From Eurosta solidaginis (taxonomy: Eukaryota > Arthropoda > Insecta > Diptera > Tephritidae), in NCBI RefSeq assembly GCF_040869045.1, contig NC_090323.1, positions 170,832,083-170,896,082 on the forward strand: a DNA stretch of 64,000 nt, read 5' to 3'. Position numbers and translations under genes: made by a program. Positions 1 through 64,000 of this stretch are shown in pieces. The notes under the pieces are model-generated. The model ran no database searches. It was not told where the DNA came from and saw only the letters and a list, made by a program, of their open reading frames with translations. Within the stretch, counting starts at the first letter, position 1; the number at the start of each line of letters is the position of its first letter.

Positions 1-492
1 TACGTAAGAATAAATAATGCATGTTATTACAATGTTAAAATTTTAAAGCAGTTCTTAGTTTTGGAAAAGTTATATAATTTGTATTTGTTTCTTTTTAAAT
101 ACTAAATTGTACCAAAAGCGAAGACTAATTTGAATTTATTAAAAATAAAATAAAATAAAATTTTGTAAAGATTTTTAAAAGAAGCGAAAACAGAAGATTT
201 ATGTTAAAGGTTAAATAATACAAGAAAAAAAAATAGAATAAGTATTCCAGAATTTAAAATTGATTGTATCACTTAGTGAAGCTTTACTGTTCGTTTTTAC
301 CGCACTAGTCTCTGGATATTTATAACTTTTGTTGTTCAAAAATTGCTTTTGTACCAATTAATTAAATAAGTTTCATTAATTCTACACTAATAGTATTTAG
401 TTATAAAGTAGATTAGTAATTTGACTAAACTAATTTTTAAATTTAAAACTAATTTTAAAATTTTTGAATTTTTTTTTTTACTGCCGGTCGTA

Positions 493-1487
493 ATGGAGCG
501 CGAAGAAATTCTTAGTTTAACGGTAGTCGGGCTTAAGGAAAAGTTAGCAGAACTAGGGTGCTCGATCACGGGTTGGAAGAGGACTCTGCAAGATAGGCTT
601 TGCGAACATTACGGTTTAGGAGTTATGGATGACGATTCGGATTCGGACGATGGTGACTCAGCTCATTCATGTGTTAGCACGGCTCCTCAGGTAGTATTAG
701 GGCGGTCCAATTTTACTTTGCGTGATATTGAATATTCACTGACCTCATTCAGTGGCAATAGTAACCAATCAATTGAAGAGTGGCTTTTAGAATTTGAAAG
801 CAATGCTACGACTGTTGGTTGGGATGAACTGCAGAAATAAATTTATTCTAAACAGTTGTTAAAGGGAGCAGCCATATTTATTAGGAGTCAACGTAATGTC
901 GTGAATTGGAGCATTCTTAAAGAAGCACTGCGTCAGGAATTTGGGGTGCATGTTTCCTCTATAGATGTTCATCGGGCATTAAGGAATCGTCGTAAGCGAG
1001 CAAATGAAGATTATAGGGAATATTTGTACAGCTTAATGGAAATAGGTGCGCCAATTAGATTAGACGAGGGGAGTCTAATAGAATATTTTATTGAAGGATT
1101 CCTGATTCAAAGATGGGTAAAAGTAACTTATACCAAGCACGCACCCTGCAGGAACTTAAAGAACAAATACACCTATATGAAAAAATTCAGGTGGGTAAAC
1201 CCATTTTTAAGGCAGGTGAATACCAACGCTCAGGCAGTCACCAGACAACTTCCGAAGAAGCCAAAAAGGATAGAAAATGTTTTAAATGTAGCAAGATTGG
1301 ACATCTCGCTAAGGATTGTCAGAAATTATCGAACAACTGTTTTAAATGTGGTAAAGCTGGACACCGTGCTGCAGCATGCACATCGGTTAACAAAGAAGTT
1401 AAACAAGAATCTAAAGTCGAAAAGAACAGGGCTAACATAATGAGTAGTGAATGGTGCCGTAAGGTTTTTGGTAAGGGAAGTTGTTAG
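493..1487 (+). pseudogene. Gag polyprotein pseudogene with SAP-like N-terminus and two zinc knuckles
   Basis: Gag packages the element RNA in cytoplasmic particles. I take the start at ATG 493 (MEREEILSLTV). Residues about 8-41 have the spacing of a SAP motif (SLTVVGLKEKL...GCSITGWKRTLQDRL), a DNA-binding fold in other proteins, followed by an acidic stretch (DDDSDSDDGD). Two CX2CX4HX4C knuckles follow: CFKCSKIGHLAKDC and CFKCGKAGHRAAAC, at about 1278-1370. Seen directly: an in-frame TAA at 838-840 after LQK, with Gag-like sequence continuing in the same frame (LLKGAAIFIRSQRN), and a shift to a second frame near 1097-1100, compatible with one lost base, after which the zinc knuckles are read. 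The last frame runs to a stop at 1485-1487 within what should be the protease start. Family and domain order are well supported; the SAP label is by pattern only. Confidence 0.8.
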
Positions 1488-4400
1488 ATTTTTAAAGACA
1501 TTTCCTACAAAGAGATGGAAAAAGTTCGGAAACATTAAACTAGAACTGGATATAAGAAGGTTGATGGGTGTGGGCGAAGGGACAATCGCAACTATAGGAA
1601 GTTTTGCGATAGACGTTGAGATCGATGGCTTGAGACTGGATGTTAGCTTCCATGTCGTTAAGAAAGAAAATATTATTTATGCAGCAGCTATAGGAAACAA
1701 CGTACTAAAATTAGTGGACTTGTTAGTAACTGAATATGAGGTAGTTTTTCGGAAAAAACAAAGTACTGAGGTAGTAGAAATGGAAGTCTGCAATACAGCT
1801 AAAAACGAGCAGAGGCTTGAAGTTCTCCAAGAGTTTGAAAGTCTGTGCATAGCTGAAGATATTAGCGACAGGGAGATGGCAAACCCTAATCTAGAACATC
1901 TCGATAAAAATACGTCAGCGAAAGTAGAAAATTTGATAAATAATTATTCTCCGAAAATGCAACACGAATCACCAGTAGAGATGAAGATTACGTTGGTAGA
2001 TGATATACCAGTCTATCAGGGACCAAGAAGAATTGCTTATAGCGAGAAATGTGAGGTAGATAACCAAGTACAGGAATGGCTCGAGAAGGGTATAATTCAG
2101 CAAAGCACGTCAGAGTATGCGTCCCCAATCGTTTTAGTGAAAAAGAAAGACGGGAGTAAGCGACTTTGCTGTGAGTATAGGCGTCTTAACAAAAAGATCA
2201 TGAGAGATAATTTTCCTATGCCTCTCATAGACGACGTAGTCGATAAATTACAAAATTCGTCAGTTTTTACAACGCTTGACCTGGCTATTGGTTTCTTTCA
2301 TGTACCTGTTGAGGTTAATTCGCGCAAATACACATCATTTGTGACTCATTGTGGTCAGTACGAGTTTCGATACGTACCTTTCGGTATTTCGAACTCGCCA
2401 GCAGTATTTTCGCGGTACATCTTTGCAGTTCTGAGGGATTTGGTTCAATATGGTACATTAATCACATATATGGATGATATAATCATTCCTTTAAAAAATA
2501 TAGACGAGGGTATAGAGAAATTGGTAAGGGTATTAAAAAGAGCTGAGACATATAACTTAAAAATAAAGTGGAAGAAGTGTCAGTTTGTACAGAGAAAGGT
2601 GGAATTTTTGGGCTATGTTATAGAGAACGGGACTATCAAACCTTCGGTAGAGAAAACGCGTGCTGTAGATAACGTCCCACTACCTCAAGATCGTAAATCA
2701 ATTCAGCGATTTTTGGGTTTAACCTCTTATTTTAGATGTTTTATTCCTGGTTACGCAACAATAGCTAAGCCACTATCGGATCTCCTTCGGCAGGATAGAA
2801 AAGTTTGCTTGGGCGATTTGGAAGTTTCAGCATTCCAGCAACTTAAAATGTCATTAGCTAATGCACCCGTCCTTAGTTTGTATAACCCGAAATCTCAGAT
2901 GGAGGTGCATGCAGACGCATCGAAGTACGGGTATGGTGCGGTCCTTTTACAAAAGTGCAGTGAGGATCAAGAGTTTCATCCCGTACAATATATGAGCGTA
3001 AAACAAAGCCAGCAGAAGAGCGTTATCATTCCTATGAGCTTGAAGTTCTAGCTATTGTAGAGGCTTTGAAGAAGTGGCGCATATATCTCTTGGGTATGAA
3101 ATTCAAGATTGTCACAGACTGCAACGCGTTCGCCATGACAATGGGTAAGAAGGATGTACCAGCAAGGATTTCGAGGTGGGCATTATTTTTACAAGAATTC
3201 GATTACGAAATTGAGCATAGAGCCGGTTCCAAAATGCGTCACGTGGACGCATTAAGCAGAGTTTCATGTCTAATGTTAGAAGATTCCTTACAACATATAC
3301 TGCGGCAAGCACAGTTAGGTGACGAATGGGTTAGGGCCATGTTAAAGGTCGCAGGGCAAGAGAAGCATGAGGATTTTTACATTAAGCAGGGCATACTTTT
3401 TAAGGATCCAGTCAAGGAACATGTTGTTGTGCCAAGCTCAATGTAAGGTGAGATAATAAGGCTAGCGCATAAGCAAGGGCATTTTGCAGCCAAGCGTACG
3501 CAAGAAGCAGTAGAGAAACACTTTTATATTCCAAATTTACCTTCGAAAGCAGCACAAGTAGTAAAAAGTTGCATAGAACGCATAGTCTCTGAGAGCAAGC
3601 GCGGTAAAAAAGAAGGATTTCTTTCACCAATACAGAAGGAAGACAGCCCGTTAGGAAATTATCACGTAGACCATGTCGGGCCAATGGAAGCAACAAACAA
3701 ACGCTATTGCTACATACTTGTAGTGGTAGATGGTTTCTCTAAGTTTGTATGGATTTACCCAACAAAAACAACAGGAGCCGATGTAGTCCTTGATAGGTTG
3801 AAAAAACAAGCAGCGAGTTTTGGTAATCCTAGGCGGATTATTTCAGATAGAGGGGCAGCGTTCACGTCAAATTCATTTAAAAAGTATTGTGGAGAGGAGA
3901 ATATACAGCACCTTCTAATAGCGACTGGGGTTCCAAGAGGAAACGGTCAAGTAGAACGGATGCATAAAATTGTAGTACCAATGTTAGCCAAAATGTGTGG
4001 TGATAGTCCGAGCTCCTGGTAGAAACATATAGAGAATGTTCAGAAAACGATAAATAACACTGCGCCTAGGAGTACGGAAGTTTCACCATTCAAGCTGTTG
4101 ACAGGTGTTGAAATGCGTATTCAAGGAATTCCAGATTTGCAGGAAATGTTAGAAGAGGAAGCCATTAAGCAATTTGAGGACGAAAGAGAGGATGTACGTA
4201 GGCAAGCCAAAGATAATATTGAGAACATTCAGGCTGAGAACCGGAAAACATTTAATCATAAAAGACGCGCCGATACAAAGTACCGTATCGATGATTTAGT
4301 AGCCATAAAGCGGACACAGTTTGGAACAGGTCTTATATTGAGACCAAAGTTTTTAGGTCCTTATAAGGTGACCAAAATTTTACGGCACGGTAGTTACGAG

Positions 4401-4496
4401 ATCAGTAAAGTTGGGGAACATGAAGGACCGAGATCTTCCTCAACTGTGGCTGAGCAGATGAAGAGGTGGGAGCCATTGTCCGAGGCCGAACGATAG
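1447..4496 (+). pseudogene. Pol polyprotein pseudogene: protease remnant, RT, RNase H, integrase
   Basis: The longest open piece is 1447-3051. The protease is damaged: near 1476-1487 the frame reads FGKGSC then a stop, where a D-T/S-G active site is expected, and the flap-like segment IATIGSFAIDVEIDG lies in another frame at about 1588-1630. RT has LVKKKDGSKRLCCEYRRLN, TTLDLAIGFFHVPV and YMDD at 2467-2478. RNase H begins with EVHADASKYGYGAVLL (Asp at 2914) and ends with VDALSR near 3246; the frame changes at about 3000-3012. The integrase N-terminal zinc domain starts HKQGH (3468), but its last Cys is Arg (SCIER). The core keeps the catalytic triad: Asp 3669, Asp 3846 and Glu 3954 (NGQVER), spaced D-59-D-36-E by residue number. 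Premature stops lie at 3444-3446 (TAA) and 4020-4022 (TAG). A GPY/F-like motif (FLGPYKV) closes the protein, which ends at 4496. Confidence 0.88.
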
Positions 4497-4882
4497 TCAG
4501 GATAGCCGAGTTGTAGGATAATAGTTAAGGCGGCGACTGTAGTTGATAGGTCAACGACATCTTTTTGTCAACCTCAGATAACAATAACTGGCAACGCCTA
4601 CATGCGTCCCATTAATTACAACACTGATCAGTCACTTGCGCAAACCTTTCGCGTAGCTGCGAAGGTAACCGAAATATTCAAACGTTTTCAGTTGCAATTA
4701 GATCCGCGTCACGACAAGTAAAACGCCTCCAATACCGCGCCGGTAGTTCGAAAAGTGAACTTAATTACTTAAATTAAAACTTATTTCTAATCAACTTAAC
4801 TTAACTTTATCTTAATTCTAACTTAATCTAAATATAATATAATAAACTGTTTGTGTTTAAATAACAATTCTCTAGCATTACT

Positions 4883-4896
4883 GGGAAAAAAGGGGG
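4883..4896 (+). other. Polypurine tract of the LTR retrotransposon
   Basis: GGGAAAAAAGGGGG followed directly by TGTAAAAAGG. A purine run ending in G just before a TG is where plus-strand DNA synthesis starts in LTR retrotransposons and marks the 5' edge of the 3' LTR. The distance after the pol stop (about 390 bases) is ordinary. Confidence 0.65.
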
Positions 4897-5300
4897 TGTA
4901 AAAAGGTAAGAATCTCCACATGTATATTTAATTTCCTGCAAGCCCTTACATGCTTGGTCATGAACTATACGGGGCCAGACTTCCCATCTCCTTTTCCTTT
5001 GTCATTCTCGCAACGCACATTCCAAGGTAACATATTTCAATGAAGTCTTACCCTATTAAATGGGAAGGTATCTCTAATTATTTTACTTTGATGATTTGTG
5101 GGATAGTAATTGTTTGTTTTCTATGTTTTTATGTTGTCTTCAGTGGCCCTGAGGAAGGTTACCGCAGTGTAGCCGAAATATATTGGCATAAAAAAACCGA
5201 AAAACTTTGTTTTTCAATTGGGTTTTTAGACCTTGAGCCGGCAAAAAATCAATATCTAATTATTATATTTTCAAAAATTCAGATTTAAATCCGATTTGGG
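4897..5300 (+). repeat. Candidate 3' LTR, right end undefined
   Basis: Begins TGTAAAAAGG right after the polypurine tract. No second copy is visible in the window, so the right end cannot be fixed; 5300 is only where LINE-like sequence begins. A short open frame at 5040-5288 (MKSYPIKWEGI...) has no recognisable domain and is probably fortuitous. Confidence 0.35.
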
Positions 5301-5309
5301 ATTGTGTAA

Positions 5310-5990
5310 GTCGAAATTCTTCCTTAGTCATAGCTACTTAGAGAAAGTTTGCATAGCAACGATATAGTTTCGAATAAGACCGATCGCATCTTAGGATAAA
5401 TCCTCCGGATATCCAAGTGAGTCGCGATCGAAGTACTTTCGCATTGTTTTGGCAAAAGCCATACAGCTACAGCAGAATGGTGTGTCCAGTATATTGAGAC
5501 GTATCGCATGGATTCCCATTGGAAAGATCCCAATTATTGTCCTGCCATCCACTTTCCTGCAAGAGGTGGTGTCCGCCCAACGCTTGCTGAACTGACTCGA
5601 GCCCCGTCTATGCAGGAGAAAACTATGGGCAGCCAGCGGAATTCCGAAATCCATCCAAACAGCCATTTTCATCCGATTAAGTTGTACCGATGCGGACTAC
5701 GAGATCCGCTGGACAGTTGTCCGGGATATCAATATGGTCCTAGATAATCTTAATCATAAAATATTTCGATGTATTCGCAAGCGAGATCAGGCACTCCTGA
5801 ACCACCCTCGATCCTAATAGCCCTTAATAGCAGCTTGGCTATGAGAGTAGATTTTAAATTATCTAACCGTAGTTGCACTGGGTAGCATTTCATCCACCGC
5901 GTCCTTAATGGCAGCAACTTATGATTGGAAGACGCTGCAGTGATCAGCCATGCTAAACTTGCGGTTTACATTTAGCTCTTGACACAAGAC
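5310..5990 (-). pseudogene. LINE ORF2 3' remnant with RNase H domain
   Basis: On the minus strand, from 5975 downward, the translation reads FSMADHCSVFQS, stop, VAAIKDAVDEM, which matches the RNase H signature PDHCSVFQAEVAA seen in the better-preserved LINE at 61.4 kb. The catalytic Glu codon has become TAA. Further on, YSHSQAAIKG corresponds to the next motif (SDSQAAIK) with Asp changed to His. The far end (5330-5380, TAGCTACTTAGAGAA and AGCAACGATA) matches the LINE 3' fragment at 18,727-18,767, so both derive from related elements. Several more stops are present; it is dead. The 5' edge of the fragment is uncertain: 5991-6130 could still belong to it. Confidence 0.7.
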
Positions 5991-6369
5991 CTCCTTACCA
6001 ACCTCTCCGTCCACATTCGAGTCATACGCGAACTAGCTAACCGGTTCCCTACCCCAGATGAGTCCTCTTCCCTATTCCTCTCTCGGGCCAATGACTGGGG
6101 TGAAGGTTTCACAGAGAGCGATGCTTATACAGTTGAAAACTTGAACCTAATTCTAAGCCATTTATCGGTTTATGTAATTTTGGATTTATTTTTTATTCTA
6201 ACTTGGAAACCTCTCAATTTACGGTTTTAAGGATCTTTTAAATTTATTTGGTTTAAACTTTAAACTTATTTGAGCAAAGAGTCTAAAATCCGAGCCGCGT
6301 CATAGACTTCGTTTTAGTTTCTCAGCGGCTTATCCTTGAGTTACATACATATGTGTCATCGATTTTGTA
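5991..6369. other. Unassigned stretch
   Basis: Contains an 83-codon open frame at 5979-6230 (plus) with no recognisable motif, overlapping the edge of the LINE remnant. I see no conserved domain, RNA gene or repeat here. Confidence 0.4.
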
Positions 6370-7440
6370 TTAATGTTTTATCAGTCTCTGTTCACAACAG
6401 ACCGATGAGGCGTCTATAACAAATTGGTTACACTTCAAGAAGAAATCGATTTTCAATGACAATTGATAGCACGGCGATAACAAATCTATAACTTTTAGAT
6501 TAAAAATCGATAGCTGTTTGGTACTATGTCGATTACTTTTTGCCAGATAATCGATATCTTTTGTCGGTCGGCGTGATGTGATGGTAGCGTGCTCCGCGTA
6601 CCACACCGAATATACTGGGTTCACGCCCCGGGCAAAGCAACATCAAAATTTTAGAACCAAGTTTTTTCAATTAGAAGAAAAGAGGTCGCCCATCGGCAGG
6701 GTTTGGCAAGCACTTCGAGTGTATTTCTGTCATGAAAAGCTCTCAGTGAAAATTTACCTGTCTTGCAGATGCCATACGAAGTCGGCATAAAACAAGTAGG
6801 TCCCGTCCCACCAACTTTAGGGAAAAACAAAAAGGAGCACGACGCAAATTGGAACAGAAGCTCGGCTTAAAATCTCCTCGGAGATTATCGCGCCTTACGT
6901 TTATTTATTTTTTTATCGATATCTTTTCTATCATAAATCGATATCTTATCGATAGCATATTGACAAGTTTTTAATTACAAATTTATAACACGTTTAAAAC
7001 AAATTGATAACTTATGGATAACAAATCAATAAATTTTCGATTGTATATTGTTGAATTTTTGATAAAGAATCGATAAGTTTTCGATATAATTCCGATGACA
7101 AATCTATAATTTTTGTTATCGATATCAAATTTTTTTATACCAGTAACTTTTCGATAAAGAATCGATAAGATTTCGATAAAAAACGACATATTTTCGAAAA
7201 ATTATAATTTTTCGATAACGAATCTATGACTTTTCGATATTAAACCTATACATTTTCGATAAAATATCGATAACATTTGGATAACAAATCAACAATTTTT
7301 CGATAGTATATCGGTGATTTTTCGATAAAGAATCGAAAAAGGCTTTATACTTTCGATAAATTGTGTTATCGATAACAAAATGTAGTATTTCGGTAAGACA
7401 TCTATAACACGTGCATACATTAGTAGCCGATAGCACAACT
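6370..7440. repeat. CGATA/TATCGATA-rich degenerate repeat tract
   Basis: Outside the SINE at 6563-6915 the sequence is a loose repetition of TTTTCGATAAAGAATCGATAA and similar words, with about 20 plus-strand CGATA motifs and several full TATCGATA palindromes (for example near 6945, 7117 and 7365). Short open frames here are translations of this low-complexity repeat. In Drosophila, CGATA clusters are bound by BEAF-32 and TATCGATA by DREF; whether that applies here is inference. Confidence 0.75.
6563..6915 (+). mobile_element. tRNA-derived SINE, copy S1
   Basis: The head GTGATGTGATGGTAGCGTGC fits a Pol III A box and GGTTCACGCCC is a weakened B box. Then comes the body shared with the other copies (CTCTCAGTGAAAA, GTCGGCATAAAACAAGTAGG, TTATCGCGCCTTACG) and a TTTA-rich tail. 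It is flanked by a 13-bp direct repeat ATCGATATCTTTT at 6550-6562 and 6916-6928, a target-site duplication of L1-type or RTE-type machinery, inside the CGATA tract. Confidence 0.88.
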
Positions 7441-8678
7441 ATAGCAAATTCTCATACCAACAAACTATGGTCCTTCAATGTTAGTGTTGCATGCAATATC
7501 ATCAGTTCGGCCGGAGTATCGGAAACGCAAAAATAACAAAAATAACATGAAACAAAATCTCATGAAGTGTTAATCGATTAGAGGAATAAAATTTAAATTC
7601 TTAAGAATTTCATTCAAGTGAAAAGAAAGAAAACGGGAAAGGAAGACAAATTTTACATTGCTTATCCGCAAAATATTTAATCCAAACAAATAGTTTCCGC
7701 TCTATGTACCAGAACGACCATAAACCACATATGCCACACCTACAAAATATTTTTTGAAACAAAAAATGCCGATGAATCAAAAGGCATACGCAACAAAATC
7801 TATCAAAGGAATGCTCACGAGTAGCGACAAAAGAGGCAATGTTGTGCCATACGAGTAAATGAAAGTGCGGCAAGCATGAAAGGCGCAGAAGCAAAAGTAG
7901 CTAATGTGCACTTAAGTGTACGAACAAGTGCAAAAACGCGAGGTGCTAAAACATTGATTTGATATGCGCTTTTTTGATCGGATGAAGATGTTTACACATT
8001 TTTGTTTTTTGTAAACAGCTGAAGACAAAAACAGTAATAACGATGACAGTGCTGATGACTTCATTACAAACTCAAAATAGACCAGGTCTAGGCTTTTATG
8101 GTGTAATGAATATGTGGAATGTGCTTAATGCGCTGCTGATATGATCAGTCATCTACTTTGCCACAATATTCAAGGTATGTGAATATTTACAAACAATGTT
8201 GTTAGCATCTGCCTAGGCAAGCACTTGATTGATCATTGAAACTGAGTGGAGAGCTCGTGTCGGCACATGCTTTTGACATCCCTTTGGCAACAAAGGGTAT
8301 ATGAAGGCCTGGAGTGCTGTTAAACTTGCAACGGAAATTGTGTAAACAAAAAAGCGCATCAACATAAATGTTTTGAAATTGAAATTAAAAACGAATGATT
8401 CGCAGATTTGGCATTCTTGTTATACAGGGGGAAAAATGCTACATAAACAATGACCAAAGGATAGAATGTTGATGTGAAAAGACGAAGGCTGTCAACGAAT
8501 AGGAAATATTAATGGATGTTTAGATTGGGTAAGCAAGTTTTGATTTCCAAAGAAATTGTTTAGCATAAACATGCCCAAGCTTGTATGTATGTGTGTATGT
8601 ACATTAGGGTGGACCTATTAATAGATATAGGCAATAATTAAGATTTTTCTATGAAGACACAAAAATTCAAATAATTAT
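7441..8678. other. Unassigned AT-rich sequence
   Basis: No coding domain or RNA gene recognised. A 94-codon minus-strand frame at 7610-7894 has no motif. A TGTATGTATGTGTG microsatellite lies near 8583-8600. Confidence 0.5.
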
Positions 8679-8889
8679 GACAGTGGAAATAGGCTTTTTG
8701 ACCATTATTGCTTAGTGAAATAAAACTCCACTATTTCGGCCCGACGGTTCGCTAAGCACCTTAGCTTCTTCAGGAGCGAAGCTGAATTTATTTAGTTATT
8801 TTTCTTTATTAACGTCGAGCCGAAATAGTGGAGTTTTATTTAGCTTTGCACAAAGCAAATAGTGGTCAAAAAGCCTATTTCTACTGTCG
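8679..8889. repeat. Foldback (inverted repeat) element
   Basis: The left arm 8679-8754 (GACAGTGGAAATAGGC through CACTATTTCGGCCCGAC) pairs with the right arm 8813-8889 (GTCGAGCCGAAATAGTG through CTATTTCTACTGTC), leaving a loop of about 60 bases. Arms are about 75 bp with a few mismatches and a small indel around GCTTAGTG/GCTTTGTGCAAAGC. No open frame lies inside. It is probably a MITE or foldback transposon; no clear target duplication was found. Confidence 0.8.
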
Positions 8890-10087
8890 TAAACCATATA
8901 ATTGACCGGTTATAATTTAATTCAAACAATTATTTTTGTTTCTTATCCCCAAAATCAATAATACCATCATACCAAAGAGGATAAATGGCGGAGCTCACGC
9001 CTGCAAGCGCCTAAGCCACTGAGCTACATAGTAGAGCTAAGCCCTAAACTCAGATACAAGCTGCCTGTCCTAACCACGGCTTAAGATCCAATAGGAGAAA
9101 AACTGATATATGTTTGCGGTGTGGTCAAGATCAAAGCAACAGTTTATGATGTTATGGACAACGGAAGTCCTAGAATGTTGCTTCCTTACAATCTCAGAGT
9201 AAAACTGGAGTCTCCGTGTCACCACACCGTAGCTTATCAATCTCTACATAGCAACTGGACAGGTCTTGCGTTCAATACCTGCCTGGAACAGCTTGCTAAA
9301 CGTCAAAAAATATAAAAAAAAGTTGAAGAAAGTGAAAAGAAAAATTGCAAACAAAAATTTCGTTTGGGACGTTTATGTTGTAGGGATATGGTAGCGCTGT
9401 TTCAAAAGGGAATGCCTAAACAAAGTTTATATCCAATTGCGGCAATGGCGAAGAAAAAGAAGGTGTGGAAGTATATCTCTATATTTGTATTATGGATAAT
9501 ACTATAGTAGTATATAGGTATATATTTATGAACTGATTTATATATACGAGCAAGGGTTTGCCAAGTGAGCATCTAGCTTATGTAATTCTATTATATAAAC
9601 AAGTTCCAATCAAAAAACGAAAACATATTTATAATTAAAAAAGAGTTCTTACACCAAATCTGATATGCATTAATCTCTTAAGCTTCTGTTAAGGCCATTT
9701 GTTACAATTTTATCTGACTTAAACTGTCACACAACAATGTCTACATGCAACATTTCTCACTTTGCTAGACAAAATATTCATAAATCACAATCTGAGGTAA
9801 GTAAGTACATACATACATACCTACCTACATATGTTATATATAAGTAAAAATAAATCTAACAATGTGGATAAGATACAATACAAATGAATTTATATTCTGA
9901 TATTTGGAGTAACAGTAAAGCGACAGCGTTAATTGGACCAACTGTAAAGTGCACAAAACTTGTAAATCTTCTTAATAAAAGGAAATAAGTTAAACTTGAA
10001 GGAAAATACTAAATTTGTTTTGTTTAACTCTAACGCACACTTGCAGAATGGAAGGGCTTTTTGTTTTGTTAAGAGTTAACTTACGGT
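8890..10087. other. Unassigned sequence with tRNA-like fragment and microsatellite
   Basis: The minus strand of 8995-9032 contains TAGCTCAGTGGCTTAGGC, an excellent tRNA A-box-like segment, but no cloverleaf or convincing B box follows, so it is at most a tRNA or SINE relic. TACATACATACCTACC-type microsatellite lies at 9804-9830. An open frame at 9121-9315 has no recognised domain. Confidence 0.45.
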
Positions 10088-11672
10088 AAGTAAGGACGGG
10101 ACTGTCTTCGGTTGTGCCGAAGACTTCATACCTTTCATGAATGGGGCTGAATAATAATCTTATCCCATTCGTAATCTCCAAATAATCGGCTGTATAAGAT
10201 ACGAAAAGTGAACAGATGTACATACCAAAGCGATTTTTAAGATAAATATAAAATAAAACAAATAAAGGTGTCTAAGTTCGGGTGTAACCGAATATTATAT
10301 ACTCAGCGTGCGCTTCAATTGTACATTTCATTTCAGATAAATTACTTTTCTACATAACACGTGGCACCTCCCGTTAAAAAAAAAAATGTCTCCTCATTTC
10401 CTCTTACAATCAAACTTGATAAGTGAAATATCATTGATTCAAAACTATTTCTTGCTAAGTTATAGCTTATTATTCTAGCCTACGGCCCTGTTAAACTTGT
10501 TTTATATCGAATTTGCCGTGGTCTTTAACCGATCCCGTCCATTTTTACTAGAAATAATTTCCGTGTGTACACAATTTCAATACGATATGTTAATTTTTCT
10601 TCCAGTTATGACCCCGAAACATAGAAAATTGCTTAGTCATAAAAAGGGCGGGGCCACACCCATTTTCAAAAATTTTAATGTTTTCCAATTTATTGTTATA
10701 AAGTTTTCGAAATTTTTATCAAGAGTCTCAATATCAGTCCACATGTCAAATTTCAACATTCTAGGTGTATTATTTACTAAATTATCAGTTTTTTTGTGTT
10801 TTCCAAAATTTTATATATATAAAAAGTGGGCGTGGTTATCATCCGATTTCACTCATTTTCAATACCAATCTATTCTGGGTCCAGATAAGCTAGTGTAATG
10901 GACGGACGGACGGACGGACGGACATGGCTCAATCAAATTTTTTTTCGATACTGATGATTTTGATATATGGAAGTCTATATCTATCTCGATTCCTTTATAC
11001 CTGTACAAACAACCGTTATCCAATCAAAGTTAATATACTCTGTGTGCAAAGCACGCTGAGTATAAAAATAGGTAGGTACTTTGTGAGGATGCAAAGTTTA
11101 ATGTTTTTTGTGGCCTGCATGAAATAGCTATGCCCATGAATCACTTATCTCAACAATATATGACACAAACCTAATGTTTTGATGAAATTTGAAGCTTCTA
11201 GTCGTATAAAATGGGGCAGTAATTACGAAAAACTTATCTGAATAATCGGTTGTGGGGGGTATATATACGACGGATGCCATCCGGTTTTTTAGAATAAAAT
11301 ATGTGCAGTATACGAAAGCATATGTGTGTTTTTGAAGCTTCAATCTGATAAATTGACGAAGATATCCTAAAAAAAACCTCTATTCTGAAAAATCGGAGGA
11401 TATATGCTATAGTGGTCCGATCCGGCCGGTGGCGACAAATGTCTAATCGGACACCTAAATTTACTCGCTCGCCAAAATTTATCAAGATATCTCAAAAATT
11501 GAGGGACTAGTTTGCATACAAACAGATAGGCGGGCATGGCTAAATCAACTCAGCTCTTCATCCTGATCATTTTGGTATACTTATTATAGGTCTATCTATT
11601 TTCCTTTAAGGACTTACAATTTTGACATTCGTGGCAAATTTAATATACCATTTCATTTTCATAAAAGTTATA
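10088..11672 (-). mobile_element. Family-2 rolling-circle-like repeat, copy 1 (contains copy A)
   Basis: The left part (10,088-10,258) has a hairpin at 10,104-10,124 (stem GTCTTCGG/CCGAAGAC) followed by TTCATACCTTTCATGAAT, exactly as in copy 2 at 36,226. The right part (11,069-11,672) matches 39,250-39,545 (AGTGGTCCGATCC, GACTAGTTTGC, TTTAATATACCATTTCAT). A family-1 element lies between the two. No protein is encoded. The architecture resembles Helentron/DINE-type non-autonomous elements; that identity is inferred. Confidence 0.65.
10259..11068 (-). mobile_element. Family-1 repeat, copy A (divergent subterminal repeats)
   Basis: On the plus strand it starts with the terminal hairpin GTTCGGGTGTAACCGAA and ends at CTGAGTATAAAAA. 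Its subterminal pair is ATACTCAGCGTGC (10,299) and GCACGCTGAGTAT (11,051): both sides differ from the usual CAGTTGAG/CTCAACTG, yet stay complementary. It contains the conserved GTGGGCGTGG word and a GGAC microsatellite at 10,898-10,923. It has no tandem array and no gene; the frame at 10,497-10,898 is a chance frame through repeat sequence. Confidence 0.75.
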
Positions 11673-11976
11673 AAAATGTGTCATAAATGTATGAATTTAA
11701 CCACCCGTGTCAGGTTAACTCTAGAGTTGAAAAGTTAACTTGTTCTTCTGCAATTGGGCCTAACTAGTTGAACAGCAATACAAATAAATCGAAAATGTTT
11801 TAAACCAAAGAAAACCAAACTTAAAAAATTTCGTATAATTTCAAAAGTAATGCATGCAAGAAGGCTTCGCGACAGGTATTTGTATGTTCGAATTTTAAAA
11901 TATCGAAATGGTAATCATCTTCATACATTCGGCTTTAAGGCCGGATTTATTAAAGACTCTTTCCCAGTGACGGCCG
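11673..11976. other. Unassigned sequence
   Basis: About 300 AT-rich bases; nothing recognised. Confidence 0.4.
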
Positions 11977-12225
11977 CCGTGGAGTGGTGAGGCCCCTCGG
12001 CAGTGATTTGGCAAACACTCCGAGTATATTTCTGCCATGAAAATCTTCTTAATGAAAACTCATCTGCCTTGCAGATGCCGTTCGGAGTCGGCATAAAACA
12101 TATAGGTCCGGTCCAGCCTATTTGTAGGAAAACAAATTAAAATAACGAGCAGTATGCAAACTGGAAGAGTAGCTCGGCGAAAACTCTGTTCGGAGGTACA
12201 TATATCGCGCCAGTGCTTTGGTATA
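11977..12225 (+). mobile_element. tRNA-derived SINE, copy S2 (internal deletion)
   Basis: Starts GACGGCCGCCGTGGAGTGGTG, then jumps directly to the body (CCCCTCGGCAGTGATTTGGCA...GGAGTCGGCATAAAACATATAGG). The rest of the tRNA-like head, including the B box, is missing, so the Pol III promoter is lost. Confidence 0.75.
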
Positions 12226-13163
12226 CAAATGTGTTCAATGAATCAGTTTGGTACCGTCTTGATACGCAGAGTTTGGGGAAAAAAATTTGAAACTAGCTTG
12301 TACGAAAAATGACTAAAAAACACAAACAATAAGACGAACAGAAATAAAATGGATATATGGTTGTAGATTGCGAGTGAACAAAAAAGCAATAACTAGCCTT
12401 AATCTTAAGAGAAGAAGAAAATGTAAAGTGAACCATTAACACATTCGAACAAACAAGATGTCACCCAAGCGCTTTTTAGAATAGAATATAATTGTTTGAG
12501 GTAATTCACTAGTACCTATACATCTATTGCGCCCTCTTCCCTTCACTAAACCCCGACCAAGCCGAGCACCCTCAGAAAACAACTCTATTTAAAATTCTTT
12601 TAAAATTTTAGGGCCTTGGCAATGTCGCCCTAACGTCCGTTTACACCATATTTAGCTTGACTGGAAATAAAAAGAACTATAGAGAATTGAAAAAGAAAAG
12701 GAGAAAGAGACTGAGAAAGGGATAGATTTAAACGAATATAGAGAGATAGGAATAGATGAGGAAAAGACGAAAATTGAGAAAGGGATGCAGAGTATGAGAA
12801 AGGCAGAGGGAGGAGTGAATAAAAGGATAAGGAAAAGGGGGAGAGGGGAGGCGGGAGAGTAAGAGGTAAACACTTCTTGAAATTAAATAGATATACCAAA
12901 GTAGGAGCAGAACACCATCTGCCGGGCCTGCTAGTTAAATATACTTCGCAAGTATGTTATACGTACCATACTTACATACATGCGTATATACTTATCCTAA
13001 TGTACATACATATATATACCAACGTCGACGTCTTATGGTGTTAATTGCTTCTAGCTTTCACCACCCGTCATAACTTACCTATAAAGAAAAGGAAATTATG
13101 GAAATTAATTAATTAAACTACATACAGTTTGCAACAACACTAAACAAATTTAGATATACATAT
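12226..13163. other. Unassigned sequence with purine-rich tract
   Basis: 12,655-12,870 is almost pure A/G on the plus strand (GAAAAAGAAAAGGAGAAAGA and similar), which makes long but meaningless minus-strand frames rich in Ser, Phe, Leu and Pro. The rest is AT-rich with CATACATA microsatellite near 12,970-13,020. No gene seen. Confidence 0.55.
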
Positions 13164-13370
13164 GAAAGTGATGGAAAAAATAATAGGGCCATTCCTATGT
13201 TCTATTTATGTAGATTTTAATTTTATTTTGTTACAACCAACAGATAAATCACTGTGCTGAATGGTGCCTTGCTTACTAAAAACGTTTGACATAGCAGGCT
13301 AAGCACCTGTAAAAAACAACATTTCTGGCTGCTTTGTTATTTTTAGTTGGAAAAAGTAATAGGGGCAAAA
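13164..13370 (+). repeat. Left inverted terminal repeat with two direct repeats (Tc1-like)
   Basis: Outer repeat at 13,172-13,191 and inner repeat at 13,348-13,367, about 176 bp apart. The right end has the same pair in reverse, about 183 bp apart. In Tc1-like elements of IR/DR type these direct repeats bind transposase. Confidence 0.75.
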
Positions 13371-13506
13371 TCAATTTCGTCGTTTTCGCAATTAGTGTTG
13401 CAAACATAGTCGGGACAAAACGAACGCGACCGAACGTTATTTGATTGCAAATCCCATTTAGCTTAATAAAATAAAAAAATTAAAATAATTAAAAAAAAAT
13501 TTTTTA

Positions 13507-13888
13507 GTTAAACGGTTTTATTGAAAACAATATTTACATGATATAATAAAAATACGAAAAGCTAGAAAATAATTAGGTAGGTCCTAGGTACTAGTCATCA
13601 CACTCCTTATCAATCTAGGGCGTTGATCAGACAATTAAATAAAAGCGTTGGGCGCGTGAAATTTCTAAAAATGTGAGGCGTAGCATAACCTGATTAAGGT
13701 TCAGTTGGTTTTACTTATGACTATCAATAGAAATATGACGCGTCCAACGCTTTTATTTAATTGTCTGATCAACGCCCTAGATTGATAAGGAGTGTGATGA
13801 CTAGTACCTAGGACCTACCTAATTATTTTCTAGCTTTTCGTATTTTTATTATATCATGTAAATATTGTTTTCAATAAAACCGTTTAAC
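13507..13888. repeat. 150-bp near-perfect inverted repeat
   Basis: Left arm 13,507-13,656 and right arm 13,739-13,888 are reverse complements with only one mismatch that I can find (GTTGGGCGCG against GTTGGACGCG). The loop is 82 bases. It could form a very long hairpin. Arms this alike must be recent or kept equal by conversion. Confidence 0.9.
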
Positions 13889-14109
13889 ATAAACATTTTT
13901 TTTTAATTATTTTATTTTCAAGTTTTAGTCTTTATTTAATTACCTATTATTCTCATTTTATTTAGTTCATTTAGTAACTCATTATTACAAGGACTCTTTC
14001 CTAATCTAAGTCCTCAATACATAATCCTTCCAAAGACTTTACTCGACTCTGCGCCACGTATGCTTGTCCCTCCTCCAACTCCAAAATATTTTGATGTCAC
14101 TTCTACTGG

Positions 14110-14473
14110 ACTGTATGCAATATTTGTTCCAAATATGAGCCAAATCGGGCATCATAGGTCGCTTTCTATTCATGTATGTATTATGTGTTCCAAATATGGA
14201 CCAAATCAAATCGGACCACAAATACGATTTTTGTGAATATCTAGAGCCTTGCGCCACCTAGCGGCGATTTTTTTGATAGGTCGCTTTCTATTCTTGTATG
14301 TATTATGTGTTCCAAATATGGACCAAATCAAATCGGACCACAAATACGATTTTTTTTTTACAGGTCGATTTATATTCGTGCATGTATTACGTGTTCCAAA
14401 TATGAGCCAAAGCGGACCACAAATGCGAATTTTGCGAATATCTAGATCCTTGCGCCACCTAGCGGCGATTTTT
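14110..14473. repeat. Tandem repeats of about 120 bp
   Basis: Units built of TTCCAAATATGAGCCAAATC, CACAAATACGATTTTTGTGA, CCTTGCGCCACCTAGCGGCG and TAGGTCGCTTTCTATTC. Spacing of the TTCCAAATATG word is 122 bp, then a short unit of 83 bp. The same units recur at 34,970-35,330. Confidence 0.82.
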
Positions 14474-17185
14474 ATACTCAGTTGAGCAGAGCTCACAGAG
14501 TATATTAACTTTGATTGGATAACGGTTGGTTGTACAGGTATAAAGGAATCGAGATAGATATAGACTTCCATATATCAAAATCATCAGTATCGAAAGAAAA
14601 TTCGATTGAGCCATGTCTGTCCGTCCGTCCGTCCGTCTGTCTGTTAACACGATAACTTGAGTAAATTTTGAGGTATCTTGATGAAATTTGGTATGTAGGT
14701 TCCTGGGCACTCATCTCATATCGCTATTTAAAATGAACGATATCGGACAATAACCACGCCCACTTTTTCGATATCGAAAATTTCGAAAAATCGATAAAGT
14801 GCGATAATTCATTACCAAATACGGATTAAGCGATGAAACTTGGTAAGTGAGTTTAACTTATGACGCAGAATAGAAAAATGATAAAATTTTGGACAATGGA
14901 CGTGGCACCGCCCACTTTTAAAAGAAGGTAATTTAGAAGTTTTGCAAGCTGTTATTTGGCAGTCGTTGAAGATATCATGATGAAATTTGGGCGGAATGTG
15001 ACTATTATTACTATATGTCTGCTTACTAAAAATTAGCAAAATCGGAGAACGACCACGCCCACTTTTTAAAAAAAAATTTTTTAAATTTAAATTTTAAAAG
15101 AAAACTTAATATCTTTACAGTATACAAGTAAATTATGCCAACATTCAACTCCAGTAATTATATGGTGCAACAAAATACAAAAATAAAAGAAAATTTCAAA
15201 ATGGGCGTGGCTCCGCCCTTTTTCATTTAATTTGTATAGGATACTTTTAATGCCATAAGTCGAACAAAAATTTACCAATCCTTGTGAAATTTGGTAGAGG
15301 CTTAGATTCCAGGACGATAACTGTTTTTTGTGAAATAGGGCGAAATCGGTTGAAGCCGCGCCCAGTTTTTATACACAGTTGACCGTCTGTCCTTCCGCTC
15401 GGCCTTTAACACGATAACTTGAGCAAAAATCGATATATCTTTACTAAACTAAGTTCACGTACTTACCTGAACTCACTTTGTATTGGCGTAAAAAATGGCC
15501 GAAATCCGACTATGACCACGCCCACTTTTTCGATATCGAAAATTACGAAAAATGAAAAAAATGCCATAATTATATACCAAATACGAAAAAAGGAATGAAG
15601 CATGGTAATTGCAATGGTCTATTGACGCAAAATATAACTTTTGAAAAAAAACTTAGTAAAATGGGTGTGACACCTACCATATTAAGTAGAAGAAAATGAA
15701 AAAGTTTTGCAGGGCGAAATCAAAAGCCCTTGGAATCTTGGAAGGAATACTGTTCGTGGTATTACATATATAAATAAATTAGCGGTACCCGACAGATGAA
15801 GTTCTGGATCACCCTGGTCCACATTTTGGTCGAAATCTCGAAAACGCCTTCACATATACAACTAAGGGTCACTCCCTTTTAAAACCCTCATAAATACCTT
15901 TAATTTGATACCCATATCGTACAAACACATTCTAGAGTTACCCTGGTCTACGTTTATGGCGATATCTGGAAAAGGAGACCACATATAGAACTAAGGCCCA
16001 CTCCTTTTTAAAATACTCATCAACACCTTTCATTTGATACCCATATCGTACAAAAAATTCTAGAGTCACCCCCGGCCCACCTTTATGGCGATATCTCGAA
16101 AAGGCATCCACCTATGAAACTAAGGCCCACTCTCTTTTAAAATGCTCATTAACACCTTTCATTTGATACCCATATCGTACAAACAAATTCTAGAGTCACT
16201 CCTGGTCCACCTTTATGGCGATATCGCGAAAAGGCGTCCACCTATAGAACTAAGGCCCACGCTCTTTTAAAATACTCATTAACACCTTTCATTTGAAACC
16301 CATATCGTACAAACGAATTCTAGAGTCACCCCTGGTCCACCTTTATAGAACTAAGGCCCACGCCCTTTTAAAATACTCATTAACACCTTTCATTTGATAC
16401 CCATATTGTACAAACGCATTCTAGAGTCACCCCTGGTCCACGTTTATGGTGATATCCCGAAAAGGCGTCCACCCATAGAACTAAGGTCCACTCCCTTTTA
16501 AAACAGTTATTAACAGCTTTCGTTTGATACCCATATTGTACAAACGCATTTTAGAGTCAACCCTGGTCCACTTTTATAACGATATTCCGAAAAGGCGTCC
16601 ACCTATAGAACTAAGGCCCACTCCCTTTTAAAATACTCACTAACACCTTTCAATTGACACCCATATCGTACAAACAAATTCTAGAGTCACCCCTGGTCCA
16701 CCTTTATGGCGATATCTCGAAAAGGCGTCCACCTATAGAACTAAGGCCCACGCTCTTTTAAAATACTCATTAACACCTTTCATTTGAAACCCATATCATA
16801 CAAACGAATTCTATAGTCACCCCTGGTCCACCTTTATGGCGATATCTCGAAAAGGCGTCCACCTATAGAACTAAGGCCCACGCTCTTTTAAAATACTCAT
16901 TAACACCTTTCATTTGATACCCATATTGTACAAACGCATTCTAGAGTCAACCCTGATCCACCTTTATGGCGATATCCCTAAATGGCGTCCACCTATAGAA
17001 CTATGGCCGACTCCCTCTTAAAATACTCTTTAATACCTTTCATTTGATACACATGTCATACAAACACATTCAAGGGTTACTCTCGGTTCATTTTCCTACA
17101 TGGTTATTTTCCCTTATATTGCCACCATAGCTCTCAACTGAGTATGTAATGTTCGGTTACACCCGAAATTAACCTTCCTTACTTG
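14474..17185 (+). mobile_element. Family-1 repeat, copy B (long, with tandem array)
   Basis: Starts ATACTCAGTTGAGCAGAGCT and ends with CTCAACTGAGTAT, the hairpin TTCGGTTACACCCGAA and CCTTCCTTACTTG. It has the GTCC microsatellite at 14,619-14,637, three CCACGCCCACTTTTT words and a tandem array at 15,860-17,090. The foldback element at 35,343 lacks it, giving an empty site: copy B sits inside a run of T with no other target duplication visible. No gene. Confidence 0.82.
15860..17090 (+). repeat. 130-bp tandem repeat array in copy B
   Basis: About ten units containing CATTTGATACCCATATCGTA, TTCTAGAGTCACCCCTGGTC, TTTATGGCGATATCTCGAAA and CTCCCTTTTAAAATACTC. Spacing of the TTTGATACCC word is 129, 129, 130, 101, 130, 130, 130, 130, 130. 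The 101-bp unit lacks the GGCGATATCTCGAAAAGGCG part. Confidence 0.9.
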
Positions 17186-17364
17186 TTTTTCTTATTATTG
17201 CATTGTCATCGGGTTCTGAACTATATTCCAAGTTTCAAGCTTGTAGCTTATCGGGAAGTTACTTAAATTTCAATTACAAGATTCGTTCACAACGGCCGTG
17301 CATGCGGCCGTGCAGCCTGTCAACTCAAGCTAAATAAAACCGTTTAAAAAAACAAAAAACCGAA

Positions 17365-18314
17365 ATGGGACGAGGCAAGTACTGTTTGAAAAGTGAGAAA
17401 CAGCCCACAAAAAGGTTAAGAAATATGGGGAAACAATAAGTTATATAGAGGAAGTTATGAGCTGATCAAAAAATATGGTATGTAATGCAAAGGAGGAAAG
17501 AGAAAAACCACGTCTCATTTCGATCATTTGCTTATAAGAGAGCAAGAAATTACCCGTTTTTGTCTTCCAACGACATCAAGAAGCGACTCAATGCTTCTGT
17601 AACAAGTACGACAAGTCGGAATAGACTACGCGAAGCTGGTTTGAGTGGAAGATGTGCTAGAAAAGTTCCACTTTCGAGCAAAAAGAACATAGGCCAACGG
17701 ATACAGTTTGCGCATAGGTACGTTATCAGGGTAAACTGGAAAAATGTCCTTTGGTCTGATGAAACGAAAGTGAATTTGTTCGGCTCTGTTGGCAGAATAT
17801 TCGTTCGACGCCCGCAGAACAAAGAATTCAATCCCAAATATACCCGGAAGACAGTTAAACACGGTGGTGTTTCCATAATGATATGGGGCTGTTTTCGGCG
17901 TCTGGAGTTGGGCCAATTTTTGGGATACGGGAAAAGATGTGCGCTGCGGAGTATCTCATCATACTTGATAATGTGATATTACCTTCTGCAGAAGATAATA
18001 TACCACTAAAATGAGAATTCATACAGGACAACGATCCGAAACATGCATCACGGATTGTCACGTACTGGTTTGCACGCAATAATGTTGCTCTTCTGGATTG
18101 GCCAGCGCAGTCGCCGGATCTCAACCCCATAGAACATCTATGGGGAGTGCTGAAAAGGTTACCCGGGGCGCTAAAATTGAAAAATAAAAGAGAGCTGTGG
18201 GCGACAATAAAGGAGGATTAGTATTTAATATCCGTCCAGATTTATGCTGACTTAGTTAACTCCATGCCGCCGAAATGTAAGGAATTGATAAGAAATAATG
18301 GCGGTACAACATAA
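17365..18314 (+). pseudogene. Tc1-like transposase pseudogene
   Basis: The transposase cuts and pastes the element through a DDE catalytic core. The start is ATG 17,365 (MGRGKYCLK), immediately after the nested element. Recognised segments: helix-turn-helix-like LSSNDIKKRLNASVTSTTSRNRLREAGL; first catalytic Asp in VLWSDETKVNLFGS; IMIWGCF; second Asp in FIQDNDPKHASRIV; Glu in WPAQSPDLNPIEHLWGVLK, 34 residues after the second Asp, as in Tc1 DD34E. The three catalytic residues survive, but the gene is broken. There are stops in the first 40 codons with frame changes there, a frame change near 17,893, a TGA just before the second Asp (about 18,012) and TAG at about 18,219. The true end is the TAA at 18,312-18,314. 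Assignment to Tc1 rather than mariner rests on the LNPIEHLW form and the spacing. Confidence 0.88.
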
Positions 18315-18382
18315 TATTAGCAAGAACCCGTGGAAGGTTCGAAAATCAAAAGTAACTAAGAAATAATGTAATTTTTTATATT

Positions 18383-18592
18383 TGTTCCTATAATTATTTC
18401 CAGGTCTTATTACTGTAAATATTCACAGCTGTTTGAAAAACAAAAAATTTTAGTGGAAAACGACCTAATAGTGACTGAATTGCCTAGTTTAAACATTATG
18501 TTATGTTAAATAGTTTGTATTTTATCCGGTATGAGTAAAGAACTAAAAACTTCAAAATTAACCCTGTGCCCCTATTATATTTTCCAACACTT
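18383..18592 (-). repeat. Right inverted terminal repeat with two direct repeats (Tc1-like)
   Basis: Inner repeat 18,383-18,402 (TGTTCCTATAATTATTTCCA, the most diverged) and outer repeat 18,566-18,585 (TGCCCCTATTATATTTTCCA), both reverse complements of the left-end repeats. Confidence 0.75.
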
Positions 18593-18623
18593 ATATTCAA
18601 ACATACAATTAACATATTGGTTA

Positions 18624-18767
18624 GGTTAGGTTAGGTGGTAGCTGCTCTGATAAGGATAGCTCACGTGGACAACACGAAGGTCCGTTGTGATACCACTTAC
18701 ACCAAAAATAACGGTGGCTTAGATCTAGCTACTTAGAGAATCGTTGGGTAGCAACGATAAAGCTCCG
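18624..18767 (-). mobile_element. Short 5'-truncated LINE 3' end with (CCTAA)n tail
   Basis: About 144 bp flanked by the 12-bp direct repeat ACATATTGGTTA (18,612-18,623 and 18,768-18,779). On the minus strand it ends in a CCTAA repeat, seen as GGTTAGGTTAGGT on the plus strand. Its inner part (TAGCTACTTAGAGAATCG, AGCAACGATAAAGCTCCGA) matches the 3' end of the remnant at 5.3 kb. Confidence 0.82.
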
Positions 18768-18779
18768 ACATATTGGTTA

Positions 18780-19400
18780 AAATAAACATACATTATTATG
18801 CGTTTTTTCACTTTGAAGCCTTGGGATTCCATCGCACTGCAGTTTATTCTTTGTATACATCATTATTTCCCACATTTTTGCAACACCTTATATTTAGTTT
18901 TGAACCATTTAATAGTTGTAAACTTTAATTGAATATACCATACTTAGTTAGTTAATTATACTAGTACATTTCAAATAATACCAATGCGGCAATAAAAAAA
19001 ATTTTGGCGGCATTATTCTTACAATTCTAATTTAACAGTACACCTGTGGAAGTAATTACATTTTCTCATATAATTTTTTTAGCAACGCATTAAGTATACG
19101 TTTGTAGCTTGTTGGACATACGAAAGATAATCGCGAATATTGTTGTAAGTTACAGTCATAATTTTTTATGAAAAACCAAAAAGCCATAAATACGTTATTT
19201 TATTGAAAACTAACCAATTACAAGCAAGCATATCCCTTACACATAAAAATACGGTTACTGTTGTATAAGCAAAATAAATTTTAAATAATTTTTTATACAC
19301 ACTGACAAGTGGAGCCTTATATTAGCTTATTAAAAAAATCGGAGATATACATCAAAGTGTTTTTATTTAGTATTTTTCTAGCTTACTATATATATATATA
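18780..19400. other. Unassigned AT-rich sequence
   Basis: No coding domain, RNA gene or repeat recognised; ends in a TATATATATA run next to the foldback element. Confidence 0.5.
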
Positions 19401-20151
19401 TTAGGGCGGGTCGATTTATAAATCGCTCATTGCTCTGTGAATATCGTATTCTAGGGATCAAAATAAGAAACTTTGCCGAAGGAACCATACCTCTAAAAGG
19501 AATTCTGATGTCCTCCCCCCCCCCCCCCCCAGGTAAGGGTAAATTTTGAAAAATCCCACTTTGACCCATTTAGAGTGCTCCAATCGAGTCCAATTGTCAT
19601 CCCCCCTCCCCCCTGGGGGTTCACCATACAAACATTTAAAAAAATCGCCGGTTTTGCACTTTACATGCGGGTCGGGACTCCAAAGTTAGTGGGGGTCGGT
19701 CATACATTTGGACTCGATTGGAGCACTCTAAATGGCAGACCCCCACTAACTTTGGAGGCCCGACCCACCGATGCCAGTGGCAGACCCCCTGGAACCCCCC
19801 TGGGGGTTCACCATACAAACATTTCAAAAAATCGCCGATTTTTTCATGTAAAGTGCAAAACCGGCGATTTTTTGAAATGTTTGTATGGTGAACCCAAAGG
19901 AGGGTTCCAGGCGGTGTGCCACTGGCATCGCTGGGTCGGGCCTCCAAAGTTAGTGGGGATCGGTCACACAGTTGGACTCGATTTAAGCACTCTAAATGGG
20001 TCAAAGTGGGATTTTTCAAAATTTACCCTTACCTGGGGGGGACATCAGAATTCGTTTTGTTCGGCAAAGTTTCTTATTTTGATCCCTAGAATATGATTTT
20101 CACAGAGCAATGGGCGATTTTTTTGCCTCCCCACAAATCGACCCGCCCTAA
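19401..20151. mobile_element. Foldback MITE of 751 bp
   Basis: Starts TTAGGGCGGGTCGATTT and ends AAATCGACCCGCCCTAA, between TATATATATA runs that fit a TA-type target duplication. The arms are complementary over most of their length (GGGATCAAAATAAGAAACTT against AAGTTTCTTATTTTGATCCC; AAATGGGTCAAAGTGGGATT against its complement). The centre holds further inverted pairs (CCGGCGATTTTTTGAAATG with CATTTCAAAAAATCGCCG, near 19,860 and 19,820). The 127- and 173-codon frames on opposite strands are mirror images of the palindrome, not genes. Confidence 0.88.
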
Positions 20152-20324
20152 TATATATATAATAATGGTAATCTGCAAGAAAAAATATGGTGCAGAAGTT
20201 GGCATTTACAGCGTTATTCGCGTCAACCATTCGTGTGCTGCTGCAGAACCTTGATACAATTGTTTGTTATAAAAAACTGAAGAGTTCATTGAACAGCTGA
20301 AATGACATTATATAAAACATATTT

Positions 20325-21300
20325 ATACCCTGTACTTGCACAGGGTATTATGCCTTTGATTGGATAAAAGTTGGTTGTACAGGTATAAAGGAGTCGATTC
20401 CATATATCAAAATCATCAGTATCGAAGAAAAATTTGATTAAGCCATGCCCGTCTGTTAAAAGGATAACTTTTGCAAATATTGAAATATCTTCAACAAATT
20501 CGGTATGCGGACTTACCCAGAAGAGATTGGTATTGGAAATGGCCGGACTAGGACGATAACAACGCCCACTTTTTCGATATCGAAAATTTATAAAAATAGA
20601 AAAATTGAGATAATTCAAAAACGTATACCGCTAATGACATTTGGTAGGTGGATGTGTTTTATGACGCAAAATATAAATTCCATAAAATTGTGGAATATGG
20701 GCGTGGTACCACCCACTTTTAGAAGAAGAAAATTTGGAAGTTTAACGAGCCGTAAATGAAAAACTGTTAAAAATATTACATTGAACTTTGGTAGAGACAC
20801 TATCCTTGCCAAATTATATAGACTGAGTGAAGATAATCAAAATCTGTTAAAGACCGCGCCCACTTTTCAAAAAATCTAACCTTAACAAAATCTAACCTTA
20901 ACTCTATGGTATTTAACTGTTTTTGACTGATATTCCACTTCAGTAGTGGTATGGTTGAGCTAAGAGCAAAGGTTAGGTTTGAAAATGCGTGTGACAAGCA
21001 ACTTTTTGTTCATCTTTCCAAAATACTTTTAATGCCATAAGTCAAACAAAAATCTCACAATTCAAACGAAATTCGGCATAAACATTTTTTTTATAGCTAC
21101 AACTGTTAAACTGCATTTTTACCCGCTCAATTTCACTAGTGGTAGCCTCTGTATCATTTTTGCTTCTTTTGAACGAAAATGAGGTCATAATAGAATCATA
21201 TATGTATGTATTATTGCGCTGCCTTATAACACTACAAACAGCATCAACGTTTCAAGTGAACAGCTCTTCGATTTTACGAGAACTTAGACTTTCTTACTTG
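20325..21300 (+). mobile_element. Family-1 repeat, copy C (variant ends)
   Basis: Has the shared body (TTGATTGGATAAAAGTTGG, ACAGGTATAAAGGAGTCGA, AACGCCCACTTTTTCGATAT) and ends ACTTAGACTTTCTTACTTG. Its start is different (ATACCCTGTACTTGCACAGG, itself a hairpin), and a partly complementary CAAGTGAACAG precedes the right end. No tandem array. Copy D starts four bases after it. Confidence 0.65.
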
Positions 21301-21304
21301 TTTT

Positions 21305-21612
21305 TATACTCACCTGAGCAGAGCTCACAGGGTATATTAATTTTGTTCGCATAACGGTACACCGTAACAGCATAAACTAATCGATATATATATAAATATC
21401 AATATATCAAAATGATCTGGGCGAAGAAAGAAATTCATTTAGACATATCCGTCCGTCCGTCTGCCCTTAAACACGATAGCTTGAGTAAATTTTGAGATAC
21501 CTTAATGAAATTTAGTATGTAAGTTCCTGGGTTCGCTATTTAAAATAAACGATATCGGACTATAACCACGCCCACTTTTTCGATATCGAAAATTTCGAAA
21601 AACAGAAAAATT
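21305..21612 (+). mobile_element. Family-1 repeat, copy D (3' truncated)
   Basis: Starts ATACTCACCTGAGCAGAGCT and matches the family through GTCCGTCCGTCTG (21,450) and CACGCCCACTTTTTCGATAT, then stops matching at about 21,612. It lies head-to-tail behind copy C, separated only by TTTT. Confidence 0.72.
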
Positions 21613-23754
21613 TATGCATATTGGAACAATTTTCCATCATCCCTTGTCAAATTTGGCTTGCAGACAAACCGGTTTCGGCTTTGTGCTTCCTTCAGTGTCA
21701 TTTTTGATATTGTCTCCAAACCAAATTTGGAAGGACGGAAATTCGTTCCAATATACATCAGTTTTTGTGATTGGTTTGTGCACTTTCAACTTGAGAATTC
21801 CTGAAGTCTGTGTTTTAAATTATGAAAAAATAGAAGCTTAATTGACGAAACTTTTGACAAAAATTGCCGCTGTTCACTGCTGTATATTAGAAAAAGTAAT
21901 TGATTATCCCATTAATATTGAAATACTTCAGATAGCTGTTTAATTAAATAATTGAATTATAAAAACTAGCGTGATTTTTGTAACTTGAAAAAATAAATTA
22001 TACAACTTTTTAATGCAAACCATAAAGACAATTAACTTCGTTAAAAAACAAGAAAAAATTTAGCCACTGTTTATTATACGCAAATAAATGCCACTTTCGT
22101 CACTTATTCGCAATCATTATTCCCACCATTCTAAAATAACACTTAAAAGCTCAATAAATAGCAGATTAATTACAGGCAACAAACAACGGCTTCAACACCA
22201 TCCGAGATCACATCACAGCAAGACTCAGATCACAGCTAATGCAACGGCAGAGTAGTAGCCACTTTAACACCCCAGATTAGAATCAATGAAATCTTCTTTG
22301 AATAAAAAAAAACGATGCAGCTTGCACTGAGAGAACAAATAAAAATCTAAAAACAATAAAATCCGAAGTGCCACATATCATAGAAGGAGTTTGCGTCATG
22401 ATTCAAACCACAAAATGAAATTGAATGTGTTCAAGTGCACAAGTACTTAAGTATGTAGTGTGATCTGCACAGCAAGCACCACATAAGCAATGAGGAATAC
22501 ATAAACAAACTCTTATTGTTTCATGAGTACTTTCTGCAGTGAAATTTATAGTCAAGTTATATAAATTTAATAAAAAGGAAAATAAACAATCAAAAGTGCA
22601 AATCAAAATCAACAGCAGATCATGTGAGGAGAAGAAAAAGTGGTAGTAAACATGTAGTGGTACTCCTATTGAAGACACCTCCGAGACGACCCTTGCTTTC
22701 AGTTTGCAATTACATTCTACGAATTCTACTTAATGTTGCAGCAGCAGATCTCCGCAGTAACATAACAGACGGCAGAGATCATCGTATCGATCAACAACTT
22801 CAGCACAAACTGAGGCAAGTTAACTGAGTTGTTGTTTGGTTAAGAGAAGTTGGAAAAAGGCTGTAAAGTGGATGAACAGGTTTTAAATTTTACAATTCCG
22901 ACATTCTGTGCCACAAGTTGTTGCACGTTTGTATGTTTGTGCTTTTGTGTGTAGAACTTAATGGGGATTATATTTAACATTACTCGCATAATATTACGAT
23001 TGGATTACATAAGATATGGTAAGCTGATGATCTCATAAAACGGAAAAACACGTAATTTGTAATGCGAGTGATTGAATGGGCTTTGAGGTTATGATAAAAT
23101 TTCTGATTGCTATAAAGGCACATAAATGAGGAATAATATTAAAATTATTCATTTTGGCAATCAATTTTTACTGATTTTTGCTTTGGTTGGTTGAAGACGG
23201 CTTGATCTATGAGGTATTCCTGCTTTCTACAGGGGAGGGAGAGGGCCCACACAAAGTTGGGGAATATAGGTGAAGGGAAACATGACCTCGCTTGATATTT
23301 ATACATTCCTGCAGAAAGTAATCGTTAGGAAGGGTAGCTCTTTTTTTTTCTAGCCATTTGGTTAAGAATCAATAACTAGTAAGTATAAAAATAGTCCGAG
23401 GTTAGGCAGACATCAAATCTGTATACATAATCTAGAGATTCAATACCTTAAAAGTTCAACTGAGCACTTGTCTCTCTCTTTATGTGAAGAGAGGTTGGTT
23501 GACCAACTGTTCCGAGGGTCACCAGTCCGAAAGGAGGCGGTAATAAGCAACTGCATTTCAAATTCAGTTCGTGTTTGCTCACTCTTGGGAAATGATCTGC
23601 ATAACACTGCCCAAGTATCTCGTTATGTCTTGACCCTGATAACTCAAAAATGGCTCATTGCAATGGAAATCGAGGTCAGACATACGTCGACATTCAGTCG
23701 TTTGTATTGGAAGTGAAACAAGCCGATTACTGACCGAGAAGCTTTTGTATTTAC
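21613..23754. other. Unassigned, possibly single-copy sequence
   Basis: No transposon signature recognised. The stretch 22,150-22,900 is less AT-rich and has CAACAAC- and CAGCAG-like words as in insect untranslated exons, but no open frame with a recognisable domain. A T-rich run lies at 23,341-23,350. An 82-codon frame at 23,468-23,716 has no motif and may belong to the adjacent LINE remnant. Confidence 0.4.
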
Positions 23755-23890
23755 TTTAAGCATCACATCTACACGTATAGCATCACATCCACAGCATTCT
23801 CATTTGCGGCGACTTCTATCCGGATGACGCTGCAGTAGTCGGCCGCCCTAAAATTGTTGAGTTTACCCTGTTAAAGTATTCAAATCTGAT
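23755..23890 (-). pseudogene. LINE RNase H fragment
   Basis: The minus strand reads RAADYCSVIRIEVAANENAVDVM (23 residues; core DYCSVIRIEVAA), the same RNase H signature as at 61.4 kb (PDHCSVFQAEVAA), with the catalytic Glu kept. Only this motif is recognisable; the limits are uncertain and the flanks may be further decayed LINE. Confidence 0.6.
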
Positions 23891-24099
23891 TTGTCTCATT
23901 GTGATACAGCTTACATGAGAGAGTTTATACTCCCCTTTTTCAGAAAGTGATGCTGAAATGCCGTCTAATTAATGAATTATTTGTCATACTTTAACTTAAC
24001 TGATCGTGCTCTTGTGATCGTGGCCTCTCTGTAGCTAGTAGGATTAAAGACTGGTTAGAACAAGTTTTGATCATTAGGTCGTATGGGCGCTTTTTAAAA

Positions 24100-25283
24100 T
24101 TCCCATTAGGTAGTTCGAATTTGGCAGCGAATTATAAGGCAAGTTTCGTGCATTTGGAAGGTTGAGGATTTGCACTGTCGTAAGTTAAATCGAATATTGA
24201 GATGTTCTTTCGTGAATGAGAACTCGCTCACGAATTTTAGGGGCAATTCGCCCCCAAGCCTGACGGTGAACATTGGATAGAAATTTTAAAGCCAATTTCC
24301 AGGCGAAATTCGTTGTCGTATTCGTTGTCAAATTGTCTGGCGAGTTTCGGAACAAGCTTCCAAGGAAATTTTGAAGCACATTTACTGGCGAATTTCAATC
24401 TGAATTTGTTTTTCTGCAAAATCTAAAAATTATTTATATTCGTAATTCGCTGGCTGATTTTATAGACATTCCGAGGATAGAACTTAATATGAGCTTTCGG
24501 AAAGTTTCAGGCAAACGAGACAAATAGTGAAGAAAACTCACAAAAACTTTTCAAGAGAACTTCGAAGTTTCCTGGAAGAAAGAATTAAATATCGAAAATT
24601 ACGGGCAAAATTTAAGGCAAGATTTTAGACGATACCGTGAAACTTTGCGTCGTAGTATCTTCCTTTGAATAAAAATGGGAAATACGTCATAACGTTTGAA
24701 TATGTAACTAAATCACTCCAGAATGGTGGGGTTTATTTGGACAAAACTTGACACACAGATAGCCAAGGAAGGGGACGGCAGGCTTTCTGGGGGAAAGTTA
24801 CTTTTACGTTCTTTTTTTTACCATTTTTGTGACTCTATCATGACGTAATAGCTGGGAAATCGCCCATATGTCTAGTAACTTAAAAGGATCTAATGGATAT
24901 ATTTTTTCTGAGGGGAGGTCAAAGGCACCCGAAAGATAACCAAAAATGTTTGTTAGTTGTTATTACTCTATGAATGTTGACTTTTATCAATGACATTTTT
25001 CATATAAGCAATATCCCATAGGGAGCTTGAGGCTTTAGCAATTCTGTAAAGTGAGCATTTGCACGCTTCTCGAATATTTCGAGTTAATTTCGGAACATGC
25101 CTAGCGATCACTTCCGGATACTATCAGGACCGCTCGAGATCGTTTCGTGTCAGGGAAACCTACACGCCTAGTTCGCGGTTGTTTTTGGGGATAATTTCTT
25201 GAAACGTATCATGAGTGCATGTCTACTCCGTGGCTGTTTTCAAAGTCGTGTTGGTAGTATGTTGGGACAGTTTCGGAATTGTG
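24100..25283. repeat. Degenerate TTTCGGAA-rich tract 1
   Basis: Loose, irregular recurrence of GAATTTCG, AGTTTCGGAACA, GTTTCAGG and GAAACTT words; clearest at 24,280-24,620 and 25,050-25,283. The same style resumes after copy E (26,362-26,410, GGGATTGTTTCGG). No open frame of note. Confidence 0.5.
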
Positions 25284-26361
25284 TCACACAGAGTATATTA
25301 ACTTTCGTAAGATAACGCTTGGTTGTACATGCATAAAGGAATTGAGATAGATATAGACATCCTTATATCAAATCATCAGTATCGAAAAAAAAAAATTTGA
25401 TTAAGCCATGTCCGTTCGTCTGTCCGGCTGTTAACAAGATAACTTGAGCAAATATTGAGATATCTTCAGTAAATTTGGAACTCGGCCGTATCTGGACCCA
25501 GAATAGATTTTTATTGAAAATGAGTGAAATGGGATGATAACCACGCCCGCTTTTTATATATATAAAATTTTGGAAAACAAAAAACCTGATTATTTAGTAA
25601 ATAATACACCTAGAATGATGAATTTTAATGTGTGAGCTGATATTGATACTATTGATAAAAATTTGAAAACATTTTTGAAAATGGTCCTAGCACCGCCCAA
25701 TTCTGATAAAATCAATTTTACAAATATTATTAATCATAAATCAAAACCCGTTAAACCTATCATAACGAAATTCGGCAGATGGCTGGCCTTTTTTGCTTCG
25801 AAGAACAATTACTGAAAACGGTTAAAGACCACGCCCACTATTATATAAAAGGTCGTGGACGAATATAATTAGCTATATATATGCAAAAAAGAGTTTCATA
25901 TTAATTATATTTCTTTTCCCGAGTGGAATTATAACAAAAAATAGGGAAAACTTCAAATTTTTGAAAATGGCATGGCACCGCCCCTTTTCTGACTGAGCAA
26001 TTTTCTATGCTTAGGGAGCCATAACTCGAAGAAAAATTATCGGATCATGAAAATATTGGGTACACATATTTTCCTTATAGCAGGATATAAAAAAAGTGGA
26101 CGGGATCGGTTAAATAATACGCCCACTTTTATATAAAAGAAGAGGGTCGTAGGCTAGAACAATAAGCTATATCTTAGCGAAAAATAGTATTTAATCAATG
26201 GTATTCCACTCACCAAGTTTTATTGTAAGAGAAAGACATTTTTTTTAAATAGACGGTGCCACGAGTTATGTAGTAAAGTAATTTATATGAAATGAACTGT
26301 ACAACTGAAGCTCCGGGTGAGTAAATAATGTTCGGTTGACCCGAACTTAGACACTTACTTG
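25284..26361 (+). mobile_element. Family-1 repeat, copy E (5' end trimmed)
   Basis: Begins within CACACAGAGTATATTAACTT, lacking the usual ATACTCAG start, and ends TGTTCGGTTGACCCGAACTTAG then ACACTTACTTG. It carries ACCACGCCC words and AAGACCACGCCCACT, but no 130-bp array. It appears inserted in the TTTCGGAA-rich tract. Confidence 0.72.
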
Positions 26362-27200
26362 ATTTTTAGATCATTTTGGGATTGTTTCGGTACTCAGGGA
26401 TGTTTTCGCTTCATTTCTTATTGTATAACAATACATAAGCTCTTTAATGTATGTATTTAAATGTGCGGGTGGTTCCTGCTGACCGTTAGCTTTCAATTTT
26501 TTTTACTTGCACATATGAAAACATCGTGTTCTAGCCATTAATCTTCGTCATGAATCGAAAGCAGCCGCACACAAACCAGAAAAGTCGTTACAAATACAAA
26601 AAAAAAAAGCTGCCGAAAAACATTAAACCCACGGCAGCAAGGAACATTTTTAAGAAACGTTTTTATTTACTACAATAACATTTTTTAGGTAGATAAGCAA
26701 CGCTCTCATGCAAAGTAATAAAAATGCAAAATGTACGTTTTTTCTTAAGTTGTTATGCAATTTTATTTGCGAACAAATTACATGTTTTGATTTTATTCTT
26801 AAAAGTATAAGAACGACTGTCATACATACTGTCAAGGAGGTACATTTTAAATGTTTGTAAATTTGTATTTTTTAAGTACTACAAAATACTAAAAACAATT
26901 TTATCTCAGGTTTTTTTTTTTTTTTTTTGCATGGAGATTCATGCTAGTAAAGTCTACACGTTTTTGTCATAATTTTTTATGCGCTTTTGTACTCCTCAAA
27001 TGTAGTTTGATTTTTATTTTCCAAATTTTACTATTTTTAATGTATTTGTTATTTGTTATTCGTTTTTTGTTCTTTGTTTTCGAATTAGATGCCGATTTAA
27101 AATTGCTACATTGTCAATAATCGTGATACTTTTATCATAAGTATTCAATGTTATGATAATAATATAATTTTTATTGGCTATAAAGATGCACAAGATATAA
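26362..27200. other. Unassigned AT-rich sequence
   Basis: Contains a poly-T run at about 26,911-26,929 and an A run near 26,600. No gene or repeat recognised beyond the first 50 bases of TTTCGG-like sequence. Confidence 0.5.
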
Positions 27201-28468
27201 ATTTTCGCTATCAAAATTTGGATAGAAGAAATGTGCGTCTTTCGCAGATCTTAGTTAATTTCGGAACTTTTCAGGATAATCGTCAGATTATTCTAAAATG
27301 TTTTAGTGATAATTTCGTGAATATTTGGGAGCTATCCTTGGGGTTTTTTCAGGACTCTTTCAGGATTGTTTCGATGTTTCAGCACAATTCCAGAACACTA
27401 TCGGGATCAAAATGACACTATTAAGAAGTTATTTCGATAACTTCGAGACTATTTTGTAATAATTTCGTGATTTCGTTCGGAATTTGCAAATGTCTTCGGT
27501 ATTATTTAAGCACTTCGGGATTTTCTTCAGGGTTACTTCTCGCGATTTTGTCCCAAATAATTTCGGGTCTATATCGAAACATTTTTAGGGGATATTTTCG
27601 GAACTGTTTTCGAAAACATTTGGAGACTATTTCGTGACCATTTCCAAATCATCATGGGAATGACTTCTGATCATTCCTTGATATTTTCCGGGCTATATTT
27701 TTATCACTTTGGGACAGTTTAGTGTTTGTTTTGGAACAATCTTGGAACCTGTTAGAAATATTTATTATTCAAGAATTGTTTTGGAACCACCTTGGAGTTG
27801 TTTTCGGTTCTATCTTTGAACTCATTCGAGATGTCTTTGAATTATTTCGGAACCATTTTGAGGTTCGTTTTGGGATTACTTCAGGAGCGATTTGGGCCGT
27901 TTCGGTGTTGTTTTCGGGAGTATTTTGTACAGCTTTGGAAGTGCCTTTAGAATCTTTTCGAAATTTCTACTAGATGGTTTGGAGAATTATTGCGAGGCTG
28001 CTGGAAGATAATTTCAGAACTATTTAGAAACTCATTCGATAATTATCATTTCGAGGTGTTTTGGAATCCCTGTGAAACTTTTTAAAGATAGTTTTAGACA
28101 AGTTTCGAATTAATTGGGGATCGTTCAGCATTGTTTTATGGATCATTATAAATTCGGTACACTAGTTTAGAACAATTTGGAACTGTTTTAAAATGTTTCA
28201 ATATCAATATCCTGTTCCGAAACTATATCCGACTCATTTTGTGATAATATGCAAAACATTTCGGGATTGCTTTTGATATTTTTCAGTCACTGTTTATGGT
28301 TCATTTCGACGTTCTTTCAAAATTGCTTTTGGTACAGTTTCGGTTGTTCCAAGTATAATATCTGAAATGTTTCGGAAACGTTTCTTAATTGTTTGTAAAA
28401 CTTTCTCGAGTATTCGATTTTTTTCGAAAACTTTTTTGAGGTTGTTTAAACTCATAAAAGTTTTTTCT
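27201..28468. repeat. Degenerate TTTCGGAA-rich tract 2
   Basis: About 1.3 kb of irregular words such as TTTCGGAACTGTTTTCG, ATTTCGGAACCATTTTGAGG and TTTCGGGATTGCTTTTGAT, roughly every 20-30 bases, all in one strand sense. The 83-codon frame at 27,722-27,973 is rich in Phe, Leu, Glu and Val because of the words, and I do not regard it as a gene. Confidence 0.65.
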
Positions 28469-28476
28469 TAAAATAA

Positions 28477-28814
28477 ATAAATAAATTTAAGGCGCGATAA
28501 CCTCCGAAGATATTTTAGGTCGAGCTTCTCTTCTAAATTGCGTCGTGCTCCTTCCTACAAATTGGCAGGACGGGACCTACTATTTTTATGCTGAATCCGA
28601 ACGGCATCTGCAGGTCAGATCACTGAGAGCTTTTCATGGCAGAAATACACTCGGAGTGCTTGCCAAACACTGCCGAGGGCAACCCCGCTTAGAAAAATTG
28701 TCTTCTAATTGAAAAACTTCTTTCTAAAATTTGATATTGCTTTGCGCGGGGGTGAACCCATGATCTTCGGTGTGGTAGGGGAAGCACGCTACCATTAAAC
28801 CACGACGACCGCCG
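28477..28814 (-). mobile_element. tRNA-derived SINE, copy S3
   Basis: Reverse orientation. On the plus strand it starts at the tail (AAATAAATAAATTTAAGGCG), then GGTTATCGCGCC in reverse, GAACGGCATCTGCAGG, CTGAGAGCTTTTCATGGC, and ends at the reverse of the tRNA-like head. A weak 8-bp direct repeat TAAAATAA flanks it (28,469-28,476 and 28,815-28,822). Confidence 0.85.
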
Positions 28815-28822
28815 TAAAATAA

Positions 28823-29949
28823 TAGCAGAATTTAACTGACGAAACTTGCAGCTGCCAGTTCTAATGGCTGCTTTATACTGAAGCCCATTCAACTTTGCCT
28901 TCTTTCTCTTTCAACTAATCACCACAGAATTACTTCATTTGTTGTGTCTATGCCTTCCTGCACCAGGAAGTAACAAATATCAACTAGACACACGATGGTG
29001 ATTCAAAACTTTGTTTATTTATTTTTTCTTCTGGCCTTTAGCACTTTTTTGCTTTCTTCATTTCAATTAATGATCAGCTGTGAACTTCACTGAAAATTGA
29101 TTTTCATTCCATTCCTTTTTTTATGTCTCTTGGTTTGTTCATTTTCTTTACGGCTTTCATTCCACACGTTGTGTCAGTATCGACGTGTATCGAGTTTTCT
29201 CAATCATAGAACGAGTTCTGTTTTATTTGGCATAAATTTGCAATCCAAGAACTCTAACCCATATGTCTGTGGGAATAAATTTACGTATGTGAATGCGTAC
29301 ATATATGCAACATATTTATAAGCTTTGCTTGCACGTCTGACAGTGAGAGGTCGTTACAAAGTGGCTTTGTTGATTTTGATGATGCAGTTATGGCTGTTGA
29401 GGTTCAATCACTTTTTCTCAGAATGTTGTGGTGTATGCAGGTAGATGTTCTAGAGAGAACGCGTATACGCATTGAAGACCTATATGCTATACGCGTTTTA
29501 TGTACTTTTGTATTTAAGTAAGTATTTTTAAGAAGAGTTTTCTCATAATTGTTAGAGTTGAACCCACTGAGAGATGCGTTTTGCAATATATCCTCAACTA
29601 TGAAAGTCTGTAGGAAAAATTAGACCGACTGCTTGACGACTTTCTCCGCCTAAATATTTGAAAGAATATACACTCTCGTTCTAATATATAACATTGCTTC
29701 ATTTCAAAGTACATTTGCGTTATGCTAAAATAAAAAGTTCCAATCACTAATTTTCTTTAAATTAATGAAATCGTAAACTAAACTAGACATACCGCCCGAT
29801 AAACCGAATAAAAAAGACCAGAAAGAACGTATAAAGGAATGAGTGATGCACATTTTTGTTAAGGTGACATTCTATTAAAAATAAACTCATGCTAGCAAGG
29901 AAATTGTATAGTAAAAAATAGAAAATCAGAAAGTCACTTCAATTGAAAA
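28823..29949. other. Unassigned sequence
   Basis: No domain, RNA gene or known repeat recognised; short frames only (up to 74 codons). Confidence 0.5.
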
Positions 29950-30274
29950 CAACTAAGGAAGGCTAAGTTCGGGTGTAACCGAACGTTACATACTATACTC
30001 AGCTGCCAAATTACAGTTTGCAAAACTTTTAAATTACCTTCTTTTAAAAGTTTGCGGTGCTACGCCCATTGTCCAAAATTTTACTAATTTTCTATTCACT
30101 AGCATAAAGTCAACCCACCTACCAAGTTTCATCGCTTTATCCGTCTTTGGTAATGAATTATGGCACTGGTATAGAAGTCTGTATGTATCTCGATTAGTTT
30201 ATGCCGTTACCGGGTACCGTTATGCGAACACAATTAATATACTAAGTATGTGAGCTCTGCTCAGCTGAGTATAA
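29950..30274 (-). mobile_element. Family-1 repeat, copy F (short, internally deleted)
   Basis: Both ends are present: CTAAGTTCGGGTGTAACCG with CATACTATACTCAGCTG on the left and GAGCTCTGCTCAGCTGAGTA on the right. Only about 325 bp remain; the middle is missing between the GGTAATGAATTATGGCAC word and the right end. Confidence 0.8.
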
Positions 30275-31171
30275 AAAACTTTGACTCACACAAATGAAGT
30301 TAACCAGCAACAAAAGTCATTTGTCAAACAAGTGCAAACAGGAAGAGTTTGGCCATAAGCAACATTGCTGGTGGGCTATTTGAACCTTCGTCCTCATGCA
30401 AAAGCTACGTACATATTTAGCAAAGCTGGACGTAACATCCAACATAAAAAAGTTAGTATGAAATGTTTAATTGTATGGCAACTTCAACTCTTTTATGGTT
30501 TATGTTCTCAAGTTCAATGGCATGGAAGGATTTTTACGAGCAAAAACTTAACTGGCTGTAATTTCGTGTTGTAAAATATCATGCACCTTTGTAACTTCTA
30601 CATATATATATACCACATAATTACAGCAGGGAACAAGAAAATAGCAGAGAAAATTTTATTCAAATTTCGTCAATTAGTTCTTTTTTCATCTTTTATAGTT
30701 TAAGAAAAACATCGCAACTAAAACGACCAACTCAAAAAAGTTTTCGAAAAAATTCGAAAATATTTTCAAAAATTTCGAAGTTCATAATTTCTTCCATTCT
30801 ATGGAGAAGAAAATATTAAACATCGAAACAAAAAATTGTCAAAAATCACTGCAAGTTTTGGCAAGCCTGTAACTTGCGCTTTACTACACTAAAACTGCTT
30901 GAGCTACAAAACTGCACGCTCAAAAAAATTAAGGCAACTTACAATAAAAGCTCGAAATTTTCATAAAATTTGTTTCGAATTTTTTTAAAAGGGTTTTATT
31001 GCATAGTTTCAGCTACAAAATTTATAGAAGTTTTTTTTATATGATCGAAAAAAAAAATATTAAAAATAGTCGAATTTTCAAAAAAATTGCCACTGCTATT
31101 TTCGCATTCGCTGCTGAATACATACCACATATATATACATATGTACATCCAGCTTTGTAGTTAAAACAGAA
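30275..31171. other. Unassigned AT-rich sequence
   Basis: No gene or RNA recognised. 30,740-31,080 is rich in TTCGAAAA and AATTTTTC words. Confidence 0.5.
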
Positions 31172-31186
31172 TATGTGATTAATGTT

Positions 31187-31547
31187 GACGGCCACCGTGG
31201 TGTGATGGTAGCGTGCTCCGCCTATCACACCGTATGCCCTGGGTTCAACTCCCGAGCAACGCAACATCAAAATTTTAGAAATAAGATTTTTCAATTAGAA
31301 GAAAATTTTTCTAAGCGGGGTCGTCCCTCGGCAGTGTCTGGCAAGCGCTCCGATTGTATTTCTGCCATGAAAAGCTCTCAGTGAAAACTCGTCTGCCTTG
31401 CAGATGCCGTTCGGAGTCGGCATAAAACATGTAGATCCCGTCCGGCCAATTTGTAGGGAAAAATCAAGAGGAGTACGACGCAAATTGGAAGAGAAGCTCG
31501 GCCTTAGATCTCTTCGGAGGTTATCGCGCCTTACATTTATTTTTATT
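31187..31547 (+). mobile_element. tRNA-derived SINE, copy S4 (best preserved)
   Basis: The head reads GACGGCCACCGTGGTGTGAT then GGTAGCGTGCTCC (A box region) and GGTTCAACTCC (perfect B box, GGTTCNANTCC). The body includes AGCGGGGTCGTCCCTCGGCA and CTTGCAGATGCCGTTCGGAG, ending CGCGCCTTACATTTATTTTT. It is flanked by the 15-bp direct repeat TATGTGATTAATGTT at 31,172-31,186 and 31,548-31,562. Confidence 0.92.
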
Positions 31548-31562
31548 TATGTGATTAATGTT

Positions 31563-32460
31563 ATGGTAAATGCTTGATTTGCACTGAAAGTTGTTAGCTC
31601 CTTAGGCTTTCACATTTAAAACTTCCCAAGCAGTTTATCTTAGCTGGGTTTTTCGTCATAAAAGGTCCCTTTTAAGTTATTTTTGACTGGAATTGATATA
31701 GTTTTCGGAAGAAGAAAAGGAAAATCGAACCGTGAACAGAATGTATTCGAAAAGATTGGTCTCTGGTTCACTTCCCGGAAAGAAACTGTAAGGAATACTC
31801 CCCGGGACGCTGTGAAGGTATCCTGCAATTTTGAATAAAATCGGCGCAGTGGTTTCGAAGGCCATAAGCTGCATGCAAACATACATATATATACCCTTCC
31901 TTAAAAATATACATATGTAGACAGATTAAATCTCCTTAGTACACAAATATAAGCAAGTATGTACGTATGTACATACATCCAAAAAATTAAATTTTTAACT
32001 AAAGATTATATTTCAAGAGACGTAAGCATTCTGCATCATTAACAACGCATAAATATACATCTATATCAAGCTAATATGAAATGAACGTGCTTACATACAT
32101 ATATATGTACATCCATGCATATGTATATATCTATAAATGCGCACCTGAAGTTAACTAATGCTAGCGAATGCAGACTTTTTGTCGAATACATACATACATC
32201 CTTATGTACATACATCCCATTCAAAGCAAGTTTGCTCGTTCAATTCACAGCGAACATACACACAAACCGTATTTTCAACCTGTGACTTTTGTGTTAAATT
32301 TTATAATATTTCAGTCTTGTCATTTTCTCCTAGTACGCCTAAAGAAGAAAAACTTCAAAAATAAGTTCATATAAAAAACTCGATTTAGTATTTGGAGTAT
32401 CTTATTTCAAAGTTATTCAATTAAATTAAAAAAAATAATAATTAAAAAAAAGTTTTTTAA
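31563..32460. other. Unassigned AT-rich sequence with microsatellites
   Basis: CATACATATATATGTACATC-like runs at 31,880-32,240. Overlapping short frames have no motif. Nothing else recognised. Confidence 0.5.
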
Positions 32461-32549
32461 GTTAAACGGTTTTATTGAAAACAATACTTACATGAAATAA
32501 TAATAATACTAAAAGCTAGAAAAAAATTTGGTAGGTCCTAGGTACTAGA

Positions 32550-34520
32550 ATTTTACGCCGGTCACTTAATCGGCGGCTGCGGCCGATATTATCCACAACT
32601 TATGAATATGGAAACATACTGCTGACGTCAATGGTATTTTTGACGATCTGGAGCTATAGCATTAACTTGCGGATGAGTATCTGGGAGTCTTGTAAAGCGA
32701 AAATTAAAAAAAAATTATATTTAGAAAGGTTTTGTTTATATGTATTTAACCGTGTCGACGTTTCGGCCATTTCGGAAAGATCAGTGGTTTTGGCCTCAAA
32801 ATCTCGTGGATCGCTCAAAAAATTTCGGGAGCTATACTAGCGGAGAGAGGGAGAAATACCTAAAATGGCCACACTTTTTTAGCGTAGTTTCACCGAAGGA
32901 GATATTCTGGGCTAACTCTAATACCCGACGTCGCCACGATTTCTTTAAATCATTCATGGCTACATGCTGGTCACGCACAAAGGTGATTTACGGTTGCTAT
33001 CAATTATCTACTAATAGTCATGACTCTCGTGGCACAGTTTTAACGATTAGCATCAATGCTGGCTTATTGTTAATCGTGCCAAAGGGTGCCTTCAGTTTTT
33101 TCGGCTGTTTTTAAGAGCTACAATTCACGACGTGCGAACAGTAGTAATCCCGACCACCAGTCGCTACCACGCACCCTAGCTCTTATAACATATGCCATCA
33201 CAGAAGCCATAGGACTGCGACTTCGAACTCATACCTTCGTCGACGTCACTTTCCTAAAAGCTCTAGGTGTAACTTCGAAGACATTCTGACGGATGTTTTT
33301 GTTGCGCTATGCTTCCGAGTTACACATCTTGAAACGTCAGGGAGTAACTATTCGGTCAAGAATTCCGCCCTTGAAATCATAAGCAGTCTAAGTGGATATC
33401 ATGACGTAACTCACGGGTGAAAATCGTATAATCCTTGGCGCGTCTATATAATTTAAACTTTACAAGGACCGTGGATAAAAGTTTAGAAATGTAGACCAAA
33501 ATTTGCAGAAGTTTGTGTTCGATACATTGACCTCAATAGTCTTCGTTTTCGGCCTTATGATATAAGAGCTCATTATGTATGACCGCCTTCAGTTTTCAGA
33601 CAAGTTCGATTCCCCTACGTTAGGGTAGTAGAACAACCGGTAATTTGGTCACCTGTCTTGAGAAAGCTTTCAGTGTTCTTGCGAAGGACAAAGCCTAAAC
33701 TGATTAAAAAATGTGCCTACGTATTCGTAGGTCGTATTTAAACATGTTTGCTAGGCTATATCCAATGTTATTCACTCCAAGGGACTATTTGGGGATAGGG
33801 CCGCCAACTTTAGGAAATGTCAAACCGGGATACTTGGGTGTTGAATGATGAAGTGTGAAAATCAAAATTAAGATTTCAGACGATATTTTATAGTTAAGCA
33901 AACAAATTGATTTTTCAAACCCATCTCATACGTGTTGAAGATATATGCAATTTAAGGGTGAGCTGAGAATCATTTCAAAGGAGAATTAAACCACCACTGG
34001 AGCCTACTAAAGGATTTTGCATCACTGATTTCGCTTATTCTTTCAGCCAATCGGGATATAAAATTCGGCACCATTTTCGCGTAAATTGCTTTTTTAACAA
34101 CTTCAGGACAATTTGAAAATATGTTCGACTTGGGACATTTTATTTAAAATCATTGTACTCTATTAATTTTTTAAAAAAATTATGCGAAGTGAGCATTTAA
34201 ATTTATTATATAACTTTTCTTTAAGTGTTTTGTTTTAATAACTTGGTGAATTCGAAGATACAAAATCCGTGTTAAGCTGGCATTGAAATCGCATGTTTTC
34301 TCAAATAACTTTTGAACCGTTAAAAGTTGTTAACTTCCGCAATTGGATTTTTATAACTGACAGTGATGCGCATCCCTTGATACCCCTTTCGACCATATCG
34401 GACCAATTTTCGAGATGAACAATAAATGGCCTAGACAGTCTTAAAAGAGTTGAAAATATAGTAATGCGCCGAACGCCGCCGCCGCCGCCGCCGCGTCTGT
34501 ATTTTTGACATTCGGCGGCG
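32550..34520. other. Unmatched interior of foldback copy 2
   Basis: Starts CGCCGGTCACTTAATCGGCG and ends in a GC hairpin (34,474-34,530: GCCGCCGCCGCCG against CGGCGGCGGCG). Open frames are short: 32,740-33,114 (124 codons) and 33,086-33,289 overlap in different frames and carry no domain I recognise. It could be captured genomic sequence, a decayed gene, or another insertion. Confidence 0.5.
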
Positions 34521-34969
34521 GCGTGCTGTGAGGCGTAGCATAACCTGATCAATAGAAATTTGACGCGTCCAACGCTTTTATTTAATTGTCTGATCAACGT
34601 ACTAGATTGATGAGGAGCGTGATGACTAGTACCTAGGACGAACCTAATTATTTTCTAGCTTTTAGTATTATTATTATTTCATATAAGTATTGTTTTCAAT
34701 AAAACCGTTTAACTTAAACATTTTTTTTTAATTATTTTATTTTCAAGTTTTTAGTCTTTATTTAATTGCCCATTATTTCTCTTTCTATTTAGTTCATTTA
34801 GTGATTCATTATTACAAGGACTCTTTCCTGACAATTTGTAACAACCTAAGTCCTCAATACATAATCCTTCCAAAGACTTTACTCGACTCTGCGCCACGTA
34901 TGCTTGTCCCTCCTCCAACTCCAAAATATTTTGATGTCACTTCTACCGGACCGTATGTAATATTTTTTC

Positions 34970-35335
34970 CAAATATGAGCCAAATCGGATACCATAAGCC
35001 GCTTTCTATTCATGTATGTATTATGTGTTCCAAATATGAGCCAAATCGAACCACAAATACGATTTTTGTAAATATCTCGATCCTTGCGCCACCTATCGGC
35101 GATTTTTTCATATGTCGCTTTCTATTCTTGTAAGTATTATGTGTTCCAAATATGAGCCAAATCGGATCACAAATACGATTTTTGTGAATATCTCGATCAT
35201 TGCGCCACCTAGTGGCGATTTTTTCATAGGTCGCTTTCTATTCTTGTATGTATTATGTGTTCCAAATATGAGCCAAATCGAATCACAAAGAGGATTTTTC
35301 TGAATATCTCAATCCTTGCGCCACCTAGGGCGCTT
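34970..35335. repeat. Tandem repeats of 116 bp
   Basis: The TTCCAAATATGAGCCAAATC word recurs at spacings of 116 and 116 bp (35,028, 35,144, 35,260), with CCTTGCGCCACCTA between. Same units as at 14,110-14,473. Confidence 0.85.
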
Positions 35336-35477
35336 TTTTTTCGTATTATTGCATTGTCATCGGGTTCTGAACTATATTCCAAGTTTGTAGCTTATCGGGA
35401 AGTTACTTAAATTACAAAATTCGTTCACAACGACCGGCCGTGCAGCCTGTCAAGTAAACCTAAATAAAACCGTTTAA

Positions 35478-36225
35478 AAAAATATCATTTACAAAGCCGA
35501 GGAGAAAGTCTAAGGTATAGCTCCCACGAAAATGAAAGAAAGAAATGTTAGATATTAATTTGAAAACATACTTGCGAGGGCAGTAGTCTGACAGTGGAGC
35601 CACAAACACAATAGCATATTGACTCTCATTCGAAATTCTAAACATTTCACATAATGCCGTTGCATTTTGAATGCCACACAGCGAATTGAGCCTCGCCAAA
35701 ATACCTGATTTAGCCTTGAATTATTCCAATACGCAACTGTGAGTTGCATCATAATTAGGTGCGTGTAAACACAAAGACACCCAGTAGAAAAATCAGGTAG
35801 TAAGAATATGCAACTTGCAGATATAAAAAAAGGCTCAAATCGCTGGTCGCATGTGGGACTAGCACTTTACGTTATTCGTGTTCAGGACGAGCACAACTTC
35901 GTTACTTGCGTGGACTAACCCAACTAAATTGAGCCAGCCCTCCATGCGAAAAAATGAAGTGGGTTTACAATCGATGCAAATAAACGAACTGTGCCAGTTT
36001 TCCGAGGGAGTATTGAATTATGCAAGTCTTTCATGGGAATTCGAACGGTGTTAGTATTTGTTACGAGCGAAATAATAGCACTGCCAAAATGCCCCAGAGA
36101 CCCCATTATGAAATTCTTATGTAAAATCATCCCCTGATTCCGAAACTCAAGGTTATTTTTAATTCTAGGGTAAAGTTTTTGAGATATTTACGAATAAGCG
36201 TTTTTTCAAAAAAAAAAAAAAAAAA
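35478..36225. other. Unassigned sequence
   Basis: Short minus-strand frames only; an A run of 18 precedes the family-2 element at 36,208-36,225. No gene recognised. Confidence 0.45.
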
Positions 36226-36394
36226 GGACGAGACTGTCTTCGGCTGTGCCGAAGACTTCATACCTTTCATGAATGGGGCTGAACAATAATCTTATCCCGT
36301 TCGTAATCTCCAAATAATCGCATGTATAAGATAAGAAATATATAGTGAATAGATTTACATACCTAAACGATTTTTAAGATAAATATAAAATAAA

Positions 36395-38596
36395 CAAGTA
36401 AGGAAGGTTAAGTTCGGGTGTAACCGAACACTACCTACTCAGTTGAGAGCTATGGTGACAACATAAGGGAAAATAGCCATGTAGGAAAATGAACCGAGGG
36501 AAACCCTGGAATGTGTTTGTATGACATGTGTATCAAATGAGAGGCATTAAAGAGTATTTTATGAGGGAGTGGGCCGTAGTTCTATAGGTGGACGCCGTTT
36601 CGAAATATCGCCATAAAGGTGGACCAGGGGTGACTCCAGAATGTGTCTGTTCAATATGGGTGTCAAACGAAAGGTGTTAATGAGTATTTTAAAAGGGAGT
36701 GGGCCTTAGTTCTATAGGTGGTCGCCTTTTAGAGATATCGCCATAAAGGTGGACCAGGGGTGCTCTGGAATGCGTTTGTACAATATGGGTATCAAACGAA
36801 AGTTGTGAATGAGTATTTTAAAAGGGAGTGGGCCTTAGTCCTATAGGTGGACGCCTTTTCGAGGTATCGCAATAAAGGTGGACCAGAGCTGACTCTAGAC
36901 TTTGTTTGTACGATATGGGTATCAAGTGAAAGGTGTTAATGAGTATTTTTAAAAGGGAGTGGGCCTTCGTTCTATAGGTGGTCGCCTTTTCAAGATATCG
37001 CCATAAAGGTGGACCAGGGGTGACTCTAGAATATGTTTGTACGATATGGGTATCAAATGAAAGGTGTTAATGAGTATTTTAAAAAGTCGTGGGGCTTATT
37101 TCTATAGGTGGACGCCTTTTCGATATATCGCCATAAAGGTGGACCAGGAGTGACTCTAGAACCTGTTTGTACGATATGGGTATCAAATTAAAGGTATTAA
37201 TGAGAGTTTTAAAAGGGAGTGGTGGTAGTTGTATATGTGAAGGCGTTTTCCAGATGTCGACCAAAATGTGGACCAGGGTGACAACATCATCTGTTGGATA
37301 CCGCTAATTTATTTATATATGTAATACCTTCCAAGATTTTAAGGGTTTTTTATTTCGCCCTGCAGAACTTTTTCATTTTCTTCTACTTAAAATGGTAGGT
37401 GTCACAACCATTTTACAGAGTTTTTTCTAAAGTTATATTTCGCGTCAATAAGCCAATCCAATTACCATGTTTCAGCCCTTTTTTCGTATTTGGTATAGAA
37501 TTATGGCATTTTTTTAATTTTTCGTAATTTTCGATATCGAAAAAGTGGGCGTGGTCATAGTCGGATTTCGTTCATTTTTTATACCAAGATAAAGTGAGTT
37601 CAGATAAGTACGTGAACTGAGTTATGATAAATGAGATATGTCGATTTTTGCTCAAGTTATGGTGTTAACGGCCATGCGGAAGGGCAGACGGACGACTGTG
37701 TATAAAAACTGGGCGTGGCTTCAACCAATTTCGCCCATTTTCACAGAAAACAGTTAGCGTCATAAAATCTTTGCCCCTACCAAATTTCAAAAGGATTGGT
37801 AAACTTTTGTTCGACTTATGGCATTAAAAGTATCCTAGACAAATTAAATGAAAAAGGGCGTCGCCACGCCCATTTTGAAATTTTCTTTTATTTTTGTATT
37901 TTGTTGCACCATATCATTACTGGAGTTGAATTTTGACACGATTTACTTATATACTGTAAAGATATTAAATTTTTTGTTAAAATTTTACTTTAAAATTTTT
38001 TTTTTTTAAAGTGGGCGTGGTCCTTCTCCGTTTTGTTAATTTTTATTAAGAGTACATATAGTAACAGGAGAAACGTTCCTGCCAAATTTCATCATGATAT
38101 CTTCAACGACTGCCAAATTACAGCTTGTAAAATTTTAAATTACCTTCTTTCAAAAGTGGGCGGTGCCACGCCCATTTTCCAAAATTTTACTAATTTTCTA
38201 TTCTGCGTCATAAGCTAAACTCACCTACCAAGTTTCATCGCTTTATCTGTCTTTGGTAATGAATTATTGCACTTTTTCGGTTTTTCGAAATTTTCGATAT
38301 CGAAAAAGTGGGCAAGGTTATAGTCCGATATCGCTCTTTTTAAATAGCGATCTGAGATGAGTGCTCAGGAACCTACGTACCGAATTTCATAAAGATACCT
38401 CAAAATTTACTCAAGTTATCGTGTTAACGGACGGACGGACGAACGGACGGACATGGTTCAATCAAATTTTTTTTGCGATCCTGATCATTCTGATATATGG
38501 AAGTCTATATCTATCTCGATTCCTTTATACCTGTACAACCAACCGTTATCCAATCAAACTTAATATACTCTGTGAGCTCTGCTGAACTGAGTATAA
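36395..38596 (-). mobile_element. Family-1 repeat, copy G (long, with tandem array)
   Basis: Left end CAAGTAAGGAAGG, hairpin GTTCGGGTGTAACCGAAC, CTACTCAGTTGAGAGC; right end GAGCTCTGCTGAACTGAGTA. It contains the GGAC microsatellite at 38,431-38,452 and several GTGGGCGTGG words. It lies at the same position and in the same orientation within family 2 as copy A. Confidence 0.82.
36500..37275 (-). repeat. 130-bp tandem repeat array in copy G
   Basis: About six units carrying GGTATCAAATGAAAGGTGTT, GAGTATTTTAAAAGGGAGTG, CGCCATAAAGGTGGACCAGG in reverse of the copy B units; spacing about 129-130 bp. Confidence 0.88.
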
Positions 38597-38617
38597 AAAT
38601 GGCAAAAAACCCCCTTA

Positions 38618-39240
38618 TCTGAACGATCGGTTGTATGGGATATATATTATATTTAGCTCCGATCGAAATGATTTTAACTGGAAATCTTCTACCATATATT
38701 AGAATATATATCACCTAGTTTCACGTTTTTATATAGGAAACTAAGAGAGGAATGGCCAAAAATCTTTCTATCTGAACGATCGGTTGGATGGGATAGGTAT
38801 ATACTGTATACATATAGCTCCGATCAAAGTGATTTTTTCATGAAATCGTCTATGATATATTAGATCAAATATCACCAAGTTTAACGTTTTTATATTAGAA
38901 ATTAAAAGAGAAACGGCTAAAAATCTTTCTATCTGAACGATCGGGTGTATGGAATATACATTATATATAGCTCCGATCGAAATGATTTTTTCATGAAATC
39001 TTCTACGATATATTAGAATAAATATCACCAAGTTTAACGTTTTTATATTGGAAATTAAGGGAGAAATTTCCAAAAATCTTTCTATCTGAACGATCGGTTG
39101 TATGGGATATATACTATATATAGCTCCGGTCAATGTGATTTTTTTCAGAAAATCTTCTATGATATATTAAAATATATATCACCGAGTTTCACGTTTATGC
39201 TTTCTAAATTGCGGTAGGAATGAACAAAATCGTCTTATCT
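38618..39240 (-). repeat. 153-bp tandem repeats of family 2
   Basis: The word TCTGAACGATCGG starts at 38,618, 38,771, 38,932, 39,085 and 39,238: spacings 153, 161, 153, 153. Units also share ATATAGCTCCGATC and ATCTTCTATGATATATTA. They make long minus-strand frames that are translations of the repeat. Confidence 0.88.
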
Positions 39241-39545
39241 GAACGATCGGTTGTATGGGAGATATATGTGATAGTGGTCCGATCCTACTGGATCCGACCA
39301 ATGTCTAATATAATACAAAAATACATCCTTGTGCGAAATTTCATTGAGGTATCTCAGAATTTGAAGGACTAGTTTGCGTTCAAAGAGACAGACGGATGGA
39401 CAGACGGACATAGATATGTCAACTCAGTTCCTCGCCCTGATCAATTCGGTATACTTAATGGTGAGTCTATCTTCTATATTTCTCAACGTTACAAACATCG
39501 GACTAAATTTAATATACCATTTCATATTCATGAAAGGTATGAAAA

Positions 39546-41723
39546 TTGGGTCCACTTAATCATATATATCTCAAGAAAGAATTAGTAATTCCAAAACGCC
39601 CTTAAAAGGTAATAAAATTTGCTATAAACTGTGCATACAACACTTTTTGTTACATTTTAAAAGCTTCAAACCGTTTTGGTATTGCTCAATTCGTTTTTGT
39701 GATATATATGATTAAGTGGACCCAATTTGTTTTTTTTTAAACGGTAATTCGCAAATATCTCAAAAACGTTACCATTGAATTAAAAATAACCTTGATTTTC
39801 GGATTCAGGGGGTGATTTTACATAGGAATTTCATAATGGCGTCTCTGGTGCAGAAAAACAAAATTGGAATTGGTGATGCAGCGTAGTCAGACAATGTGTT
39901 CTTTCCTCAGTATCATTTTTAATATGATAATGTCATAGGATTAAAAGGTAGGGACTTAGAGAAGGGATGTCGTAACAAATAAGTAACCTCCTTTAAATAG
40001 GTGGGCTTAATGTGATCTCAAGTAAAACTGAGTTAATTCTTTTTACAATGATGATTGTGGTAGTTATTTGAGGGAGATTTGCTGGCAATACCAAAAACGT
40101 CTAAGTAACTTGGATTGATAGAGGAGAAAAAATTTTCATGAATTCCAAAAATTTAGGGAGGAGAAAGCTTGTAATGTATAAGAAGCATTATATTGTTGGC
40201 ATTGGCAAAAAATAAGAAAGATGTGTTCTCCGATACCGATCGTTATCGAAATTGGAAAGCGACTAAAATTTGAACCAGCTGGGGTGTTGGATACTCTTCA
40301 GTTAAATTAACGACCAAAGTGGGTGGAAAAAAGTGGAAACCTCTTGAAATATACATGTAAACGGATATATACCATGTCTTTTAAAGATAAAGTAAAATTC
40401 AATTTTGGCAAAGTGGTTTGTGGCACCTTTCTGGAAATAAATAATTGAGGGAAAGGAATGGAAAGAGAAACCGGACCGATAAATAAAGGAGGGCCGAACA
40501 TAACAAAAGTGTTATTTGCTATGGTGATGGCAGAGATGAGGTAGCGCGGTAGGGCAAAAAAGAAAGTGAAAATTAAAGAAAGGGAAAGTGCAAATAGAAG
40601 AAGAAAAAGGAAAAGTAAGAACAGCAAGGAAAACTGTTTGGAAAGTGAGGGTAGCAAAAAAGATAAAGGCGAGCTGAAGGGCAATAAGAAGAAAAAAGAG
40701 TAGAGGACGGAGGTAAAAAGGAAGGATGGGACGAAAAGGTTTGGAGTATGAAATGGCCAAAAAAAAGTGAACAGGATAAAAGGGGAGAAGAGTGTGGGTT
40801 GCGGAAGCCGAAAGGGAAGAGCAGGGCGAAGAGCAAACAGAAGGGATTGTGAAAGGGAATGGAGGGTAGTGGAAAAAGGGAAGGAAAAGTTAAAGAGGAA
40901 CAGAATAGCAGATAATAGGGATAAGGAGAAAAGTGGGAAGGAAACACCGAAAGAATGCGGAGAAGAGAGAAAGGCACAGGTGAATAGGGGATGGAAAAGG
41001 AAAAAAGAGAGTTAAGGAACTGTCAGTAAGGGTCAGTGTAAATCTACAAAATAAAGGAAATAGCAGATGGAGATAAATCTGGGGAGCGAAATATTTCGCA
41101 AATATTTGGCACCTTGAGTGTGAATGGTAGTTATAGGAGATAGGAAAGAACGCGAAGGAGAGGCAAAGTGTGATAGATTAAGAGAGGAATGAAAGAGCAA
41201 TGGAATGAGGCTAGAGGGTGGCTACGAATGAAAAAACGGTGAGTGGGTAGGACGGGGTAAAGAGAAGAGCGTAATAAAGTTGTTCAATAGACAAAAGGAC
41301 ATGCTAGAAAAGCTAGAAAACAGTACCAATTCCTTTGTGAAATCAGTATGTCCTTTTTCACTTAGCCTAAACATTAACATCAAACACATGTAAGAAAATA
41401 TCACTATGCCAGGCCACTAATTGGACTTCTGTCAATTTCACACAGAGGGCTAATGGAATAGTTAGTTAAGTTTTCTAAGTTAAAACAGTTATTGAACTCA
41501 ATCTTCCATAGAAACTAAGAATTCGTTTTTATCTCGTTAATGCTTTTAAAAACAAATTATCCTCAATAATTTACAAAAAAAAAAAAAAAAACAGAATATT
41601 ACCCAAATAATTATAAAATTTAATTTTCATTGCATTTGCAGCAAATATAATAAGGTTTTTTTCAAAATAGGTACGTATTTGGATAGGTGCACCATCTATG
41701 CGTAGTTGCGCATTCATTTTGTT
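39546..41723. other. Unassigned sequence with long purine-rich tract
   Basis: 40,480-41,260 is strongly purine-rich on the plus strand (AAAGGAAAAGTAAGAAC, GAAGAGAGAAAGGC and similar). The 125-, 82- and 134-codon minus frames and the 82-codon plus frame here are of biased composition (Ser/Phe/Leu/Pro or Lys/Arg/Glu/Gly) without domains. A microsatellite-like A run is at 41,575-41,590. No gene recognised. Confidence 0.5.
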
Positions 41724-43018
41724 ATACTCAGTTGAGCAGAGCTCACAGAATATACTAACATTGATTGGATAACGGTTGGTTGTACAGGTATAAAGGAATC
41801 AAGATAGATATGACTTCCATATATCAAAATCTCAGTATCGAAAAAAAATTTGATTGAGCAATGTCCGCCTGGCCGTCCCTTAACACGATAACTTGAGTAA
41901 ATTTTGAGGTATCTTGGTGAAATTTGGTACGTAGGTTTCCGGGCATCCATCTCAGCTCGCTATTTAAAATGAACGATATCGGACTATAACCACGCCCACT
42001 TTTTTGTAATCGAAAATTTATATATAAAAATATATATATAAAAATAAAAGAAAATATCAAAATGGGCGTGGCTCCGCCCTTTTTCATTTATTTGTCTAGA
42101 ATACTTTTAATGCCATAAGTCGAACAAAAATTTACCAATCCTTGTGAAATTTGGTAGGGGCTTAGACTCTAGGACGATAACTGTTTTCTGTGAAAATGGG
42201 CGAAATCGGTGAAGCCACGCCCAGTTTTTATACACAGTCGACCGTCTGTCCTTCCGCTCGGCCGTTAACACAAAAACTTGAGCAAAAATCGATATATCTT
42301 TACTAAACTAAGTTCACGTACTTGTCTGAACGCACTTTGTATTGGTATAAAAATGGCCGAAATCCAACTATGACCACGCCCACTTTTTCGATATCGAAAA
42401 TTGCAAAAAATGAAAAAAATGCCACAATTCTATACCAAATACGAAAAAAGGGATAAAACATGGTATTTGGATTGGTTTATTGACGCAAAATATAACTTTA
42501 AAAAAAAACTTTGTAAAATGGGTGTGACACCTACTACTATGAAAAAGTTCTGCAGGGCGAATACCAAAGCCCTTGGAATCTTGGCAGGAATACTGTTCGT
42601 GGTATTACATATATAAATAAATTATCGGTACTCGACAGATGATGTTCTGGGTCACCCTGGTCCACATTTGAGTCGATATCTCGAAAACTCCTTCACATAT
42701 ACAACTAAGGGCCACTCCCTTCTAAAACCCTCATTAATACCTTTAATTTGATACCCTTATCGTACAAACAAATTCTAGAGTCACCCCTGGTCCACTTTTA
42801 TGGCGACATCTCGAAAAGGCGTCCGCCTATAGAACTAAGGATAACCCCCTTTTAAAATACTCATTAATACCTTCCATTTGATACCCATGTCATACAAACA
42901 CGTTCCATGGTTACCCTAGGTTCATTTTCCTACACAGTGATTTTCCCTTATTTTATCTCCCTAGCTCTCAGCTGAGTATGTAATGTTCGGTTCACCCGAA
43001 CTTAGCCTTCCTTACTTG
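41724..43018 (+). mobile_element. Family-1 repeat, copy H (internally deleted)
   Basis: Starts ATACTCAGTTGAGCAGAGCT; ends CTCAGCTGAGTAT, hairpin GTTCGGTTCACCCGAAC, CCTTCCTTACTTG. The middle is shortened at a TATATATAAAAATATATATA patch near 42,010-42,045, and only about two 130-bp units remain (42,650-42,925). Copy I follows after two bases. Confidence 0.85.
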
Positions 43019-43020
43019 TT

Positions 43021-45994
43021 ATACTCAGTTGAGCAGAGCTCACAGAGTATATTAAGTTTGATTGGATAACGGTTGGTTGTACATATATAAAGGAATCGAG
43101 ATAGATATAGACTTCCATATATCAAAATAATCAGGATCGAAAAAAAATTTGATTGAGCCATGTCCGTCCGTCCGTCCGTTAACACGATAACTTGAGTAAA
43201 TTTTGAGGTATCTCGATGAAATTTGGTATGTAGATTCCTGAGAACTCATCTCAGAACGCTATTTAAAATGAACGATATCGCACTATAACCACGCCCACTT
43301 TTTCGATATCGAAAATTTCGAAAAACCGAAAAAGTGCGATAATTCATTACAAAAGACAGATAAAGCGACGAAACTTGGTAGATGAGTTGAACTTATGACA
43401 CAGAATCGAAAATTAGTAAAATTTTGGACAACGGGCGTGGCGCCGCCCACTTTTAAAAGAAGGTAATTTAGAAGTTTTGAAAGCTGTAATTTGGCAGTCG
43501 TTGAAGATATCATGATGAACTTTGGCAGGAACGTTACTGCTATTACTATATGTATGCGTAATAAAAATTAGCAAAATCGGAGAAGGACCACGCTTACTTT
43601 AAAAAAAAAATTTTTTAAAGTAAAATTTTAACAAAAAATTTAATATCTTTACAGTATATAAGTAAATTATGTCAACATTCAACTCCAGTAATGATATGGT
43701 TCAACAAAATACCAAAATAAAAGAAAATTTCAAAATGGGCGTGGCTCCGCCCTTTTTCATTTAATTTGTCTAGGATACTTTTAACGCCATAATTCGAACA
43801 AAAATTAACCAATCCTTTTGAAATTTGGTAGGGCATAGATTTTATGACGTTAACTGTTTTCTGTGAAAATGGGCGTAATCGGTTGATGCCACGCCCAGTT
43901 TTTATACACAGTCGTCCGTCTGTCCTTCCGCATGGCCGTTAACACGATAACTTGATCAAAAATCGACATATCTTTAACGAACTTAGTTCACGTGCTTACT
44001 TGAACTCACTTTATCTTGGTATGAAAAATGAACGAAATCCGACTATGATCACGCCCACTTTTTCGATATCGAAAATTACGAAAAATGAAAAAAATGTCAT
44101 AATTCTATACCAAATACGAAAAAAGGGATGAAACATGGTAAGGTAATTGGATTGTTTTGCTGGCGCGAAATATAACTTTAGAAAAAACTTTATAAAATGG
44201 TTGTGCCACCTACCATATTAAGTAGAAGAAAATGAAAAAAGTTCTGCAGGGCGAAATAAAAAACCCTTAAAATCTTGGCAGGTACTACATATATAAATAA
44301 ATTAGCGGTATCCAACAGTTGATGATCTGGGTCACCCTGGTCCACATTTTGGTCGATATCTGGAAAATGCCTTCACATATACAACTACCACCACTCCCTT
44401 TTAAAACTCTCATGAATACCTTTAATTTGATACCCATATCGTACAAACTTATTGTAGAGTCACCCCTGGTCCACCTTTATGGCGATATCTCGAAAAGGCG
44501 TCCACCTATAGAACTAAGTCCCACGCCCTTTTAAAATACTCATTAACACCTTTCATTTGATACCCATATCGTACAAACATATTCTAAAGTCACCCCTGGT
44601 CCACCTTTATGGCGATATCTCGAAAAGGCGAACACCTATAGAACGAAGGGCCACTCCCTTTTAAAAATACTCATTAACACCTTTCATTTGATACCCATAT
44701 CGCACAAACAAAGTCTAGAGTCACCCCTGGTCCACCTTTATTGCGATACTTCGAAAAGACGTACACCTATAGAACTAAGGCCCACTCCCTTTTAAAATAC
44801 TCATTAACACCTTTCTTTTGATACCCATATTGTACAAACAAATTCTAGGGTCACCCCTGGTCCACCTTTATGGCGATATCTCGAAACGGCGTCCACCTAT
44901 GGAACTAAGGATTACTCCCTTTTAAAATACTCATTAACACCTTTATTTTGATACCCATATTGTACAAACAAATTCTCAGGTCACCCCTGGTCCACCTTTA
45001 TGGCGATATCTCGAACCGGCGTCCACCTATGGAACTAAGGATTACTCCCTTTTAAAACACTCATTAACACCTTTCATTTGATACCCATATCGTACAAACG
45101 CATTCTAGAGTCACCCCTGGTCCACCTTTATGGCGATATCTCGAAAAGGCGACCACCTATACAACAACCACCACTCCGTTTTAAAACCCTCATTAATACC
45201 TTTAATTTGATACCCATATCGTACAAACATATTCTAGAGTCACCCCTGGTCCACCTCTATGGCGATATTTCGAAACGGCATCCACCTATAGAACTAAGGC
45301 CCACTCCCTTTTAAAACACTCATTAACACCATTCGTTTGATGCCCATATTGAACAAACAAATTCTAGGGCACCCCTGGTCCACCTTTATGACGATATCTC
45401 GAAACGGCGTCCACCTATGGAACTAAGGATTCTCCCTTTTAAAATACTCATTAACACCTTTCATTTGATACCCATATCGTACAAACGCATTCTAGAGTCA
45501 CCCCTGGTCCACCTTTATGGCGATATCTCGAAAAGGCGACCACCTATACAACAACCACCACTCCCTTTTAAAACCCTCATTAATACCTATAATTTGATAC
45601 CCATATCGTACAAACACATTCTAGAGTCAGCCCTGGTCCACCTTTGTGGCGATATCTCGAAACGGCGTCCACCTATGGAACTAAGGATTACTCCCTTTTA
45701 AAATACTCATTAACACCTTTCATTTGATACCCATATCGTACAAACGCATTCTAGAGTGAACCCTGATCCACCTTTATGGCTATATCCCTAAATGGCGTCC
45801 ACCTATAGAACTATGGCCCACTCCCTCATAAAATACTCTTTAATGCCTTTCATTTGATACACATGTCATACAAACATATTCCAGGGTTTCCCTCGGTTCA
45901 TTTTCCTACATGGTTATTTCCCTTATGTTGTCACCATAGCTCTCAACTGAGTATGTAATGTTCGGTTACACCCGAACTTAACCTTCCTTACTTG
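43021..45994 (+). mobile_element. Family-1 repeat, copy I (longest uninterrupted copy)
   Basis: Starts ATACTCAGTTGAGCAGAGCT directly behind the CTTACTTG end of copy H (only TT between). It has the microsatellite GTCCGTCCGTCCG (43,163-43,175), all three CACGCCC blocks, a 130-bp array of about 12 units, and ends CTCAACTGAGTAT, hairpin GTTCGGTTACACCCGAAC, ACCTTCCTTACTTG. It is the best reference copy in the window (2974 bp). Confidence 0.88.
44330..45930 (+). repeat. 129/130-bp tandem array in copy I with higher-order structure
   Basis: About 12 units. A three-unit block recurs: the word CGCATTCTAGAGTCACCCCT, each followed by GGCGACCACCTATACAACAA, starts at 45,099 and again at 45,486, a 387-bp step (3 x 129). 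Since 129 is a multiple of three, frames such as 45,078-45,314 and 45,417-45,701 stay open by periodicity. Confidence 0.9.
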
Positions 45995-46865
45995 TTTTCA
46001 TTGCCTTTGTAATTAAGGAGGAAGGGCTGCTATCCATTTGAACTATTGTTTTTCAAAATAGTATTTTTTTAGGGCTGATGTTCGTTTAATGAAGCAAGTG
46101 GCTCTGTATGAAAAGGAGAAAACGAGAAAACTGCGATTACATTAAGTTTCTCTCAGAAATTGGTATAGGAGAAATTCTCCCCAGGTTTCAATCAAGTATT
46201 CTCTTTACTTTGGATGATTTTTCGAACTAGTTCGTATTTACTCAGAAGGTTCAAGTGTATACTTTTATTTGTTCCGACTACCTACATACATTGATATTTC
46301 ACTGCAGTGAAAAAAAATCATACGTAATACAAACGCATAATTTGACGTAACAAATTGAATAATAATGCAAAGGTGAAAAGAGAAAGAAAGAATATAACAA
46401 AATCAGAAACTTGGGGGAAAAAGTTGGTAGCACGCTTGAATGAATATTTTTATGAGTGTTTGTTTGTGTGTATGGTGAGCGGGGTTTTGGATTGGATGCA
46501 GGCGCAAGGCGAGGCTAGCCACTTGGCAGCAGACAGGAAGCCGTGCTGAAGAAGCAATATATATAGTTTTTCCCCTTTCCATACCTACAAACATGTATCT
46601 TTATTTTGTTGCACACGCGCATCGATTATTATTTTTTTCGATTTGTTGCTGCAAGGTAGCATAATGTCGCTGCAGCGGAAGGCAAGAACGTGCTTTTAAC
46701 TATGCACTGAGAATGCGCTCCGGTCCGGGTTAGACAAAATGCGTCCATTCGTTGCAAACAATGAAAAGCAGGTATGTACAGGCGCAAGCACATAATTTAC
46801 ATATTTATTTGGTCACGATTGCAACAAAAATGCCTACTTGAATATTTAACAAACAAAAAAAAAAA
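45995..46865. other. Unassigned, possibly single-copy sequence
   Basis: Two opposite 63-64-codon frames at 46,355-46,594 show no domain. No repeat signature recognised. Confidence 0.45.
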
Positions 46866-48430
46866 CAAGTAAGGAAGGCTAAGTTCTGGCGTAACCGAAC
46901 ATTACATACTCAGCTGAGAGCCTTGGAGACATAATAAGGGAAAATCACCATGTAGGGAAATGAACCTAGGGTAAACCTGGAATGTGTTTGTATGACCTGG
47001 GTATCAAATGGAAGGTATTAAAGAGTATTTTAGACGGGACTGGGCCTTACTTCTATAGGGGGACGCCATAAATATGGAGCAAGGTTAAAGGTGGACCAGA
47101 TATATCGCCATGAAGGTGGAGCAGGGGTGACCCTAGAATGTGTTTGTACGATATGGGTATCAAATGAAAGGTGTTAATGAGTATTTTAGAAGGAAATGGG
47201 CTTTAGTTCTATAGGTAAACGCCTTTTCGAGATATCGCCATAAAGGTGGACCTGGGGTGACAAATTAAAGGTATTAATAAGGGTTTTAAAAGGGAGTTTT
47301 TATGTGAAGGCATTTTCGAGATATCGACCAAAACGTGGACCAGGGTGACCCAGAACATCATCTGTCGGGTACCGCTAATCTAGTTATATATGTAATGCGA
47401 TGAACAGCATTCCTGCCTTGATTCCAAGGGCTTTTGATTTCGCCCTGCAGAACTTTGTCATTTACTTCTACTTAATATGGTAGGTGTCACACCCATTTTA
47501 CAAAGTTTTTTCTAAAGTTATATTTTGCATCAAAAAACCAATCCAATCACAATGTTTGATCCCTTTTTTCGTATCTGGAATAGAATTATGGCATGTTTTC
47601 ACTTTTCGTAATTTTCGATATCGAAAAAGTGGGGTTGTCATAGTCGGATTTCGCCCAGTAAAGATATATCGATTTTTGCTCAAGTTATAGTGTTAACGGC
47701 CGAGCGGAAGGACAGACGGTGGACTGTGTATAAAAACTGGTCATGGCTTCAAATGATTTCGTCCATATTCACAGAAAACAGCTATCGTCATAAAACTATG
47801 CTCTTACCAAATTTCACAAGGATCGGTAAATTTTTGTTCGTCTTATGGCATTGAAAGTATTCTAGACAAATTAAATGAAAAAGGGCGGAACTACGCCCAT
47901 TTTGAAATTTTCTTTTATTTTTGTATTTTGGTGCACCACATCATTACTGGAGTTGAATGTTGACATAATTTACTTATATACTGTATAAATATTAAATTTT
48001 TTGTTAAAATTTGACTTAAAATTTTTTTTTTAAAGTCATCCGATTTTGCTAATTTTTATTTAGAACACATATAGTAGTAGGTGTAACGTTCCTGCCAAAT
48101 TTCATCATGATATCTTCAACGACTGCCAAATTACAGCTTGCAAAACTTTTAAATTACCTTCTTTTAAAAGTGGGCGGTGCCATGCCCATTGTCCAAAATT
48201 TTACTAATTTTCTATTCTGCGTCATAAGGTCAACCCACCTATCAAGTTTCATCGCTTTTACGGACAGACGGGCGGACGGACGGACATGACTAAATGAATT
48301 TATTTTTTCGCCCAGATCATTTTGATATATATAAGTCTATATCTATCTCGATTAGTTTATGCCGTTTCGAGATACCGTTCTGCGAATAAAATTAATATAC
48401 TCTGTGAGCTCTGCTCAGCTGAGTATAAAA
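46866..48430 (-). mobile_element. Family-1 repeat, copy J
   Basis: Left end CAAGTAAGGAAGGCTAAG with CATACTCAGCTGAGAG; right end GAGCTCTGCTCAGCTGAGTA. The subterminal pair is ACTCAGCTGAG/CTCAGCTGAGT. The tandem array is reduced and rearranged (46,960-47,340). The GGAC microsatellite is at 48,261-48,285. Confidence 0.85.
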
Positions 48431-49420
48431 ACAGCAACCATAAAATACATAGCTACAATAGTTTGATCATCCGTTGAAAAATTTATGGAACATTCAAAAT
48501 TGCATTGACAAAAAACAGCCATGTGTGGCATGAAAGGCGTGAAGTATCGTCCCTCATCGTCTGTCTGGCACACAAAATGTTGCACATTCAAAGACCGATC
48601 TTTTCTAACTTTAGTGCTTTTGTTGGTCGGTTATTGACTGTTTGCCTTACTTATTTATTTCCACTGCGCTATTTTATTACTGCGTATATTTGTTTAAATA
48701 TGTATATAAACGAGCATTTGGTTGTACTCATATATATACTTACATATGTATAATGTCCAGGCAATGTGGCATTATCGGCACATCACTGTCACCGCACGTC
48801 CATTTCGTTAGTCGCCAGCAATAATCCAGCGCCTTTATCAGCGCAGTAGCTTCGACCGCTGGGCTCGCGGGCGGTCAATGACAAAATTTCCGTTGTAATC
48901 ATTTACAAGTATAAAATACGCAAGTTTGCCATGCAACGCGCTACATGTTGCATGTTCTTTAATGCGCTTTCAATGTACATGCAAGATATGTTTGCATTTG
49001 TTGTAAATAATTTTTATCTATTTTTATACTTCTTAGTACATATTTCTTTTTTTTTGCTACTTCCTTATTCTCTATTATAATAGACTTTGTGCTCCTGATT
49101 TTTCTTTCCTTAATGATGGCATTAACAGTCATTCCGTTGCTTTAATTTGAAGTTGATAAAAGAGTTAGGGTGGGCAAAAAACTAAAACTTTTTTCCTTTT
49201 GGTATAGTGAAGATATTGTTCAAGACATCAAAAAACATAGCCTGCAAAAATTTTAGCTTTTTAGTTTAATGCTGAGGTACCTCAACGCGACTTTATCACC
49301 ATTTAATTTCCTATAGGAATATGTATAGGTAGTGATTTTTGTACTAAAGGTTCGAGCTCTGAGTACTACGGGCTCTGGTAAACTTTTTATAAAAACTTGA
49401 ACCTTTTATCCCCTCAACTA
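48431..49420. other. Unassigned, possibly single-copy sequence
   Basis: Short overlapping frames (48,505-48,824) without domains. 48,770-48,900 is locally GC-richer. Nothing else recognised. Confidence 0.45.
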
Positions 49421-49429
49421 ATGCCTACA

Positions 49430-49791
49430 TGGCGGCCACCGTGGTGAGATGTTAGCGTGCGCTGCCTACCACACCGAATGCCCTGGTTCCACACCCCGGG
49501 CAAAGCAACATAAAAATTTTAGAAATAAGGTTTTTCAATTAGAAGAAAATTTTTCTAAGCGGGGTCGCCCCTCGGCAGTGTTTGGCAAGCACTCTGAGTG
49601 TATTGTGGCATGAAAAGCTCTCAGTGAGAACTCATCTGCCTCGCAAGGAGTCGGCATAAAACAAGTAGGTCCCATCCCGCCAATTTGTAGGAAAAATTAA
49701 AAAGGAGCACTACGCAAATCTCGAGAAGCTCGGCCAAAAATCTTTTCGGAGGTTGTCGTGCCTTACATTTATTTATTTATTTATTTATTTT
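49430..49791 (+). mobile_element. tRNA-derived SINE, copy S5
   Basis: The head TGGCGGCCACCGTGGTGAGA and a weak B box (GGTTCCACACC), then AGCGGGGTCGCCCCTCGGCA and the tail CCTTACATTTATTTATTTAT. It is flanked by the 9-bp repeat ATGCCTACA at 49,421-49,429 and 49,792-49,800. Confidence 0.9.
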
Positions 49792-50079
49792 ATGCCTACA
49801 ATTTAGGGACAGTTCTTTGAAACTTTTTTATTTCGTGTGGTAAGCGACTCAGTCTAAAGTATACTAAAGTTCTCATGAAGATTGTATCCATTCCATCATA
49901 TTCTGCTGATAAGCCCAATAAAAGTATGCAAAGGAACAACGAGGATAGTACTTCAAAAGCTGAAAATTTTCCAGGAAGTATTGGCGTTCGGGCTTTTCGA
50001 GATTCGCTAAGGATCATATCAAGGTGCTCACAGTATCGTAAATTTCGTACTATTGTGGGATTAGATTGCATAATTTTTT

Positions 50080-51290
50080 ATGAATTTGGAATATTTTCGT
50101 TATGGTGTCGATGCTGCTTGGGGAACAGTTCGGATCACCACAGGTCACCACGGAGCCGCTTCGGCGTTATTTCGAGGTTATCTTCTAACTGCTTTCGGAA
50201 CTTCTTGGGAAGTTTCAGATATAATTTGTGCTATTTCGACACTACCTTAGCACTTTTCGTAAATTGCTTTCAAATCATTCGAGATAGGTTTCGGAATAAT
50301 TTAGTCGTAAATTCGGAACTATTTTGAGAACATTTGGGAGTTACTTAGAAGATTTCCAGAACAGCTTTGGGATTATTTAAACGCCCAGTTGGGATTATTT
50401 CCTGTTTAATTCAGTGGTATATTTATTAAATTAATTGTTTCTTGTTACTTTGGGAATATTAGGTCCTAGAAAACTTCTAGTATTTGCTACGAAGACGGAG
50501 TTATTCCATAACATAAGTCCTTGCGCCTAATTGGGGTTCTTCCGTTTGGTCGTCAAACAAATTCTAGTAATACTGTGGACACAGTCTATGTGTGGTCTTT
50601 ATTGACCGGTCAGTTCAACCTATACTACTTTGGAAATATCTTTTCATAATTATTATGATACTTAGTCTATTTCGGGATAAGGATCATTTTAAGAATCTTT
50701 CGGGATCATGATGGGAGTAGTTTTGGACCATATTGGTCATATTTCGGTATTGTTTAGAAACCAATACAAATTGATTTTGGGTATGGTTTGGATATAATTT
50801 CTTGTTATTTCTGAGCTACTTTGAAACTTCCACGATTGGTTTCGATAACATTCGACCATTCGAGACTGCTTTCAGGATATTTTCTGAACTATTTTGTTGT
50901 AATTGGGAAGAATTTGGGACATTTTTGAGACTACTTTAGGACCATTTAAAGAACTGTTTCGAGATTGTTTTCAAGACCATCTGCGTACAATTTCTAGACG
51001 AAGACGATTTTCGAGACTATATCAAGCTTAATTTAAGAGAATCCGAGATCGTTATTAAATTTATTTGTGGATTTGTTTCGAGTTAATTTACCACTATTAA
51101 GGGGTTGCTTTCAGAGTTTCTTTGGACCTAGTTCCGTATTACATCAGATACCTTGCAACTATTTACGAATTATTTCGGAACTATTTCTAGATAGCTTTCT
51201 ATTTTATTTTGGCAATTGTGCATTTGTTTTAGGATAATTATGAAATAATTTCGATATAACTATCCTATCCTATTAATGCTTTTTAATTCG
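50080..51290. repeat. Degenerate TTTCGGAA-rich tract 3
   Basis: Same style as 27,201-28,468: GGAATATTTTCG, TTTCGGCGTTATTTCGAGG, TTTCGGGATAAGG, TTTCGAGACTGCTTTCAGG and so on, all in the same strand sense, ending at a SINE fragment. The 150-codon frame at 49,875-50,327 runs from unique sequence into the tract and has no domain. Confidence 0.6.
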
Positions 51291-51294
51291 AAAT

Positions 51295-51360
51295 TTCATG
51301 GCAGAATTACACTTCGATTGCCTGCCAAACACTGCCGCGGCGCGACTCTGCTTCGGAAAT
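51295..51360 (-). mobile_element. SINE fragment, copy S6
   Basis: About 65 bases of the SINE body in reverse (TTTCATGGCAGAATTACACT, GCCTGCCAAACACTGCCGCG). Ends are worn and no target duplication was found. Confidence 0.7.
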
Positions 51361-51524
51361 TTTTTGCTATGACTACGAAATAAATGACCAACCAGCACGG
51401 AATGAATGTTGACCGATATTGTGATAATTTTATGTGTGGTTTCACGGATATCGAGCTGTGTTTATTTGAGAGCCAAATGAAGCCATATTGAAGTTTATGT
51501 GGGCTAAAATGCATTGTGTGGGCA

Positions 51525-51920
51525 TTGTTGTTGTTGTTCCGAAGGTTTTGAGGAGTTTTATCGGTGTTACCGGATATAGATCCGGTACGTTCGGGTAACA
51601 AGCACCATTAAAGTACAAGCCCGACCATTTGGGAAACTATTTAATATGACCACATTCAACCTTCTAGGACATCCCTCTTCTCACCTCCTAGTTCAATGCA
51701 ACTTGGAATTGCCATAGCCCCGGCTGCTACAGAAACAGGATTCGCCACGGGTAGGTGACGTTGACTATTGGTTGGAAAAGCTATAAATTGCGCTGGTAAC
51801 CTATTAAAAGGGTTGCGCTACACAACCCCATGAATCAATTGGGTACTTTAGTCGCCTTTTACGACAGGCATGCTTGCGGCGGGTATATTTTAAGCCCCTA
51901 ACCCGCTGGGGTGTGATCAT
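51525..51920. repeat. Dispersed repeat with GTT microsatellite and CCCGCTGGGG end
   Basis: Starts TTGTTGTTGTTCCGAAGG and ends CGGGTATATTTTAAGCCCCT then AACCCGCTGGGGTG. Inside are GGATATAGATCCGGTACG, AACAGGATTCGCCACGGGTA, TTGCGCTACACAACCCC and TAGTCGCCTTTTACGACAGG. Fixed-looking blocks and the microsatellite suggest a short mobile element. From memory such blocks recur widely in higher-fly genomes, but I cannot name the family. Confidence 0.5.
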
Positions 51921-52820
51921 GGAATAGGATCCGTGTTAGACAAAGTGGGGTTGAGTTTTCGAAGGCAAATACTCACGTTAAAAGCATACTCAAATTGTGT
52001 GGGCGTTCTTGTTCTTAAGCAATTACGAAAGTAATCCCGAACAAAAGTGCTTCCACTTTCTTAGACAAATCTCCAAAAATTTCACTCACTACCTCTGATA
52101 TGTAAAAAAGAAACCGAAGTCAATGCACCCATTGTATTGCTGAAAGATAAACACTGTAAAAACATACTATGTTACAACTATTTACTTAAAAATAAACATA
52201 CTTTAACTTTACGGTACTTGCGAATAAATTCGAAGAAATTAGAGTACAACATTTGACTGTGGCATGCAGCGCAATTAAAGCTACACACACATCATAAATA
52301 ATGGCAAATATGCGACTTGCCACAAGAAAACATTTCTGGCTAAAAAATCGGTATACAATGTGTAAACATAAGTAAACTCAACTGCGTCGTGGCAAAGGCG
52401 ATTGCAGCATCCCTAATACAAAAACAAAATCAATGTTTAAGCGCTAATAAATGCTGTAGCTTATGACTTTTTAGCATTTGTGCAACATGTGGCAAAACAC
52501 GCGTGGACTACAAGCAGATATGCATAGTTATGTGTGTGCAACCGGAAACAGTTATTTACAAAGTAATCAGTGCAACCACAGCAGCAACAGTACTCACAAC
52601 TGCAGTCATATTAAAAAAACTGCGGTGGAGGTGGGCAGCAAGACAGAAGAAACAGCAGACGTTGCAGCATTAACTAAAACGCGGCTTCTTCATTATTTAT
52701 TTCATGCAATGCTAAATTGTTTAACAAATGAATGGAACATATGTGCAATCATTTCACTCGCCAATTGTATAAACAACACAAATGCGCACAGAAAGTCAAC
52801 GCGTGACGGTAGGCAATTAA
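51921..52820. other. Unassigned, possibly single-copy sequence
   Basis: A 119-codon plus frame at 52,478-52,837 is rich in Asn, Ser, Thr and His, has no domain, and ends in the LINE tail. I do not call it a gene. Confidence 0.45.
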
Positions 52821-53950
52821 AGGTTAGGTTAGGTTAGGTTGAACTGGCCGGTCCATAAGGACCTCAAGTAGACTGAATAAGTCCGTAATGTTACCAGGAG
52901 TCTGTTTTAACGACCAAACTGAAAACCCCTATCAAAAACAAGGGTCTATGTTATAAAATTACTCCGTCCTCTTAGCAAATACTAGAAGATTCCTAGGATT
53001 TAAGCCACTTGCTGCTTCTAGATCTGACAGCTTTATCACTCCTAATAGTTGGAGTCTTAGCCTGGCAAGCGCAGGGCAAGAGCACAGAACGTTCTCGATC
53101 GTTTCCTCCTCCAGCCCGCACTCCCTACATCTCCTATCACTAACCAAGCCTAATTTAAAGGCATGTGACCCCAGAAGGCAGTGTCCAGTCAGAATACCCG
53201 CCATGAGTCTACAGTCCTCTTTTTTAATGATAGAAGTATCTTTGTTATTCTAAGGTTGTAAGACCTGCACATAAACTTCGACATTTTACAGCCCCGCGCT
53301 TGAACCCACGCCTTTCCCGCTTGGTCGATCATGTGCACCTTTCGCCTTCGCTTAATTTCGCCCAATTTAATTGGGACGTCTAGGGAGTAAGCTTCAAGGG
53401 ATGCGCCATTTTTAGCTAGTTCATCCGCTTTTTCATTCCCTTATGCCCTGGGACCCAATATAGATGTATGCTTCTCCTTGTCCCAATTGCCTCAATTGCT
53501 GCTTGACTCTCAATATAAAAGTTAACACGATTGCAGCTTGGGCTATTTTCTTCCAGGGTTTCTACTGCTTTGGTTACGGTTAATATTTCCGTTTGGAAAA
53601 CGCTACAGTAATCCGGAAGCCTGTAGGATCTGTTTATTTCCGGATCAGCACAGTATACCGCAGACCCTACCATCTGGAACCATCTGTGTACACATGTATC
53701 GCCTCGTCCGCCATTTGAGCACCCTTGCGCCAACCGTCCACCTCTATTGTGGCCTTAAGATCGCCCTCGAGCGCAGATAGGGAATCAGGTAGTATGTTCG
53801 TCTTGTAATTGATGACGCTGTACTACTATGGCCGTATGGTCGGCGCTCAAGCTGCCCCGAGGCACCGAGCCTGGTTGCAGTTGTTAACGCTACGTTCTTT
53901 GCTACCAGGTCTACAGGTGGAATGTGCAGAATGCAATGATAGACTCGGGA
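52821..53950 (-). pseudogene. 5'-truncated LINE: ORF2 C-terminus with RNase H and Cys motif
   Basis: Reading down the minus strand: ILHIPPVDLVAKNVALTT (linker after RT, about 53,945-53,890); YTDGS in one frame near 53,690 with the following SAVYCADPEINRSYRLPDYC in another; PDYCSVFQTEI with catalytic Glu; FYIESQAAIEAI (Asp replaced by Glu); YWVPGHKGMK; then ILTGHCLLGSHAF, CRECGLEEETIENVLCSCPAL and the stop at about 52,959. A 3' UTR of about 120 bases ends in (CCTAA)n, visible as AGGTTAGGTTAGGTTAGGTT at 52,821-52,840. Frame breaks and a stop after KGMKKRMN show it is dead. It diverges clearly from the LINE at 56-62 kb (ILTGHCLLGSH against TLTGHCLIGKH), so it is a separate lineage of the same RNase H-bearing group. 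Confidence 0.85.
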
Positions 53951-54505
53951 AAAAGTTAGAAATAATAGCAATAAATATAGCGCTTGTTCAAAGTTTGATG
54001 CATTTCGAAATACAAATATAATAAGCTCAGTGCTTACTATTCTAATACTTAATTGTGTGTGACCCCAGCCGAAATAATATTTTCTCCCTTAATCTCAATG
54101 TTCTTACTTTGCCTTAACTGTCCAGTTTTCAAAATTAAGTTTAAAAAAAATTACAGTTTTTCAAAACACATATGTATTTTTTCCGAAATACCGACTGTTG
54201 AGGGGTATGTTACCTTATCTCGACTGCCGTTTTGAAAGTGCCCTATCTCAGCATATATGCAATGCAATTTGAGCGGAGATAGAGCATTTATGAAGCAAAA
54301 AACTTTGAAGCAGCGCATTTTTTTTAACTGGTACCCGAGATTGGGTGACATTCCCCCACTCACGCCTATATTTTGTTTCTTTTCAAAAACTTCATACTGA
54401 TCAAATTTTGAGGTCTCCGATTAGAGATCTTCGAATTCGCCCGAAAGCAGTTTAAAAAAAATAATAATAATAATAACCGAAATTGATTTTTGTACACTCC
54501 TTTTT
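53951..54505. other. Unassigned sequence
   Basis: Short frames without domains; an AATAATAATAATAATAA microsatellite at 54,459-54,475. Nothing else recognised. Confidence 0.5.
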
Positions 54506-55809
54506 ATACTCAGTTGAGCAGAGCACACAGAGTATATTAACTTTGATTGGATAACGGTTGGTTGTACAGGTATAAAGGAATCGAGATAGATATAGACTTC
54601 CATATATCAAAATCATCAGTATCGAAAAAAAATTTGATTGAGCCATGTCCGTCCGTCCGTCTGTCCCTTAACACGATAACTTGAGTAAATTTTGAGGTAT
54701 CTTGATGAAATTTGTTACGTAGATTCCTGGGCACTCATCTCAGATCGCTGTTTAAAATGAACGATATCGGACTATAACCACGCCCACTTTTTCGATATCG
54801 AAAATTTCGAAAAACCGAAAAAATGCGATAATTCATTGCCAAAGGCGATTAAAGCGATGAAACTTGGTAGATGTGTTGAGGTTATGACGCAGAATAGAAA
54901 ATTAGTAAGATTTTGGACAATGGGCGTGGCACCGCCCACTTTTACAAGAAGGTAATTTAAAAGTTTTGCAAGCTGTAATTTGGCAGTCATTGAAGATTTC
55001 ATGATGAAATTTGGCAGGAACGTTACTACTATTACTATATATGTGCTAAATAAAAATTAGCAAAATAGGATGAAGAACACGGCCACTTTTTAAAAAAAAA
55101 TTTTTTTAATTCAAATTTTAACAAAAAATTTTATATCTTTACTGTATATAAGTAAATTAAGTCAAAATTCAACTCCAGTAACGATATGATGCAACAAAAT
55201 ATAAAAATAAAAGATAATTTCAAAATGGGCGTGCCTCCGCCCATTTTCATTTCGTTTGTCTAGAATACTTTTAATGCCATAAGTCGAACAAAAAACCAAT
55301 CCTTCTCAAATTTGGTAGGGGCATAGGTTCTACGACGGTAACTGTTCTCTGTGAAAATGGGCGAAATCGGTGTAAGCCACGCCCAGTTTTTATACACAGT
55401 CCACCGTCTGTCCTTCCGCTCGGCCGTTAACACAATAGCTTGAGCAAAAACCGATATATCTTTACTAAACTTAGCCCACGTACTTATCTGAACTCACTTT
55501 ATCTTGGTATAATAGCCGAAATCCGACCATAACCACGATATCGATATCGAAAATTACGAAAAATGAAAAAAATGCCATAATTCTATACCAAATACGAAAA
55601 AAGGGATGAAACATGGTAACTGGATTGGTTGATTGACGCAAAATATAACTTTGGAAAAAACTTTGTAAAATGGGTGCGACACCTACCATATTAAGTAGAA
55701 GAAAATGAAAAGTTCTACAAGGCGAAATCAACAGCCCTTGGAATCTTGCCAGGAATACTGTTAGTGGTATTGCATATATAAATAAATTAGCAGTACCCGA
55801 CAGATGATT

Positions 55810-56270
55810 TTCTGGATCACCAGGTCCACATTTTGGTCGATATCGCGAGAACGCCTTCACATATACATCTAAGGGCCACTCGCTTTTAAAACCCTCATTA
55901 ATACCTTTAATTTGATATCCATATCGTACAAACACATTCAAGAGGCACCCCTGTCCCACCCTAATGGCGATATCTCGAAAAGGCGTCCACCTATAGACCT
56001 TATGCCCACTTCCTCTTAAAAGGCTCAGTAACACCTTTCGTTTGATAACCATATCGTACAAACATTCTACCACCTAATAGTCCTATAGTCCTAATGTCCA
56101 CTCCCTCTTAAAATGCTCAGTAACACCTTTCGTTTGATACCCATATCGTACAAACATCCTAGAGTCACCCCTGGCCCACCGTAATGGCGATATCTCGAAA
56201 AGGCGTCCACCTATAGACCTAATGCTCACTCCCTCTTAAACTGCTCAGTAACACCTTTCGTTTGATACCC
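55810..56270 (+). repeat. 130-bp tandem array of copy K, left of the LINE
   Basis: About four units with the local variant TATAGACCTAATGCCCACTC, CTCAGTAACACCTTTCGTTT and CCCACCCTAATGGCGATATC. The array is cut by the LINE in the middle of a unit. Confidence 0.88.
56257..56270 (+). repeat. Target-site duplication, left copy
   Basis: TTCGTTTGATACCC just before the LINE 5' end; identical to 62,263-62,276 after its 3' tail. A 14-bp duplication is typical of target-primed reverse transcription. Confidence 0.88.
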
Positions 56271-56686
56271 CTCGCGAAGGGCAGACATCTTGCCGCGATG
56301 CGAGGGCTTAGTCGATGACCACGGGACTATGCCACCCACTAGGATGCAGGTTCACATGGATCTCCATGGCTCGATGACCAAGATCTGTCCCCTCCCAATC
56401 CAGGGTGTTATGCACCACCGTGCCCATTGGATGGTTTGCAGCCGGGAGGTTAATCTGGCTGTATTTGTACGGAGCCTCTCTGACACCGGGCCGCCTCAGA
56501 GAGTAAAAATGGTCTTACCGCGGTAAGGGGCTCTGCTGCGGCGGACGACACTTTTCCCCCTTTCAATAAGGTGACCCTAAGCTGGCCTCATCTAGCAAGG
56601 GGTCGTACGAACAAGATGCACAACAAAAACAAAAAAACAAAGTAAAAGATAATTCGTCCTCCTACACAGGGAGAAGGATAACAGCA

Positions 56687-58629
56687 TTGGCATCCATACG
56701 CCCTAGTGAACGAGGGAGGGCTACCAATGCTACCAACGCTAAAGGGAAGAGCGACTTGGTGGGGGTCGGCAATAGTATGGAGGCGAAGGGAGTTGCGCTG
56801 GCAACGGCGAACGCTGACGCGCCTGCTGTTGTCGGACACCGACCAAGCGCCGGAACGGCAACCTTTTTTCCCACGGCTGTGGCAGGGGTCTCTGGACCTG
56901 GCCACTCCGAGCCAAGGGAAAACGGGGCCGCAACAGCTACTTTAACCGGGGGAGCGACTGCGTTGGAAACGACGGGTCGGCTCTCCATGGACGACAAGAG
57001 GGCAACCTCAGTCAACACAGTCTTAGGTGATCGGACGGGGGCAAGCACCAGTATGGCGGCGAAGGTAGTTGCGCTGTCAACGGCGAACACTGACGCGCCT
57101 GCTGATGCTGGGCGCCCGTCTGACGCCGGTATGGCGACTGTTCTCCCCACGGCTGTGACAGGGGTCCCACGATCTGGTCACACTGAGCCAAAGGAGAAAG
57201 GAGCCATAATGAAGACATCATCCGGGGGTACGACCGCGAGAGCAACTACGTGTCGGACCCCTTCTCAAGAAGAGTCCCACAAGGGATCGTTCCACAGGAA
57301 CAAAAGAAGGGCTGCAAAAGTCCTGTCAAGGTATGAGGGTGTTCCGCTGGAAACGCTGTCAGAGAACACCAGGAATTCGGTGGAAAAGGGCGCGAGGTCT
57401 ACTGCCGAATTTTCGGGGTTCTCTGCCAACAAGCGCAACCCGATATAAACGTCAAAGGTCCGATGAGGACATCAAACCACCGCCGAAAAGGCACCAGAAT
57501 CAGCCCGCGGTAGCCAAACCCAGCTTTGCCGAGGTAGCCAAGGGTTGGATCCTTATAGGAATCCTGGACCGAGGGAATGACCGTGGTGCAATCCCTAAAG
57601 ACCAGTGGCCGTACGTCCGGAATGAAATCGGCAACGCCGTTCTCGACGTGCTGATGGAGTCTCCAGGTAGTCCGCCGCGAGGTTCTGATGCAGGATGGTA
57701 CCAGGGCCAAATCAAGGTACTCGCTTGCGAGGACGCAAGGTCTGTTGCGCTGTACAAGGCAGCAGCCGCAAAGCTGGGACAAGTCTATCCCGGGGCGATT
57801 ATCGAGGTCGTTGCCTGGAAGTACATTCCGGCTCGGCCAAGGGCCAGGGCATGGGATCCAGCGGCACCAGAATCAGCCCGCGGTAGCCAAACCCAGCTTT
57901 GCCGAGGTAGCCAAGGGTCGGATCCTTATAGGAATCCTGGACCGAGGGAATGACCGTGGTGCAATCCCTAAAGACCAGTGGCCGTACGTCCGGAATGAAA
58001 TCGGCAACGCCGTTCTCGACGTGCTGATGGAGTCTCCAGGTAGTCCGCCGCGAGGTTCTGATGCAGGATGGTACCAGGGCCAAATCAAGGTACTCGCTTG
58101 CGAGGACGCAAGGTCTGTTGCGCTGTACAAGGCAGCAGCCGCAAAGCTGGGACAAGTCTATCCCGGGGCGATTATCGAGGTCGTTGCCTGGAAGTACATT
58201 CCGGCTCGGCCAAGGGCCAGGGCATGGGATCCAGCGGTTCCAGCAGAACCTGAGAGAATCCTCTGGATGCTGCAACTGATGAACCCGGCTCTCCCAACGC
58301 AGGACTGTAGTGCCATCCAAGTCGAGGACGCTGTAGGACGTAGGAGACAGGTCGTGTTAGCCCTGAATAAGGAAGCTCTCGAGCCCCTTAGACGGAGCAA
58401 AGGAAGAGTATTTTACGGCCTCGGGGAGGTCGTAATTCACGTATACCGTGGGGACGCACAGCGTGCATCCCTTTCGAGTGCCTCTTTGGACACGGACATT
58501 GAGGCACCCGAAGTGGAGGCGGAAATCTCCGACGCCGAAAGCCTGGTTTCCGCCACGTCAAATTGCGCAGGGACTCTGTGCAATTTGTCGATGGAGGATG
58601 CGACGGAGAGGATCCCAACATCACGGTGA
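56687..58629 (+). pseudogene. LINE ORF1 pseudogene with DUF4780-like domain and two duplications
   Basis: ORF1 proteins bind the LINE RNA as a chaperone-like partner. The start is ATG 56,687 (MASIRPSERG). The N-terminal part is Ala/Thr/Gly-rich and made of two copies of a 92-codon unit (starts at 56,774 and 57,050; SMEAKGVALATANADAPA and SMAAKVVALSTANTDAPA), so in frame. The frame changes near 57,430-57,445. The C-terminal domain (AVLDVLMESPG, WYQGQIKVLACEDARSVALY, IIEVVAWKYIPA, then ILWMLQLMNPALPTQDC, GRVFYGLGEVVIHVY) resembles the DUF4780 domain seen in insect retroelement proteins. Its first half is present twice through a 373-bp tandem duplication that breaks the frame. The first copy is read in one frame up to a stop at 57,953; the second copy continues in another frame to the stop at 58,629. 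No zinc knuckles seen. Confidence 0.78.
57491..58236 (+). repeat. 373-bp tandem duplication inside ORF1
   Basis: Unit 57,491-57,863 is repeated at 57,864-58,236 (both start GCACCAGAATCAGCCCGCGG), with nearly no differences (GGGTTGGATCC against GGGTCGGATCC). 373 is not a multiple of three, so it disrupts ORF1. The near identity means it is younger than the LINE or an assembly duplication. Confidence 0.9.
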
Positions 58630-58656
58630 TGGAGGCAGGGGAGTCTGAGCAAGCTC

Positions 58657-61600
58657 ATGCTGAGGTTGCTCCAGATAAACCTGCACAAAAGTAAGGCAGC
58701 CTCGGCTGCTCTCATCAGTCGCCTTTCTAAAGGGGTTTAAGCTCATCCGAGCTGCAGATGAAGGTAAAGTGAGAACATGCATTTTAGTAAAGTATGAGCT
58801 AAATATCTTTCTCTTGCCTAATTATAGCAATGGTGACGTCACAGCGGCCAGCTAGGCAAGCGGAGGCACCCAATTAACGCTAGCCTCCGTTTATATGCCG
58901 TACGACGCAGAGGAACCTCCTCCGCAAAAGACGGTAAAGGATCTAGTGGCCGACTCACGCAAAGGCCATCTGCTAATTGGGACAGACGCAAACGCCCACC
59001 ACGTGCAGTGGGGTAGTTCCGACATAAACACTCGGGGTGAGTCACTTTTTGAGTACCTTTTAACAACTAACCTTGTAGATTGCAATGTAGGTAATGAACC
59101 AACTTTTATTACTAAAAACCGTAGAGAGGTTATTGACCTCACTGTTTGTAGCGAAAGCGTTTATGGGTGGGTTAAAAAATGGCGTGTTCTTGAGGAACAT
59201 TCCTTTTCAGACCACCGTTATATTGAAGTAATGTTAGAGTTCTTCGTCGATCAGCCCATTGCGAGAGGTAACCCACGTAATACAAACTGGGAACTACATA
59301 ATGAGCTGTTAGCAAGAGAACTACCAGAACTGCCCCCACAAAGCCCCTCATACACGATGGAGCTAGAGGCTCTGGTATAAACCTTCAAATCGGCTTTCTC
59401 AAAAGCCTTAAAACAGGCCTGTCCATTGCCAAAACCGCGCGGTAAGCGTAAACCTCACTGGTGGTCCCATGATCTGGACCTACTTCGTAAATCCTGTAGA
59501 GAACAGTTTAACAAAGCCAAATTCTTTGATAACGAGTCACAATGGCTAGAATACAAGGACAAACTAAGAACCTACAAAAAAGTCCTGAGACAAGCGAAGA
59601 GAACTTCATGGAGAAACTTCTGCACTGGAGTCGAAAGTGTCGTGGACACATCCAGGCTATGGTGCGTGCTTTCTAAGACGCAAACAGCTATTAGCTTTCT
59701 GCGGAGACCGAATGGTACCTGGACCAGCACAGAAGGGGAAACTCTAGAGCTGCTTCTGGACACACATTTCACGGGAAATATGACCAACGCACCGGAAGTA
59801 CCTGCAGCAAACCAAGCTGTGAATATACCCATCACTGAGGAGAGAGTGAGGTGGGCAGTCAAAAGTTTTAAACCTTTTAAGGCTGGTGGACCAGACGGGA
59901 TTGTACCCGCTCAACTTATCTACTCTTTGGATGTATCAGCCAACTGGCTGCGGCACATATATACCGCTTGTTTGGCTATGAACTATATTCCGTGTGCATG
60001 GAGCAGCGCCACGGTCATATTCATTCCTAAGGCAGGCAAGGCCTCTCATTACGAGCCGAAGGACTATAGACCTATCAGTCTTTCATCCTTCGTACTCAAG
60101 ACCCTAGAGAGAATAGTTAGCGATTTCCTCACTAAAAGCATTGATAGGAATCTCATTTCGGACTATCAACACGCGTACACCAAAGGTAAATCTACGGAGA
60201 CTGCGCTACACAGCCTAGTCTCTACTATAGAAATATCCTTGTTCGAAAAGGATTATTGTCTTGTGGCCTTCCTAGACATTGAAGGAGCATTCAACAACAT
60301 AAGTCCAGACGCCGTTAACATTGCTTTAACTGATCTGGACGTAAATAGACCCCTAGTGGGACTAATTGATCAACTGCTCAGGGGATGGAAAGTGCTTTCC
60401 TCACTGGGGAAGGTTGAGATAACACGATTTGTCGCAAGGGGCACGCCCCAAGGTGGTGTCCTTTCCCCCTTACTATGGAACCTAACGGTAAACTCGCTAT
60501 TAAGAGATACTAGTTGGGGGAGCGGGAAGGTCGTGGCATATGCTGATGACCTAGCGATTATCTACAGAGGCAAGTTCCCTCAAACTTTGTGCGACTTGAT
60601 GCAGGTAGCATTGCGAGAGGTTTCCTTGTGGGCTTCCCGATGTGGACTCAGCGTCAACTCCGATAAAGTAGAGCTTGTCTTATATACCAAACGATACAAA
60701 ATACCATCGTTGAACCTACCAGAACTAAATGGGGTGCACCTAAGCCTGGCAGATAAAGCCAAATTTTTAGGCGTAGTTTTAGACAAAAAGCTGAACTGGA
60801 AGGACAACGTTATCCAGCGACAAAAGAAAGCGTACATTGCATTATATACGTGTAAAAGAGCCATTGGCAAAAAACGGGGACTCACCCCCAACATATGCAG
60901 ATGGATTTATACCGCGATTATCGGACCCATACTGCTGTATGGGGTAGTCGTATGGTGGCCAGCCTTGAGCAAGGCGTCAAACCTAAACTTGTTGAGTAAA
61001 GTCCACAGATCCAGCATGATAAGCATAAGCGGGGCTCTAAGAACAACGCCTAGCGAAGCTCTTCAGGTCATTCTTTACATCTTTCCACTGGATCTGGCTG
61101 GTCATCGAACAGCGGCAACGTCAGCCCTGCGTCTAAGGGAGTTGTCGTGCTGGAACAACAGGACCACAGGACACTCAAGTATACCAAACAAATACAGTTT
61201 TCTCCCTCCTAGCACGGATCGCTGTGCGATCACAACAGTTGCGGAAACCAACTTTAAGATAAACATACCCAGCAGAGATGACTGGACGGAGTCGGATAAG
61301 TGCCTTGCTATGGGCAACAGCATTTCCATATACACGGACGGCTCCAAGCTAAACGGGAGAGTTGAGGGTAGAGTATACTCAAGGGACCTTGACCTCCAGC
61401 TCTCATTCAGACTACCCGACCACTGCAGTGTATTCCAGGCAGAAGTTGCAGCCACAATGGAAGCCGCAGCTAGGATAGGGACATACATTGTCGGCAAAGA
61501 AATTTTTATCTTCAGCGGCAGCCAAGCTGCCATAAAATCTCTGGGCTCCCACTCGTTCAATTCTGAACTAGCACTAAACTGTCGCCGATCTCTTCAAGAG

Positions 61601-62170
61601 ATGGCTCAACAGAATCGTGTACACCTCACATGGGTCCCTGGACATAGGGATATCGAGTGAAACTGCATTGCAGATGAACTCGCTAGGCAGGGTACAACCA
61701 AGCAGGTTCTTCCTGGACAAGAACGCTTAGGTATGCCCCTATCCACATGCAAGCTAATGCTAAAAGAGCACATCTACCGTCAAGCCGACGAAAGATGGCT
61801 ACAAACACCGGGATGTCGAACGTCGAAAGAAACCTGGCCTAAATGGGATCCTAAAAGATCCCGTCACGTGTACAACCTAAGAAGGGATACAATTTCCACA
61901 CTTGTGGGGACACTAACGGGTCATTGCCTCATAGGTAAGCATGCAGAAAGGCCAGGAGCGCCTTATCGTCGTTGCTGTAGGAGTTGTAAAGAAGATGAGG
62001 AGGAGGAAAGGGTGGTTCACCTCATTTGCAACTGCCCAGCGCTAAGCGGAGCACGGCAGCGCTTTCTGGGAGCCCCAGTTCTTGATACTATGAGTCAGGT
62101 TGTGGAGCATGACGTCAAGGACCTGGTAGCTTTCATCAGGTCCTCAAAATGGTTCGAAAAGGAGAGGTAA
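58657..62170 (+). pseudogene. LINE ORF2 pseudogene: endonuclease, RT, RNase H, Cys motif
   Basis: ORF2 makes the nick and copies the RNA at the target. The start is probably ATG 58,657 (MLRLLQINLHKSKAASAAL), the usual AP-endonuclease opening. After SRLSKG the sequence jumps to FKLIRAADEGKVRTCILV in another frame: the segment that should hold the catalytic Glu (QEPW in relatives) is missing. TAG at 58,853-58,855. The rest of the endonuclease is clear: LASVYMPYD, GTDANAHHVQWG, SFSDHRYIE. TAA at 59,378-59,380, then an open frame to 61,660 in the same frame. RT motifs: DYRPISLSSFVLKTLERIV, AFLDIEGAFNN, GTPQGGVLSPLLWN, YADD at 60,539-60,550. RNase H: YTDGSKL, PDHCSVFQAEVAA, but SGSQAAIK has Gly (61,517) for the catalytic Asp; WVPGHRDIE is followed by TGA 61,658-61,660. 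A C-terminal CCRSC...HLICNCPAL motif precedes the stop at 62,170. Confidence 0.92.
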
Positions 62171-62262
62171 CGGTGTTTTTCGTGGTATCACAACGGGCCT
62201 AGTACTACTGGCTTAAGTGTGCCCTCGGGCAGCCACCCCAACCTAACCTAACCTACCTAACC

Positions 62263-62276
62263 TTCGTTTGATACCC
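62263..62276 (+). repeat. Target-site duplication, right copy
   Basis: TTCGTTTGATACCC directly after the (CCTAA)n-like tail of the LINE, identical to 56,257-56,270. Confidence 0.88.
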
Positions 62277-63340
62277 ATATCGTATAAACATTCTAGAGTC
62301 ACCCCTGGCCCACCCTAATGGCGATATCTCGAAAAGGCGTCCACCTATAGACCTAATGCCCACTCCCTCTTAAAATGCTCAGTCACACTTTTCGTTTGAT
62401 ACCCATATCGTACAAACATTCTAGAGTCGCCCTTCGTCCACCTTTATGGCGATATCTCGAAAAGGCGTCCACCTATCGAACTAAGGATTCCTCCCTTTTA
62501 AAATACTAATTACCACCTTTCATTTGATACCCATATCGTACAAACACATTCTAGAGTCACCCCTGGCCCACCCTAATGGCGATATCTCGAAAAGGCGTCC
62601 ACCTATAGACCTAATGCCCACTCCCTCTTAAAATGCTCAGTAACACCTTTCGTTTGATACCCATATCGTACAAACACATTCTAGAGTCACCCCTGGCCCA
62701 CCCTAATGGCGACATTTCGAAAAGGCGTCCACCTATAGACCTAATGCCCACTCCCTCTTAAAATGCTCAGTAACACTTTTCGTTTGATACCCATATCGTA
62801 CAAACATTCTAGAGTACCCCTGGCCCACCCTAAAGGCGATATCTTGAAAAGGCGTCCACCTATAGACCTAATGCCCACTCCCTCTTAAAATGCTCAGTAA
62901 CACCTTTCATTTGATTCCCATATCGTACTAACACATTCTAGAGACACCCCTGGTCCACCTTTATGGCGATATCTCGAAACGGCGTCCACCTATGGAACTA
63001 AGGAGCACTCCTTTTCAAAATACTCATTAACAGCTTTCATTTGATACCCATATCGTATAAACATATTCTAGAGTCACCCCTGGTCCACCTTTATGGCGAT
63101 ATCTCGAAACGGCGTCCACCTATGGAACTAAGGATCACTCCTTTTCAAAATACTCATTAACAGCTTTCATTTGATACCCATATCGTACAAACAAATTCTA
63201 GAGTCAGCCCTGGTCCACCTTTATGGCGATATCCCTAAATGGCGGCCATCCATAGAACTATGGCCTACTCTCTCTTAAAATACTCTTTAATACCTTCCAT
63301 TTGATACACATGTCATACAACCACATTCCAGGGTTACCCT
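62263..63340 (+). repeat. 130-bp tandem array of copy K, right of the LINE
   Basis: About eight units. The first five mostly carry the same variant (TATAGACCTAATGCCCACTC) as the left part, spaced about 127-130 bp, which shows local homogenisation. The last three return to the common type. Confidence 0.88.
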
Positions 63341-63441
63341 AGGTTCATTTTCCTACATGGTGATTTTCCTTTTTTTGTCTCCATAGCTCTCAACTGAGTA
63401 TGTAATGTTCGGTTACACCCGAACTTAGCCTTCCTTACTTG

Positions 63442-63677
63442 TTTTAAATTAATAAGAATTTTATTAATAAGATTTGTGAACTAATCCAGCACATTAAAAT
63501 GCCTACGCAGTTTAAGCGTGGCGTCTCAACCTTGCCTTGCTTTCAACTGAAATCAAATTTTCTATGAGTTTTTTAAAATTGTATGCGCTCAATAAATTGA
63601 GATTATTTTACCTTATTAACAACCAATTAAAGATATCTTTTAATACTTCAACTACGATGAACATACACACCTTTTTT
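63442..63677. other. Unassigned AT-rich spacer
   Basis: Between copies K and L; nothing recognised. Confidence 0.5.
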
Positions 63678-64000
63678 ATGCTCAGTTGAGCAGAGCTCAC
63701 AGAGTATATTAAGTTTGATTGGATAACGGTTGGTTGTACATATATAAAAGAATCAAGATAGATATAGACTTCCATATATCAAAATAATCAGGATCGAAAA
63801 AAAATTTGATTGAGCCATGTCCGTCCGCCCGTCCGTCCGTCCGTCCGTTAACACGATAACTTGAGTAAATTTTGAGGTATCTTGATGAAATTTGGTATGT
63901 AGGTTCCAGAGCGCTCATCTCAGAACTCTATTTAAAATGAACGATATCGGACTATAACCATGCCCACTTTTTCGATATCGAAAATTTCGAAAAACCGAAA
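63678..64000 (+). mobile_element. Family-1 repeat, copy L (runs off the window)
   Basis: Starts ATGCTCAGTTGAGCAGAGCT, then TTGATTGGATAACGGTTGG, a long GTCC microsatellite (63,820-63,848) and CGATATCGGACTATAACC. It continues past the window end. It shares details with copy I (GTACATATATAAA), so the two are close relatives. Confidence 0.85.

What the first reader, a model, noticed from the sequence alone, without database searches (positions are those of the whole stretch)
10259..63441. Family-1 elements: the two subterminal repeats change together
Copies end in an inverted pair lying just inside a T-rich start and a terminal hairpin. Copy A has ACTCAGCGTGC with GCACGCTGAGT; B and I have ACTCAGTTGAG with CTCAACTGAGT; J has ACTCAGCTGAG with CTCAGCTGAGT; copy C has CTGTACTTG with a near complement CAAGTGAACAG. 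Both sides differ between copies yet mostly stay complementary; copies G and H show single mismatches. If confirmed on more copies this is compensatory change, meaning the pairing of two ends 0.8-3 kb apart is under selection, for example for excision or replication as one structure. The layout (subterminal inverted repeats, terminal hairpin, microsatellite, no coding) resembles Helentron/DINE elements, but I have not seen this co-variation described.
Basis: partly seen in the sequence, partly recalled or inferred. Interest (0 to 1): 0.78.

Follow-up and report, generated by a model that had tools for sequence, protein, structure and literature searches.

The report
Rolling-circle elements with matched ends
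The window holds about a dozen copies of a known kind of rolling-circle mobile element whose two ends carry matching sequences; several versions of the matching ends exist, single copies do not repair the match, and the pattern was already described in print.

Summary
The copies are non-autonomous Helentron-type elements (HINE/DINE-1-like). Their 13-bp subterminal inverted repeats (subTIRs) come in at least four end-types. Of 21 two-ended copies 17 match perfectly over 13 bp, and 6 of 13 positions show changes on both sides. The 3' repeat of a fourth type was predicted from its 5' repeat and found in both fetched copies. The 5' repeat also pairs with an adjacent arm, so three sites change together.

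'Compensatory change' fails at copy level: none of 10 paired copies with a private arm change is compensated, and an intact F4 3' repeat is about as frequent beside changed as beside intact 5' repeats (6/41, 13/67). F1, F3 and F4 cores are 94-95% identical while their hairpins are 68-76% identical, which suggests that matched end sets are exchanged or fixed as modules, probably because one Rep acts on both ends.

This is in print: Yang & Barbash 2008, Thomas 2014, and Bao & Jurka 2013, who report compensatory changes and propose that the pairing sets the replication endpoint. These data cannot separate pairing from recognition of both ends by one protein. No autonomous partner was found.

The parts
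10255..11068 (-). Copy A (type F3); 3' subTIR 10301-10311, 5' subTIR 11051-11061
14469..17195 (+). Copy B (type F1)
14474..14503 (+). Copy B 5' hairpin: subTIR ATACTCAGTTGAG and its complementary arm GCTCACAGAGTAT
   Evidence: folds at -5.3 kcal/mol, z -3.41; read
17133..17145 (+). Copy B 3' subTIR CTCAACTGAGTAT, 50 bases inside the 3' end
17152..17167 (+). Copy B 3' hairpin TTCGGTTACACCCGAA
   Evidence: stem in the predicted fold, but the whole 77-nt end is not clearly better than shuffles (z -1.41)
15802..17071 (+). Copy B central repeats, period about 130 bp (further arrays in G, H, I and K)
20321..21305 (+). Copy C (decayed type F4); CTGTACTTG 20330, CAAGTGAACAG 21253
   Evidence: start is approximate
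21301..21450 (+). 5' end of copy D (F2-like, ACTCACCTGAG), abutting the 3' end of C head to tail; 3' end not found
25285..26366 (+). Copy E, 5' subTIR lost, 3' end F3-like
29946..30277 (-). Copy F (F2 5' end; 3' repeat GGCAGCTGAGT matches 9 of 11)
36385..38599 (-). Copy G (F1, two mismatches in 13 bp)
41719..43020 (+). Copy H (F1 5' end, F2-like 3' end, one mismatch)
43016..45998 (+). Copy I (F1), abutting copy H head to tail
46858..48431 (-). Copy J (F2); 3' subTIR 46908-46918, 5' subTIR 48414-48424
54501..63445 (+). Copy K (F1), split by an insertion with reverse-transcriptase frames
63673..64000 (+). 5' end of copy L (F1-like), cut by the window end

Best explanation
These are non-autonomous Helentron-type rolling-circle elements (HINE, DINE-1-like). 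A copy has a T-run start, a 5' subTIR that folds with an adjacent arm into a 5' hairpin, a conserved core with a GTCY-rich microsatellite, in several copies 130-bp central repeats, a 3' subTIR and a 3' hairpin. At least four end-types coexist in this genome. Shown: within a type the 5' subTIR, the hairpin arm and the 3' subTIR match; between types they differ together; single copies decay independently at the two ends. Inferred: a Rep/helicase supplied by an autonomous partner must act on both ends, so only founders with a matched set of ends amplify. Taken from a published model (Bao & Jurka 2013), not shown here: the 5' subTIR first forms the 5' hairpin and at the end of replication pairs with the 3' subTIR instead, which marks the endpoint. 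Near-identical cores under different hairpins suggest that end sets were exchanged between lineages or replaced as modules rather than changed base by base.
For: 21 two-ended copies: 17 perfect over 13 bp, 6 of 13 positions changed on both sides; type matrix 0,0,1,0 mismatches on the diagonal and 1-5 off it. Pairing by coordinates: F2 with F2 17, F3 with F3 10 (2 of them with a private 3' change), none crossed in that table, Fisher p 1.2e-7. F4 3' repeat predicted and found in both fetched copies; 20 F4 pairs on the right side and strand, 0 on the wrong side. 5' hairpins of four types fold at -5.3, -5.3, -4.4, -4.5 kcal/mol. Core and hairpin identities disagree. Anatomy agrees with HINE/DINE-1 and Helitron2 descriptions.
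Against: No autonomous Helentron with these ends was found. The common F3 3' end matches only 10 bp, and a 3' class reading ATTTGGCAG or close (7 of 100 rows) and copy F match 9 of 11. H is mixed, and one of the 35 coordinate pairs may be cross-type. F4's hairpin z-score is only -1.55 and the three 3' ends folded are not better than shuffles (z -1.41, -0.23, -0.57). End-type is clustered on the core tree (4 changes, shuffled mean 8.9), so plain shared descent explains much of the pattern.
Confidence: 0.7

Rival explanations
1. Shared descent only: each end-type is a subfamily whose two ends were inherited together; the match has no further cause than the founder's own repeat.
For: End-type clusters on the core tree: 4 changes, least possible 3, shuffled mean 8.9. 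No copy-level compensation. At least three type changes suffice for all variation seen.
Against: It does not say why the founders of four types each have matched ends, nor why near-identical cores carry three different matched end sets. A fourth type's 3' end was predictable from its 5' end.
Confidence: 0.15
2. End copying: a new 5' hairpin is templated from the 3' subTIR (or the reverse) by strand switching or gene conversion, so the replication mechanism makes the match rather than selection.
For: The hairpin arm and the 3' subTIR read alike in the same orientation, clearest in F4 (GTACACAGGGTAT and GTACAGCTGGGTAT).
Against: If copying were frequent, private changes would be shared by both ends; 0 of 10 were. 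Frequency in active copies is untested.
Confidence: 0.12
3. Base-pair compensation: single changes in one arm are followed by matching changes in the other, because the two ends of each element must pair as one structure.
For: F1 and F2 differ by one pair (T-A against C-G) at both ends; Bao & Jurka 2013 report compensatory mutations in two Culex elements; double mutants of one F4 hairpin pair number 4 against about 2 expected.
Against: 0 of 10 private changes compensated; 6/41 against 13/67, p 0.61; F1, F3 and F4 differ by blocks of bases, not by single pairs. Dead copies would not be compensated in any case, so founders could still be.
Confidence: 0.1

Closest known systems
DINE-1 / HINE, non-autonomous Helentrons (Yang & Barbash 2008 PMC2374699; Thomas et al. 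2014 PMC4067079)
   Same: 11-15 bp subTIRs near the 5' tip and 38-60 bp from the 3' tip, partial inverted repeat beside the 5' subTIR, microsatellite, central repeats, 3' stem-loop, T-rich borders; several subTIR types, three in one species (passages)
   Different: Here four end-types are counted in one genome, three of them on a near-identical core; no autonomous partner was found
Helitron2 with asymmetrical terminal inverted repeats (Bao & Jurka 2013 PMC3627910)
   Same: 5' repeat forms a 5' hairpin with downstream bases and also matches a subterminal 3' repeat just upstream of a 3' hairpin; compensatory changes and an endpoint model reported (section read)
   Different: Their 3' repeat lies 20-30 bp from the 3' end, here about 50; the Rep group could not be tested
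Helitron2_Cv and Helitron3_Cv of Calliphora vicina (PMC3630058)
   Same: DINE-1-like, 11-bp subTIRs with a partial inverted repeat beside the 5' one, 3' stem-loop (passages)
   Different: Helitron3_Cv is said to lack the 3' subTIR; sequences not compared here
Cg_HINE elements of the oyster (PMC7492417)
   Same: Several HINE types in one genome, each with its own subTIR, IR, palindrome and central repeats; modules shared between some types (passages)
   Different: Mollusc; no counts of cross-type ends in the passages seen

Membership tests
Helentron-associated element (HINE/DINE-1) | subTIRs of 11-15 bp, near the 5' tip and 38-60 bp from the 3' tip | tested here: met
   13 bp perfect in 17 of 21 copies; about 50 bp from the 3' tip in copy B
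Helentron-associated element (HINE/DINE-1) | Inverted repeat or palindrome at the 5' subTIR | tested here: met
Helentron-associated element (HINE/DINE-1) | Palindrome/stem-loop near the 3' end | tested here: met
   TTCGG...CCGAA stem read directly; fold energy of the whole ends not below shuffles
Helentron-associated element (HINE/DINE-1) | Microsatellite and central tandem repeats (DINE-1) | tested here: met
   CCGT/CTGT runs; period 130 in B, G, H, I, K
Helentron-associated element (HINE/DINE-1) | No coding capacity | tested here: met
   The five stop-to-stop frames of 100 aa or more lying in or across the ends of copies A, B, C, I and the flanks of K have no Pfam match at 0.001
Helentron-associated element (HINE/DINE-1) | Insertion between TT without target duplication | tested here: inconclusive
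   T-runs at both borders; no empty site examined
Helentron-associated element (HINE/DINE-1) | Autonomous partner with Rep/helicase/endonuclease and the same ends | tested here: inconclusive
   PF14214: 2,787 candidates, 150 scored; three loci read are canonical Helitrons
Helitron2 (Bao & Jurka) | Asymmetrical inverted repeats with a 5' hairpin involving the 5' repeat | tested here: met
Helitron2 (Bao & Jurka) | RepHel protein of the Helitron2 group | not tested
   no partner protein found
Canonical Helitron (Helitron1) | 5' TC and 3' CTRR termini | tested here: not met
   5' T-run-ATACTCAG or ATACCCAG; 3' CTTACTTGTT
MITE (cut-and-paste) | Inverted repeats at both tips | tested here: not met
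   3' repeat about 50 bases inside the end

The most novel reading that the evidence does not exclude
Matched terminal sets (5' subTIR, 5' hairpin arm and 3' subTIR) were put as a unit onto one and the same core at least twice, so that the non-autonomous core followed new autonomous partners; the three-way match (hairpin, or end-to-end pairing) is a strand switch that each partner reads.
Probability: 0.3. Interest if true: 0.5.

Novelty: new member of a known kind. Interest (0 to 1): 0.3.

Why it matters
It gives a counted case, four end-types in one genome, for a published idea that I saw tested nowhere in the passages read: that the 5' hairpin of such elements competes with end-to-end pairing to set the replication endpoint. 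It also shows that single copies do not compensate, and why covariation of an inverted repeat cannot by itself prove pairing.

Tried and rejected
Rejected: chance; canonical Helitron membership (termini); one mutated copy per variant; copy-level compensation. Led nowhere: exact scans of viral contigs and genome contigs for the 3' end, collections of viruses and prokaryotes (0 matches); Rfam at gathering scores (0); PF14214 as a route to the partner; a first end-scan script that timed out. The predicted F4 3' repeat was not found in the 6.2 kb downstream of the one F4 5' end in the 264-kb sample, where no 3' tail was found either. Paper searches: Helentron + subterminal inverted 4, DINE-1 + subTIR 5, Helentron + covariation 0, HELIANO + HLE2 0, Helitron + terminal inverted + compensatory 7.

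Rows dropped and hand steps. One search used 82 of the 100 5' rows (up to 8.97 Mb) and all 100 3' rows; 35 of the 82 found a partner within 6 kb, 47 did not. The Fisher table used 27 of the 35: it left out the CTGAG-GGCAG pair and the seven pairs with changed 5' arms, among them C1:8741398, which may be cross-type or a wrongly joined neighbour. The ten private arm changes were read by eye from the rows printed. One search used 122 5' rows (100, 22 further ones; one typed a letter short, its class unaffected) and 62 of the 100 3' rows; 14 5' rows without letters are outside 13/67 and 6/41. The 21 copies leave out C and E; the 3' arm of S8 was set by eye because the script missed it. Ends without a partner in the 264 kb were not used: four 5' ends (F4 at 78178 of the joined sequence, the truncated one at 167143, D, L), six 3' ends and a weak 5' match. 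The unchanged F4 hairpin total did not complete; about 950 is extrapolated from 44 exact rows, counted by eye, among the first 100 of 2,153.
Full report
Observation. Ten copies with both ends in the window (A-C, E-K) and the 5' ends of D and L were mapped independently. The window lies at C5:170832083-170896082 of an unnamed 1.9-Gb assembly of 569 contigs. I take the host to be a fly, by inference from the elements; no call names it. ACTCAGTTGAG occurs 36,436 + 36,369 times against 112 + 116 for the reversed pattern.

Anatomy. Read 5' to 3', a copy has a T-run; a 5' subTIR; a short arm complementary to it that closes a 5' hairpin (F1: ATACTCAGTTGAGCAGAGCTCACAGAGTAT); a conserved core; a CCGT/CTGT microsatellite; in B, G, H, I and K central repeats of period 130; the 3' subTIR; a TTCGG...CCGAA hairpin; and CTTACTTGTT. 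The 5' hairpins of F1 to F4 fold at -5.3, -5.3, -4.4 and -4.5 kcal/mol with z-scores -3.41, -2.24, -2.08 and -1.55; the last is weak. The three 3' ends folded are not better than shuffles (z -1.41, -0.23, -0.57). C/D and H/I abut head to tail, as is known for rolling-circle elements (PMC4067079, discussion read).

End-types. F1: 5' ATACTCAGTTGAG, 3' CTCAACTGAGTAT. F2: ATACTCAGCTGAG, CTCAGCTGAGTAT. F3: ATACTCAGCGTGC, mostly GCTCACGCTGAGTAT. F4: ATACCCAGCTGTAC, GTACAGCTGGGTAT. Genome-wide there are 13,540 5' ends with a base other than T after ACTCAG (F2, F3 and decayed ones together), 17,162 3' ends with a base other than A before CTGAGT, 2,153 F4 5' ends and 1,319 F4 3' ends, with 0 for the reversed pattern in each. 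F2 and F3 were not counted apart. F4 was a prediction: its 3' repeat was written from the 5' repeat, with only copy C's decayed end in view, and both fetched copies carry the 14 matching bases; two bases are added further inside. The one F4 5' end of the 264-kb sample has no such 3' end within 6.2 kb.

Joint change. In 21 two-ended copies (19 from 264 kb ending with the window, plus L042 and L043; C and E left out) 17 match perfectly over 13 bp, and six of thirteen positions have changes on both sides. The type matrix has 0, 0, 1, 0 mismatches on the diagonal and 1-5 off it. By coordinates on C1, 35 of 82 non-F1 5' ends have a non-F1 3' end within 6 kb: CTGAG-CTCAG 17, CTGAG-GGCAG 1, CGTG-CACG 8, CGTG with a private 3' variant 2, changed 5' arms 7. 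For the 27 F2/F3 pairs the association has Fisher p 1.2e-7. One of the seven others may be cross-type. For F4, 20 pairs lie on the right side and strand within 6 kb and 0 on the wrong side.

No copy-level compensation. In one search, 10 of 35 pairs carry a change inside an arm (read by eye); in none does the other arm match it. In the 264-kb sample S6, F, G and H carry uncompensated mismatches. An exact F4 3' end is found for 13 of 67 copies with an intact 5' arm and 6 of 41 with a changed one (p 0.61). For one pair of the F4 hairpin the genome has 40 changes on the 5' side only, 47 on the arm side only and 4 on both, against about 2 expected if some 950 are unchanged (extrapolated): no clear excess. 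Dead copies would not be compensated even under selection, so this speaks against copy-level compensation, not against selection on founders.

Ends and core. Mean core identity is 0.952 (F1-F3), 0.935 (F1-F4) and 0.731 (F1-F2), while hairpin identity is 0.758, 0.680 and 0.915; the groups hold 16 F1, 4 F2, 2 F3 and 4 F4 ends, one F3 being truncated. F2 forms its own branch (100/100); F1, F3 and F4 lie together in a poorly resolved group. End-type is clustered on this tree (4 changes, least possible 3, shuffled mean 8.9), which plain descent predicts. Compared by one copy per type, the 72 bases before the 3' subTIR are 19-33% identical between F1, F3 and F4 and the ends after it 68-74% (some of these stretches run a few bases into the flank); but the 72 bases are also only 44-51% identical in two of the four within-type comparisons, and 83% between F1 (B) and F2 (J). 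So different ends sit on nearly the same core and similar ends on different cores, yet the two ends of each type match. This fits exchange or fixation of matched end sets; it rests on few independent events, at least three changes among four types.

What the match means. An inverted repeat that stays complementary is the same thing as one site present at both ends in opposite orientation. Pairing and recognition by one protein predict the same covariation, and R-scape would not separate them. The 5' hairpin is better evidence for a structure, because arms and loop change while the fold stays.

Results against. The common F3 3' end matches over 10 bp only; the ATTTGGCAG-like 3' class (7 of 100 rows) and copy F match 9 of 11; H is mixed. 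PF14214 gave 2,787 candidates, 150 scored; three loci read encode Helitron_like_N-PIF1 proteins without a Pfam endonuclease match and lose their similarity after CTAGT, hence canonical Helitrons. No Helentron was found; that is not evidence that none exists.

Known or new. Yang & Barbash 2008 (passages) list five subTIRs in eleven species and three subtypes in D. willistoni, describe the partial inverted repeat, and argue function from structure kept despite sequence change. Thomas et al. 2014 (passages and discussion) make identical subTIRs the family criterion. Bao & Jurka 2013 (section read) describe the same geometry, report compensatory mutations, and propose that pairing of the two repeats opens the 5' hairpin and sets the endpoint. 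Coates 2015 (PMC4344730, passages) also mentions pairing of such repeats. The finding is a new, counted member of a known kind. One core under three matched end sets in one genome is what I did not see in the passages read; I made no search for that point.

Noticed in passing
window 412-4493 (+): Adjacent frames with SAP, gag-like, reverse transcriptase, RNase H and integrase Pfam matches: a gypsy-like LTR retrotransposon by domain order.
   Followed up: no
window 56570-62170 (+): Frames with Exo_endo_phos_2, reverse transcriptase and a weak RNase H match inside copy K: a non-LTR retrotransposon that splits K; 57490-58237 is a 99% tandem duplication of 373 bp.
   Followed up: partly
window 17461-17973 (+): Frame with HTH_Tnp_Tc3_2, a Tc1/mariner-type transposase piece, about 270 bases after copy B.
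   Followed up: no
window 34993-35339: 116-bp tandem array, three copies; related units at 14158-14474 directly before copy B.
   Followed up: no
G000 C1:64983528, C1:65401219, C1:66332527 (minus strand): Three F4 3' ends lie 1.4-1.5 kb before Helitron_like_N matches of equal score, which looks like one F4 end carried along in duplicated Helitron copies.
   Followed up: no
L039, L040, L041: Canonical Helitrons with long open Rep/helicase frames (1,115, 1,146 and 1,140 aa) and about 94% mutual identity over 4.6-4.8 kb, so recently multiplied.
   Followed up: partly
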